Shown here: positions 1-64,000 of the stretch, in pieces
Layout: each line of letters starts with the position of its first letter
Position numbering within the stretch: position 1 is the stretch's first letter
From: Gonatopus flavifemur
Lineage: Eukaryota > Arthropoda > Insecta > Hymenoptera > Dryinidae
Assembly (NCBI GenBank): GCA_018340375.1
Contig: JAFFJZ010000007.1
Coordinates: 744,001 to 808,000 of the forward strand
DNA length: 64,000 nt
Direction: 5' to 3'
Program-made: the position numbers and the translations under genes
Notes under the pieces: generated by a model
Databases searched by the model: none
The model's input: only the letters and a program-made list of their open reading frames with translations
Told to the model about the DNA's origin: nothing

Positions 1-249
1 TTATGAAACAGCCTGAAATTTTCAGGGAATAATCTTTGATACAGTAATGGACAGAATAAACACAGTACTTACAAATTTGCAATTATTTTTATGATTAAAT
101 GGGATGTTAAGCACAGACAAAAGGCAAGGATGATGATATATCCAGATGCGGAAAACTAATACGACGGAGAATATGCTGAATTTGACAGAAAACAATTCAT
201 TATCTAGGACATAGTTGTGAGTAGTGGATGATTCATTCTGCCCTTCATT

Positions 250-382
250 GTACTTCATCAATTGCTGTACACAGTCGACACAGCCCAAATTTCGAGAAAA
301 AAATTTTTTTTACCGACTGAGAGAAAACAATTTTTCTTTTAAATTTCAAATTTGGGCTTTGTACAGCAATTAATGAAGTACG
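250..382. repeat. Foldback element in NDUFA10 downstream intron/3' region
   Basis: Arms of roughly 40 bp are inverted: GTACTTCATCAATTGCTGTAC on the left, and its complement ending ATTAATGAAGTAC on the right, with CAGCCCAAATTT/AAATTTGGGCT inside. The minus-strand reading frame across 22-288 contains this arm and looks non-coding. Confidence 0.6.
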
Positions 383-588
383 AGAGATTATTCGGTATTT
401 TACCGCATACGGCAAACCGTGGGCCTAGATAGCACTCATACGAGAAGAATACCGATTATTTTTTTTCAATAAGAAATCTTGCAGACAAAATCTTTACTCG
501 GATGGTACACTGGTATCTCCTTAAGTAATCCAATTTACGAATTCTATTTAACATCATCAGATTTAAGAGGACACCGGCGGCTGGGCTT

Positions 589-744
589 TTAAAAATTTTT
601 TCGGGACAAACTACATAAAAATACGTACATTAATTCAAAATATCTCTCTGTACAGCATTTCTCAAACTGTTGAAGAAGTGCTGTACAAAGGGATATTTTG
701 AGTTATTGCGTGCACTTTTTTTTAGTTTGTTCCGTAAAAATTAT
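589..744. repeat. Foldback element
   Basis: The inverted arms include CGGGACAAACTA on the left and TAGTTTGTTCCG on the right, and internally CTGTACAGCA and TGCTGTACA. Nothing coding is visible in 1-1023 apart from the intron start. Confidence 0.55.
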
Positions 745-1023
745 AGCGCTGGTATCACGTCAATGAAGTTGGCCAATTTTAAAGAAAACCAGTACTGAAA
801 TTTTCAACAGATGATTTGTAAGAATCAATTGAAAGATTATCTCACATACAGGAAACTAAATTAATGAGACATAAAATGTTTGATGGAATGTACACTGTAA
901 AAGTAAAAAACATTTAAATCGAAATCTTGATACTGATATTAACTAACATATTTATGTGATTGATCCAGAATAATTAGGACTGTTCAAATAAGGAATATTT
1001 GACCAAACTTATTTTTCTCTCAC

Positions 1024-1827
1024 CTGAACAACATCAACAGGTATATCCAAATAAATCATCAAATGTGGCTGACATGTGAAAACTTGGGATACTTTGATCA
1101 TTTGCTTATAATACTTCAAGACAGAATCAGTAATATATCCTGCATTGTACATAGCTTTCAGGAACACGATGTCAGTATATATACTTCGATTAAGAATGAC
1201 TCCTTGGCCAGTTGATAACATATGGGTTAATGCCCATAAATAATTGATTAATCTTAGAACGTAGAATGTACATTGAAAATGTCCCACATTCTTATGATGT
1301 GGATTATTTAAATACTGTTCAATGTCGATACGTTGCAAGTGTTCAGGTACTCTGTCATTGAATGATCTTAAATCAAATCCATTATCTTGTCTTACGTATG
1401 CATCTGTGAAACTCGGTGCTGGAACATAAAACATTTCTAATTCATCTGCCAATTGTTTAGCCAATTTAGTTTTTCCTGCAGCTATTGGTCCTTCAATTGT
1501 CAAAAGTCGAGTATTATCATCAAATCTCCCTAATACAGGGTCAGTAACTTGATCCCAGATATTATATGATTTTTTATGGTAAGGAAATGGTGGAATACGT
1601 GGAGGTCTGTCTGTACGCCGTGCTTTTCCAGTAATAAAAGCTACTTGTAGTACATTGTGACCTTTAGATGCCTATGAAAACAAAGTAATTTATTAAAGAT
1701 GAAATATAAGTTTGCTGAACTGCAATACATTCTATATGTTATCATGCAAGTAGTTCACACTAACCTTACATAATCTGAGCGATAGTCCGCAAGATGCAAA
1801 TTTAAAAGTTTGAATCAATAATGCCAT
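1024..1827 (-). CDS. NDUFA10: NADH dehydrogenase (ubiquinone) 1 alpha subcomplex subunit 10, 5' part
   Basis: Accessory subunit of mitochondrial respiratory complex I, with a deoxynucleoside-kinase-like fold, acting at the matrix side. Exon 1 is 1765-1827 (21 codons, ATG at 1825-1827, donor GTTAGT). Exon 2 is 1024-1671 (216 codons, acceptor TTTTCATAG, donor CAG/GTGAGA). Both junctions are phase 0. Seen: a basic, acid-free N-terminus consistent with a mitochondrial presequence; a P-loop GPIAAGKT at residues 82-89; and the segments LNRSIYTDIVF and MIYLDIPVDVVQ typical of the dNK-like family. Family members are about 350-400 residues; 237 are present, so the C-terminal exons must lie beyond position 1 or be unrecognised in 1-1023. 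Reading through the donor would give VREK and a stop after four codons, so the splice at CAG is preferred. The gene appears intact here. The identification is from remembered family sequence, not a search. Confidence 0.9.
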
Positions 1828-2028
1828 TATACAATGATTTTCAGAGAACGAATTGTTTAAAATGTATACTTAATTGAAGTCGACATTGAACGCTGTTATT
1901 GGTTTGAAGGTGCGTATTTAATCAAATGAAAATGTTTGCTCTTATCAGAGATGAATTGGGAAGATTGGGAAATATCGCTAAGTGCTAAGGGTGGCGTCAC
2001 ATGGAGCTGGAAAAGGGCAGAACACGGA

Positions 2029-2082
2029 ACCTTTGGTTGAAGAGAAAATATCCACCTCCCTCTTTAACCAAAGGTTCCGCGA
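2029..2082. repeat. Perfect-arm hairpin
   Basis: GGAACCTTTGGTT and AACCAAAGGTTCC form arms around a short loop. No coding potential. The surrounding 1830-2170 shows no gene. Confidence 0.5.
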
Positions 2083-2230
2083 TTGGTCGCATCTTTCTTC
2101 TAGGCCAATTAGCATGGGACGATGAACAGAAAACGTGATACCACCAATCAGAAACTAGACCATGGTTCCCATATGGTAAACACCCGTTGGACCGAAAGCC
2201 TGTTAGGCCTGAAACACCGTTGGACCCTTA

Positions 2231-2354
2231 AGGCCTAAGCACATAAATTTCGTGAACGTGAACGTAAACGTAAACGGCTGCGCAGAAACCAAAAACATGG
2301 TTCTCTGCATCCGTCAGCGTTTACGTTTACGTCTCCCTTATCTTTGTGCCTAGG
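2231..2354. repeat. Foldback MITE (GGCCTAAGCAC family)
   Basis: The left arm carries GTGAACGTAAACGTAAACG and the right arm CGTTTACGTTTACG, bounded by GGCCTAAGCAC and GTGCCTAGGCC. Related arms occur at 7669-7800 and around the 7991-8213 and 8282-8753 insertions. Confidence 0.6.
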
Positions 2355-2404
2355 CCATTAAAGCATATACCACTGGAGCGAGCAAAGGCTACAAAGAAAT
2401 GTGG

Positions 2405-2577
2405 GGTAGGGGGTCTTTTTGCCGAAAAAGTTTTTCGCTGAATAAACTTAATTCGACAATCGCTAGTCATTTCTAGAGATCACTACGAAATCTCCTAGTG
2501 ATTTCTAGAGGTGACTATCGATTGTCAAATTACAGTGTATTCGGCGAAAAACGTTTTCGGCAAAAAGACCCCCTACC
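2405..2577. mobile_element. hAT-like MITE (GGTAGGGGGTC family), copy 1
   Basis: The terminal inverted repeat is GGTAGGGGGTCTTTTTGCCG with its complement at the other end. Flanks AAATGTGG and AAGTGCGG match at 6 of 8 bases, consistent with an old 8-bp target duplication. Other copies are at 6217-6367 and 50843-50993. Confidence 0.75.
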
Positions 2578-2762
2578 AAGTGCGGTTAGTTTGAATTATA
2601 GATAGAATGAGAGTTCCGACTTTTGGGCAGTGCTTTATCTTTGTTTAAATCTCATTGGATGAAAAGAGAGACAACTGCCTAAAAGTTGGATCTCTCTCTC
2701 TCTCTCTCTCTCAATTTAACCACACTTATTTCTATTGAAATCATAGGCAATGCTCGCTCCAG

Positions 2763-2956
2763 CAGGGTTGGGTTTATTACATGATTTTTCAATTTCTTAC
2801 GTATCATACTTGGTTTCTGACATGTAATATATGTAAGATACTTAAACCCTTCTGTCCCCCCAAAGGCAAGGGGTTGGTTTTATGCGTAAGATACTCGATT
2901 TCTTACGTGTCGTAAACTATGTAAAATACTTAGAAGGATATTACGTGCCAACCCTG
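2763..2956. mobile_element. hAT-like MITE (CAGGGTTGG family), copy 1
   Basis: This 194-bp element has ends CAGGGTTGG and CCAACCCTG and an exact 8-bp duplication CGCTCCAG at 2755-2762 and 2957-2964. The CAGGG-type end plus an 8-bp duplication is characteristic of hAT transposons. A second 194-bp copy is at 5029-5222. Confidence 0.8.
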
Positions 2957-3053
2957 CGCTCCAGTAGTATATGCTCTGAGGTTGGATCGAAATTTATTTG
3001 ACCGAATGACAATAGTCCGAAATCTTGCTATACGTTACTAGTCGTGTGCGAAT

Positions 3054-3186
3054 AAGGCTGCTCTTTCATGGACCGGAATTTCTAGGGAATGGAACGAAAT
3101 CCGCAGACCCAATTGGTTCATGGATAGTAACTTACTAGAATTCCCTGCAAATCCCCCAAAAATTCCGGTCCATGGGAGAGTAGCCT
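3054..3186. repeat. Foldback MITE
   Basis: The arms AGGCTGCTCTTTCATGGACC and GGTCCATGGGAGAGTAGCCT are inverted. It sits inside the GGTAAACACC element and splits the segment that reads GAATAAGACAAAATGTC in the intact copy at 6885-7108. Confidence 0.6.
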
Positions 3187-3473
3187 AAGACAAAATGTCA
3201 CCCAGACTTTTTCGGATTGTTGTCATTCAGTAAAATAAATTTCGGTCCAACGGTCTTTCGGCCCAACGGGCTTCCGGTCCAACAGATGTTTACCTTCCTC
3301 AAACTATACACAGTGCTACAAAAAAGAAAAAATTAATGACACTTCCCAAATAACCTAGTGTAGGTTGTTGGTCTGGTCGAATACAACACAAAACCATGTT
3401 TGAAAAATTTTTTGCACCCTCAAATTTTCAAGTTATGGTCAAAAAACTGACTTTTGGGGATTCCCCAGACAGC

Positions 3474-4560
3474 ACAGAGAGTTCTCTAAACGTTTTGAAA
3501 ACATGCACTTCGCTCTGCGTGTTTTGGTCACCGAGAAGTAAGTTTTCCAAATGTTTGGAGTACCTGCATCTTGGATGCCCCTGAGTACGTTCTTGACTCG
3601 TTCTTTTCATCTACTACGGATCGTTCTCATAATGTTTTCTCAACATGCTTTCATGAAAACTAACCTTCAAAACATGTGTGCAGCTTCGCACAACGTAATG
3701 GAAACCTTTATTAAACACGTTTCCAGAACGTCGCACGGTGCACATCAATAGAACTAACTGGGACATTTGCACGTACCTGGGGCATACATGTGACGTTCTT
3801 ACAACATCCCGAAACATTATTTGCACGTTCTCTGTGTAATCAACCACGTTTTCTGAACGTTCAAAAGACCTCCCGGTGCTGTATAGGTAATAATATTCTA
3901 TGCATCATATGACGTATTATGGTATCAAACATGATGTTGACTAGTTCTATCATTACGCTGAGAAAAGAATATAAGCCAAATAGGTAGAACTCAGCCCATA
4001 CAGCACCGGGAGGTTTTCTGGACGTTCCGAAAACGTGCTTGGTTACACAGAGAACGTGCAAACAACGTCTTATGATGTTCTAAAAACGTCGCATGTATGT
4101 CGCAGAAACATGCAAATGTCCCGTTTAGTTCTATTCATGTCTTCTTGCAATGTTCTTGGGACGTATTCTTCAAGGAAAGGTTTTCACAACGTTCCGCGGC
4201 GTTGCACACAGTGTTGGGATAAAAATTATGGTACATGACGTTCATTGATCAATTCTCATGTAATAACCAATGACATCTCAAGGTCTATGAGAATTAACCA
4301 ATGAACGTCGTGTACCATAATTTTTATCCCAACACTGGTTGCACATATGTTTTTAAAAGGTTAGTTTTCATGGAAGCACGTTTAGAAAACGCGGAAAGAA
4401 TGTCCCGTAGTATATGAAAAGAACGTGCTCGGTACGTATTCATGTGCATCAAAAGCGAAGGTACTCTAAACATTTGGGAAATATGTGCCTTGGGCACCAA
4501 CACACGCGGAACCAAGATTATGTTTATAGAACATCCAGAGAACTTTCTGTGCTGTCTGGG
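3474..4560. mobile_element. CCCAGACAGCACA element, nested
   Basis: The ends CCCAGACAGCACAGA and its complement TCTGTGCTGTCTGGG bound a region rich in repeated ACGTTC and GAACGT motifs in both orientations. The same terminus bounds a 109-bp MITE at 63739-63847. An internal foldback at about 3866-4012 has arms GACCTCCCGGTGCTGTAT and ATACAGCACCGGGAGG. Confidence 0.6.
4207..4336. repeat. Foldback MITE
   Basis: Arms GTGTTGGGATAAAAATTATG and its complement ending ATTTTTATCCCAACAC are nearly perfect. It is nested inside 3474-4560. Confidence 0.65.
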
Positions 4561-5028
4561 AGGCTAATATAATTAAATTTTTATAAGAATAATTAATATA
4601 ATTATATTTTCGTATGAGACCGAAATTTCCTTTTTCGGGAAAAATTGTATAACTCCGCGATTCTTGATCGATTTCAATGAACAGCGACTTTTTTCACACA
4701 GAATTGAACTCACTTCCATACCATATATGATAAACCATTGGTTCTTGAAGTATAGTCGCAAAAAAATGCTTTTGAAATAGAGAAAATGAAAAAAACAGGT
4801 GAAAATTCCAAATTCTTGAGGAAAAATTTCCACTAAGTTCTATCGATTACTCAAAACCAAACCCGTTTGGAATTTTGAAATTGGTCAAAAAATGGACGAG
4901 TTAGAAATTTTCAAATGTACAAAATCCCTAAAAATCAGTTTGTTGACCATAACTTGAAAATTTGGGGGTGTACAAAATTTTTCAAACATAGTTTCGTGTT
5001 GTATTCGACCAGACCAACAACCTACACT

Positions 5029-5222
5029 CAGAGTGGGGTTTATTACATGATTTTTCAATTTCTTACGTATCATACTTGGTTGCTGACATGTAATATATGT
5101 AAGATACTTAAACCCTCCTGTCCCCCCAAAGGCAAGGGGTTGGTTTTATGCGTAAGATACTCGGTTTCTTACGTGTCGTAAACTATGTAAAATACTTACA
5201 AGGATATTACGTGCCAACCCTG
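5029..5222. mobile_element. hAT-like MITE (CAGGGTTGG family), copy 2
   Basis: This is also 194 bp, in the same orientation as the copy at 2763-2956 and highly similar to it, with one degenerate end (CAGAGTGGGG). Flanks CCTACACT and CCTACACC match at 7 of 8 bases. It landed exactly at the end of the 3359-5028 element. Confidence 0.75.
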
Positions 5223-5230
5223 CCTACACC

Positions 5231-5700
5231 AGGTCATTCGAAAAGTGCCTGACCAGTGTAGCACCGTGATATCAACGCCAGACATGAGTTGAAGAGATTG
5301 CTAATGACATATGAAAACAATGGTCCGTGCAAGCACGTCGGATCGGCGTGCGAGCATGGTGGTAGTATGCAACAAGCCCAACTGGTAATAAGCCCGACTG
5401 ATTAACCCGAACGACCTTCAACCCGAATGACAGTTGACCCGACTAATTATGAAAATATAATTAAATAAAATGGGAAATTAATCGAAATCAAAGCGTAATT
5501 AACCTTCAAATATTTTCAAAACAGTAAAATTGTGTTTTGTGGTGAAAACTTGTACAACATTCGTACATAAGCCTTTACAAATTGTATTTATCCCACGCTT
5601 AAGTTGTAATTTCATGCAAAGCTAAACAAGGTTTAGCTTTTAGCGATACATTAGCTAAAAAGAGAGGTAATGTGAAACCTCTCCCTTTATCTCAGGTATC
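5231..5700. other. Non-coding, no gene seen
   Basis: This stretch includes short repeats of AACCCGA and GACCCGA (about 5390-5445) and the left arm TTGTAATTTCATGCAAAGCT (from about 5603) of a foldback whose right arm is near 5870-5885. No open reading frame of interest. Confidence 0.4.
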
Positions 5701-5709
5701 GCTCATCGC

Positions 5710-5856
5710 CAGCGATGCCATTGTTCCCTAGAAAAATCCGTAGATTTTTCGTGATTGGTCATTTCTTTCCAAATTGGAAACATGAATGGCTGGTTGTACA
5801 AGAAATGACCAATCATCAGATGCTACGGATTTTTCTAGGGAATAATGGCATCGCTG
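5710..5856. mobile_element. hAT-like MITE (CAGCGATGCCATT family), copy 1
   Basis: The arms CAGCGATGCCATTGTTCC and GGAATAATGGCATCGCTG are flanked by an exact 8-bp duplication CTCATCGC on both sides. A second copy is at 6531-6677 in the opposite orientation. Confidence 0.75.
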
Positions 5857-6094
5857 CTCATCGCTCGTCGCTTGCATGAAATTACAGCTTTAGCATAGAA
5901 ATTGTACATGGCAGTTGTAAAACTGTCACGTGCAACGTAGATAATGGAGTCACCTACGCTGAACATGGAATCAAATCACAGGCAGTGGTAAAATCACAAA
6001 TCTAAATGCAAAGGTCCAACCACAGATAGCTATAGTACAACTCTTAACATAGGGGATTCACCATTTTTTTGGACGAATGTCCTCCGCTGAACGT

Positions 6095-6460
6095 AGAGAG
6101 CCTCAAAGGAGAGAGTGGACATCGGAGGTTGGCCATGATTGGCCAAGGCCTTAAGAAACCATATTGATGGAGTATTCCAATTACGATTATAAGCCAAACA
6201 TAATCATAATCATAATGGTAGGGGGTCTTTTAACCGAAAAAGTTTTTCGCCGAATTTTCCGCATTGGATAATAACTAGTATTTCCTAGGGATTTGTGGTT
6301 ACCTTTATTGGATCTGCCAATGAACAAATTTCGGCGAAAAACATTTTCGGCGAAAAGACCCCCTACCATCATAATAGGAATACTCCATCAATATGACTTC
6401 TTAAGGCTTTGGCCAATCACAGCAAACCTCCGATGTCTACTCTCTTCCTTGAGGCTCTCT
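6095..6460. repeat. Foldback element split by a MITE
   Basis: Outer arms AGAGAGCCTCAAAGGAGAGA and the complementary segment ending GAGGCTCTCT share AACCTCCGATGT and a Y-rich AATCATAATCATAAT core. The loop carries the 6217-6367 insertion. A related foldback without it occurs at about 7811-7980. Confidence 0.6.
6217..6367. mobile_element. hAT-like MITE (GGTAGGGGGTC family), copy 2
   Basis: Ends GGTAGGGGGTCTTTT and AAAAGACCCCCTACC with an exact 8-bp duplication ATCATAAT at 6209-6216 and 6368-6375. Best-preserved target duplication of this family. Confidence 0.8.
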
Positions 6461-6530
6461 AGCTGAACGTAGGTAATTTTATTACCTACGCTGAGCTCAT
6501 GTTCATAAACCTCACTCTCGTACTCTGGGG

Positions 6531-6677
6531 CAGCAATGCCATTATTCCCTAGAAAAATCCGTAGCATCTGATGATTGGTCATTTCTTGTACAACCAGCCA
6601 ATCATGTTTCCAATTTGGAAAGAAATGACCAATTACGAAAAATCTACGGATTTTTCTAGGGAATAATGGCATCGCTG
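6531..6677. mobile_element. hAT-like MITE (CAGCGATGCCATT family), copy 2
   Basis: Inverted relative to 5710-5856 and very similar to it. Flanks CTCTGGGG and CTCTGAGG match at 7 of 8 bases. Confidence 0.75.
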
Positions 6678-6732
6678 CTCTGAGGTATCAGTTTTCTCTG
6701 TTTCCCTGATGAATTGAAAAGAGTTAAGCTTG

Positions 6733-6853
6733 TATTACATGCATGCGTTTGTCGCATGCGACATCATTAGATGAAAGGAGAGGCGAACTGTTTTTCCCTA
6801 GGACTTCTCTATCCATCTAATGATATCGCATGCGACAAACGCACGCATGTAAT
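6733..6853. repeat. Foldback MITE
   Basis: Arms ATTACATGCATGCGTTTGTC and GACAAACGCACGCATGTAAT enclose a short loop containing ATCATTAGATG and CATCTAATGAT. Confidence 0.65.
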
Positions 6854-6884
6854 TTCACCTTTACACTGATACTCTAGAGCAGAG

Positions 6885-7108
6885 GGTAAACACCTGTTGG
6901 ACCGAAAGCCCGTTAGGTCGAAAGACCGTTGGACCGAAATTTATCTTACCGAATGACAATAATCCGAAATTTTACTAAACGTTACTAGTCGTGTGTGAAT
7001 AAGACAAAATGTCACCAAGACTTTTTCGGATTATTGTCATTCAGTCAAATAAATTTCGGTCCAACGGTGTTTAGGCCCAACGGGCTTCCGGTCCAACGGG
7101 TGTTTACC
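6885..7108. mobile_element. hAT-like MITE (GGTAAACACC family), intact copy
   Basis: 224 bp with ends GGTAAACACCTGTTGGACCG and CGGTCCAACGGGTGTTTACC. Flanks GAGCAGAG and GAACAGAG match at 7 of 8 bases. Serves as the reference for the broken copy at 2175-3294. Confidence 0.75.
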
Positions 7109-7538
7109 GAACAGAGTTGGGAATTTGACATGTCGAGTGAAGTTTCTGACGTACAATACATATCCTTTATAATACATATATTATACGTATCAAAGATAAT
7201 TGTTGGTAATTTCTTGTGGATTTTTTGATGGACCAATCACATTTGGTTCCTCAGGACGCCATTAGGATGTATTAAATTTGTATAAAACCTTATCAGTAAT
7301 ATACACTGTATTATACATGTATAATACTTGTATAAAAGTAGGAATATTATACTATGTATAATACATTCCCGACCCTGCTCTAGAGTACAAAGGCAAGGTT
7401 TTGGAACATGAGCTGAATGTAGTAGAAGTACAATTCTATTTCTTACAGTGCATGTGTGGATGCTTCCGATTGCGAGAGCTCTTGGTCCCAGGGGCCACGA
7501 TTCAGCCAATGGGAATACAGCTTTCTAGCCCCTGGGGC
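7109..7538. other. Non-coding, no gene seen
   Basis: Contains an AT-rich run of TATAATACATATATTATACG and TGTATAATAC repeats (about 7150-7360). The short frames on both strands show no family motif. Confidence 0.4.
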
Positions 7539-7668
7539 CAGGGTTGGCAGGTAATATCCTTCTAAGTATTTTACATAGTTTACGACACGTTAGAAACCGA
7601 GTATCTTACGCATAAAACCAACCCCTTGCCTTTGAGGGGACAGGAGGGTTCAAGTATCTTACATATAA
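7539..7668. mobile_element. hAT-like MITE (CAGGGTTGG family), truncated copy 3
   Basis: Begins CAGGGTTGGCAGGTAATATC and runs as the reverse complement of 2763-2956, but stops after CAAGTATCTTACAT where the next foldback (7669-7800) begins. Its far end is not found nearby. Confidence 0.65.
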
Positions 7669-7800
7669 TAAGGCCTAGACACCCAAGCTACGTAAACGTG
7701 AATGTAAGAAACGGAAGCATGCGCAGAAACTGTATAGAAGATCTGCGCATCCTCCCGTTCTTTACGTTCACGTTTACGTGGTCCGTGTGCTCAGGTCTTA
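7669..7800. repeat. Foldback MITE (related to 2231-2354)
   Basis: Bounded by TAAGGCCTAGACAC and GTGTGCTCAGGTCTTA, with inner arms ACGTAAACGTGAATGTAAG and CTTTACGTTCACGTTTACGT. Confidence 0.6.
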
Positions 7801-7810
7801 TGGTCTATCT

Positions 7811-7900
7811 ACATTCCTATTATGATTATGATTATAAGCCAAATATTTCTATTATGATTATGATTATATTTGGCTTATAATCATAATCATAATAGGAATA
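7811..7900. repeat. Foldback with ATTATGATTATGATTAT arms
   Basis: CATTCCTATTATGATTATG followed by its complement CATAATCATAATAGGAATA about 60 bp on. Sequence to 7980 matches the right arm of 6095-6460. Confidence 0.55.
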
Positions 7901-7990
7901 CTCCATAAATATTGCTTCTTAAGGCTTTGGCCCATCACAGCAAACCTCCGATATCCACTCTCTCCCTTGAGACTCTCTACAGGTCTAGTT

Positions 7991-8213
7991 CAGGGGGCAT
8001 AATCTCAAATTGAACATTCTCAAATGAATTTCAGCGCTGCCGTACGGTAGTACAGTGAACTATTTGACATAGATACAACTAACACAAACAATGAACAAAT
8101 CACACCGATTTTCGAATGAGTGTTAGTGTATATCTGTGAAATAGTTCACTGTACTACCGCATGGCGGCACTGAAATCCGTTTGAAAATTTTCCATTTCAG
8201 ATTATGCCCCCTG
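7991..8213. mobile_element. Foldback MITE with 8-bp duplication
   Basis: The ends CAGGGGGCATAATCT and GATTATGCCCCCTG are inverted; the inner arms contain AGTGAACTATTT and AAATAGTTCACT. Flanks GTCTAGTT and GTCTAGCT match at 7 of 8 bases. CAGGG-type end and 8-bp duplication are hAT-like. Confidence 0.7.
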
Positions 8214-8281
8214 GTCTAGCTACACAAGCTTCGTAAAGACGAACGTAAACGTAAACGGCTGCGCACAGAGCCAATTTTTTG

Positions 8282-8753
8282 GGGTCGGTGCCGAATCAAC
8301 GAAAAACCAAATCAACGAAAAAAAATTTACTAGCAGTATGAAGTTCTCATTTTGTTGCAGTATGAAATGAAATTAGTCATAGATCATTGATTAAATCAAA
8401 CGAAAAGTGAAAAACATTGATTTGCCAACACAACCCCACGGTAAACTTGATTTCCCTTTGTTATGTTTATGATTATGGTATGGTTATGTTTATGATAACA
8501 ACAAACCGATTTTCGTTTTCTACAGACGTTTGAAACAGTTTGATTGTACCGATCGATTAGGAAGATCATTAATAATTTTATTAGAATGATGAATTACGTG
8601 TCTACTGTAATAAACGGGTGCAGTGAATAGGTTAACATGAAGAATTTTCGTTTAATTTAATCAATGATCTATGACTAATTTCATTTCATACTGCAACAAA
8701 ATGACAACTTCATACTGCTAGTAAATTTTTTTTCGTTGAGTCGGCACGGACCC
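8282..8753. mobile_element. 472-bp foldback MITE with 8-bp duplication
   Basis: Ends GGGTCGGTGCCGAATCAACG and CGTTGAGTCGGCACGGACCC; arms exceed 120 bp. The 8-bp duplication ATTTTTTG is exact at 8274-8281 and 8754-8761. It interrupts a copy of the CGTAAACGTAAACG foldback family. Confidence 0.7.
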
Positions 8754-9049
8754 ATTTTTTGTATTGCTCATCCTTCCGTTCTTCACATTCGCTTCACGGA
8801 TTTGTGTAGCTAGACCTAAATATACACTGTGAAAGACGGTGCGCGCGCACCATGAAACACGAGGCAACCATGTCATTTTACAATGCAGACTAGCATTGAG
8901 TTTTGTGACGATAGGTAGCACCAGGTAGCACTAGAGATGAATAGCAGAGATTGCCAGGGGGATGCAACTCCAATAAGTTCAATCAAACCTTATTTGCGCG
9001 CCATCTCCTGAATAAATATTCATGCGAACTAAAAATCAATATGGCCATC

Positions 9050-9141
9050 TGGTACACCGGGATAACCTCAAAATTATTATAGTCAGTTTGTTATCTTTAT
9101 GTATTGCTAAAAGAGCAATAAAGTCAATTACTACTACTACA
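9050..9141 (+). mobile_element. 3' tail of a non-LTR retrotransposon
   Basis: TGCTAAAAGAGCAATAAAGTC followed by (TAC)n resembles the 3' end of Jockey/CR1-like LINEs, which finish with a short microsatellite tail. No coding part is attached; 8760-9050 shows nothing else. Confidence 0.45.
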
Positions 9142-9464
9142 TAGTTAGTTTGTATTTTGAAGCATCAACAATATTTCAACACTAAAGCATTGAACAATTC
9201 TAAAACCGAATTATCAGTTGGACTCATTCAGTTTCAGAGTTGTTCCTGATGCCTTTGTTGAAATACTGTTGATTTCTCAAAATCCGAACTGATGGGATTA
9301 ATAACAAGGTTATGTCACTATACTAGGCCGCCATTGCTGTTTTAGCCCCTGATCGACACGCCACCACGTGAATAAATATGACCTCAATCGAAATACGGTT
9401 TGAGGTCATCCTATAAAGTTGTAAAATGTAGTGAATCACAGACATTAATGTATTTACCCTAGAT

Positions 9465-9673
9465 AAGTGAAAATTTCGAAGCGCAAAAATACATCGATCA
9501 CGACTTGACGTTGGAATGTGTAAGAACGATTGTACAATTTAGATTACTTAGCTGCATTCCCCCTAGGATTCTAATTAAGTCTAAGTGCTATAATTTACAC
9601 AATATGGGATTTTGTTATAGATGTGCGAAAGAAATTGATGTGATACATATGATCGTTGAGTGCCCTATCTATA
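9465..9673 (+). pseudogene. LINE ORF2 C-terminal fragment, left half (split by the 39-kb element)
   Basis: The open frame after a TAG near 9460 encodes a C-terminal LINE-like segment with a zinc-knuckle-type pattern: CYRCAKEIDVIHMIVECPIY, i.e. C-x2-C-x7-H-x4-C. That is usual near the C-terminus of R1/Jockey-type ORF2 proteins. It is cut after the tyrosine codon at 9670-9672 by the CCCTGG terminus. Resuming at 48996 keeps the frame, so this is one gene split by a single insertion. The reverse-transcriptase part is absent to the left. Confidence 0.7.
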
Positions 9674-9711
9674 CCCTGGTTAAAAAATCCAGTTGATTCT
9701 GACCAAATCTC
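9674..9711 (+). repeat. Left terminal inverted repeat of the giant element
   Basis: Starts CCCTGGTTAAAAAATCCAG and continues TTGATTCTGACCAAATCTC. Differs from the right end at two positions (T/A and A/G). The motif CAGATTTGGTCAGATTCAAC recurs inverted at about 9768-9787, a first subterminal repeat. Confidence 0.9.
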
Positions 9712-10279
9712 GTTAACCAACTGGGAAAGACTTGAGAGCATCGATGCCTGACGATTGAGCGTTGATCAGATTTGGTCAGATTCAACTGTAAGCAGTGGAG
9801 TAGATGTTGTGGAAGAGATTTGATGGGTAATATGCAGATGAAATGAGGGACGCTTACTTCTAGGCAAAAGGGGAGGTTAGATTCAACTGGATCTGATGCG
9901 GGTTGTACAAATTTATAGTCCAGATACAACTGGCATTTGGATAATTGAATTTTCACATGAGAATTTATCAGATGCAATGAGTGCTTCACTCATCGTAATT
10001 TGTTCAGGATCAATCGGTGGCTTGAGTATAGGAATCTAGGTTTTTAGTAGATCAGAAATATTATGGGAAATGACAAATCGATGAATAGGAATGAACCATC
10101 ACTTCACCTGGGATGGGGGAAGAGATTGGGAAATGAGATTTAATAGGAACTTGACCATAATCAACATTACAGCGATTAAATGAGAATCAGCCAGAACATT
10201 GTCCGAGCGAAATACTGATTAAAAACATTCATTTCTGATTAGCGCTTACCTTGTTCAGAGGACGTAAATGAATGAGAAC

Positions 10280-13200
10280 AAATGAGTAACAGTACGGAAA
10301 TGGTCAATTGGAATTAGGAAGTTGATAACATATGGGATTATGGAAATTAGTATCGGATTCATAACGGTAGAGACTGATTAGTCTCCACGGGATTCAATGG
10401 GTCATTTACACATTTTATTTGGAAATCGTTTGATGTTTGTAAGAAATAGGAGCTCTATGATGTGGGAGATGTAATGAGGCAAGTAACGATTTGAATGTTG
10501 GGATTCAATGAGTGTTTTGCAGAAACAGACCATCAGTGGAGAGTTCAGATTTTAAATGTTCGGAGCTGGTAGAGTCGATCGTATTCATCACGTGGAGCGC
10601 TCATCGGACTCCATGGGATTCAACGAGTGATTCATTGATCTGATATGCGTGTTGCTGAATCTTTGTGAAAAATAAGCGCTGAATGCCGAGTGAGATCTAA
10701 TGATGTATGTGCCGATTCAAGGGTTCAGATTGAATGAGTGTTTTACTACAACGGATAGTTGATAGAAATTTCAGGTTTTCAATGTTAGAAGCTGAGAGAC
10801 TCGATCGTATTCATTACGCGGATGGCTCATTGGATTCCACGGGATTCAATGAGTCATTCGCTGATAACCTATAGGAGTCGTTGAATCTTCGTAAAAAGTA
10901 AGTGCCGAATACCGAGTGAGATCTAATAACGTATGTGCCGATTCAAGGGTTCAGATTGAATGAGTGTTTTACTGCAACGGGTAGTTAGTGAAAATTTCAG
11001 ATTTTCAATGTTCGAAGCTAAGAGAGTCGATTGTATTCATCACGCGGATGGCTCATTGGATTCGATGGGATTCAACGAGTGATTCACTGATCTGATATGC
11101 GCGTTGCTGAATCTTTGTGAAAAATAAGCGCTGAATGCCGAGTAAGATCTAATGATGTATGTGCCGATTCAAGGGTTCAGATTGAATAAGTCTTTTACTG
11201 CAACGGATAGTTGATGGAAATTTCAGATTTTCAATGTTAGAAGCTGAGATACTCGATCGTATTCATCACGCGGATGGCTCATTGAATTCTATGGGATCCA
11301 ACGAGTGATTCACTGATCTGATATGCGTGTTGCTGAATGTTTGTGGAAAGTAAGCGCCGAATGCGAAGTGAGATGTAATGATGTATGTGCCGATTCAAGG
11401 GTTCAGATTGAATGAGTGTTTTACTGCAACGGATAGTTAGTGGAAATTTCGGATTTTCAATGTTAGAAGCTGAGAGACTCGATCGTATTCATTACGCGGA
11501 TGGCTCATTGGATTCCACGGGATTCAATGAGTCATTCGCTGATAACCTATAGGAGTCGTTGAATCTTCGTAAAAAGTAAGCTCCGAATACCGAGTGAGAT
11601 CTAATAAGGTATGTGCCGATTCAAGGGTTCAGATTGAATGAGTGTTTTACTACAACGGATAGTTGATAGAAATTTCAGGTTTTCAATGTTAGAAGCTGAG
11701 AGACTCGATCGTATTCATTACGCGGATGGCTCATTGGATTCTATGGGATCCAACGAGTGATTCACTGATCTGATATGCGTGTTGCTGAATCTTTGTGGAA
11801 AGTAAGCGCCGGATGCCAAGTGAGATGTAATAAGGTATGTGCCGATTCAAGGGTTCAGATTGAATGAGTGTTTTACTGCAACGGATAGTTAGTGGAAATT
11901 TCAGATTTTCAATGTTCGAAGCTAAGAGAGTCGATTGTATTCATCACGCGGATGGCTCATTGGATTCTATGGGATTCAACGAGTGATTCACTGATCTGAT
12001 ATGCGCGTTGCTGAATCTTTGTGAAAAATAAGCGCTGAATGCCGAGTGAGATCTAATGAAGTATGTGCCGATTCAAGGGTTCAGATTGAATGAGTATTTT
12101 ACCACAACGGATAGTTAGTGGAAATTTCGGATTTTCAATGTTAGAAGCTGAGAGACTCGATCGTATTCATCACGCGGATGGCTCATTGGATTCTATGGGA
12201 TTCAACGAGTGATTCACTGATCTGATATGCGCGTTGCTGAATCTTTGTGAAAAATAAGCGCTGAATGCCGAGTGAGATCTGATGATGTATGTGCCGATTC
12301 AAGGGTTCAGATTGAATAAGTCTTTTACTGCAACGGATAGTTAGTGGAAATTTCAAATTTTCAATGTTCGAAGCTAAGAGAGTCGATTGTATTCATCACG
12401 CGGATGGCTCATTGGATTCTATGGGATTCAACGAGTGATTCACTGATCTGATATGCGTGCTGCTGAATCTTTGTGAATAGTAAGCGCCGAATGCCGAATG
12501 AGATCTAATGATGTATGTGCCGATTCAAGGGTTCAGATTGAATGAGTGTTTTACTGCAACGGATAGTTAGTGAAAATTTCAGATTTTCAATGTTCGAAGC
12601 TAAGAGAGTCGATTGTATTCATCACGCGGATGGCTCATTGGATTCGATGGGATTCAACGAGTGATTCACTGATCTGATATGCGCGTTGCTGAATCTTTGT
12701 GAAAAATAAGCGCTGAATGCCGAGTAAGATCTAATGATGTATGTGCCGATTCAAGGGTTCAGATTGAATAAGTCTTTTACTGCAACGGATAGTTGATGGA
12801 AATTTCAGATTTTCAATGTTAGAAGCTGAGATACTCGATCGTATTCATCACGCGGATGGCTCATTGGATTCCACGGGATTCAATGAGTCATTCGCTGATA
12901 ACCTATAGGAGTCGTTGAATCTTCGTAAAAAGTAAGCTCCGAATACCGAATGAGATCTAATAAGGTATGTGCCGATTCAAGGGTTCAGATTGAATGAGTG
13001 TTTTACTACAACGGATAGTTGATAGAAATTTCAGGTTTTCAATGTTAGAAGCTGAGAGAGTCGATTGTATTCATCACGCGGATGGCTCATTGGATTCTAT
13101 GGGATCCAACGAGTGATTCACTGATCTGATATGCGTGTTGCTGAATGTTTGTGGAAAGTAAGCGCCGAATGCGAAGTGAGATGTAATGATGTATGTGCCG

Positions 13201-16200
13201 ATTCAAGGGTTCAGATTGAATGAGTGTTTTACTGCAACGGATAGTTAGTGGAAATTTCGGATTTTCGATGTTAGAAGCTGAGAGACTCGATCGTATTCAT
13301 CACGCGGATGGCTCATTGGATTCGATGGGATTCAACGAGTGATCCACTGATCTGATATGCGCGTTGGTGAATCTTTGTGGAAAATAAGCGCTGAATGCCG
13401 AGTAAGATCTAATGATGTATGTGCCGATTCAAGGGTTCAGATTGAATAAGTCTTTTACTGCAACGGATAGTTGATGGAAATTTCAGATTTTCAATGTTAG
13501 AAGCTGAGATACTCGATCGTATTCATCACGCGGATGGCTCATTGAATTCTATGGGATCCAACGAGTGATTCACTGATCTGATATGCGTGTTGCTGAATGT
13601 TTGTGGAAAGTAAGCGCCGAATGCGAAGTGAGATGTAATGATGTATGTGCCGATTCAAGGGTTCAGATTGAATGAGTGTTTTACTGCAACGGATAGTTAG
13701 TGGAAATTTCGGATTTTCAATGTTAGAAGCTGAGAGACTCGATCGTATTCATTACGCGGATGGCTCATTGGATTCCACGGGATTCAATGAGTCATTCGCT
13801 GATAACCTATAGGAGTCGTTGAATCTTCGTAAAAAGTAAGCTCCGAATACCGAATGAGATCTAATAAGGTATGTGCCGATTCAAGGGTTCAGATTGAATG
13901 AGTGTTTTACTACAACGGATAGTTGATAGAAATTTCAGGTTTTCAATGTTAGAAGCTGAGAGAGTCGATTGTATTCATCACGCGGATGGCTCATTGGATT
14001 CTATGGGATCCAACGAGTGATTCACTGATCTGATATGCGTGTTGCTGAATGTTTGTGGAAAGTAAGCGCCGAATGCGAAGTGAGATGTAATGATGTATGT
14101 GCCGATTCAAGGGTTCAGATTGAATGAGTGTTTTACTGCAACGGATAGTTAGTGGAAATTTCGGATTTTCAATGTTAGAAGCTGAGAGACTCGATCGTAT
14201 TCATCACGCGGATGGCTCATTGGATTCTATGGGATTCAACGAGTGATTCACTGATCTGATATGCGCGTTGCTGAATCTTTGTGAAAAATAAGCGCTGAAT
14301 GCCGAGTGAGATCTGATGATGTATGTGCCGATTCAAGGGTTCAGATTGAATAAGTCTTTTACTGCAACGGATAGTTAGTGGAAATTTCAAATTTTCAATG
14401 TTCGAAGCTAAGAGAGTCGATTGTATTCATCACGCGGATGGCTCATTGGATTCTATGGGATTCAACGAGTGATTCACTGATCTGATATGCGTGCTGCTGA
14501 ATCTTTGTGAATAGTAAGCGCCGAATGCCGAATGAGATCTAATGATGTATGTGCCGATTCAAGGGTTCAGATTGAATGAGTATTTTACCACAACGGATAG
14601 TTAGTGGAAATTTCGGATTTTCAATGTTAGAAGCTGAGAGACTCGATCGTATTCATCACGCGGATGGCTCATTGAATTCTATGGGATCCAACGAGTGATT
14701 CACTGATCTGATATGCGTGTTGCTGAATGTTTGTGGAAAGTAAGCGCCGAATGCGAAGTGAGATGTAATGATGTATGTGCCGATTCAAGGGTTCAGATTG
14801 AATGAGTGTTTTACTGCAACGGATAGTTAGTGGAAATTTCGGATTTTCAATGTTAGAAGCTGAGAGACTCGATCGTATTCATTACGCGGATGGCTCATTG
14901 GATTCCACGCGATTCAATGAGTCATTCGCTGATAACCTATAGGAGTCGTTGAATCTTCGTAAAAAGTAAGCTCCGAATACCGAATGAGATCTAATAAGGT
15001 ATGTGCCGATTCAAGGGTTCAGATTGAATGAGTGTTTTACTACAACGGATAGTTGATAGAAATTTCAGGTTTTCAATGTTAGAAGCTGAGAGAGTCGATT
15101 GTATTCATCACGCGGATGGCTCATTGGATTCTATGGGATTCAACGAGTGATTCACTGATCTGATATGCGCGTTGCTGAATCTTTGTGAAAAATAAGCGCT
15201 GAATGCCGAGTGAGATCTAATGATGTATGTGCCGATTCAAGGGTTCAGATTGAACAAGTCTTTTACTGCAACGGATAGTTAGTGGAAATTTCAGATTTTC
15301 AATGTTCGAAGCTAAGAGAGTCGATTGTATTCATCACGCGGATGGCTCATTGGATTCCATGGGATTCAACGAGTGATTCATTGATCTGATATGCGTGTTG
15401 CTGAATCTTTGTGAAAAATAAGCGCTGAATGCCGAGTGAGATCTAATGATGTATGTGCCGATTCAAGGGTTCAGATTGAATAAGTCTTTTACTGCAACGG
15501 ATAGTTAGTGGAAATTTCGGATTCTCAATGTTAGAAGCTGAGAGACTCGATCGTATTCATCACGCGGATGGCTCATTGGATTCTATGGGATCCAACGAGT
15601 GATTCACTGATCTGATATGCGTGTTGCTGAATGTTTGTGGAAAGTAAGCGCCGAATGCGAAGTGAGATGTAATGATGTATGTGCCGATTCAAGGGTTCAG
15701 ATTGAATGAGTGTTTTACTGCAACGGATAGTTAGTGGAAATTTCAGATTTTCAATGTTCGAAGCTAAGAGAGTCGATTGTATTCATCACGCGGATGGCTC
15801 ATCGGATTCTATGGGATTCAACGAGTGATTCACTGATCTGATATGCGCGTTGCTGAATCTTTGTGAAAAATAAGCGCTGAATGCCGAGTGAGATCTAATG
15901 ATGTATGTGCCGATTCAAGGGTTCAGATTGAATGAGTATTTTACCACAACGGATAGTTAGTGGAAATTTCGGATTTTCAATGTTAGAAGCTGAGAGACTC
16001 GATCGTATTCATCACGCGGATGGCTCATTGGATTCTATGGGATTCAACGAGTGATTCACTGATCTGATATGCGCGTTGCTGAATCTTTGTGAAAAATAAG
16101 CGCTGAATGCCGAGTGAGATCTAATGATGTATGTGCCGATTCAAGGGTTCAGATTGAATGAGTATTTTACCACAACGGATAGTTAGTGGAAATTTCGGAT

Positions 16201-17280
16201 TTTCAATGTTAGAAGCTGAGAGACTCGATCGTATTCATCACGCGGATGGCTCATTGGATTCTATGGGATTCAACGAGTGATTCACTGATCTGATATGCGC
16301 GTTGCTGAATCTTTGTGAAAAACAAGCGCTGAATGCCGAGTGAGATCTAATGATGTATGTGCCGATTCAAGGGTTCAGATTGAATAAGTCTTTTACTGCA
16401 ACGGATAGTTAGTGGAAATTTCAAATTTTCAATGTTCGAAGCTAAGAGAGTCGATTGTATTCATCACGCGGATGGCTCATTGGATTCTATGGGATTCAAC
16501 GAGTGATTCACTGATCTGATATGCGTGCTGCTGAATCTTTGTGAATAGTAAGCGCCGAATGCCGAATGAGATCTAATGATGTATGTGCCGATTCAAGGGT
16601 TCAGATTGAATGAGTATTTTACCACAACGGATAGTTAGTGGAAATTTCGGATTTTCAATGCTAGAAGGTGAGAGACTCGATAGTATCCATCACGTGGAGC
16701 ACTCATTGGATTCTATGGGATTCAATGAGTGATTCGCTGATGACCTATAGGAGTCGTTGAATCTTCGTAAAAAGTGAGCGACGAATACCAAGTGAGATTT
16801 AATGAGGTATCTGCCGATTCGAGGATTCAGATTTAATGAGTATTTCACTGCTACGGTTAGTCGTTGGAACTTCAGATTTTCAATATTCGAAGCTGAGAGA
16901 ATCAATCGTATCCATCACGTGGTACGCTGATTGGATTCAATGGGATTCAATGAGTGATCTACTGATCTCCTATGGCCGTTGTTCAATCTTTGTAAAAAGT
17001 AAGCGCCCAATGCCAAGTGAGATTCAATGAGGTATGTGTCGATTCGTGTATTCAGATTGAATGAATATTTCACTGCAACGGATTCTCAGCTCTCACTTTG
17101 AAGCTGAGACAGTTAATCGATTCATTTCGCTGAGCGCTCATCGGGATCAATGGGATTTAATCAGTGGTTTACTGATCTTATACAAGATTAGTTGAGTCTT
17201 TATACGTAGTGGATGCTCTTTGCCAAGTGAAGCATGTGACGATTCGAGTGTTGAGATCTAATAAGTGTTTTGCAGATGAA
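10280..17280 (+). repeat. Left subterminal satellite, 226-bp unit, about 30 copies
   Basis: The marker GCCGATTCAAGGGTTCAGAT recurs at 10711, 10937, 11163, 11390 and on to 16587, every 226-227 bp. There are about 27 well-conserved units, with degenerate copies at both edges (10280-10700 and 16690-17280). Each unit carries variants of TGGATTCTATGGGATTCAAC and GAGTGATTCACTGATCTG. Unit variants (for example the one with GATAACCTATAGGAGTCG at 10862, 11530, 12893 and 13800) recur in multi-unit blocks, indicating repeated unequal exchange. Small open frames inside are artefacts of the repeat. Confidence 0.92.
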
Positions 17281-17894
17281 AAAAAAGTTCTTGAGAGATA
17301 TTATGGATTCCTATGAAGCAACGTATTTTATAATCATCATTATATTTATGGAAAATTGCACGTAATTTTATGAGAAATTATAGAAATATATGAAATAATA
17401 TGTTTCCACTCATGATGAATTATGACTTACTATGAAAAAACATCTGTCGTACTGAATGTTCTAAATCCTTGAGAGTTTATGAAAATGTATGACGGTTAAG
17501 AAAATTTATGACAATCATGAAAATTTATGAGAAAATATGAAAAATTTGAAATGATAATAGAACATACCCACATCGCACAAAACCTCCTGGTGACGGCCTC
17601 AGACATCCTGGGAATATTGCAATATCGAAGGATATCCTGAGGACATCGCCAGGAGATTTGCGCTGTATGGGTATAAAATATTATGAAAACATTTCTTGAC
17701 AGGTGTAATAAAGTATATACCATGTTATCAGTCTATGTATAGAAGTCTGTGTATAAAATTCACTCCAAAATCGAACTATGCTTCCATTAAATCATATATG
17801 ATTTATATAAGCTTATAAACTTATTAATTGATTTTTAATCTTTTTCAAATGAAAATATTTACAAAAATTCAGTCAATTGTATGATTAATAAAAA
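17281..17894. other. Non-coding, AT-rich, one foldback
   Basis: AT-rich TATGAGAAAATTTATGA repeats, then a foldback at about 17567-17672 with arms CCCACATCGCACAAAACCTCC and the related inverse GGAGATTTGCGCTGTATGGG. No gene. Confidence 0.45.
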
Positions 17895-19618
17895 CCCTAC
17901 TCTAAATGCCAGACAAATCCGGACAATTTTTTCAGCTGGATCTGTCTGGTTTTGTATGGTCTTGTCTGGTTTGCCAAATACAAGATTTGTGCCAAGTTTA
18001 AAATGAGTCAGGATTGATACGGCTTGTCAAAAAGTCTGGTACAATCCGGATTGTCGGGTGAAAATTATGTTAGTTTTTGTATGTGAAGAACATAATCGGA
18101 AGAAGTTGCTGTAAATGGCTGGGACTGGCATAAAGAAATAGTGACAGGGTGATACCGATTTGCCAGTAAAAGAGATTGTGCCAGATTTCATAGGACTCGC
18201 CGATTAAGAACTTCGTCAGAAATACTCAGTCAATCACGCATTCCTTGAATGTGCCGATCTGGATGGTATCGGCAGGTTGCTAGAGTGCTTGAAACTCTCT
18301 GGAGTACCAAAACCAAAAAACTCCTCAGTTGACCATCATATTTGCTGATAATGCCTGACCAGAAACGAGGATGGTTTCAACCGGTTCGCCGGTTTACCGG
18401 CACATAGGCGGTTTAATACGACGCGCCTGCGTGGAAAGCTGACTGGAAAACACCGTGATTCACATATTCCTAAAATATGCAGATCTCATGAGGATTGCCA
18501 GGTTTTTGAAGTGCTCTGAAATATCCGGCCCGCCGACACAAATACCTTCTCGGCCGTGCGTCAAATTTGCAGACAATGCCTGACAAGAAAAAAGAGATGG
18601 TTTTGACCGGGTAGCCGATGTGCCAGCTCCTAGTGGGGTTTGTAAGGCGTGCCTGCGGGGAAAGCCGACTGAAAAACACCGTCATTCACATAATCTTGAA
18701 GAAAAATTAGTTGAGAACTTATTCAACATTTTTTCCGTCGCGTGATTAGGGGTGAACTGTCACCTCCAAAAGGGCGGTGGAATTGACACAGCGAGGGCGC
18801 CAGACTCTATAAAACCAGAAACGTAACAGGGCGCCGAGAATATATTCTGTATATTGAAGAGAAGGGCGCACCGGGAAATCTCGGTGTCCCGACGGGTCAG
18901 TCCACCCCTGTGCGTGATCCCATTCACCCCGTTTGATAGTACGAACTTTATAGTATTGGAAACCCCCTTCAGGGAATTTTACTCCATTTTGGCCAAAACA
19001 CTTCATTTTTCCGCCAAAAAATTGTAGAAAAATACCACGTTTTCGTCAGAATGAAGTGAATTTCCTCAAGGGCGGTATATTCCACAGAAAATACTATATG
19101 GTCACAAGTTTTTTGTTCAATACTATTCAGATTTCATAGCATGAATAATCAATCGAATTTCGACAAAAAACATCCTCAAATATCTTATCCAAACTGTATA
19201 TCGCAGTATAAAAAACCGGTCAATTCCGGACAAAATATTTTTGATAATATTTTTTGTTTGATCTCACTCGGACTTCACGGGCCGAAAAACCAGTCACAAT
19301 CCGACGGAAAAAATCATCGGGTATTTCATGCAGTTTCTATTTGATTCACACAGCATGTCAAACCGGAGAAAAACTATCACAAAATATTCTGTCAGTATCG
19401 TCTGGAATTGTACGGGACAAAAACCGACAAAGAACCTGACAAAACCTGATGAAAAATTTTTTATCTGGATTTGTCGGACATATCAAACAAGTGCCGAGCC
19501 CGTCAGAGGCGGCTGAAATATATTTTGTCAGTATCGTCTGGAATTGTACGGGACAAAAACCGACTGCGAACCTGACAAAAAATCTTTTGTCTGGAACTGT
19601 CGGACATTTGGAGTAGGG
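17895..19618. mobile_element. CCCTACTC element, non-autonomous, 2-bp duplication
   Basis: 1,724 bp. The ends CCCTACTCTAAATGCCAGAC and the complement of GTCGGACATTTGGAGTAGGG are inverted. AA is duplicated at 17893-17894 and 19619-19620. The interior is full of GTCTGG, GTCGGA and GACAAA motifs in both orientations, including a repeated segment TCAGTATCGTCTGGAATTG at about 19391 and 19529, which resembles subterminal repeats. No transposase frame. CCC ends plus a 2-bp duplication suggest the same transposase clan as the host element (inference). Confidence 0.65.
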
Positions 19619-19620
19619 AA

Positions 19621-20061
19621 CAGTTCAACACGTGCTCATAACATTTCGTGAAGATATAAATCACACAAACCCAGGCATTTTCATGTTTCAAACACGTATA
19701 CATGTGACTTTTTCAAAATTTCACAAAATTTCCCCGACATTCTTTTTGTAACGAAGTGCGTTTTGTGAATGCTCACAAAACGTCCCAATGCTGTATGGGA
19801 TGTCATGACGAAAAATTGATTCCTGACTTTGGATGGTTTTCCCTAGGATATCTGGTCAAAAACTGAAAACGTTCTAACTCAGTTTCATCCGAACTTACCA
19901 AATTGAAATATCCTGTCAAAAACGGACTAGAATTTTTCTGTCAGCTTTTGTCAAGATGCTAAAGTTTTAGTGACTCCGGACAGAATCAGGTAATACCGGT
20001 AAATCAGCTCTATAGAAATTTGTTAGTTGCTGACCGGATTTCCTCCAGATAGCAAAAGTTC
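19621..20061. other. Non-coding, no gene seen
   Basis: Contains CACGTGCTCATAACATTTCG and degenerate TTTCACAAAA and TTTTGTGAA motifs, as if an old foldback. Nothing coding. Confidence 0.35.
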
Positions 20062-20283
20062 CAAAAACTAGATCTCATTGAATTCTTTCGGAACCACAAA
20101 GACAACTACTGAAATGTCAGCAGAATAGGGTTCTTGTAGAATTCAATTCGCCTTTTGTCATACTATATACAGTGCAATATATATTATAACAAAAGGCGGA
20201 TTGAATTCTACAAGGACTCTATTCTGCTGACCTTGCAGTAGTTCATGTGGTAGTTCCGAAAGGATTCAATGAGATCCAGTTTT
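20062..20283. repeat. Foldback MITE
   Basis: Arms AAAACTAGATCTCATTGAAT and the inverse ATTCAATGAGATCCAGTTTT, with inner AATTCAATTCGCCTTTTGT and ACAAAAGGCGGATTGAATT. Confidence 0.65.
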
Positions 20284-20436
20284 TCGAACCTCTGGTATTG
20301 GGGTCCTGGGACAAAAACCGTTCCAGACCTAAAAACAATTTTTCGCTCAGTTCTGCCTGGTTTTTTTACGCAGGGACTGGAAGTCTATTAGCATGTTGCT
20401 GCTAATCTTGAGTTTTCAATCCTTGGTACTTTTCCG

Positions 20437-20583
20437 ATGTGTGCTCTACATTTATTTCTCTATGCGGGCGGAAAAAAATTATTTATAGGCATGATAAACA
20501 CTTTATTCCGCTTTCTCAGCCCTGTACCTGCCTCCGCATCACAAATAAATACTAAGAGAAATAAATGTAGGGTACACGTGAGA
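20437..20583. repeat. Foldback MITE
   Basis: Arms GTGCTCTACATTTATTTCTC and GAGAAATAAATGTAGGGTAC enclose a GC-richer loop. Sequence from 20584 to 21607 shows no gene beyond short, low-value frames. About 21372-21460 is a run of AATATTN motifs in both orientations. Confidence 0.6.
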
Positions 20584-21607
20584 AATTTACATGATTTTTA
20601 AAATGAAAATAAAGGCAGCATGAATCAGAAAGAACTGGGACCAACCTGTGTTATTGCAAAAGGTGCCTCTTTTCTTCTAACAATACATAAAATCAGAGGG
20701 GCACTACAAAATTATCCAATTCAATGGACAAAAAAACCAAAATCAGATGAATACAATTTTGTCCAATAGTGAGTTTCGAATCATAGTTTAATAACGTAAT
20801 TTCAATTTTGTAATCCAAGATACAGTACATACAGCAATATAATTTCATATCATAATATTAGTACGTACCCTATTAAAAAAGTCCAATATGTTCCAATGGA
20901 TTCTCGTAGATGCTGTGACAAAACGACATAAAATCATACCTATCGATTTCTGTTGGAGTCCATCAATAGGGTACATACATACATAAGAAAAATGCTCAAA
21001 CATAATTCTGTGATGAGGAATCATCACAGTGCTATCGACACATACATTCAGTGCGCAATATTTCAGTCGAAAATCTTTGTCTTACAATTGTTTCCTTGAA
21101 CGAATTGCAACCTTATCGACGATTGCGAACTATTTCAATGTACTCGTTTCAGTTCGGTGATAGAAAAATATGTATACGAACCACAGCATGAAAAGCTAAG
21201 CATGTAAACAACATAAAAAGAACCAAAGTGAAGCTTATGAAAGAGAATTTACGCTAAAAAGAACGTGAATTAACATAAGGAGTTGCAAAACGGTAGCCAC
21301 TAATATCTTTTTGAGCCAGAAGTCACAAAAAAACTTAAAATACCTCGGAAGAAGTCAACACCCCTCAGCACAAATATCATCGGAATATTGCTGCAATATT
21401 ACTGTAATATTATTTCAATATTCCTGTAATATCACAGTAATATTACTGAAATATTAGGTGCTGGATGGGTACGCATAATACAGATTGTCATAAACGACAA
21501 TTGAAAACAATTAAATATATTTCTAATATAGTAAATATCGCGGAAAACTTGTAAGAAGAAAAAATTACTGTACCTTTAAAACAAGAGGGTCACTTATTTA
21601 TAGGTTT

Positions 21608-21992
21608 ACTTAAGGGTACTCGAGCATGAGGAAGCGGGGGATGAGAGTAGTCAAATTTTTTTCAAAACACGTGATTAATAGAAATTCAAAGTGAATAATA
21701 ATGAATTATTTCCTGGGATTGCGCATTGCTGCAAACTGAGAATGTCTCAATGATTTCTAGAGTCCAACAAATAAAATTGTAAAGTTTTGATCTGCAAACG
21801 TCAACAAATTTTACAATTTTATTTGTTGGCCTTCAGAAATCATTGAGACATTCTGAGTTTGCAGCAATGCGCAATCCCAGGTAAGTTATTCATTATTATT
21901 TACTTCGAATTTGTATTAATTATGTACCTCTTATAAAAACTTCGCGCAAAATTTGCCTTTTTCCCTTCCTCACTTCCTCGTACTCGAGTCCT
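21608..21992. repeat. Foldback element, about 385 bp
   Basis: Outer ends CTTAAGGGTACTCGAG and CTCGAGTCCTCTTA; inner arms CCTGGGATTGCGCATTGCTG and CAGCAATGCGCAATCCCAGG. It sits just beyond the 3' end of the transposase frame. Confidence 0.65.
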
Positions 21993-22094
21993 CTTAACAA
22001 GTATATACATATATACAAAATCAACCTTCGAACCGCGAAAATTTTCTTTCTACAATTAACAGTTCTTATAAAGAAGACATTGTTCTATGAGACA

Positions 22095-24761
22095 TTACTG
22101 AACATCTGGTAAACGTGGTGGAATACATACGTATGAATATTCGTTTTCGATCTCAATACGAACTAATTTCATTTTAATTTCATTAATAGAAATCTCAAAT
22201 CCATTATTGTCTATACTTACTATACATTTCATTTGCGGTATCTCAACCTCGTCCATTATGAAAGGTATAGTTATAATATTGCGTACCTTGACGCGACACT
22301 GGTTCCTATCCAAAAAGAAATAGCAAATTTGCACAATTACATCATTATTCAATTGAACAATAGTGTTATCACTTCTTTTGGGTCGAGTATAAATGATTCC
22401 ATTATATACTTTGCCATCATAAAAACATCTCCCATACTTATTACATTCTACATACTCTGTTTCTATTGGCAAAACCGCGTTTTCGTCTGATGTGTGAAGT
22501 TTCATAATATGCTTTTTCCTTTCGAATATGGTTTTACAAAATGCAGTACTATCATTGCATGACATTGAAACTAGAGCTTTTCTCATCCCATTCATTTCCA
22601 AACATTTGTTGGCTATTTGATCAAGTACTCCTTTTGGGCCAGAAACGCATTTCTTTATTTTTGCAATGTTTCCTTCGTGCGGATACGAAGAAGTTGCCCA
22701 CAATGGTCCAGCTTTTCTGACACTTTCCACAACATGAATGAGAGCATGAACGTTGAATGTCATAAAACCTGGACCATAAAAACCTTCGCTTTGTGCGACA
22801 AATGTTAATAAATCAATTTCGCACTGAACAAGGCATTCATGAGAAATTTTTGAATCCAACAAACAATACATACTCTTTACAAGGAGCATGTACGATTTGA
22901 AAACATCGTTTGGCAAAACATCGCGCAGACAAGGTAGACTGTCAAACAATAACCAAAATAACCAATCAGACGATTTCCATTTGGATTTTTTTTTCAAATA
23001 TTTTGGAAGTCTGTACATTTCTTTTGGTCTTCTAATATGAATCAATCTTTCATCTATAATGGTTCTTTGTGCAACTGTTAATTTAACCGGACTGCCAGGA
23101 CTTGTCCAGATATCCCATAACTACCGCACCACGCCCAGTAATACTCCGTGCTGATATTCAAATGGTAATCCCCAAACACAATCAAAATCAGGTATTGACA
23201 TCAATGATGATGAACCTTTCACTCCTCGTATTGGCTTCCCTAATTCTTCACTATCCTGTACGTCTTTCACGTATTTCATCATACTTCGTTTTTCAGGAGT
23301 GTCCTCGGTAATCAAATACCTCATTGCATTTGCTTGGTAAGTACCATAAATATAACACCAACTGCATCCTTGATATGCATTGAATTGAAATCTGTTGGTT
23401 AAAATCGGTCGAGCCACAGAATCTACTGGAAATAGCAACGGCAAGACATAAAATTTCACGTCCTTATTATTATCATCTTTCAAAGTTATTCCTTTGTTCA
23501 TTAGAGGTTCGATTTGTTTAATAAAAACATTCAAATAAAGATTCATCATTTTAGGAGTTGGTTCGACAGGAGTATACCATAAAGCACCTAAAAGTAATGT
23601 TTTGAATCTAATATCAAATGGAAATTCGTTTACAACGCATTGTGTAGACCATAAACTATAATTATAAGATTCAAGTATGGATGCACCGTCGATATTCACA
23701 TTTAAGGTAAGTACAATGTCATTACAGTGATTGGTCAAGAATTTATTCTTTTGAAATATTTCACCGTCACAAATATCAGATATATCGTCTGGCGAATGTT
23801 TAATACGTTTGATATTTTGAGATGAAATATTTATAACACTTTCCTGAATTCTCTTATCGTTGAGTATAGAACGTAACTGATACTCAAGATCAATTGTAAT
23901 AAAATAATTCAATGACGATGTTGATATCTTATACGATTCTTCACATTTTTCACAAATAATTTGTCTGGATTTTTGTAAATTGGTTTGGGTTAATGACTCA
24001 CCTAGAGTAACACAACATTTTTCACAATAGAATACATAAAGTTTTTTTTCATCACCTGGATTGAATAATTTTTTCGTAGAATATTTACTAATATTAACAT
24101 TTTTCCAAGCAGGACCAGCTAAAACTTTCGTATATTGAAAAATAACATACCTTGCTTCTGCTGAAAAATTGAATCTTAAAGCCATCACTTGAATCATATT
24201 TAATACTTGCTTTACGGTACACTGTGATTGTTCAAACATTATTGAATCCAATGCAAATGTTTGATGGAATTTCTTTGTGAAATCATCGGTATCGTTGTTA
24301 TCGACATCAATATATTCATCATCATCGTCTTTGTCATCATCGTCATTACCATCACTACCACCACTATCGCTATCATCGTCATACTCATCATTTTTATCAT
24401 TGCGCCCGTAATCGTATTCGATAATATCGCTGCTGTCGTTTTCGTCAGTAGAAGATTTAGTTTTCGAAGGAGCTTGATCATCAGCGACAGTGTTACCTTC
24501 AAGATGATGCATCTCAAAGTTCTTCGTGTCCCTCTCATCACTTAGAATGCCATCCGTTACATGCATTTCATCATCCGTTATTCCTTCACTTATACTTGGA
24601 GACGATTCATTTTTTAATGTTTGGTTATCTTCAATGTCAGCAAAAATGCTATCATGAACTTCACGACCTGCAACTCATTTAAATGACTCATGAAAATAAT
24701 GCTCGTATCGCAAACAAGTTTTTGGGCAAGAATGGAAACCGTCATAATCAGAGATGGGCAT
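22095..24761 (-). pseudogene. CACTA/EnSpm-like transposase, main exon with two in-frame stops
   Basis: The transposase would excise and insert the 39-kb element by a DDE/D RNase H-like mechanism. One continuous frame of 888 codons runs from an ATG at 24761 to a stop at 22095. It is broken by TGA at 24675-24677 (codon 29) and TAG at 23121-23123 (codon 547); both are single in-frame nonsense codons with homologous-looking sequence on each side. Visible features: a cysteine-rich start (HSCPKTC), a very acidic D-rich stretch near codons 114-154, two CxxC pairs (codons about 244 and 271), NVNIDGAS near codon 357 as the likely first catalytic Asp, FPVDSVARP followed by GCSWC near 466, and FNVHALIHVVESV near 672 followed by YPHEG, as in Tnp2-like proteins. 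A separate first exon lies at 28384-28486, so the ATG at 24761 may be internal. Broken in this copy, so mobilisation would need another source. Confidence 0.75.
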
Positions 24762-25082
24762 TTTTGTACTCCCGGAGTATTATCAGTAAGGAGTACTTCT
24801 CGTTGACCCCATGGAAAGACATATTTCGTTAAGACAAAAAGTACTTCCCGCTAAAAGACTATGACTCATAACGGAATCTAAAAAATGTCGAAACGATGTC
24901 TAATGCGTCGATTTCTGACATCTGCCCGATGTATTCTCAATAGTTCTGAATGCTGTTTAAAAGGTATGCAGTGATATCTTTTAGATATCGTTCAGAGCTC
25001 TTGATAAACACATTAGAAGATTGGCAGAAGTCGACACATTACAGATCATTTCGATATCTTTTTAAATCACACTATGAGAATT
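24762..25082. other. Non-coding, intron of the transposase gene or inserted DNA
   Basis: Contains GTACTCCCGGAGTATTATCAG and AAGGAGTACTTC as a small foldback at the upstream edge of the transposase frame. No phase-1-compatible acceptor that would join the exon at 28384 directly to 24761 is evident, so an unseen exon or an insertion lies between. Confidence 0.35.
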
Positions 25083-26390
25083 TCAATTGAAAATTCTATT
25101 CACTGCAAACTGAAGTGTGTTAAAAGTTATTACAACAACACACTTCGATTTGCAGTGTTCGTTTACCATGCGTTCCTTCCATTTTAATTTACAAGGAATA
25201 CCTACGAACAAAGACGTTTGGAATTACGAACACTTCTCATCTACTACGGACCAAAGCGATCAATTAGGCATAGAATCGAATAAAAAACAGTTTCATCCGC
25301 ATTTGATGTTCTTCTGCACTTTTTTAATGATTTACATCAAATGCGGATGGAACTTTTTTTATTGAATTTTATAGAATATTTGCATACATGCGTAATTGAT
25401 GGTTTTGATACCCTGTTGAAAAAGTCTCATAAATTCTCAGATACAAATCTCATTAGTTTATATAAATAGTGAAGAGTTTTTATCAAATTATATGCGGTTT
25501 CTATCCTAGAACTTATGGGCTTTTATGATTTCATATGAGCATGCGAAAATTTTATGAAAACTTCATAAGATTCAATCAGATTCATTTGCAAAATTTCATA
25601 AAGCCTTATACAATCAAGTTTTTCTACTAGATTTCATGCTCTCTAAATTTCTTGGAGTGAAAATCCACTCCTAAAGAGTGAAAATACTGCAAATCTAACA
25701 AGAGTGAGATCCCACTCTTAAGGAGTGAGTTTTCACTCCATAAAAGTGAATGATCACTCTTTACAACTAGTTAAAATTTCACTCCGATAGAGTGAAAACT
25801 CACCCTTATGGAGTGGAATCCCACTCTTGTTAGACTCGCAGTATTTTCACTGTTTAAGAGTGAATTCTTCACTCCAAGGAATTTATAGAGTGCGGTTTAC
25901 GTCCTACAGATAACCAGAATTTACTTGAATTTATGAGACGTTTTCAACAGGGTATCATTGTGAATATGTCCAAAAATAGCATTGAATTGGATGAAATTGG
26001 ATTGCATTTCTATTCGTTTCAATTGTACTTTTGTATCCATTGGCAAATTTTCATACGAATCCATTTAAAATTTCCACTACAGTCTGTTTCCAATGTTTGA
26101 TTGCAGCCCGGAAAAAACATTCACCGACGAGGTTCGTCGCCTCGACATACAATTTGGAACGAGAATCGGTGGATGAGGTAGATCGCTGCCTCCACGTCGC
26201 TTCTCCGACGAGCAACTGTCCATCCCCCGATTCTCCACCTAAGTTCTACGTCGAAGCGACGTAGTGGTTTTGTGTGGGAGATGTTCGTAATTCCAAATAT
26301 CTTTGTTTGTGTTTGTTGTAAATTACGATGAAAGCAACGCGTAGTAAACGGATATAAGATTTGTATTCGTTTTTGACGTGAATTTTTCAT
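25083..26390. mobile_element. Foldback element with nested insertions
   Basis: Arms near 25140-25235 (TTTGCAGTGTTCGTTTACCA, ACGAACAAAGACGTTTGGAA) and 26280-26360 (TTCCAAATATCTTTGTTTGT, TAGTAAACGGATATAAG) are diverged inverse copies. The space between holds a foldback pair TTCCATCCGCATTTGATG-like near 25290-25350, the 25411-25952 element and a short GTCGCTTCTCC/CGAAGCGAC palindrome. Confidence 0.45.
25411..25952. mobile_element. CCCTGTTGAAAAAG element, 2-bp TA duplication
   Basis: 542 bp with ends CCCTGTTGAAAAAGTCTCAT and the complement of ATGAGACGTTTTCAACAGGG; TA is duplicated at 25409-25410 and 25953-25954. A further foldback at about 25646-25893 consists almost entirely of GGAGTGAAAA and TTTTCACTCC motifs. 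Non-autonomous; the terminus and duplication size resemble the host element. Confidence 0.65.
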
Positions 26391-26536
26391 ATGGAAATTT
26401 ATTAAGATTGCTCAAAACATTGTATTTTAACAACTTCGAAAAATTCTCCATTGTGAAATTTTGAATATCGAGCAATTCAGCAGATGTGAAGCTCCACACT
26501 CCCTTTTAGCAGGTGTGGAGTACTCCCTGTGTAGGA

Positions 26537-27016
26537 AATAATCATATGGCGAAAGTCTCGCACAAGAGTATGGGAATAACCTTAGAAAAATCTGGCTATG
26601 ATATGGCCTAAGTATGGCGTTAAGTCTGGCAATAATATGGGAAAAAGTATGGGGTTTGGGACTGTGCCATACTTTTGCCAGACCTTTCTTAAGATTTCAT
26701 CAAAATGATTATTCGATTGACTCTATCTCGAAAACTTGACGAGATAGACGATTTTTAATATCAAATTCGGGGTCAAAGGTATATATATATATATACATAT
26801 ATATAAGCATGTATAATATTATACCTAAAAACATATTAAACCGCGAAAAAAATTTATCCTCATAGTCTGGCAAAAGTATTGCAGTGTCCCAAAGCCCATA
26901 CTTTTCCCCATATTATTGCCAGATTTAACGCCATACTTTGGCCATATCATAGCCAGATTTTTCTAAGGTTATTCCCATACCTTTGTGCCAGACTTTCGCC
27001 ATATGATTATTTTCTA
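26537..27016. repeat. 480-bp foldback element
   Basis: Arms AAATAATCATATGGCGAAAG and CTTTCGCCATATGATTATTT are inverted over more than 130 bp. The loop holds an (AT)n run. The phrase GTATGGGGTTTGGGAC links it to the foldback at 31150-31402. Confidence 0.7.
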
Positions 27017-27256
27017 CACGGATCCACAGCTCCACACCCGTTTCGCCGCCCTGGATATATCTAATAAAAAACACTATATATATCCCCAGCCAAAATAATT
27101 TCTCTGAATGTCTCTTACTTATTGGACCTGCTTCTCAATAAACAATTCGAGTCGAAAAGATGTCTTTCAAGATCATATATCTTTTAGAGCTCTTTTAGAC
27201 ACCTTTTAGAACTCCAAAAGATATCTTTTAGAATCATTTTGGAAGACATCTTTATG

Positions 27257-27895
27257 ACCCCGTATGGAAATATTTCGCTGAAAAATGTCTGCAAAACTCT
27301 GAAAAATCTCTGAAAAAAAATGAAAAAACTCTGAGAAACTCTGAGAAACTCTGAGGAACTCTGAGAATTTCTGAGAAATCTAATATTTTGGGGACATTCT
27401 TTACAGACTTTTTTCAGACTTGTTCCAGAGTTTCTCAGAGTTTTCTCATTCTTTTTCAGAGAAATAGTAACGAAATTGCACTCTGAAAAAACTCTGACAA
27501 AACTCTGATGAATTGCTAACATTTTTCTGACTTTTAGAAAAAAATTCAAAAATTTTCAAACACTTTTTCACACATGATATTTGAATACAGCATATTAATG
27601 GATTTATAGAATTCCAGGATTTTTCAATAATCAGAAAAATATCAACAATTTATTATAGTTTTGTCAGAGTTTTTTCAGAGTGCGATTCCGTTACTATTTC
27701 TCTGAAAAAGAATGAAAAAACTCTGAGAAACTCTGAAAAAAGTCTGAAAAAAGTCTGTAAAGAATGTCCCAAAAATATTAGATTTCTCATCAAAATTCCA
27801 GAGATTCTCAGAGTTTCTCAGAGTTTTTTCATTCTTTTTCAGAGAGTTTTCAAAGTTTCGCAGACATTTTTCAGCGAAATATTTCCATACGGGAC
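27257..27895. repeat. 640-bp foldback with CTCTGAGAAA repeats
   Basis: Arms CCCGTATGGAAATATTTCGC and the complement ending TTTCCATACGGG are near-perfect. The inner part is runs of ACTCTGAGAAACTCTG on one side and the complement on the other. No coding content despite open frames on the minus strand. Confidence 0.7.
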
Positions 27896-28383
27896 CTCTG
27901 TTTGTTTTATCGGGTTTTTGGCTGAATTTCTCTATATCTCTCCACATTGCCTCTGAAATTTAACAAAAATCTCCCAAACATTTTGGATTTTCTTGAATAA
28001 CTATGAAATTTTTTCCATATTTTTCAAAGATTTGTACAGTTATTTAAAGCTAGTGCAAGGTTATTCACAGAAATGAACAGTTTTTTAATTCAATTCATCA
28101 AGTAACAAGGAAAATGTGAAAAACTGGAGCAAAAAACATGTCTAATAAGGGAGATAAATTCAAAGAAAGTAAATTATATTCGGAAAAAATCAGATATATT
28201 CAGAAAAAACATTTCACCAGGGATGTGATCAATTAATAATATGGAAATCAAGATTAGGCAACTTGAATGATTTGATAAACTTCTTGAAAAAATCTATTCA
28301 GAAATACGTATTCTATATCCTCATCGAAATATACACCCCATTCCTGATGTTACATGGACTTCAATAATGGAATATTATTTTAC

Positions 28384-28486
28384 CGATTTCTTGCATTTGA
28401 CGCCATCGTTTGGCAGTTCGAGGATGTGGTGTTGATTCCGACAAATGATACTTGTATGGTCTTTTTTCATTTTTCTTCTGTTCCAT
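28384..28486 (-). CDS. Candidate first coding exon of the transposase
   Basis: The ATG at 28484-28486 opens 34 codons rich in basic residues (ERPYKYHLSES-like, followed by PHPRTAKRWRQMQEI) and ends at a GT donor after one extra base (phase 1). An acceptor TATATTTCAG lies just upstream at about 28525, giving a 5' UTR exon start. Basic N-termini of this form are typical of the CACTA-like transposases of insects (from memory). It points toward 24761 on the same strand about 3.6 kb away. The joining acceptor was not found, so the link is inference. Confidence 0.5.
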
Positions 28487-28689
28487 ACTTGCAGAATATT
28501 TTCATGTTCTGTTCACATCAAACCTGAAATATAAGTAACAATGTAAGAAACATCAGGAATCTTTCAGAAAAAACGTTCTATCAAGTAACGTATAATCAAG
28601 TGACATAAAGGTTTTATTTTCAAAAAATTTGTATGGCAAATTTTCACATCATCAAGAACTTATCACGCTCTACTCTAGTATAAATAAAT

Positions 28690-29160
28690 CTAAGTGGAAT
28701 CGTATGTGAATTTTGTAAAATTCATATATGAGCTGTACAAGTCATCGATGAGTCATACGATTCACATAAGATGTATATATCATAGGTATATCCTCGTAGA
28801 AATGAATCTTATTGGCCTCGTATATAAGTTTTGTAAAGTTCATATATGAACTGTACAAGCCATCGATGAGCCATACGATTCAACTAAGATGGGTATATCA
28901 TGGCTATATCTTGATAGAAATGAATTTTATTGGACTCGTATATAAGTTTTGTAAACTTCATATATGAACTGTACAAACCATCGATGAGCCATACAATTCA
29001 ACTAAAATGTGTATATCATAGCTATATCCTGATAGGAATGAATCTTATTGGACTTGTATGTGGATTTTGTAAAATTCATACATAAGCTATTCAAGTCATT
29101 GCGTTACCATATGATTCACATAAGACTTATGAATCCTGATACATTTGGTGAATGATGGTA
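28690..29160. repeat. Tandem repeat, about 119-bp unit, 4 copies
   Basis: The phrase TGAACTGTACAAGCCATCGA and TCGTATATAAGTTTTGTAAA recurs about every 119 bp with 10-20% divergence. It lies directly upstream of the candidate transposase first exon, where a promoter would be. 29161-30344 otherwise shows no gene; an (AT)n run is at 30055-30085. Confidence 0.7.
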
Positions 29161-30049
29161 CTAGTGTGTTGAATTTTGGAAAAGTCCCATGTATGAATTA
29201 TATGGTTCATATATAGGTCACATACGTTTTATCAAAATCATGTATGAGACAAATGTGATTCATTCCCTTTAAGGAGTTTCTTTATTGCAAAAAAAAAACA
29301 CATTCTGTTGAAAATTAGAAATCAATGATGAATTATCAAAAACCAAACCTGCACATCAGTAGCGAATGACTGATTCGAACACTCATAAAAAATAATCCAT
29401 TTTCTCACTACTTTCCTATAAAAATTTTAAGCATTGTTTTTCATTAATACTCACTTTTCAAAGTAAGGAATTGTTTAAACTATAATATTCACTAAAAACG
29501 TATGAAAAACTTCAATGGAATTTTTCAAACAATGTAATAGACTGTAAATTCCTTCTCCTCGTTTGTACTTATTGTTTAATTGACACTGAGTAGAAATAAA
29601 AGTATATTCAAAGAAGATGTTCGTAACTGACATTTGTTACCGCTTATCCTTGAATTGAAGTTTGTTTTGATTCGATGTATTTCTTTATATATGCGGAAAC
29701 AAGAACGTTACTGGTCAGATTAAAGTATATGACACGTTCATTATAGAAATGTGACAAATGTCATGCGCATTATTGTCCATGAAAAAGTATCTAATAATTT
29801 ATGCAATTTATGATTACTTGTTTTTTATTGTATTGTGTTTCCAATAATTTTGTAGTAAATTAATTAGAACATCGCGTGACTTAGTCTACAGCATGGTTGC
29901 CGCATAAATATAGGTACAATAAGTCTATTGCTTGATTCTTTGCAATAAACATACTACCACAAGCTTTGCTCAGCTTGTAATGCTACATAGGGATCGTCCA
30001 TATATTACGTCACGGTTTCATATGTTTCGTTCTTTGTTGCCCCAACTCA

Positions 30050-30086
<37 letters not shown>

Positions 30087-30344
30087 AAATGGATTATGTA
30101 TTTCTCTTATTTTCTTATAGATTTGTGAGGCGAATTGAAATCTACCTTTATCTTTGTTCATCTTACATGTTTCCAACTAGCGCCTCTATGAAAGGTACAG
30201 AAGTATTATTCCCAAATAGTATATATAGATATAGATTTCCTTGTAATATAGTACGCGGGTTGAGATAGAAAAAGAAGTATTGAGAACAGCGTGACGTCAT
30301 ATATGGAGGATCCCCATATACAATATTCTAACATACAAAGATTT

Positions 30345-30894
30345 TTAATATTCAAACATTGTGTTTTCTCGGTTTGCCATAAATAATAATGCTTCATGCG
30401 GAAACACCTTGACACCATTATGGAAACATTTCTTGGCGTACATGTCCACCATTATGATGGCATCATTGAGAAATTTTTCTATCTGGGTCATACATATCCT
30501 TTCAGCAAAAGAATAGTGTCCCGAGAACTTATTATCCCTTGTGAAATAAACACAATACCTATAAGTATACATACTATACTCGGATGATATCACCGTAATC
30601 AGACCGTTGATAAAATAATATCCGCTGTCTGCCCACAGAATCACATGGATTCGAGATGGATGAGCAAGATCGGTGAATACAACGTGAAACCACGTAAAAA
30701 CGATACCAAGAGAATTGAGAAATGTCTGGAATATTTTTTATTACGGACATTTCTTTACAGGCTCTATGTTGTATCCATACGCAAAAAATAAAGTTCGAAA
30801 AGTTATTACGTTTTTCTACTAAATTGACAAGATACGACAAAATACTACTGTTATCATTAGACAGTGTAGTAAAAATGAATAATTCGCCTGACAT
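30345..30894 (-). CDS. Unrecognised two-exon gene, 139 residues
   Basis: I do not recognise the product. Exon 1 is 30759-30894 (ATG at 30892-30894, 45 codons plus one base, donor T/GTAAAG). Exon 2 is 30345-30628 (acceptor TTCTGTGGGCAG, two bases plus 94 codons including TAA). The 130-bp intron has GT and AG ends, and the phases agree. Residues include hydrophobic and aromatic-rich stretches (FIFCVWIQHRA, YRYCVYFTRDNKF) and a C-terminal half with IEKFLNDAIIMVDMYAKKC. There is no signal peptide or clear domain. It sits between the divergent transposase and BEN genes of the giant element. A chance frame is possible. Support would be a homologue at the same place in another copy of the element, or RNA reads across the intron. 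Confidence 0.4.
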
Positions 30895-31149
30895 TCTTTA
30901 GCATGAGCGTGAAATTTGACAAATGTTCCAGTACACATTTTTACTACATTTTCGTATAATAACAGTGCCTTGTTTAAAAAAAAAAAAATCCATAAAATCC
31001 ACTGAAATCAAATCCAATAGAATGTAGCAATAACTTTGTTCAGGTTTTAATGAGATTTGAATGGGATTAATCAAATGTAATTACAAATCCCAAAATAAGC
31101 TCCAAGTAGAACATTGCACACCCACCGATGTCCACGTCGCATCTCCGTG

Positions 31150-31402
31150 GACTCTATCCCGCGTAGAAAAAATCAGTATGGCAAAGATCGCGCAGAGATC
31201 TTTTTACAAAGAATGGGGTTTGGGACTCTCCCATACTCTTGAGAGACTGACAAAAGTATGTTGTGAGTATGGGAGAGTCCCAAACCCCATACTTTGTAGA
31301 AAGATTTCTCCGCGATCGTTGCCAAATGAATCCAAAGTCTTCGCAAGCTTGATGCCAGACTTTGAGCGAGATCGTTGCCATACGAATTTTTTTTCACGCG
31401 GG
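31150..31402. repeat. Foldback element
   Basis: Outer ends CCCGCGTAGAAAAAATCAG and the inverse TTTTTTTTCACGCGGG; inner arms GGGTTTGGGACTCTCCCATA and TATGGGAGAGTCCCAAACCC. The four overlapping open frames here are produced by the inverted repeat. Confidence 0.65.
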
Positions 31403-32150
31403 ATGTACATAAATGGTAGACTTGGAAGCAAGATGAATGAAAGGTAATGTCACGTAGAGGCAACTGAGAGACAACATAGAAATGTCTGGTACTATATGGG
31501 ACGTCATGCAATTAGATTTGGCAAGATCCAATAGGGTTCTTTAACAAGGGTGTTATTTTCTCGTATCATGTCGATTTGGTCAAAACGTAAAAAAATTATT
31601 TTTTAAATTTTATTTTTCTTCGTGCCCCGATTTTACTTATTTCTTCATAGTTCATGTACTGCAACATGAAGATCACAGGTCACATCGGTCCTCTTAGTGA
31701 AACGTCTTGGAAGTGTTTAAAAAATGTATGCCCGGATTCTTCATACCTTGTTTGGGGATGTTTAATACGTCCACATTCAAAGAAATCTCGTACAATTTTC
31801 TAATAACCTTTTTGTTTTCAAAAATTTTTCAGAACATTGTGTGCTTCCTAGGTATTCCACAAGAGTAACATTAGCACAATTTCAGTTTTATACTTTTGTC
31901 TTTTTTATGTCTAGTAGCCATGATATTGTGAAATATTATTGAATATACCAAACGTACAATAGAAGTCATACATGTAAATTCAATATTCCTATTATTTTTT
32001 TACCATATATGATCATATTTACAATAATAATCACATGAATATTATGTGCGACGAGGGATTGTTCTAATCAAACTTGGAAATTAAAACGGGAGGTATACTA
32101 GGCATTTGATTGCACTATGAGTAACGTAATGAAATTTGAACATTGATCTA

Positions 32151-32294
32151 CCCTGCTAAAAATTTCCCATAGAAACCGATAGGATGTTTCAAATTCCATA
32201 TAGGATGACCAAAGAATTATATATTGAATGTTATGGGGATCCTATATGGAATTTGAAACACCCCATCGGTTTCTATGGGAAATTCTTAGCAGGG
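32151..32294. mobile_element. CCCTGCTAAAAA MITE with TA duplication
   Basis: 144 bp; ends CCCTGCTAAAAATTTCCCAT and the complement of ATGGGAAATTCTTAGCAGGG; TA is duplicated at 32149-32150 and 32295-32296. The first bases differ little from the host element's CCCTGGTTAAAAAA. It lies just upstream of the first recognised BEN-gene exon. Confidence 0.7.
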
Positions 32295-32391
32295 TAACGT
32301 AGGTACAATGCTACAAGATAATTGTTTTTCCACATTACACCTTTCGCCATAGATTTGGTTCAATTTTATTCACTACTAACGTATGTACTAG

Positions 32392-35300
32392 GTGGATGGG
32401 AAAGAGAAATTAAACACTGAAAGAACCGAAGAAATTTTGAGAGCAGAAAATAAACGACTAAAGGAAATCATTTCCAAGCAAAATAAAGACATAAAATCAC
32501 TGAAAAATGAATTGACCGCTAAGGATCATATGCTTAAATCCGAAGAAGAAAGAAATGGCACCTTACAAACTTTCAACGATAAGTATCAGAATACAGTGAT
32601 TGAAACCGTCGCAGAAATGAAAGGTATATCATTTAAATCCTTGAGAACATTTTTCTATGTTAACGAAATTCCCCCACAATTTTTTCGAGAATTTAAATTT
32701 ACTTTGAACTGATTGAGGGATTATATATATGTATATATATATATAAATATGTAATATGTGTATATATATTAAAATAAGTTATTCACGTACGAAATGCAAT
32801 TCACATGCACCAAGAAAAAATAAGTATATTACACATCAATTCATTTAACGAATATGCATATACATGTGCACGCAAGAATCGTAGTAATAATAATACACTA
32901 TAAAAACTTTTATGCCTGGAACTTTATTCATACGTGATGAAAGCAATGTCCATTCATGTACTTGAAAAATTTATCAAGATTTTAATTACATATGAATGAG
33001 AATTCAATTACCAAATTATAGTATTATGGGTAACGTAATGCACTAAACATTTAAAAATGCATTACATGTAAGTGAATTCTCAATTCAATCACCGAGTATT
33101 GAAAAATTCATTCAAAAGTGTTTTTGGGAAAGTTAATGAAATCCCAAGGTATTTTGAACCCTAGAACAGGCACGCAAAAAACAAAAAAAATTTCAAATGG
33201 CTGTAATCTCATTTGAAACTAAACGGTTACTAAAGTTACTTTGGGCAGATTATGTTTGTCAGGGGGTATAGTTTTGAAAGATTTGGATGAAGAACTATCT
33301 CCAATAAAGAGATGCTCAGATGCTGAGAAGGAAAAAACGCCCTGGGGTCTCACAGACCCCATGTACCTGTTCTGGGGTTGACAGTAGAAATTGAAATTTT
33401 ATTCATTCAAGCGACATGAAGTTTCAGGCCTCTATTATCTTTCGAGTTCTTCAAATACATTGTGAGACATCCGTTTCTTTTTATGTTTCAAGGGGTGGCA
33501 ACTAGTTAGAATTTTCAAGATATCGATTTTTTTCTTTTGTTTGTTTCGTTGAAGTATGATGTTTCAAAAACATTCTCTGAAAATTTCAAATCAATCCGAT
33601 GAACCGTTTCCGACATATCCTACAATTAGTGAAGGAATCCAGGACCCCCAATAACAAGTACACTGGATAAAATCAGCGGTCTCAAGTACAATCAAACTCA
33701 AATAGTGTTGAATTCAACACCGATTTGTATCAATTCGATTCTAAGTAGAGTGATTTCAACACCACAGCCCACACTGGACTTTTTAAGAACATTTTCGATG
33801 TTATTTCCACTCCGTACTTTTTATAATGCACAGAAAAAATTTTACATTAAAGATTTATCAAACAAAATATCGTACCTGTAGGATATACCTGATTATGTCG
33901 ATAGAAACTATAACTATGTATTTTCTTATTACTCCGCATATAAAACTTAAAAAGAGTTGTGATAATCTGTCGCATACTCATGGTTCTCTTCGTCATAGTA
34001 AAGGTATATCCCACGGCTATAAATATATTAATTTTTCCTACATAATTTTCTCCGTGTGTAGTCGTTCTTCTCGAAAGAATGTTTTGTTTGATAACGACTG
34101 TAACCAGTATAATTCAGAAATCATCCAATGGATTTCGATGAAATTTTCACAGCTTATCAATAGTACTAAAAAGTAGTGCTCAATCAAAGGATTTTCATTA
34201 TTTTGGAAATTTTCAGTTTAACCAACAATAAACTAATGCTTTTTTACTTGGAAAATTGGGAATAAACTGTTAAAAGCCGCCATTTTATTGATTTGAAAAA
34301 AAAAAATTAAAATCTTCGATGAAGCACTAGATTTATTATTTGTTCCATCGATTTTAGATGATCCCGTGAGATGTTGTGGGGTGCTTACAAAGTGGTTTAC
34401 CACGACCAGATGGTCTGGATCACTCACTTTTGATTGGTTGAAATTTAATTCTCAACGAATCAAAAGTGAGTGGTCCAGACCATCTGGTAGTGGTCAGCTA
34501 CTTCGGAAACACGTGTGATGGTCAACGCAAAGTAATCGCTGCGGAGGGTAATGTAAAAAAAGAACAGCGATATTTTTATGAACAATCAATTTCTTTCGTT
34601 GAATTTTCGGCAAAAAAAAATTGGAACATATGGTATAAAAAATTCACGTCATCGGTTTTAGGAAATGACCTTCATTATTATAAACAAAAAAATACTCATC
34701 TTTTTATACCTTTTATCAGATATCACTTGTTAAGGAAAGACACTAGGGTGATAACCATTTCCAAGTGCCTATTTCCCATTCTAATCATCGTTTTTTTCCC
34801 TCAGAAAGGAGTAAAGTTATAAAGAAAAAACAACTTCGACATTGTATTAGAAATAAAAGTATATTGAAAAATGTTTGTGGAGTAAGCACACACTTTATGT
34901 AAGCATACACTTAAGCATAAGCGCAATACGCAGAGACTTCATGTGAGGTTCTGTGCATTGGGTTTACGCTTACGCTTATGCTTATTTTGTCTTAGTACAC
35001 TCTTGTGCTTACTCATTTATATGAGGAAAAAACGAAAAAAATGGCGGCGCACAAGCCGTGTTATAACACAATTGGTTTTGACCAGTCTGTCCGCACACTG
35101 AGAGAAAGGTACCTAGCTGCGGCAACTAAAATTTAGTTGTCCCAGCTAAATTTTAGTCAGCGTAAATAAAAGTCCAGTTGTCTGATATATGAATGAAACA
35201 ATTTATTCAAGGAAACCAAAAAATTTAGCTGTGACAAATAAAATTTATTTGGTTCAACTAAATTTCTATTAAGGTTGACTAAATTCTCTAGCTGTCTAAT

Positions 35301-38300
35301 ATTCAACTAAACGCTTTTTTTCACGCAGTGCATCACGCAGTTAAACTGTCGCATACTTGATCCTACACCAAAAAATGGAATACTTTCGTTAAATATGTTA
35401 ATTCTAGGAGGGACGTAATGGGAAAACTAACCCTTCAGGTACACACAGGTGCGAATTCGCACCAACCATTTGAAAACACATCGATTTTCTTCCAAAATTG
35501 ATTTTATTCTGGCGTTTCTTTCACTGATTAAATCAAATGTTTGTAAATTTTCTTGCATGTCATGTTAATCTGCATTGTCCTTTGAGTTGGTGGAACTGGA
35601 GCAAAGTTGCTTGGTGCAGATTTGCATCTGTGTATACTCCGAAGGTGTGAAAAGATGTATGTACTTGAAGGGGCAAAAATTCAATGACGAATTTGAAGAC
35701 AAGTATCGATTTTTCGACCATAAATTGGGGAATAAAAACCGATCTATTTTTCACTATTCTCAATCAGTGAAACACAATTTCAGGTACTTCTCTGCTAAAA
35801 GTAACATATTTGATGAAAGTACTGTCACTGTTTGTTCTAGGATCAAGTATACGATAGTTACATTCCCTAACAGCACACCCACCGACGTCTCTGTTGCCTC
35901 CGCGGAGCTTCCACGGAGATGTGACGGAGACATCGGTGGGTGTGCTGTTCGGGTTACGTGCCACGACAAGACCGAAAACTGATTGTACAACAGCGTCGCC
36001 ATTTTGTTGTTTTTTCATTGATATATAAATTTTTTTATACACTCCAATATATGTCTAATGTAGCCTCCAACCTTGTGTTTCTGTATACCTTACTGGTGTC
36101 AAAAACTTAAAAAAAACATGACTAGGTAGTTCCTTGAAAATGGTCGATCATCCTGGTGTCCTCTCTTAAAAGGTTATACGTCAAAAGCTCGATCATTATA
36201 CATAGAAGAAAATTTCTTACGAATGGCCATGTAACTTCGAGAATCTTTGTTGGGTAGACTTTGAATTTCCTGCATGTATTCTTAAATGTTTTTACATTAC
36301 GAGACTAGAATTGAGAAAAGAATCGATTTTTTGAAAAATTCCAATTGGGTATAACTTCTAACATTTTATAAGTAAATCATCTTCTTTGAATTTTCATCAG
36401 GATGAATGATATAATTTGAAATGTTTTATTATTTCAAATGTATCTGTATCCCGTACAGCACATTCACCAATCGCGGACATTTTTCCGTCGCATCTCCGCT
36501 CGTCCACCTTGTATCCACGTTTCCCTTTTATCCATCTCGCCTCTACGGAGATGCGACGTGGACATCCATGAAATAACTTATATTTGGTTGTGTGCTTTTT
36601 CATGCAGAGATCGTCAAGAATTCTGTAAAAATGAATCCCGACACAGCATCTCCTGGAGTAGGGGCCGTCGCTGTGGGTTATGTGAGAAAACGAGAAGGAC
36701 TTGTAAGATTATTTTTGGCAATAATTTAATATTTTCAGAAAATAGATAATGACGTGACTTTTGGTTCATTTCAGAAAATAAAATGCAATTCAATTGATTT
36801 TTAATCCATCATTTACTTCAACATACCTCTGAAAAGAATCGCTAATATAGAATTGATTATTAAATGAAATGTTATTGAAAGGGTTCAGTCATTTTTAAGA
36901 TAACCTGAATAAAAAAATAATCGAATGTTTCGATCAACGATCATTTCGTGACGGCTCATAGTCGATTATCGGATTTTTTTTGGCCTGTGAGCCGTACTTG
37001 AGGAATAGATGTGGGCTTTTTGCGAAGTCATCAGTGATGGATATTTTGGATTTTTCGTTATTCGGGGCATGTGTGACTGAATCTTTTAATAAGGTTCCAC
37101 CATTCTTTGTTACGCTCACAAAATTCTCATGTCTTTTCTAAAATTTTGAAGAAAAAGTAAAGATAGGATGCAGTAGAAACATTTCTTTAGAAACAACGGA
37201 GAAACTAAAATATGTAAAATATTGCATTTGTCATTTCTTCACTGTGAACGTTCCCGATAAATGCTACGAACAAGTACTCTGTATTTCCTTACGAAATTCG
37301 TCAGTGACAAAAACCATTTTTTGTAAGATCACTTGCATTTTTTGAAAATCTTGAAGAAATGTTTTTTACATATTTTTTGTGAGATCTGTTGAGTATGTTC
37401 AAGAAATGTTTTTGAGATTTATTTAATCCTCCGAAAGCACACTGGGTTTGAAAGACCCTCCCGTCAACCAGCTTGAGAAATTGTTCAAACAATGTTAATA
37501 ATGTTAATGTTAATATAACAAATCTATTTTGATTTTCCTCAATTAATTTGTCAATGTTTCAAGTATCTGTGGTTGTTTTTTTTGCCGATCGTACACAGGA
37601 TGACCAGACGTCTATATTTTGGAGGACCTGTATTATTTATTGCACCGTTACCCTCGTCGAGATCCATTATACAGATGAGATAGGTTTTCAAACTTGCTGC
37701 GAAGTACTTGGTGTGAGGAACGAGTAAAATACAAGCAGGGTTGCCAGAAAAACGATCGTGTGAGACCCGATTGGGTTATTCGCTCAAAATTATCAAATCA
37801 GATTCTATATGAGACACGTAATGAGCAGATTACACGATAATTTATCTGCAACCCTGAATAGAGGGGATCAATCATTTGAAATCATTGAGTCCTCCTTTTA
37901 GTGTCCTCGATTTTCATGACGATTGTTCTTCATGTGAAAAATTTTATCCGGTAACCCTCGTACATGTCGTTTCAAACTGGTGGATGATTAAAGTTGCATG
38001 ACAAAATAGATGTGTTCTCGGAGGGTTGATCCTTTTGAATACGTTGATTGCAGTAATGTATTTGAGATATCTTTGAAACGTAGGAAATACAAGCATGTCC
38101 ATGAGAATATTTGATAGGCAGACGAAAATCAACGAATGCTAAGGGGCTTCGAGCGCTGGAGAATTGTGAATGTATTTGAGAAGTTTGGCGTAAAATTTTC
38201 CTCGCTTAGATTCTACCTATCTGCTGTGTGTGTGAACCTAAATATTGAGAGCGCTCGAAGCCCCTTAACGTCAGTTTGAGTGAGTCGGAAGATAAAACTT

Positions 38301-41300
38301 GATTCGACTTCCAGTATTGATACCTTTCCCCAAGAGAACCAAAATCTGTATACATCCAGGGGACGTCCATACACGTCTCTTAGACGTCCTATGGAGGTGC
38401 AATTTAAGTGTCCGGCGGACATTCGAAATTCCAAAGAACGTGAGAGAGACGTATGTGGACGTCCCTTGGACGTACGCACGTTTTTGGTTCTCTTGGGGTT
38501 GTGATTGATGAATTGTCTATCATTATTGCTCGGAACATGGAATATGTAATCATTTGTTCTCATTTTATTCAAGACGCATGTGGGATGTGATTGCTGGATC
38601 ACCAGCGAACAATTTGATAGCTTGCTCGCTCTGAAAGATCCTGTAATATTTACAAGAGATCTTGCCAGAATCTTATTTAGTGAGCAAGTCCTTCAAAAAA
38701 GTACGGTCACTGGCAGGCGTTCCAATAACACCAGTGCTACCAAACAACCCGAAAAATTGGACGGAAATAAAATGAACGCTATAAAAGGTATCTTTCAAAA
38801 ATTTGTATGTGCACATTTTTATTTTGATGAAGAATTTTTATAAAAGTATGACCAACTTTGTAGAGTTTGTGAATTATGTGCAAACTTTCTATGAGAAGTA
38901 GTGTTTCACTATCGTCTTGCCGAGATTGACTAGGTCTCGACTTCGGTCTCGATTTAGTCCTGAAATTTATAATTTCGTCTCGAGTGAAACACTCATGCAA
39001 AATATAAACAAATTTATTTGGCACGAAAAAGAGAAGCGAGTTTAGAAATACTCATACAGCCCTGAAGATTCCATGAAGATTGCAGAAATCTAACATTTGA
39101 AGCATTGAAATATTTCAGTGATATTTTTGGAATATTCTTTTGTAATATTCATTCTTGTGATATTTCTGGAATACTTCAGAAACATTTTTGAAGTATTCCA
39201 TTGTAATATTTATTCTTTTAATATATCTGAGATATTGCAAATAGCTACAATTTCGATTGACAGGTTTTTGACATATTGTTGTAAAAGTTCATTGAAATGT
39301 AATGAAGGTGCAAGATTGAAATATAATTGAAGGCTCACGGTCTAAGCCTGTTCTAACATTCATACAAGTTTTTCCTTCGGGTTCCAGGGATGAGTGAAAT
39401 TTCCAAGTTTCAGATCATTTGAATGAAGAGTAAATGATAAGGATCAATTCAAAGTTGTAAGGATGTTCACTGCAGGGGGTTCAGCGGAATTGACATGTAA
39501 CACGGAAACAAAAAACAAGGAATAATCGCATGAACACCTATCGCGTATCGATCGTAAGGAGGCATTCTTGGAATAAAAGCAAGGACCTATGCACTATTCC
39601 GAATGCGGCAGCGATAAGTGCCTCGGTTCATGCTTTTATTCCAAGAGTTCCACGGGATGAACGCGTGAGACTTATTGCAATTTATGCGTGACAAATATTC
39701 ACGGGACAACCCCTACATTTTTCTCTCCGTGAATCTGCGAAGTTTTTTTGATTCATTCGTTTGTATACGTAATTGAGGCCCGGATGCAATAAGGGGCCTA
39801 ACGCTCGAAACCGCGAAAAAGCCGTGACGTCACACGCCAAAATCAAAAGTTGGAATTCCAGAATTTGAGAAAAAACTGGGTGATAGGTTTTGAAAAATCA
39901 ATGTAAGTGTTTTTCTTGGATTAATATTTTCCGAGAAAAAAATGGAAACTGCACATTTGTTCGTACCGAAAATTATTGTTTTTCAATATTTAACTCGTTC
40001 TACCTCAGTCATTTTTCAATGTATCATAATGAATGTTGAATATTCTGATTCGCAAGGCTTTTCCGATTACGAAGATGTTGCAGATTGTCAAAACCGCATT
40101 GACAAATACAAGAAAGAAAGGTAAAAAAATGAATTTGGCAAAAAATGTTGGCAAGTTTAGACCGCAGGCCCTTCGATTGATATAATACTGAAATGTTTGG
40201 GGCTATATAGGTATTTGAGAAACCGAGAAAAATTTGTATTTCATGTATAATTTTCGTTTCATTTATAGTTTAATCGTCTTTCTTGTTATGTTATCGACAT
40301 TTTCAATATTTCCAGAGGCTCTACAGTTTTTTTTAAATAAGCGAGAATTCAAGCACATCTCTCAAGCATCAAAACAGGAGATGGTCAAGAAAGTAAATGA
40401 TACTTTATGTTCACTGATTTCTGACGTGAAAAGGAAATTGAAAAAAAGAAAAGGTAATTTTTCATTCATTCATAATTAATTTTTCATTCAGCAAAATATC
40501 AATAAGTCCCATAATCATGATGATCATCATGATCATGTGTTAATGATAATCATGATGTTGAATGTTTTTTGGTCAATAACTTGTGTTTTCCTTTTACTCA
40601 TTCGAATCTCCTTGAAAAAATCGATAAGTTCTGAGGTTTCTTATTAAGTTTTTTTTTTAATACTCTCAAAAATGGTTTTTAAGATCCACAATCTCACTTA
40701 GATAGGATTTCGTGCGAGAACATACTTTGTGAGTTTATTGCATGCAAAAAAGTAGCAAGCACAAGCAGTTTGTTAGCAGTGCACTGGAATCCATCTTTAC
40801 GAACATTTGAATCGCAATACTCCAAGTTAAAAGCCACATTTTCAATCTTTTATGTCTCGATCATATTGTTTTTAATGTACCTATTTTGTGACGGCAATTG
40901 ATTCTTCAGTACTTCAACTACACGGAGAGAATCCTACACTAATGATTACTCTTGACTACATGACTGACTCGTGTTATGAAAACAAATGAAGTCTAACAGC
41001 ATTGATAACTGTATTAACACGATCCAGTCGTGTGAAAACAGCACTGATTCGTGTCAATACAGTAACTAATGCTGTTAGACTTCATTTGTTTTTATAACAT
41101 GAGCCAGTCGTGTAGTAAAGAGTAATCATTAGTGCAGGATTCTCTCCGTGTATACTTCCTGGATTCAAAAGTCCATTAAATCCCATTGATTAATGAGATT
41201 TAATACAAACTTTGCGATGGTCAATAATCATTCACGCTCGTTCAAACCTGTTAAAACCCTTTGGAACCGATTGAATTAATGGGACTGAATAAAAATTGTG

Positions 41301-42451
41301 TAGGTTTGAATGGGCATTTTCCATTGCAAAGTTTGTATCAAATTTCATTAATTAATGGGATTCAATAGACTTCTTTTTACCACAGCTATATCACATTTTT
41401 ATCAATTTATAATGCGTTATTCAAAGTTGCTGGAACCACCTTAAGGAAAAATTTGAGATATCCGAATTTTGGTGAGGAAGACGGGATTTATTGCAAGAAA
41501 GGACGTTTTTCATGTATTTATACAACTGCTCGACTATTATTTTGAGACGGTACATTTTAATTGGAAAGCGGATTCGTTTCCCCAGTGAAGTAAGCTATGT
41601 TTCAGCTGCAGCCGATTGCCTCCTTGTAATAAAAGCATCAGTTTCCGCAGTGCAATCATGAATTTCCAAGATTTAATCATCATAATATGATTACCACAGG
41701 TATCTATATTACACTAGATCGCGAACGACCCCGTAAATTGTACATAAAAAGTAGCACACAAAAATATGTACGAACAGTGTGCAAATGCGCATGCGTTAAA
41801 TAAGCCCCCTGTTATAGTTGAAGTTGATTGGTTTAAATTGGTGGAGCCTTATTCCGAGCACGCGCACTCACTTATGTACATAAGTTTGATACATGTTTTT
41901 GTGGGGCTATGTACTACCGTACGTTAGCAATCTAGTGGAATATAGATATCTGTGATGATTACCAACTTCTCACAAATTCACTAAGAATATTTTTCACCAA
42001 TGATTTTTGCTTTAAACTTGTTACAGTTTCTCTAGTATTAATGCAAACAATCTTTTCGTTTAGTCACTGAACATTTAAAAAATTCACATCTTTTGTATAC
42101 TACCACTACCGTTTTTTGTGTTTTTGATGTTGTGTTTTAGGAGCATGCGCCGATAAAAAAGGAGAAGAGATAATTATCACCGTCGATCCATACAGTGGTG
42201 GTTCTTCTGAATCAGCGAGTCAAGAAATTAATGATGAAGAAGAAGAAGAGGAAGAAGAAGAAGAAGAAAACGAAAATCATGGAAACCAAAAACAAGGAGA
42301 AGATAGAGAATATAAAGAAGATGTAGAAAGTGGAGAAGATGAAGGAGATCGAGTAGATGAAGAAGGTGCAGGAGGTGAAGAAAGTGAGAACGGTGAAGAA
42401 GATGGAGAAAATGGTGGAGATGCTTTAATCCATGAACAGGATTTAGATTAG
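32392..42451 (+). CDS. BEN-domain protein with coiled coil and acidic tail, five exons, 5' end not found
   Basis: BEN domains bind DNA and chromatin proteins; here the product is probably a nuclear partner or cargo of the giant transposon (inference). Exons: 32392-32623, 36608-36702, 38574-38787, 40316-40453, 42141-42451. All have AG/GT borders, and the phases agree throughout (1, 0, 1, 1), giving 329 residues to a TAG at 42449-42451 with no stop. Residues about 8-70 form a K/E-rich heptad coiled coil. Residues 110-226 form the BEN domain: GCDCWITSEQFDSLL, then DPVIFTRDLARILF, TVTGRRSNN, LDGNKMNAIKEAL, and a basic C-terminal helix ending KRKLKKRK. Residues about 245-329 are a Glu-rich tail. 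The first exon starts after acceptor CACTAACGTATGTACTAG, so an upstream exon with the ATG is missing from the model. The gene is divergent from the transposase, and its introns are full of MITEs. Open throughout, unlike the transposase. Confidence 0.75.
34390..34500. repeat. Foldback in BEN-gene intron 1
   Basis: Arms CCAGATGGTCTGGATCACTC and GAGTGGTCCAGACCATCTGG. The short frames either side (33826-34176, 34466-34822) have no family features, and I leave them out. 33100-33680 and 34830-35340 are AT-rich with small hairpins only. Confidence 0.6.
35872..35949. repeat. Compact hairpin in BEN-gene intron 1
   Basis: ACAGCACACCCACCGACGTC and GACATCGGTGGGTGTGCTGT form arms; the loop is GC-rich (CTCCGCGGAGCTTCCACGGAG). 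Related to the CACCCACCGATGTCCACGTC segment at 31117-31140 and to 36454-36598. Confidence 0.6.
36454..36598. repeat. Foldback abutting the exon 2 acceptor of the BEN gene
   Basis: Arms AGCACATTCACCAATCGCGG-type on the left and GGTTGTGTGCT on the right, with GTCGCATCTCCG and CGGAGATGCGAC inside. It ends 9 bp before the AG acceptor at 36606-36607, so the branch-point region is element-derived. Confidence 0.55.
37737..37855. mobile_element. hAT-like MITE (CAGGGTTGC) in BEN-gene intron 2
   Basis: Ends CAGGGTTGCCAG and TCTGCAACCCTG; flanks AATACAAG and AATAGAGG match at 6 of 8 bases. 36703-37736 shows no other feature. Confidence 0.5.
38320..38500. repeat. Foldback in BEN-gene intron 2
   Basis: CCCCAAGAGAACCAAAA and TTTTTGGTTCTCTTGGGG bound arms with GGGGACGTCCATACACGTCTC and GTCCCTTGGACGT. 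A second foldback just left (about 38138-38268) has arms AAGGGGCTTCGAGCGCT and AGCGCTCGAAGCCCCTT. Confidence 0.65.
38840..40026. other. Intron 3 of the BEN gene, left part; small repeats only
   Basis: Contains a GTCTCGA and TCGAGAC cluster (38905-38990), a stretch of GAATATTC-like motifs (39110-39240) and a foldback at about 39545-39650 with arms TTCTTGGAATAAAAGCA and TGCTTTTATTCCAAGA. Confidence 0.45.
40030..40121 (+). other. Possible alternative exon in the BEN-gene region
   Basis: The ATG at 40030 opens a codon-like run (NVEYSDSQGFSDYEDVADC, then QNRIDKYKKE) ending at a GT donor (AAAG/GTAAAA). It would end in phase 2, while the next known exons begin in phase 1, so it does not fit the main transcript. 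It could be an alternative first exon, a relic or chance. Confidence 0.25.
40919..41154. repeat. Foldback in BEN-gene intron 4
   Basis: Arms ACACGGAGAGAATCCTACAC and GTGCAGGATTCTCTCCGTGT; inner AAATGAAGTCTAACAGCAT and ATGCTGTTAGACTTCATTT. Confidence 0.7.
41170..41395. repeat. Foldback in BEN-gene intron 4
   Basis: AAAGTCCATTAAATCCCATT and its diverged inverse AATGGGATTCAATAGACTT; inner TACAAACTTTGC and GCAAAGTTTGTA. Confidence 0.55.
41690..41965. repeat. Foldback in BEN-gene intron 4
   Basis: GATTACCACAGGTATCTATAT and the inverse ATATAGATATCTGTGATGATT, with TTATGTACATAA as an internal palindrome. Confidence 0.55.
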
Positions 42452-44756
42452 CTATAAAAAATTATAAAAAACAACCATCAATCAAAAAAATTTTAAATAT
42501 ATTTTATTTATTTGTCATCTAAATACGTTATATTAAATTTTATATTTCTTGCCTGGAATAATCCAGAATAATAAATTATTCCGATAAAAAAATCTTTCAC
42601 ATTGCGCATTCATATAACGTATTATATCTCATTCAGATCCCACATAGCACGATTGGCTTAGTAGTATTTCCAGAATATTTTGGAGATATTACTGAGATAT
42701 TCGTACCATATGGGAGCATCCGGTAGTCAGATTCATTAATGCTCTGATTATACACTGAAAAAAGGCTGGTAACAATGATCAAATGATATTTTTGAATATG
42801 ACCAATCAAATATTCGATAACAATACTCGAATATTTAATAATGTTTATAAATTATGTTTATAATTATCGAATATTGAATAAATATTATCGATATTTGATT
42901 AATGTTATCGAATATTTGATTGGTCATATTCAAGAATATCATTTGATAACTGTGAGCTGCCTTTTTTTCAGTGTACGTCAAAACTCGCATTGTCCTCACA
43001 TACGTATAATCTAGCAGATTCAGGTAAATCTATCGGCCATATCTCGATTGATTCTCATAATGCGGTAATTTTACACTCCCAATGTTGAAAGGAATAATGA
43101 ATCATCTAATCGACTAAATGACAAATGCACATCAGAAACGAATAACAAACGACATATATTTTTTCTTTTGTTATCCGTTTCTAATGTATTTTTGTCATTT
43201 TTGTCCGCATTTTTCCGGAACTTTGTACAAGGATAAAATTCCGAATCAGAAAAAATCATTCATATAACTTGAATGTGTATCAGAATAGGAATTGATTCTC
43301 ACAGAAGTTTATCATGTTATAGTGTTTTCATTCCTCTGGTGAAAATTCAGCGTATACACTGAGCTCAAAGGGAGCGTATACGAAGCAAAAAGTGTTCTAA
43401 TCTTTTCCTGAAGCGTATGGGGCTCGCTTACTGTGGAGAATCGAAATCATACGTTTTATTTCCGCTTCATAAGCTTGCAATATCGTTTTCCAAACGCTTC
43501 ATGCGATTTGATAGGACGTTCCATCAAGTGCATGCAAAACGTCGGTATTTTGACTGCAAATAATATTGTTGAGCGGTCAATATCGAAGACAGTTCATGAC
43601 TGTTCAATTTTGACATTTAGGATTTTTTGACTTTGTTCACTACCTTTGTTTTAACTTACGGTTTTAATACTCTTCGTATCCTATCCAATTAAACGCCGTA
43701 TACTTTTCACTGCCACTTTTGTAACGCTGCAGCAAACACTTCATTTATACTGAGAAAAATTTATAGTTGAATTTACTACGGAATTGTTGGGGTAAAAGAA
43801 TTATCATTATCAAAGATAATGTTATCATTTTTGTAACCCTGACAGCTCCAAGTAAGCCTATTATCTAAACTTCGCGGTGACGGATCCAGCAAGTCGTCTA
43901 CCTGTCTCTTGGGGGGGAGGAGGGCCTCTTCACATTCTTTCTCAACCTGCATACTTGAATGGAAGGAGGGAAAGATGGACAACTTACTGGATTCGCCACT
44001 GACATTTCGATTAATTCTCATGAAGCAGTAATTTCATACTCTCAATATCCGAAACAATTACGGATTCAATCATTCCATTGATGAAGAGTGGAATTTTTTA
44101 GATATAATCATTTTTGAATTTTCTCTCAGATTCAGATCACGCGAAAGCATTATCCCAGCAAACACGACTGCTGGCATTTCAAAGGTCCAGTAATGTCTCT
44201 GCACCGGCATTGTGAGGCCATCAGTGGCCCATTGTAATGCCAGATATTATTGTTTGTAGGGATGTATTGCATAAGCGCTCGACATTATTCGTCAAGTTAG
44301 AGGTCGGTGGATCTGTAGAAGAAAATTCAAGTATTCTATCATTGTTTGTTTCAAAGCTATAATGATTCAAAGTTGCTGGATACCGATTCGCTAGAAGCGA
44401 AAACATTTCGAATCGCTTTAGCTCTGTAACAACCGACGATAAAATACTTGGATTTTTTTCGCAGATCCGTTATTTTCCCACTTGGCCAACGATTTCAAGC
44501 TCAAGTATTTATCGAACAAGGCTTTCGAGTGATTCAGAATTAAAAGAACAATTTTAAATGCTGTTGTCTCAAAAGCTGAGCCGCCAAAAAAGTTTTCGGA
44601 CGGGAAATTATTGGATTTCAGCTGCAGAATATACTTATCAAAACCGGTCTGTAAATGATTTTACATCCTGTACATAAGCATATCCTCATTACCAAGCAGC
44701 AAGCCGTGTCTATGGATTTCGATGCAGAAACACAAGTCAAATCAATTCATTCAACG
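42452..44756. other. Non-coding interior right of the BEN gene
   Basis: Likely 3' UTR to about 42590 (AATAAA-type signals near 42570). A foldback at 42751-42977 has arms TACACTGAAAAAAGGC and the inverse GCCTTTTTTTCAGTGTA, with GACCAATCAAATATTCGATA and its complement inside. No frame with a recognisable product in the remainder. Confidence 0.5.
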
Positions 44757-44918
44757 ACTTGAATTAGGGGTGTCCACGGCGTGCTCAGTTTGCTTCGCGA
44801 CATGTTCAGTTCACTGGTTCGGTGGCTCCGCGGGTGTCTGCGCGGAGGTGTACCAGCGAACTGAACTTGTCGCGAAGCAAATTGAGCAATCCATGGACAC
44901 CCCTGACTTGAATTGTGT
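44757..44918. repeat. Foldback MITE at the inner edge of the right satellite
   Basis: GGGGTGTCCACGGCGTGCTC and GAGCAATCCATGGACACCCC; inner TTTGCTTCGCGACATGTTCA and TGAACTTGTCGCGAAGCAAA. The frame at 44722-45207 is this palindrome read through. Confidence 0.65.
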
Positions 44919-44919
44919 T

Positions 44920-47900
44920 TTTGCATCGGATTCAATACGAACCCATAGGTTCAACCGGAATTCGATGAAATTTATCAACCAGGGTTGGGTGGCACCTTCC
45001 CTATATCTGACCCTGCTAGCGGGTCGATTAATTATCGTTATGCAGTATTTTTATCTCCATTTTGAAAGTAGTTACGAATGGTCCGATTACGCATTAAATC
45101 TAATTAACGACAGGTTCAATACCTCACTCAAATGTGCGTCAGGAAAAGTTTTGATTCTCACCGAGTCTCATCTTGGTACTACCTGTTCAATCTACATCAC
45201 CCACTGAGCGATGTGCTCATTAATTCTTATGAGCCAATCGTCTCCAACCAAAGAATACTGTATGCTAGAATCTCGGTCAAATTACGCATTAAATCTCATT
45301 CGGAGCGTCCGGTTATCACATTTCCAATCTGCCGCTAGTATACGGCAAAATGCATATTGATTCTCATCATTTTACTGCCTGGCATATCCAAATCAGTCTA
45401 CCGTCTGTACTCCGATTAATATACCCATAAGGCAGTAATTTCATACTTTCAATATCTGAAGTCATTACGAATGGTCTGATTACGCATCAAATCCCATTGA
45501 CCACAAGTCCAATACACCACTTAAATGTGCGTCAAAATACTCTTTGATTCTCACCAAATCCCATGTTCATAGTGCCTTTTCAATCTCCACCACTCACTGA
45601 GCGATGTGCTCATTAATTCTCATGAGCCAATCGTCTCCAACCAAAAAATACTGTATGCTAGAATCTCGGTCAAATTACGCATTAAATCTCATTCGGAGCG
45701 TCCGGTTATCTCATTTTCAATCTTCCATTAATATACGTCAAAATGCATATTGATTCTCATCATTTTACTCCCTAGCATATCCGAATCAGCCTACCGTCTG
45801 TACTCCGATTGATACCCATGAAGCAGTAATTTCATACTCTCAATATCGGAAGTGATTACTAATGGTCCAATTACGCATTGAATCCCATTGACCACAAGTC
45901 CAATACACCACTCAAATGTGTGTCAGAATACGCTTTGATTCTCACCGAATCTCATGTTCGTACTGCCTTTTCAATCCATATCACTCACTGAGCGATGTGC
46001 TCATTAATTCTTATGAGCCAATCGTCTCCAACCAAAAAATACTGTATGCTAGAATCTCGGTCAAATCACGCATTAAATCTCAGTCGGAGCGTCCGGTTAT
46101 CTCATTTTCAATCTTCTATTAGTATACGTCAAAATGCATATTGATTCTCATCATTTTACTGCCTGGCATATCCAAATCAGTCTACCGTCTGTACTCCGAT
46201 TAATATACCCATAAGGCAGTAATTTCATACTTTCAATATCTGAAGTCATTACGAATGGTCTGATTACGCATCAAATCCCATTGACCACAAGTCCAATACA
46301 CCACTTAAATGTGCGTCAAAATACGCTTTGATTCTCACCAAATCCCATGTTGGTACTGCCTTTTCAATCTCCATCACTCACTGAGCGATGTGCTCATTGA
46401 TTCTCATGAGCCAATCGTCTCCAACCAAAAAATACTGTATGCTAGAATCTCGGTCAAAGTACGCATTGAATCCCATTGACCACAAGTTCAATACACCACT
46501 TAAATGTGCGTCAAAATACGCTTTGATTCTCACCAAATCTCATGTTGGTACTGCCTTTTCAATCTCCATCACTCACTGAGCGATGTGCTCATTAATTCTT
46601 ATGAGCCAATCGTCTCCAACGAAAAAATACTGTATGCTAGAATCTCGGTCAAATTACGCATTAAATCTCATTCGGAGCGTCCGGTTATCTCATTTTCAAT
46701 CTTCTATTAGTATACGTCAAAATGCATATTGATTCTCATCATTTTACTGCCTGGCATATCCAAATCAGTCTACCGTCTGTACTCCGATTAATATACCCAT
46801 AAGGCAGTAATTTCATACTTTCAATATCTGAAGTCATTACGAATGGTCTGATTACGCATTAAATCCCATTGACCACAAGTCCAATACACCACTTAAATGT
46901 GCGTCAAAATACTCTTTGATTCTCACCAAATCCCATGTTGATAGTGCCTTTTCAATCTCCACCACTCACTGAGCGATGTGCTCATTAATTCTTATGAGCC
47001 AATCGTCTCCAACCAAAAAATACTGTATGCTAGAATCTCGGTCAAATTACGCATTAAATCTCAGTCGGAGCGTCCGGTTATCTGATTTTCAATCTTCTAT
47101 TAGTATACGTCAAAATGCATATTGATTCTCATCATTTTACTGCCTGGCATATCCAAATCAGTCTACCGTCTGTACTCCGATTAATATACCCATAAGGCAG
47201 TAATTTCATACTTTCAATATCTGAAGTCATTACGAATGGTCTGATTACGCATTAAATCCCATTGACCACAAGTCCAATACACCACTTAAATGTGCGTCAA
47301 AATACTCTTTGATTCTCACCAAATCCCATGTTCATAGTGCCTTTTCAATCTCCACCACTCACTGAGCGATGTGCTCATTAATTCTTATGAGCCAATCGTC
47401 TCCAACCAAAAAATACTGTATGCTAGAATCTCGGTCAAATTACGCATTAAATCTCATTCGGAGCGTCCGGTTATCTCATTTTCAATCTTCCATTAATATA
47501 CGTCAAAATGCATATTGATTCTCATCATTTTACTCCCTAGCATATCCGAATCAGCCTACCGTCTGTACTCCGATTGATACCCATGAAGCAGTAATTTCAT
47601 ACTCTCAATATCGGAAGTGATTACTAATGGTCCAATTACGCATTGAATCCCATTGACCACAAGTCCAATACACCACTCAAATGTGTGTCAGAATACGCTT
47701 TGATTCTCACCGAATCTCATCTTGGTAGTGCCTTAGCAATCTACATAACCCATTGAGCGACATGCTCATTAATTCTCATGAGCCAGTCGTCTTTAACCAA
47801 GGAACACTGCATGTTAGAATGCCGGTCAAATTACGCACTAAATATGATTCACAGCGTCCGTTTATTTCATGTAGAATCTTTCGCTATCACACGTCAAAAT

Positions 47901-47960
47901 TCATATTGATTCTCATCATTGTACTACTTAGCATATCCGAATCAGTCAACCGTCTGTACT
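44920..47960 (+). repeat. Right subterminal satellite, 392-bp double unit, about 7 copies
   Basis: The marker GAGCCAATCGTCTCCAAC recurs at 45231, 45624, 46015, 46408, 46603, 46995, 47386 and, diverged, 47777. The step is 391-393 bp except one of 195 bp, showing that the unit is two diverged half-units of about 196 bp. The phrase AATCCCATTGACCACAAGTC reads GGTCAATGGGATT on the other strand, like the left array's ATGGGATTCAAC, so the arrays are inverted relative to each other. Peptide-like frames in it are artefacts. Confidence 0.9.
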
Positions 47961-48955
47961 CCCATTGATTCTGATAACGTTGCAACTTCACAACCCTCAA
48001 TCTTGGAAGTCACAATGAATCATCCTATCACGCATTGAATTCCATCAACAGCATGTCTTGAGTTACGATTAATATCTGACGTAAATGCACATCAGATTAC
48101 GCATCAGTTCTCATCGAATCCCACCGTGATACTGTTTATTCATTCGGCATTAATCATGTGGCCAAATGCTGAATGATTCTCGTTGTCTAATGGCTTCGAT
48201 TATATCAATAATGCGCGTGAAATTTCATGGTTGAATGACTCATACAATCTGAGGAAGAGCACTCGGTAATCATCTATCAATTCTCATCGGATCGTACTTC
48301 AAAACCCCTACTAATTCTCCTCTATTATCGTAAGTGGATTACTCATCTGATCTGGAAGTGTTTGGAGGCGTTACTCCGATTGTTTCTCAGAGTGTAATTC
48401 CTCCTTGATACTCATAATTATACGTAATAATGACCGATCAAATCACATATTGAATCCCACCTAAATGCCCATCAGAATACACATTATTTCTCACTTCGCT
48501 TGATCTCCATGGTACCTGTTCATACCAATCAGATCATTGAGCAGCATGCCAATTGATTCTCATTGTGCTATTTGTTTTATATACTCAATATGCGTGCAGT
48601 AATGATCCGATTGTTTCCCGTTCAGAGTACCAGGCGACTACATGTGAGATCTGACGTGAGTGCACGTTCAATGGCATCTTTATTCCCAAAGAAATTCATC
48701 GTCGTATTCCCTATTTCAGCTATTGAATTCAAGATTTCACTCGAATTAAGCTTGTATATAATTACCCACTGAATCCCACAAAATTCAGTTGTATTAGGCC
48801 AATTAAATCCCACTGTATTCTTCGAATAATCTCAGTGGTATACTGTTTGTTTCTGTTTCATCAATGACACTTGCCCGATCACCCATCTCATTGGATTTAA
48901 CTATCATTATGCATGGACAAAGGTCTGGCCAAATCTGACATGTTCATGAGTTGAT
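47961..48955. repeat. Degenerate outer part of the right subterminal region
   Basis: Keeps scattered CATTGATTCTCATT, TGAATCCCA and GCACATCAGATTACG motifs of the satellite at lower density. No gene. Confidence 0.6.
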
Positions 48956-48993
48956 GAGATTTGGCCAGAATCAACTGGTTTTTTTAACCAGGG
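48956..48993 (-). repeat. Right terminal inverted repeat of the giant element
   Basis: Read inward on the minus strand it begins CCCTGGTTAAAAAAACCAG and continues TTGATTCTGGCCAAATCTC. Followed by the TA duplication at 48994-48995. Confidence 0.9.
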
Positions 48994-49159
48994 TAGTCAA
49001 ATGAGAGAAGAAATGTTTGTGTGTAATTACCGTGATGTTGATTTAGTTAGAGAGGAGTTTCTGAGTTTGGCATTATGTAATCCGAAGGATGATACAAATA
49101 GATTAGCAGTAATCATAGAAGCAACTCTTAAAGAATACATTGAAAAGCAGAGCTTGTGA
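48994..49159 (+). pseudogene. LINE ORF2 C-terminal fragment, right half
   Basis: From 48996 the frame reads SQMREEMFVCNYRDVDL and on to TGA at 49157-49159, completing the tail that starts at 9465. The join is exact after counting TA once. 3' UTR-like sequence follows. The intact frame across the join means the LINE copy had no frameshift here when the giant element landed. Confidence 0.7.
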
Positions 49160-49309
49160 GGTTACCGAAAAGGTAAAAAAGTTATTTTAGTTGATGCGAA
49201 TCCAATTAATTAGGACACCGAGTATGAATTATCAAGTGGATGTAAGATGAGAATTGTATAAATATCTTTGTACTTGTGTATACTTTGGCTTCTCTTGAGG
49301 AGTGAAATT

Positions 49310-49640
49310 GAACAGTCAAACGAACTTACCTGAAGTGAAGTTCGACTGAGATTATACGAAAGCCCCGTTCCAGATGATTACACTGTAGTATGCCTCGTTC
49401 CCGCCAGGTGCCACAACGTTCAGAGCTCCATTTAACTAAAAATTCCCTAGCCACTGGTTTCCCGCCCAGCTTCAACCGACGCTCTTCATAATTGAGAGTT
49501 AAGAAATAGATTTTTGCAAATTCATCAATAAGGGTGGGTATAAAACACTCAAGGGTGGGATGTAATCATCTCGAACGGGGCTTTCGTATAATCTCAGTCG
49601 AACTTCACTTCAGGTAAGTTCGTTTGACTGTTCAATTATA
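49310..49640. repeat. Large inverted repeat at the 3' side of the DIRS element
   Basis: 49313-49390 (TTGAACAGTCAAACGAACTT onward) and 49560-49640 (complement, ending AAGTTCGTTTGACTGTTCAA) form arms of about 75 bp. The phrase CCCCGTTYCANNTGATTACA recurs again near 49653. DIRS elements carry inverted terminal repeats, so this may be its terminus; a separate foldback MITE is the alternative. Confidence 0.5.
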
Positions 49641-50054
49641 CTTCAAGCCCCGTTTCATTGTTACATTGTAGTTGTTCAGAGTGTTTGCAAAATCTCTAAT
49701 GTTACTTTACTTATCATAAATGAAAAACACATATTATTTTGAGTTCATGTTTCATCTTTGGTCCCACAAATTTTTATCAACTCCACGTATCAACTCGTTA
49801 TAAAAACAAAAAATTACTTACGCTTTATGTAATATAAGAAAACTTGTAAACTCCAAATAAACAAAACATATACATTTGTAATATTTCTACTTAACTTAAA
49901 CAATTACACATTTATCAGTCTTGAACTCGAAATCTTAATCTTAGGATTCTATACATTTTTTTTTTTTGGCATGAGCAACCTATCCTTTATCACAGGAATC
50001 ACTTGTATATCATTTGAATGAATTCTCCATAAAACTTCCCGAATTGGGCACAAG

Positions 50055-51180
50055 TTATCGATTGTAAAATCTCGCAAAAGTTTCTGACCTTTCAGACCAC
50101 CCTGCCGTTTTCTTTATCAAATCTAAACTCACTCCTTTGCGCAAGGTCGCGGAAGTGGCTGCGTGTCTAGTTGAGTGGCTCATGAATATAGTCATATCAA
50201 TATTACATCTTTTAAGTACTACCTTAATCCATCTACTTAGAGTTCGACTTCCTACAGCCTTGATCGGCTTTCTAAACGAAATAAATAAGTTTTTCTCTTC
50301 ACAACTAACCTTCTCCGTTTCTTGTATATATTTTTTGACCGCAGTAGCTACACAAAGATGAGGTTTATCCTTGAAAACTGATAACTCCCACAAAGGTTAG
50401 TAACGTGCCGCAGCTGATGTCCTAATGATATCAGGGATCTTAATTACCAAACCTTTAGACGACTCTCTTATGTTTTTTAATTTTATATAAGACAACGTTT
50501 CAACTCGATGAACTGTAGCCAGAGCTAATAAAATTACCGTCTTATAGGTGAACATTTCAATCGAAAATTTTCCCCAAGGAAACCATTTTCCAATTTCCTC
50601 CAACACTGAACTCACATCCCATGTGAAATGGTATTTTGGTGCTGCAGGTCTCAATTTGAATACACCCTTAAAAAATCTAGTTACTAATGGGTCTTTTCCA
50701 ACCCTTCCGTGTGAAATAAGAGAAATCGCCGATCTCATTGAATTTAGAACTCCATAAGGAGCTCCCTCCTCAAACTTTTCTGCCAAAAACTCAAGGAGTG
50801 AAACGGATGTCACATCAAAAAACCCTAAGTTATTCTTCGTACGGTAGGGGGTCTTTTGGCCGAAAAAGTTTTTGGCCGAATCGACATGATTTGACAATCA
50901 CTAGTCGCTTTCAGAGAACACTAGGGAATGACTAGCGATTGTCAAATCATGTCGATTCGGCCAAAAACTTTTTCGGTCAAAAGACTCCCTACCTCTTCGT
51001 ACAAAATTTTTCCCATTGTCGAAACGCTGACCCATATTGCTTTGAAGTTGAAACTGATAATGATGCCAATACAATTTCTAGAGATTTAGCAGGTATTCCT
51101 CGCTTTAACCAAGCTTCCCTGATAACCTGCCTGCTAAAAGTTTGAGGTGTTGAGCTCTTGGGTGTACTTGAGACCTGCAA
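50055..51180 (-). pseudogene. DIRS tyrosine recombinase
   Basis: It would integrate the circular cDNA of the element. The N-terminal part at 51180-50994 contains a core-binding, SAM-like segment (SLSVSTSKQYGSAFRQWEKF). The frame is then interrupted by the MITE at 50843-50993 and resumes at about 50842 with NLGFFDVTSVSLLEFLAEKF. The catalytic domain has MSHSTRHAATSATLRKG and GWSERSETFARFYNR, covering the R-H-R-Y signature (HxxR, then H/W, then Tyr). A TAA at about 50394-50396 replaces one codon between RY and PLWELS. The start overlaps the end of the RNase H frame by about 75 bp in another frame, as usual in DIRS elements. Confidence 0.8.
50843..50993. mobile_element. hAT-like MITE (GGTAGGGGGTC family), copy 3, inside DIRS recombinase
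   Basis: Ends GGTAGGGGGTCTTTTGGCCG and the complement of CGGTCAAAAGACTCCCTACC. CTTCGTAC (or TCTTCGTAC) is repeated on both sides, an 8-9 bp duplication. The interior is palindromic over almost its full length (CGACATGATTTGACAATC and complement). Confidence 0.85.
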
Positions 51181-53035
51181 GGAATCTGAAGTAAATCATC
51201 TGCTGGTCCAAATTCGATACAATCTTTTAGTAATAAGGAACGAAATAGAGGGTACCATGGTTGCGCTGGCCAGTCCGGAGCAATTACAATGCCAGTAGCC
51301 TGCTCAAATTTGATTTTTTGCAACACTTTTAAAATAAGGGCGAACGGTGGAAAGGCATAAAAATACCATCTCTTGCAACTTATAGTGAATGCATCCACAG
51401 CAAACGCTGACCGGTCAGGAAACCACGCAACGTATTTATGAACGAATAAGTCTTTTTCCGGTTTACCACGAACACTTTCTATTATTGCGAATGCTGTATT
51501 TGACAACTCCCACTCTGCATCTACCGGTTTTTGACGTGATAACCTATCTGCTATCACATTCTCCTTTGATGCAATATAGCAAGCGAAAAGGAATACATTT
51601 CTGAGCTCAGCCCATTGCCATATTTTTCGTGAAAGATTATGGAAATTCTGAAACCTGCTACCTCCCATTCGATTGACGTAAGAGATTACCGTGGTGTTGT
51701 CTACTCTCAACAGAATTTCGCAATTCTGTACATCCGATGCCAACGATTCCAATGCTAAATAAATCGCCCTTAATTCTAAATAATTTATATGATGTTGTTT
51801 TTCTATCTCATTCCAACATCCACTTACATTAACTCTTTCGCAGGTTGCGCCCCAACCAGATCTTGAGGCATCTGTAAAAATCGTCAACGCGAAATCCTTT
51901 TTCCTTATAGGATTATACGCAAATAAAATCCTATCCCTCCATCAAGACAAATCCTCACAAGCATTTGTCGACAAAGACATTTGAGCTTTAAAATGCCGAT
52001 CATCAATGATCAACGCCAACTGTTTTTCCCTCTCTAGCCTTTTTGTGTACAGCCAGCCATAAGCAACTGCTGGACAAGCCGCTACTACTTTCCCAATTAA
52101 TTTTGCACAATTCTCTATTGAAATCAAGTCTTTTGTCAAGCAAGTATCTATTTCTTCTTTTATGTTTTCTCTCTTCTTTGAAGGAAGTTCTACAACAAAC
52201 CTCTGGGTTTCAAGTATGAACCCCAAAAATTTGCATCTCTGACTTGGATATAATTGACATTTTTTCCGATCAATTATAAATCCCAGTGAGTTCAACAATT
52301 CCATAGAAACTTTCACATTTCGTCTGCAATCATTGAAATTCTGTGCAATACAAAGAATATCATCCAAGTATATAACAGAAGTCCATCCTTTTCGTCTCAA
52401 AAATTATACAACCGGTTTCATGATTTTTGTAAATATGTAAGGAGCCGTGGCTAGCCCAAAAGGTAGACATGTGAATTCGTAATACTCACCCTTAAAGAGG
52501 AATCTTAAAAATTTCCTACAACTCTTATGAATTGGAATAGCAAAATACGCATCTTGTAAGTCTACTGTAGCCATAAAATAATTTCTCTCTAATAAATAAA
52601 CGGCTACCCCTAAGTTTTCCATCTCAAAATCTTCAGTAATGATAAACTCATTCAATCTTTTTAGATTCAATATGAATCTCTTTGATCCGTCTGTCTTATC
52701 AACTAAAAAATATGTTGACAAGAATTGATCCTTTACTGGTACGCACTTAACCACGGCACCTTTCAATTTCAACTCCCCAATAGCTCTTAGTAGCTCTAGG
52801 TCTTCCTGACTTGGAAATTTTTGCTGTTCAGGAACAAAAACCTGTTCCACCGTTCGTGCAAACTCTATTTTATAACCTTCCATACAGCTAATTACAAACG
52901 AATCCCTCGTAATTTCCTTCCATTTCGATAGAAATTTTCTTAGTCTACCCGCTACTTTACTTACATTCTTCACCGACGATTCTGGCCATTCGTATTGAAT
53001 CGGTTGTTCACCGTCCTTGGGCCCTGATATCGCGG
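51105..53035 (-). pseudogene. DIRS reverse transcriptase - RNase H polyprotein
   Basis: It copies the element's RNA. RT signatures in order: VKCVPVKDQFLSTYFLV, FILNLKRLN, ATVDLQDAYFAIPIH (first Asp), LPFGLATAPYIFTKIM, then VIYLDDILCIA (catalytic YLDD) and GFIIDRKKCQL. RNase H signatures: TIFTDASRSGWGA, NYLELRAIYLAL, RVDNTTVISYVNRMGG, IADRLSR. The tail GIVIAPDWPAQPWYP is typical of DIRS RNase H; no methyltransferase domain is seen. In-frame stops: TAA at 52404-52406, just before the YLDD region, and TGA at 51942-51944, between RT and RNase H. It overlaps the Gag end in a different frame. Confidence 0.85.
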
Positions 53036-53835
53036 ATTGTTTTTGAAGGGGTATCGATTCCTTGCTGAATTTTCCAGTTTAAAGCTGTTTTTGAGGTACT
53101 GGGTTGCGGTTTTTTCGGCAGATGCGTTTTCATAGTTTGCGAAACTTTTTCCATCGCTTTCACTTTTTTAACCTGTTCACCCAGATCTGAACCAAATAAG
53201 AATTTTTCTCGCTTAGTTTCCTTCAAAACGTCTTTGATTGGTTCACTTAAAGCTGGCAAAATAAACGCTCTCCTATTTCTTGAGTGCTCATAATGAGCAA
53301 GTGACAGCAATTTTCCCGCATCACACAGAGACTGTAGCAGACACAATCTATTCAATTCCGCATCCGCACTATTCATGATCATTGTAATTCCAGTACCCAA
53401 GGCGTATAAGGCAGTTCCGACAAGCTCCTGTGTGTCTGCGCAAAACTTGTCTCTTTTAACTGCACTTTCTCCCATCGATATCGACACTTCTGGGTTAATT
53501 GCAGGAGTGTTCAGAAACTCAGGCTTTTTATATCGAGTCAATAGATCCCCCCTTTCTTCTTTCGAACAATCTTCTTTCAACAATACACTCTATCTTTTAC
53601 GTAGAGCAGAATGCAAATCCATATCCAAACCCTTCGATAAAGCAGGATCTTCTCCTAAAATTTCCAGTAGATCGTCATCCAATATTTCTATTTCCTGCTC
53701 ATCTTCTTTTAAAATATCATCCACCGACTTGGTGGTTTGTGGTTTCGCCTCCTCATCCGGAACCTCTGATACCTCATTTTCCTTGTTCGACTCATTATCT
53801 TCCGAATGCGAATCTAGATTCAAAGTACTAGTTTA
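53008..53835 (-). pseudogene. DIRS Gag-like protein
   Basis: The position 5' of RT and the composition mark it as the Gag frame. An acidic N-terminal part (EDEQEIEILDDDLLEILGED) is followed by a TAG at about 53587-53589, then a helical, basic part (ADTQELVGTALYALGTGITM; LSLAHYEHSRNRRAFILPAL) usual for DIRS Gag. No ATG starts the frame; it opens after a stop at about 53836, so the 5' end is missing or mutated. Confidence 0.6.
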
Positions 53836-53900
53836 CAATGAAAGAAAAGAAAAAATCTTTCTCTAAACCAAATATATATATATATATATGGGGCATTCAT

Positions 53901-54189
53901 TGTGAAATCGGCCACCCCCCCCCCCCTCCCACCTGCACATCTCAATTTTGAAGATAGAGATCTCGGAGACCAATCAAAATTTTCGTTGAAGTGTCTACTT
54001 TTCATTACCGTATGGTGTTTTTTGAACATGGCTGCTATTCCGCCAATATGGCGGCTGAAACGAAGGGGAAACGTGTTGAGAATAATCAAAACCATTCCTA
54101 GAAATATGATACGTGGGTGTTGGATAGTTCTGTGGACTGAGGCATGTAATTCGAGCCTTCCGAATTAATTGCATGCGGTTGGAATACTG
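53901..54189. other. Non-coding, no gene seen
   Basis: Starts with a C-rich run (53915-53930), then unique-looking sequence containing CCAATATGGCGGCTGAAACG, an early degenerate copy of the following tandem repeat. Confidence 0.35.
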
Positions 54190-54610
54190 AAATTGCGAAT
54201 GGCGGATCCAATACGGCGGCCGGAAATTCAAAATTGCTTCGAATTTTTTGAAACATGTGGAAAGGGGGTTTTTTGGGTCGCTGATGACGAATCCAAACTC
54301 AGATTTCCGGAATTACAAATAGCGGATCCAATATGGCGCTCCGAGAAATTATAAATCGCTTAAATTTGCGGAAACATTGGCATACTGAAGTTTTTGGTGT
54401 CGCTGATCAAGAATCCGGACTCAGATTTCCGGAATAGCGAATGGGTAATCCAATATGGCGGTCAGAAGAATTATCAATCTCTTGAATTTGTGGAAACAAT
54501 GTCATACTGAGATTTTTGGGGTCGCTGATAGACATTCAAATCCGGATTCTCGGAATTATGAATGGAAGATTCGATATGACGGTCTGGATATGAGGAATCA
54601 TCCGTCCTCT
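54190..54610. repeat. Tandem repeat, about 122-bp unit, 4 copies
   Basis: Variants of GCGGATCCAATATGGCG occur near 54200, 54321, 54444 and 54565. Each is followed by GAATTTNTGGAAACA and TTTTTGGNGTCGCTGAT. 54611-54912 shows nothing further. Confidence 0.7.
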
Positions 54611-54912
54611 GACGAAAATCTTCGTTCCGAGAAAGTTCTGGTCGTTCATTATGAACCTGAGGTCAGATTCCGGAAACCAGAACGAACGCACCACGTTCAA
54701 TGATCCGCAAGCACATTTAATATGATGGGATCGAATATTATATTGATTTCAAGAATTATTTGGGGCCTGATCATACTCATCCTGGAATTCATTTCTGAAG
54801 TGCTGCTTCGCTCCGTCTCTGGTACGGATAATCCCATTCATTCTTCTCACATTCCGTTGAATTTGAGAAATTTACAAAGTCTGAATAGCATAAACAGCAA
54901 AGGTGTTGTGTT

Positions 54913-55661
54913 TTAGACTTTCTGATCAGAATACGTAACTCTTGTGCTCAACATCGCGTCCTTGTGATAATAACTAGCAGGAAACACAGTGCATTGTTCG
55001 GTATCGAAATTCAAATGCTTTTGAGGCATCCTGGCTAACATATACTTAGTTCTCAAAAAATCAAACGTAATCGGTGCTTCGCCATCGCGAAGATTGTGTT
55101 TCCGTTCCTGGATGAAAAGATTCTGTCGCTCAGACATAAATGAATGAGGTTTGAGTATTGTCAGTCTATTGCACAATTGTTGTATAAAATTATCAATTTT
55201 CATCATTACTGTTTGTAGAGTTGAACGATCCGTTGCCGTCCGAACTGAATATTGAATACCTGTGATCAATGAATTCTCCAGTAGATCGTGTAATTTCTCC
55301 GAGAACTGCGAAACTCCTGGACAATCGAACTCTCAATACTTCCAATATTTCCAACTCTATCATTCAATTCATCAACCACCTTGTCATCTCGTAATTTGTA
55401 CGATGAACCTTCTTCCATACATGCAGCTTGAATTCTGGAATTCGCGTATGAGTCAGGAAATTCCTGTAACTTAACCTCCGATATCTTTCGCGAATTTCTA
55501 CCATTGTGTGCGGCTGTTTTGAGTGAATGAATTATTGGCTTTTTTGAAGAATTCGCGGCTTCGTATATTAGAATGTCGAACAAATCAGCTGAAAATAAAC
55601 GAATAAATGCGTGAAATCGATTCTCATCAACTGACAGTGTATTGTTTAGTAATGTCTGCAC
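54913..55661 (-). pseudogene. Unassigned DNA transposon protein, internally deleted minus-strand copy
   Basis: The N-terminal portion (NGRNSRKISEVKLQEFPDSY, IGSIESS) jumps to the later portion (ITGIQYSVRTATDRSTLQT, KPHSFMSERQNLFIQERKHN, FDTEQCTVFPASYY). The middle found in the plus-strand copy is missing, with a frameshift at the joint. The C-terminal DDE-like region is also absent. It faces the plus-strand copy head to head across about 55600-55700. Confidence 0.6.
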
Positions 55662-55680
55662 CTAATTTCATGTGGTTTAA

Positions 55681-56726
55681 TTGTCACGTCAATTGTTTTC
55701 CTCGTCTCCTGTTATTCCGTTCAAAACTGCCGGGCACGTTGGTAGAAATTTACGAAAGATATCGGAGGTTATGTTACAGCAATTTCCTGACTTATGCGCG
55801 AATTCGAGGATTTGTGCTGCATGTATGAAAAAGGGTTCATCGGACAAATTACAGAATGACGAGGTGGTTCATGAATCAAATGATAGCGGTGAAAATATTT
55901 GTAGCATTGAGAGTTCTATGAGAATGGATGTTCAATTGGAGAATGAGACACACGAAGGTCTCAATGATACACGCACGAACAGAGAAATTGAACTGGAAGG
56001 AATGCTGGATGAGCTCAAGGAGAAATTTTCAACCTTGGAACCCAACAATCAATTGAAATTACAAATTTTAACTATCGCCCCATCATCTTGGAGTGCGAGG
56101 AAAATCGCCCAAGAATTTGTTACAACGCGATATTTGGCCAACAAATCAAAGGAATTGAAGATGAAAGCTGGAATTTCACCCGATAGTATTGCAAGGGAGG
56201 GAAGAAAACTCTCTCAAACAACTTTGGAAAAAGTACATGGATTTTATACGAGTGACATGAATAGCAGGATAATGCCTGCATCGAAAGATGTCGTTTCTGT
56301 GAAAATTGATGGAGAGCGAACGCTGAAACAGAAACGTCTCTTACTGATGAGTTTGAAAGAACTTTATACCGTATTCAAACAGTCTCATCCAGAACATATT
56401 ATCTGCTTCAGCGCGTTCGCTAAACTGAGACCAAAAAATTGCATACTCCCTGGGGCTTGTGGAAAACATTCAGTTTGTGTTTGCACAATACATCAAAATC
56501 CGAAATTGATGTTGGACGCAATTGATATTTAGAAGCTGACGTTGAATACACAAAAGCCACTAGCTAATTACAAAGACTGCCTCAATGAAATTGTTTGTGA
56601 GAGACCTCGTGCTGATTGTTATCTAGACGCATGTGATGACTGTCCAGGAGTTTCGCAGTTCTCGGAGAAATTACATAATCTACTGGAGGATTCATTCATC
56701 ACAGATATTCAATATTCAGTTTGGAC
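55681..56726 (+). pseudogene. Unassigned DNA transposon protein, plus-strand copy, segment 1
   Basis: This is the N-terminal and middle part of the protein that continues at 60574 and 62498. It includes CANSRICAACMKKGSSDK, a coiled-coil-like EIELEGMLDELKEKFSTLE, GFYTSDMNSRIMPASKDVVS, KRLLLMSLKELYTVFK, and a cysteine/histidine cluster GACGKHSVCVCTIHQN. From memory these match a family of uncharacterised transposon proteins common in insects and cnidarians; I do not assign a superfamily. An in-frame TAG at 56530-56532 breaks it. Segment 1 stops at 56726 where an 8-bp-duplicating element is inserted; the codon at the break is completed at 60574. Confidence 0.65.
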
Positions 56727-57179
56727 TAGGGTTTCCGATCTCCAGCCAGAAGATCGATTTTGCCAATCGATTCGAATCGCGAAGAAGTGAATCTATCTCT
56801 TGAAAAATCGTCCTCGCGAAGATCGATGTAAGCAAAATCGATCTTCGATTCTTCCTCAAAATCAACTTGATAAAATATTGTGCAAACTTCATCTTATTCG
56901 GTAAATTAATAACTTCATAATTAGTTTCAATTATTTTTATTGTAAGTAATCATATTTGCTGATGAATTAATACAATCTTCGGAATATAGAATGTTTTTAT
57001 AATCTCAACATGAATTACAATATGCAAATTAAATATTCATATCTGTTAATTAATCAATATAATCATAGAATTTATAGAATTTCCACTTAAAACACCAGAG
57101 TGATTTGTTAGACGAGCTGTTTTATAATTTCGAAATGACTAAAAATTTACACCTTTTCAATGTTGTTTGAATTTTACTT

Positions 57180-59010
57180 ATGAAGCTGAAGCTACCGAAC
57201 GAGAGCTAGCAGACGTACGACTACACTTTTGGAAGGGACTGTACTTTTGAGTTTTCTGGTATTGAAATCCAACTAGCGGACGAACCAAGACTACTATCGG
57301 AATGGAAATGACCGATCTTTGTAGATTTTGATGCGCTGAATCGAATGAGATAGGTCTGGAAACACTTGAATGCATTTTGAACGGGATATTTGAGTTTGGA
57401 GTGCGGGGAGAAGTGGAAATATATCATGATTTACAAGTTTTTCCATGCCTTCTACCATTCAGAAAAATAATTCGCGGTTCGGTGATAGGTTTTCTTATAG
57501 CTTTTTCGATGCCGAATCGAATGGTATAGGTCTCGATGTGTTACGCGGTCATTTTAGAGGGGTAAATGGGGGTTAAAGTCTGGAATCTTGCGAATCACAG
57601 GAAAATCGAGTGATCCAATGTTCATTCCATGCCTTCTACCTTTCAGAAAAAAAATTTGGTGTTCGGTGACAGGTTTTCTTAGAGCTTTTTCGATGCCGGA
57701 TCGGATGATATAAGTCTCGATGTGTTACGCGGCCATTTGGAAGGGGTAAAAAGGGGGTTGAAGTCTGGAAATCTTGCGAATGAGAGGAAAATCGAGAAAT
57801 CCAATGTTCGTTCCATGCCTTCGACCATACAGAAAAATAATTCGCGGTTCGATGATGGGTGTTCTTATAGTTCTTTCAATGCTGAATCGAATGGTATAGG
57901 TCTCTATGTGTTACGCGGCCGTTCAAGGGATGAAGGAGGATGAAGGCTAGAATCTTGCGAATGAGAGGAAAATCGATAAGTCCAATGTTCGTTCCATGCC
58001 TTCTACCATTCAGAAAAATAATCCGCGGTTCGATGATGGTTTTTCTTATAGTTCTTCCAATGCGGAATCGAATGGTATAGGTCTCTATGTGTTACGCGGC
58101 CGTTTAAGAGAGTTACATGGGGGTTGAAGGCTGGAATCTTGCGAATGAGAGGGGAATCGTCAAGTCCAATGTTCGTTCCATGCCTTCTACGATTCAGAAA
58201 AATAATTCGCGTTTCGATGACGGAGTTTCCTTTGAGCTCTTTCAAGGCCGAATCGAATGGTATGGGTCTCTATGTGTTACGCGGCCGTTTTAGAGATGGA
58301 AAGGGGGGTTGAAGGCTGGAATCTTGCGAATGAGAGGAAAATCGACAAGTCCAATGTTCGTTCCATGCCTTCTACCATTCAGAAAAATGATTCGCGGTTT
58401 GATTCAGCAATGAAAAACCCGCGAATTATTTTTCTGAATGGTAGAAGGCATGGAACGAACATTGGAATTCTCGATTCTCCTCTCATTCGCAAGATTTCCA
58501 GACTTCAACCCCCTTTTTACCCCTCTCCAATGGCCGCGTAACACATTGAGACTCATAGCATGCGATCGTCGATTTTCCTCTCATTCGCAAGACTTTCAGA
58601 CTTCAACCCCCATGTAACTCTCTGAAACGGCCGCGTAACACATAGAGACCTTTACCATTCGATTCGGCATTGAAAAAGCTATGGGAAAACCTATCATCAA
58701 ACCGCGAATTATTTTTCTGAATGGTAGAAGGCATGGAACGAACATTGGACTTATCGAATTTCCTCTCATTCGCAAGATTTCAGCCTTCATCCCCCATTTA
58801 ACTTTCTTAAACGGCCGCGTAACACATAGAGACCTATACCATTCGATTCGGCATTGAATGAACTATAAGAAAACCCATCATCGAACCGCGAATTATTTTT
58901 CTGAGCGGTAGAAGGCATGGAACGCACATTGGACTGGTCGATTTTCCTCTCATTCGCAAGATTTCAGCCTTCATCTCCCATTCGCATCTCTTGAACGGCC
59001 GCGTAACACA
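57180..59010. repeat. About 184-bp repeat array with a central inversion
   Basis: TCCATGCCTTCTACCATTCAG (or a close variant) occurs in direct orientation near 57442, 57625, 57812, 57996, 58178 and 58364, and inverted near 58436, 58720 and 58903. The switch point is about 58410-58430. Units also contain TATGTGTTACGCGGCCGTT and GAATCTTGCGAATGAGAGG. The arrangement is that of a giant hairpin inside the hAT-like element. Confidence 0.8.
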
Positions 59011-59345
59011 CACTGTAAAAAAATTTCACCGGAAAATTCCAGTACATGTACTGGAAGTCATTAACCTGTACATGTACCGGAAAATTTCAGCACATTTGTA
59101 CTGCAAAAATTCAGTGCAAACGTTATGGAATTCCCGCATCAAAACTGGAAATTTTCTGAGCCTCGGTACTGGAATTTTTCAGTACACGAGCTGGACTTTT
59201 CCAGGACATGTACTGGAAAATTAATGCTGAAAATATCCATGAAAATTGAAACAAAATTGCTCACGCAAAGTGATTTTGCAGGGTCCTTGTGTTCCAAGAT
59301 GATTGAGAAACTTTTGATCGTTCATTTGGATGGACAGAAACTCAT
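59011..59345. repeat. CTGGAAAATT-rich foldback-like segment, left part
   Basis: Motifs CCAGTACATGTACTGGAA and CTGGAAATTTTC recur in both orientations to about 59225, with related inverse motifs at 59580-59700 (TGGAAAATTCCATC). Probably one element opened by the SINE-like insertion. Confidence 0.45.
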
Positions 59346-59346
59346 G

Positions 59347-59432
59347 TCTACCTAACAGGATTTGAACCCACACTTTTCTACCTGCCTACCAACTGAAACC
59401 TAAGACCTAACCGATGAGCTATAGCGCGACAT
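59347..59432 (-). repeat. tRNA-derived SINE-like sequence
   Basis: Read on the minus strand, GCTATAGCTCATCGGTTAGG matches a polymerase III A box and GTGGGTTCAAATCCTG a B box, about 50 bp apart. The acceptor stem is not convincingly paired, and CAGTTGGTAGGCAGG inserts extra length, so I favour a SINE or tRNA pseudogene over a working tRNA. Confidence 0.5.
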
Positions 59433-59711
59433 GTTGGAAGGCCAGCTTGGGTTACTACATATGCTTCATATCTAGAACACAAGAGGATAAGTCTTGGAAA
59501 AACCTCATATATCAATTTCATTGGCTACAATTACAATTATTATTCAAAATCTCAATCAGGAAATTTTTAATATAAAGACTTGAAATTTTTCCTGCCAGAA
59601 ATGACGAAGTCCAATAGAAGTGGAAAATTTCAGTGCAACAGTGATTAAATTCCGTTGCATAGCAACTGGAAAATTCCATCACACGACCTGAAAATTGCAT
59701 TGATCAACATA

Positions 59712-60020
59712 AGATTTAACAGTATTCAATGTAACATTTGCAATCTTGTAGGAGAATATGAGAGGATTCCTTGACCGCGAGATTCTCATTACACAGCATT
59801 TTTCCAAGTTCAGATGCAGAGAATTACGGGTGCACCAAGAATCTAATCTCGATAATACTGACTGTAAGTGATGAATATCCGCAAGACATTTTATGTTCTT
59901 GAAGATTTTTAGATCATCAGCAAATACCAGGAAATCACAATCATTGAGAACCTGCCCAATGTCATTTATGAATAGCAAAAATAAAAGTGGACCAAGGTGG
60001 GAACCCTAGGGCACTAACTA
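59712..60020 (-). pseudogene. Non-LTR reverse transcriptase fragment
   Basis: The frame contains P-stop-GSHLGPLLFLLFINDI (TAG in place of the Q of the usual PQGS motif), then FLVFADDLKIFK, the FADD catalytic box, and HLNLEKC. Typical of Jockey-like LINE RTs. Truncated both ways, with a stop near 60009. Nested within the hAT-like element. Confidence 0.75.
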
Positions 60021-60420
60021 TTTTTTCCGTGTACTTCTAAAAAATTTATACAAGATGTCTAAAAGACATCATCCCAAAAGATAAGTTCTACATCTTCTAA
60101 AAGATATCCTTCAGATGTATTCGAAAAGTATGAAATTGTTTGAAAAATCTTGAGAATATCTTTTCGTGTTTCATAATACTTCTCAAACATTTCTGAATAG
60201 TTTTTCAAGATATTCTGAAGATCCAAAGTGCTGTATGAGATTTGATCTTGAAAATTTGTTTAACCACATCATGGATCAACATAAATTATTACTGAAATTG
60301 CCAGTTGATTAAAATTCAATTTTCATCAAGAATTTGTGAGTTATGACATAGTTTTCCACAACTCATTGAAGGTGAAAGGGAACGGATTAAATCCATCCAG
60401 TGCATAATATCTCTATGTAA
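60021..60420. other. Non-coding, no gene seen
   Basis: Contains AAAAGATATCTTTT-like motifs (60050-60240) also seen at 27165-27235 beside another foldback. Otherwise plain AT-rich sequence inside the hAT-like element. Confidence 0.35.
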
Positions 60421-60573
60421 TTAAATGAGAGAATCGATTCTCGATCTCAGTACTTTTCCTCGATCTTTGGATCGATCTAGACACATGAAAATCGATTCAA
60501 AAAATCGAAGATCGTGCATGAAAAAATCGATTTTCGGTTTAATCGAATCGAGATCGGAATCCCTAGTTTGGAC

Positions 60574-60614
60574 AGCAACGGATCGTTCAACTCTACAAAC
60601 AGAAGTAATGAAAA
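60574..60614 (+). pseudogene. Unassigned DNA transposon protein, segment 2
   Basis: Forty-one bases between two insertions. With the 8-bp copy before it, it reads VWTATDRSTLQTEVMK, matching RTATDRSTLQTVMMK in the minus-strand copy. Bounded left by the hAT-like element and right by the CCCTGG element. Confidence 0.65.
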
Positions 60615-62495
60615 CCCTGGTAAAAAAAATCTCTCTGAATCTCTCTGAAATCTCTCTGAATCTCTCTATATTTTGGGACATATTTCAGAGAGATTCAGAG
60701 TAACTTCAGAGTAATTCAGAGGAAATTAGAGACTTTTCCGATAGTGATACGTCCTGAAACTCTTCAACTTTGCCTGAATCTCTCTGAAATTTTCTGATGG
60801 AGTTTGCAAATTTTCCGGAATCTTTCTGAATGTATTTGTTTTTTCTTAGGATTTCATTCATCAAGGAGTCAAAGCTTTCTCTGAATTTGAGTGGATCTCC
60901 CTGAATTTTCCTGGAGATCTCCGCATCTCTCTGAATTCCTCTGAATCTCCCGGAATTTAATGTATTTCGATTTCAAAGCTTCCTCTGAATTCCCCTGAAT
61001 TTCTCTGAATCTCTCTGAATTCCTCTAAATCTCCCAGAATTTAATATATTCAGATTTTAAAGCTTGCACTGAATTCCTCTGAATTTCTCTGAATCTCTTT
61101 GAATTTCTCCAAATCTCCCAGAATTTGATGTATTCAGATTTCAAAGCTTCCTCTGAATTGTCCTGAATTTCTCTGAATCTCTCTAAATTCCTCTGAATAT
61201 TTCTGAAAAGTTCCATACAAAATTTTTCTTAATTCATGCGTCTCTGGAAGTCTCTGACACCTCCTGAATGCCTCTGAAATGCAGGACGAAGAATTTTACT
61301 GGACTCATTCTTCTCTGAATTCCCCTGAATGACTCTGAATCTCCCCAAATGTTTCTGAAAAGTCTGCCGCAAAATTTTTCCTAATTTACCTGTTTCTGTG
61401 GGTCTCTGACTTTCCCTGAATACCTCTGAAATCCTGAAGCAAAAATTTTATTGAATTAATCCCTCCCTGAATTTCTCTAAATTACTCTGGATCTCTCTGA
61501 ATTCCTCTGAATATTTCTAAAAAGTCCCATGCAAAATTTTTCTTAGTTTATGTGTCTCTGAAAGTCTCTGACAACTCCTGAATGCCTCTGAAATGCAGGA
61601 CCAAGAATTTTACTGAATTCATTCCTCTGTGGATTGTCTTGGATTACTCTGAATCTCTCTGAAGTACCCTGAATCTCCCCGAATCTTTCTAAAAAGTCCG
61701 CCGCCGAATTTTTCCTAATTTACCTGTCTCTGTGGGTCTCTGACTTTCCCTGAATACCTCTGAAATCCTTAAGCAAAAATGTCACTGACTTAATCCCTCT
61801 CTGAATTTCTCTGAATCTCTCTAAATTCCTCTGAATATTTCTAAAAAGTTTCATGAAATGTTTTCTTAATTCATGCGTCTCTGAAAGTCTCTGACACCTC
61901 CTGAATGCCTCTGAAATGCAGGACGAAGAATTTTACTGGACTCATTCTTCTCTGAATTCCCCTGAATGACTCTGAATCTCCCCAAATGTTTTTGAAAAGT
62001 CTGCCGCAAAATTTTTCCTAATTTACCTGTCTCTTTGGGTCTCTGACATTCCCTGAATACCTCTGAAATCCTGAACCAAAAATTTTACTGAATTAATCCC
62101 TCCCTGAATTTCTCTGAATTTCTCTGAATTTCTCTGAATTACCCTGAATCTCCCCGAATCTTTCCGAAAAGTCCGCCGCCCAATTTTTCCTAATTGACCT
62201 GTCTCTGAAAGTCTCTGACACCTCCTGAATGCTCCTGAAATGCAGGACCAAGAATTTTACTGAATTCATTCCTCTCTGAATTTTCCTGAATTACTCTGAA
62301 TCCCTCTGAATGACCCTGAATATCTCTGAATCCTAATGAAAAATTCAAAGCTTGAGTTTTCTCAACCCATTAGTTCCTGAAATCCTCTGAATCGCGCTGA
62401 ATTTCTCTGATTCTTTCTAAATCTCTCTGAATCTCTTTGAATCTCTCTGAAACGTGAAATTTTCAGAGAGATTCAGAGACATTTTTTTACCAGGG
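60615..62495. mobile_element. CCCTGG element built of CTCTGAATCTC repeats, 2-bp duplication
   Basis: 1,881 bp. Both ends read CCCTGGTAAAAAAA inward, then TCTCTGAATCTCTCTGAA. AA is duplicated at 60613-60614 and 62496-62497, confirmed by the uninterrupted minus-strand copy near 55196-55205. The interior is a roughly 170-320 bp higher-order repeat made of CTCTGAAT units with AAAATTTTTCCTAATT spacers. No gene. The same terminal 14 bases as the 39-kb element (one base shorter in the TT) suggest mobilisation by the same transposase (inference). Confidence 0.8.
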
Positions 62496-62497
62496 AA

Positions 62498-63285
62498 TTG
62501 ATGATTTTCTACTTGAATTGTGTAAAAAACTGACAATCCTCAAACCTCATTCATTCATCTCTTAGCAACAGAGTCTTTTTATCCAAGAACGAAAACACAA
62601 TCTTCGCGATGGCGAAGTACTGGTTACGTTTGATTTTTCTGAGAACTGCGCATATGTTTGCCAGGATGCCTCACAAGCATTTCATTTCAATAACGACCAA
62701 TGCACTGTGTTCCCTGCCATTTATTATTATAAGGAAGGGCGCGATATTAAGCACAAGAGTTATGTATTCTTATCTGGAAGTTTGAAACACGACACTTCCG
62801 CGGTTTATGCTATCCAGACCTTGTTAATTCCTGAAATTCAACGCAATGTGAAAAAAGTGAATAAGATTATTTATACCAGTGACGGAGCAAAGCAGCACTT
62901 CAAAAATGAATTTCAAATCGCGAATTCAGTTAATCACAAAGAAGATTTCAATATTGACGCTGAATGGCATTACAGTGCAACTGCTCATGGTAAAGGTGCT
63001 TGTGACGGGATCGGTGCTACTTTCAAAAGAGAAGCATACAGAGCGAGTCTGACTGCCAAACCTCAAAATGCTATATTGACGCCCCAAAAACTCTACAGCT
63101 GGGCAAACAGTCATTTTGAAACCATAAGCATCATGTACTATGATAAAGTATTTCACGAAAAGATGAGACGGAAACTCAACAAACGATTCGAGAATGCCCA
63201 ACCTGCACGGAAAAAAAAGATATTATATAAATTACCAATGCCGGTTTATAAACTTCCAATTAAATTTTCTGATTCTTTGGATTAG
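62498..63285 (+). pseudogene. Unassigned DNA transposon protein, segment 3 (DDE-like C-terminal part)
   Basis: The frame continues segment 2: KPHSFIS, an in-frame TAG at about 62563, then SLFIQERKHNLRDGEVLVTF, FNNDQCTVFPAIYYYKEG, YTSDGAKQHFKNEF (a likely catalytic Asp), WHYSATAHGKGACDGIGATF and a stop at 63283-63285. AATAAA follows at 63289. The motifs SDGA..FKN and HGKGxCDGxG recur in widespread uncharacterised transposon proteins of insects and cnidarians (from memory). Stops show that this copy is inactive. Confidence 0.7.
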
Positions 63286-63738
63286 AAAAAAAATAAAGTC
63301 TATAAGTGTCCTTGTATATTTGATAGGTTTGTAGAGTTGCGGGAACAGTCGATGTTCAGTAAATATTGTTTCGTCACGGATAACTTTGAAGTCAGTAGAT
63401 TTAATAAAACAAGCAGTGCTGAATTCTATAGTATTTCTTACTACTCAGCTCATGTAGAGTGAATACATGTTCAATGTAAGTTTCACTTGAATATCGAATC
63501 ATTTCAAAACATATAATTAGTTGTATATTTATATTCTACATTGTAGTAAAGAGTATTTCATATTCATGTAAACACTACCGATTATTTGTTTCATATCCAC
63601 GAATTGAAATAGAACATTACGTTCATTTCCCGATTAACTGAATCTTGAAAATTGTTGATGGCATGAAGATCATAAACTGGATCGGTAGTTAATTATCAGT
63701 TGAATTCCCCTTGAAAATACAAGAGCACTTGGATATTA
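63286..63738. other. Non-coding, no gene seen
   Basis: AT-rich, with AATAAA at 63289-63294 as a likely polyadenylation signal of the upstream transposon gene. No repeat or frame of note. Confidence 0.4.
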
Positions 63739-63847
63739 CCCAGACAGCACAACGTGCCACTGGAACGTTTATGGAAGGTTTATATAACGTAGGAGAGGTT
63801 TTCTGAACGTTCAGAAAACGTCCCAGAGACACATTGTGCTGTTAGGG
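63739..63847. mobile_element. CCCAGACAGCACA MITE, 109 bp
   Basis: Ends CCCAGACAGCACAACG and the complement of TTGTGCTGTTAGGG; TA on both sides. Contains TCTGAACGTTCAGA. The small relative of 3474-4560. Confidence 0.65.
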
Positions 63848-63964
63848 TAAGATGTATTGGTGAATTCTACTAGATAATTTTATACATCTCATCTTGAGTA
63901 AAGGGTCATGAAAACAATAAACAGAAACTTTATTCACAAATATATGTGGTAACTCTTAAACAAA

Positions 63965-64000
63965 TGGCCAACTCGGCTGAAGTGGTAAGAGTTACTATTG
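63965..64000 (+). repeat. Possible start of a tRNA-like or SINE sequence at the window edge
   Basis: GGCCAACTCGGCTGAAGTGG followed by TAAGAG resembles an A box, but the window ends before any B box could be seen. Confidence 0.2.

Follow-up and report, generated by a model that had tools for sequence, protein, structure and literature searches.

Evidence for a giant CMC-group transposon with a BEN-domain gene and motif-dense subterminal arrays in the genome of Gonatopus flavifemur

Introduction

Plant CACTA/EnSpm transposons, such as En/Spm and Jozin of Chenopodium, combine a Tnp2/DUF4218-type transposase with inverted ends and subterminal repeats. In the available part of its description, Jozin measures 16.5 kb in C. 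quinoa, and close to one of its ends lies a 171-bp satellite array (PMC8978399). In Cryptococcus neoformans, the 7.2-kb element CNEST encodes a CMC transposase and is bounded by 33-bp inverted ends with terminal CACGG and by 2-bp TA duplications, as excerpted from a source in which KDZ1 is assigned an 8-bp duplication (PMC12810828). Giant EnSpm elements with accessory genes are cited for red algae, and those of Ectocarpus reach up to 15.2 kb, in the accessible text of PMC12477816. Animals rarely carry large cut-and-paste elements, and 40 kb is unusually large for one of theirs; Teratorn and the limits on transposon size are treated in PMC6431247, available in part.

Here we analyze a 64,000-nucleotide stretch of the G. 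flavifemur genome (C370:744001-808000, hereafter the window) against the 636-Mb assembly of 402 contigs. The window very probably holds a copy of a giant CACTA/Mirage/Chapaev (CMC) cut-and-paste transposon, 39–47 kb per copy, which moved as a unit at least three times together with its transposase and a BEN gene and whose three full copies can no longer move themselves.

Results

Boundaries and target duplication

The inverted ends of the element begin at positions 9674 and 48993 and match at 36 of 38 bp, in agreement with a preliminary description of this DNA. A repeat finder returns slightly longer arms (9672–9717 and 48950–48995, 46 nt, 91%) that contain the TA. This dinucleotide is present at both borders, as was also claimed (Table 1). 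When the flanks are joined with a single TA retained, a frame stays open across the junction for 124 codons, ...CPIYSQMREEMF...; it reads ...VECPIY to the left of the junction and SQMREEMF... to its right, so the claim that removal of the element restores a reading frame holds. Like the preliminary description, we read this frame as part of a LINE, presumably the C-terminal end of its ORF, on the basis of a family motif.

Six copies in the genome have both ends visible, and the flanking dinucleotides are equal in five of them. The duplication is TA/TA in three (the window, C68, and C218), AA/AA in C35, CA/CA in C133, and an imperfect TA/TG in C349; the AA and CA cases rule out a strict TA target.

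Two internal segments recall the ends. On the minus strand at 44950–44985, the inner border of the right array carries CCCTGGTTGATAAATTTCATCGAATTCCGGTTGA, which resembles the terminal repeat and is perhaps an old or internal end. At 25406–25957, the repeat finder locates 31-bp inverted arms (97%) that hold TACCCTGTTGAAAAAG and lie ~490 bp apart, which we read as a small element with ends recalling those of the giant one.

Table 1 Features of the element in the window
Feature	Position	Strand	Evidence or detail
Target duplication TA, left copy	9672..9673	.	
Left terminal inverted repeat, 38 bp, starts CCCTGGTTAAAAAATCC	9674..9711	+	
Left subterminal array, 226-bp unit, 29.1 units	10502..17083	+	tandem repeat, motif-dense plus strand
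CMC-type transposase, main ORF, 859 codons	22098..24674	-	DUF4218, homologues, alignment, fold
Site of segment absent from window copy	29941..29942	.	6,009 bp in C35, 5,768 bp in C68
Coiled-coil exon, probably BEN gene	32392..32623	+	bounded by AG and GT
BEN domain, first exon	38574..38787	+	in-phase join, profile match
BEN domain, second exon	40316..40453	+	in-phase join, PF10523
Acidic last exon of BEN gene, stop TAG	42141..42451	+	splice phase, inferred
Right subterminal array, 393-bp unit, ~7 units	45072..47966	-	tandem repeat, motif-dense minus strand
Right terminal inverted repeat, 38 bp	48956..48993	-	
Target duplication TA, right copy	48994..48995	.	

Full-length copies at other loci

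A genome-wide search with the outermost 100 bases of the left end gives at least 40 scored matches among 110 candidates, and copy counts from this search are lower bounds. We retrieved 60 kb around each of the two best matches; beyond the copies described below, some of the remaining ones were examined within 3.1-kb loci. A second locus with both ends, on which the preliminary description had made the element depend, exists twice. One full-length copy spans 40,749 bp with AA on either side (C35:8035507-8076255), and the other, in reverse orientation, spans 46,523 bp with TA on either side (C68:4028739-4075261). Both carry the same ends as the window copy, and comparison of cargo places the transposase and BEN exons in both. 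With the arrays excluded, identity of the window copy reaches 99.17% with C35 (29,839 bp compared) and 96.22% with C68 (25,553 bp); between C35 and C68 it is 96.06% (30,670 bp).

The high identity of the window copy to C35 would be expected if the large copies were segmental duplications of one insertion that never transposed separately. However, nucleotide matches extend to the inverted ends, the outer 30 bp on each side are unlike among the three loci, and the duplications read TA, AA, and TA, which makes this reading highly improbable. Because flanks and duplications differ, we regard the three copies as separate insertions; judged by sequence, the element has moved as a single unit to at least three genomic places.

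A misassembly, or two unrelated smaller elements with outer ends facing each other by chance, would find some support in the large tandem arrays near both ends, a common site of assembly errors, and in the nested repeats inside all three copies. The ends, transposase, and BEN exons nevertheless occur in the same order at all three loci, and the flanking frame rejoins when the element is removed, leaving very little room for either explanation once C35 and C68 are considered. The original description of a single very large CACTA-like element with a multi-exon BEN gene is supported, since ends and genes are common to three copies whose flanks and target duplications differ.

Transposase and classification

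A single in-frame TAG in the main transposase ORF of the window copy replaces a residue that does not vary among 10 aligned sequences. A likely splice acceptor lies near 24668, to which one or more 5' exons would be joined. DUF4218 scores 29.2 bits on a 341-aa part of the protein (cut-off 27) and 26.8 on the whole, and Transposase_21, under its cut-off here, is above it in a homologue (P0001) with 43% identity. In the alignment of 10 sequences, D418, E667, C437, C440, H643, and H647 are invariant, and D329 is conserved in at least 90%; we take these residues to be the DDE triad and the C2/H2 set, on the basis of known family motifs. The core has a RAG1/Transib-like fold in the structure prediction, and the C-terminal part (residues 720–859) looks BAH-like. 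A sequence search of solved structures returned nothing at E ≤ 0.4, and an NCBIfam scan gave no relevant match.

The Tnp2/DUF4218-type transposase with DDE and C2/H2 residues and the inverted ends with a short (2–4 bp) target duplication are features of the CMC group, and subterminal repeats at both ends are found as in CACTA elements proper. The terminal letters are CCCTGG, with a 2-bp duplication, not the CACTA/CACTG ends and 3-bp duplication of strict CACTA elements. By transposase, ends, and duplication, we assign the element to the CMC group, with its terminal letters excluding strict CACTA; the label "CACTA-like" stands in the first sense and not in the second. Polintons (Mavericks) carry DNA polymerase, integrase, and capsid genes and generate a 6-bp duplication. 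Pfam searches in six frames of window positions 17101–44702 and of a 6-kb segment described below found no viral replication or capsid domains and no Polinton polymerase or integrase, which, with the 2-bp duplication, sets the element apart from Polintons. The 2-bp duplication likewise separates it from KDZ elements.

Subterminal arrays and a 13-bp motif

Both ends carry tandem arrays that vary in length between copies. The left array has 29.1 units in the window, 6.0 in C35, and 3.0 in C68, and the right array has ~7, 4.1, and 2.9, respectively. Words that recur in the left end and, once it is reversed, in the right end led to a 13-bp motif, ATGRGATTYAATG, which we counted with at most two mismatches. 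Region 9674–17100 has 76 plus-strand and 4 minus-strand occurrences; in 45001–48993 there are 43, all on the minus strand. By comparison, there are 17 occurrences on both strands in the 27.9-kb interior and 3 in 24.7 kb of flank. The end parts outside the arrays contain 10 occurrences, compared with an average of 0.22 when the motif is permuted 100 times, and none of the 100 permuted motifs reached the observed counts in these parts or in the left and right regions, with one reaching 50 in the left region, as repeats permit. The preliminary description had listed two large satellites; both arrays exist, but as amplified subterminal repeats sharing ATGRGATTYAATG rather than as unrelated cargo.

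Since the motif was chosen from the very ends in which its enrichment was counted, short relatives offer a fairer test, itself dependent on the giant ends, to which they are 71–80% alike where aligned. Three such relatives, C133 (4,196 bp), C218 (3,423 bp), and C349 (4,497 bp), are diverged and keep the ends only. They contain 27, 19, and 19 occurrences, respectively, against 1.0–1.3 expected; orientation is mixed in them, and the inward rule is established for the giant copies only. What they share with C35 is 510–680 bp at the left, portions of the 393-bp repeat unit, and 190–375 bp at the right, with nucleotide matches to C35 confined to the ends among the eight longest. No transposase was found in the three by tblastn; C133 also holds a mariner-like ORF. 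Four more left-end loci (L029–L032) resemble this short family, and no right end was found within 4.9 kb of them. L030, L031, and L032, which are diverged, have tandem arrays of their own behind the left end, with units of 121, 449/452, and 273 bp; apparently, arrays tend to expand near the ends in this group.

The BEN gene

BEN is a sequence-specific DNA-binding domain, as stated in the title of a work cited in PMC5704228. When exons 38574–38787 and 40316–40453 are spliced, PF10523 scores 32.4 bits (Pfam gathering score 23.2), so the BEN-domain gene of the preliminary description passes the cut-off. Its third, unrecognized gene is probably not a separate unit: 42141–42451 follows in splice phase, as expected of the last BEN exon, which disfavors a separate acidic gene and makes this stretch probably the tail of the BEN gene. 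The coiled-coil exon 32392–32623 has a phase that does not fit 38574 directly, so either at least one exon is absent from the model or this exon belongs elsewhere. Pfam in six frames of window positions 17101–44702 gives nothing above cut-off besides DUF4218 and BEN.

The exons have fared differently in the other copies. The coiled-coil exon is open in both C35 and C68, and the first BEN exon is open in C68 and has one stop in C35. In C68, the second BEN exon has 2 extra bases, and only part of the last exon is matched. Scans of dN/dS between C35 and C68 are too noisy at 4% divergence for exon proof.

That the gene is a passive or host-derived cargo, captured as in Pack-type elements and with no role in transposition, is a serious contender whose probability falls only slightly short of even. 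It is favored by the stop in the C35 BEN exon and by two homologue searches that gave nothing at E ≤ 1e-3, a weak absence since the queries were composites of exons with partly guessed borders. Giant elements elsewhere also bear accessory genes, of unknown function in the accessible text of PMC12477816. Retention of the gene and its introns in all three full copies, even one 4% diverged, speaks against passive cargo, as a weak counterpoint because the three share one ancestor.

Size, losses, and decay

The full copies span 39–47 kb. The 39.3 kb given earlier is the length of the window copy and not the native size, which is ruled out by an expanded left array (29 units versus 6 and 3) and by the loss of ~6 kb at 29941/29942. 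The corresponding segments of C35 and C68 are ~95% identical, and a base or two are common at the break. Open frames in the segment of both copies look like 5' exons of the BEN gene, and Pfam on the segment of C35 gives nothing above cut-off. The window copy has thus probably lost ~6 kb together with these exons.

Further differences are insertions. C68 carries extra inserts that, to judge by their ORFs, resemble a mariner, a hAT, and a LINE, and a further one of 4.9 kb with many inverted repeats; the C35 copy holds an inverted-repeat insert of 1.85 kb. The window copy exceeds C68 by five stretches of 220–634 bp, several of which have inverted arms, and by a 2.0-kb stretch.

The transposase is damaged differently at each locus, by one stop in the window, two stops in C35, and a frameshift plus two stops in C68, so an intact transposase is ruled out for the three full copies examined. 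Because each carries its own disabling mutations, none can move itself, and all three are, by these lesions, relics. Most simply, each copy would have been intact on arrival, or else mobilized in trans, with decay setting in later.

Neighborhood of the element

Beside the right flank, an ORF run on the minus strand (50055–53589) has an RNase H-like match at 9.9e-5, under cut-off, and is presumably a DIRS-like retrotransposon. At 1009–1671 (minus strand) lies an ORF with a deoxynucleoside kinase domain (PF01712, 1.3e-19), which we assume is possibly an NDUFA10-like host gene. A 184-bp tandem repeat forms two blocks in apparently opposite orientation at 57441–59010.

Discussion

The features described above suggest a mode of transposition. 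A DDE transposase with a RAG1/Transib-like core would cut at the CCCTGG ends, with a chemistry expected from the family, and inserted copies carry a 2-bp duplication, most often TA. Each subterminal region is packed with an inward-pointing 13-bp motif and amplified into arrays whose unit number varies between copies. The BEN protein most probably binds DNA of the element, and we propose that it acts as an end-binding accessory, like TnpA of plant En/Spm; alternatively, it may regulate the chromatin or transcription of the element. The short relatives, with ends only, were probably mobilized in trans. A more elaborate scheme, which we consider rather unlikely, has BEN replacing plant TnpA by recognizing the 13-bp motif and bridging the ends, thereby enabling excision of 40–47 kb, with the arrays (3–29 units) as variable binding platforms and the BAH-like transposase tail steering integration.

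Three separate insertions of an element that measures 39–47 kb and carries a multi-exon gene speak, as a natural example, against a size limit for cut-and-paste transposition. They also suggest how such a limit could be overcome, through a dedicated partner that binds DNA together with long ends dense in the motif. To the comparative biology of RAG-related recombinases, the element adds its RAG1/Transib-like core and BAH-like tail. RAG1 and Transib are alike in core fold but are only ~10% identical in sequence and differ in the duplication (5 bp in Transib, 2 bp here) and in the BAH-like C-terminal part present here.

Plant CACTA elements share the general plan of transposase, inverted ends, and subterminal repeats. 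In contrast to them, the present element has a 2-bp instead of a 3-bp duplication, CCCTG instead of CACTA ends, arrays at both ends, a BEN gene, a size of 39–47 kb, and an animal host. CNEST and animal CMC relatives are alike, by description, in the 2-bp TA duplication, the similar length of the inverted ends, and the CMC transposase, but CNEST is far smaller (7.2 kb), has CACGG ends, and has no cargo mentioned in the available part of its report (PMC12810828). Teratorn and Polintons are likewise large animal DNA elements with inverted ends, in the excerpted text of PMC6431247, with a different transposase and duplication length. The giant EnSpm elements found in red algae and in brown algae are similar in their very large size, and the red-algal ones in having accessory genes, as far as the accessible text goes; they differ in host, cargo, and size. 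The literature covered, which omits most subscription journals, revealed neither a BEN gene in any CMC element nor a CMC element of such size in any animal. The earlier judgment that such an element appears undescribed holds in part, for the combination of CMC element and BEN gene but not for the wider class: accessory genes in giant EnSpm elements of algae and a satellite array in a plant CACTA element have been reported, and what is new is the animal host, the 40–47-kb size, the BEN cargo, and the double motif-dense arrays.
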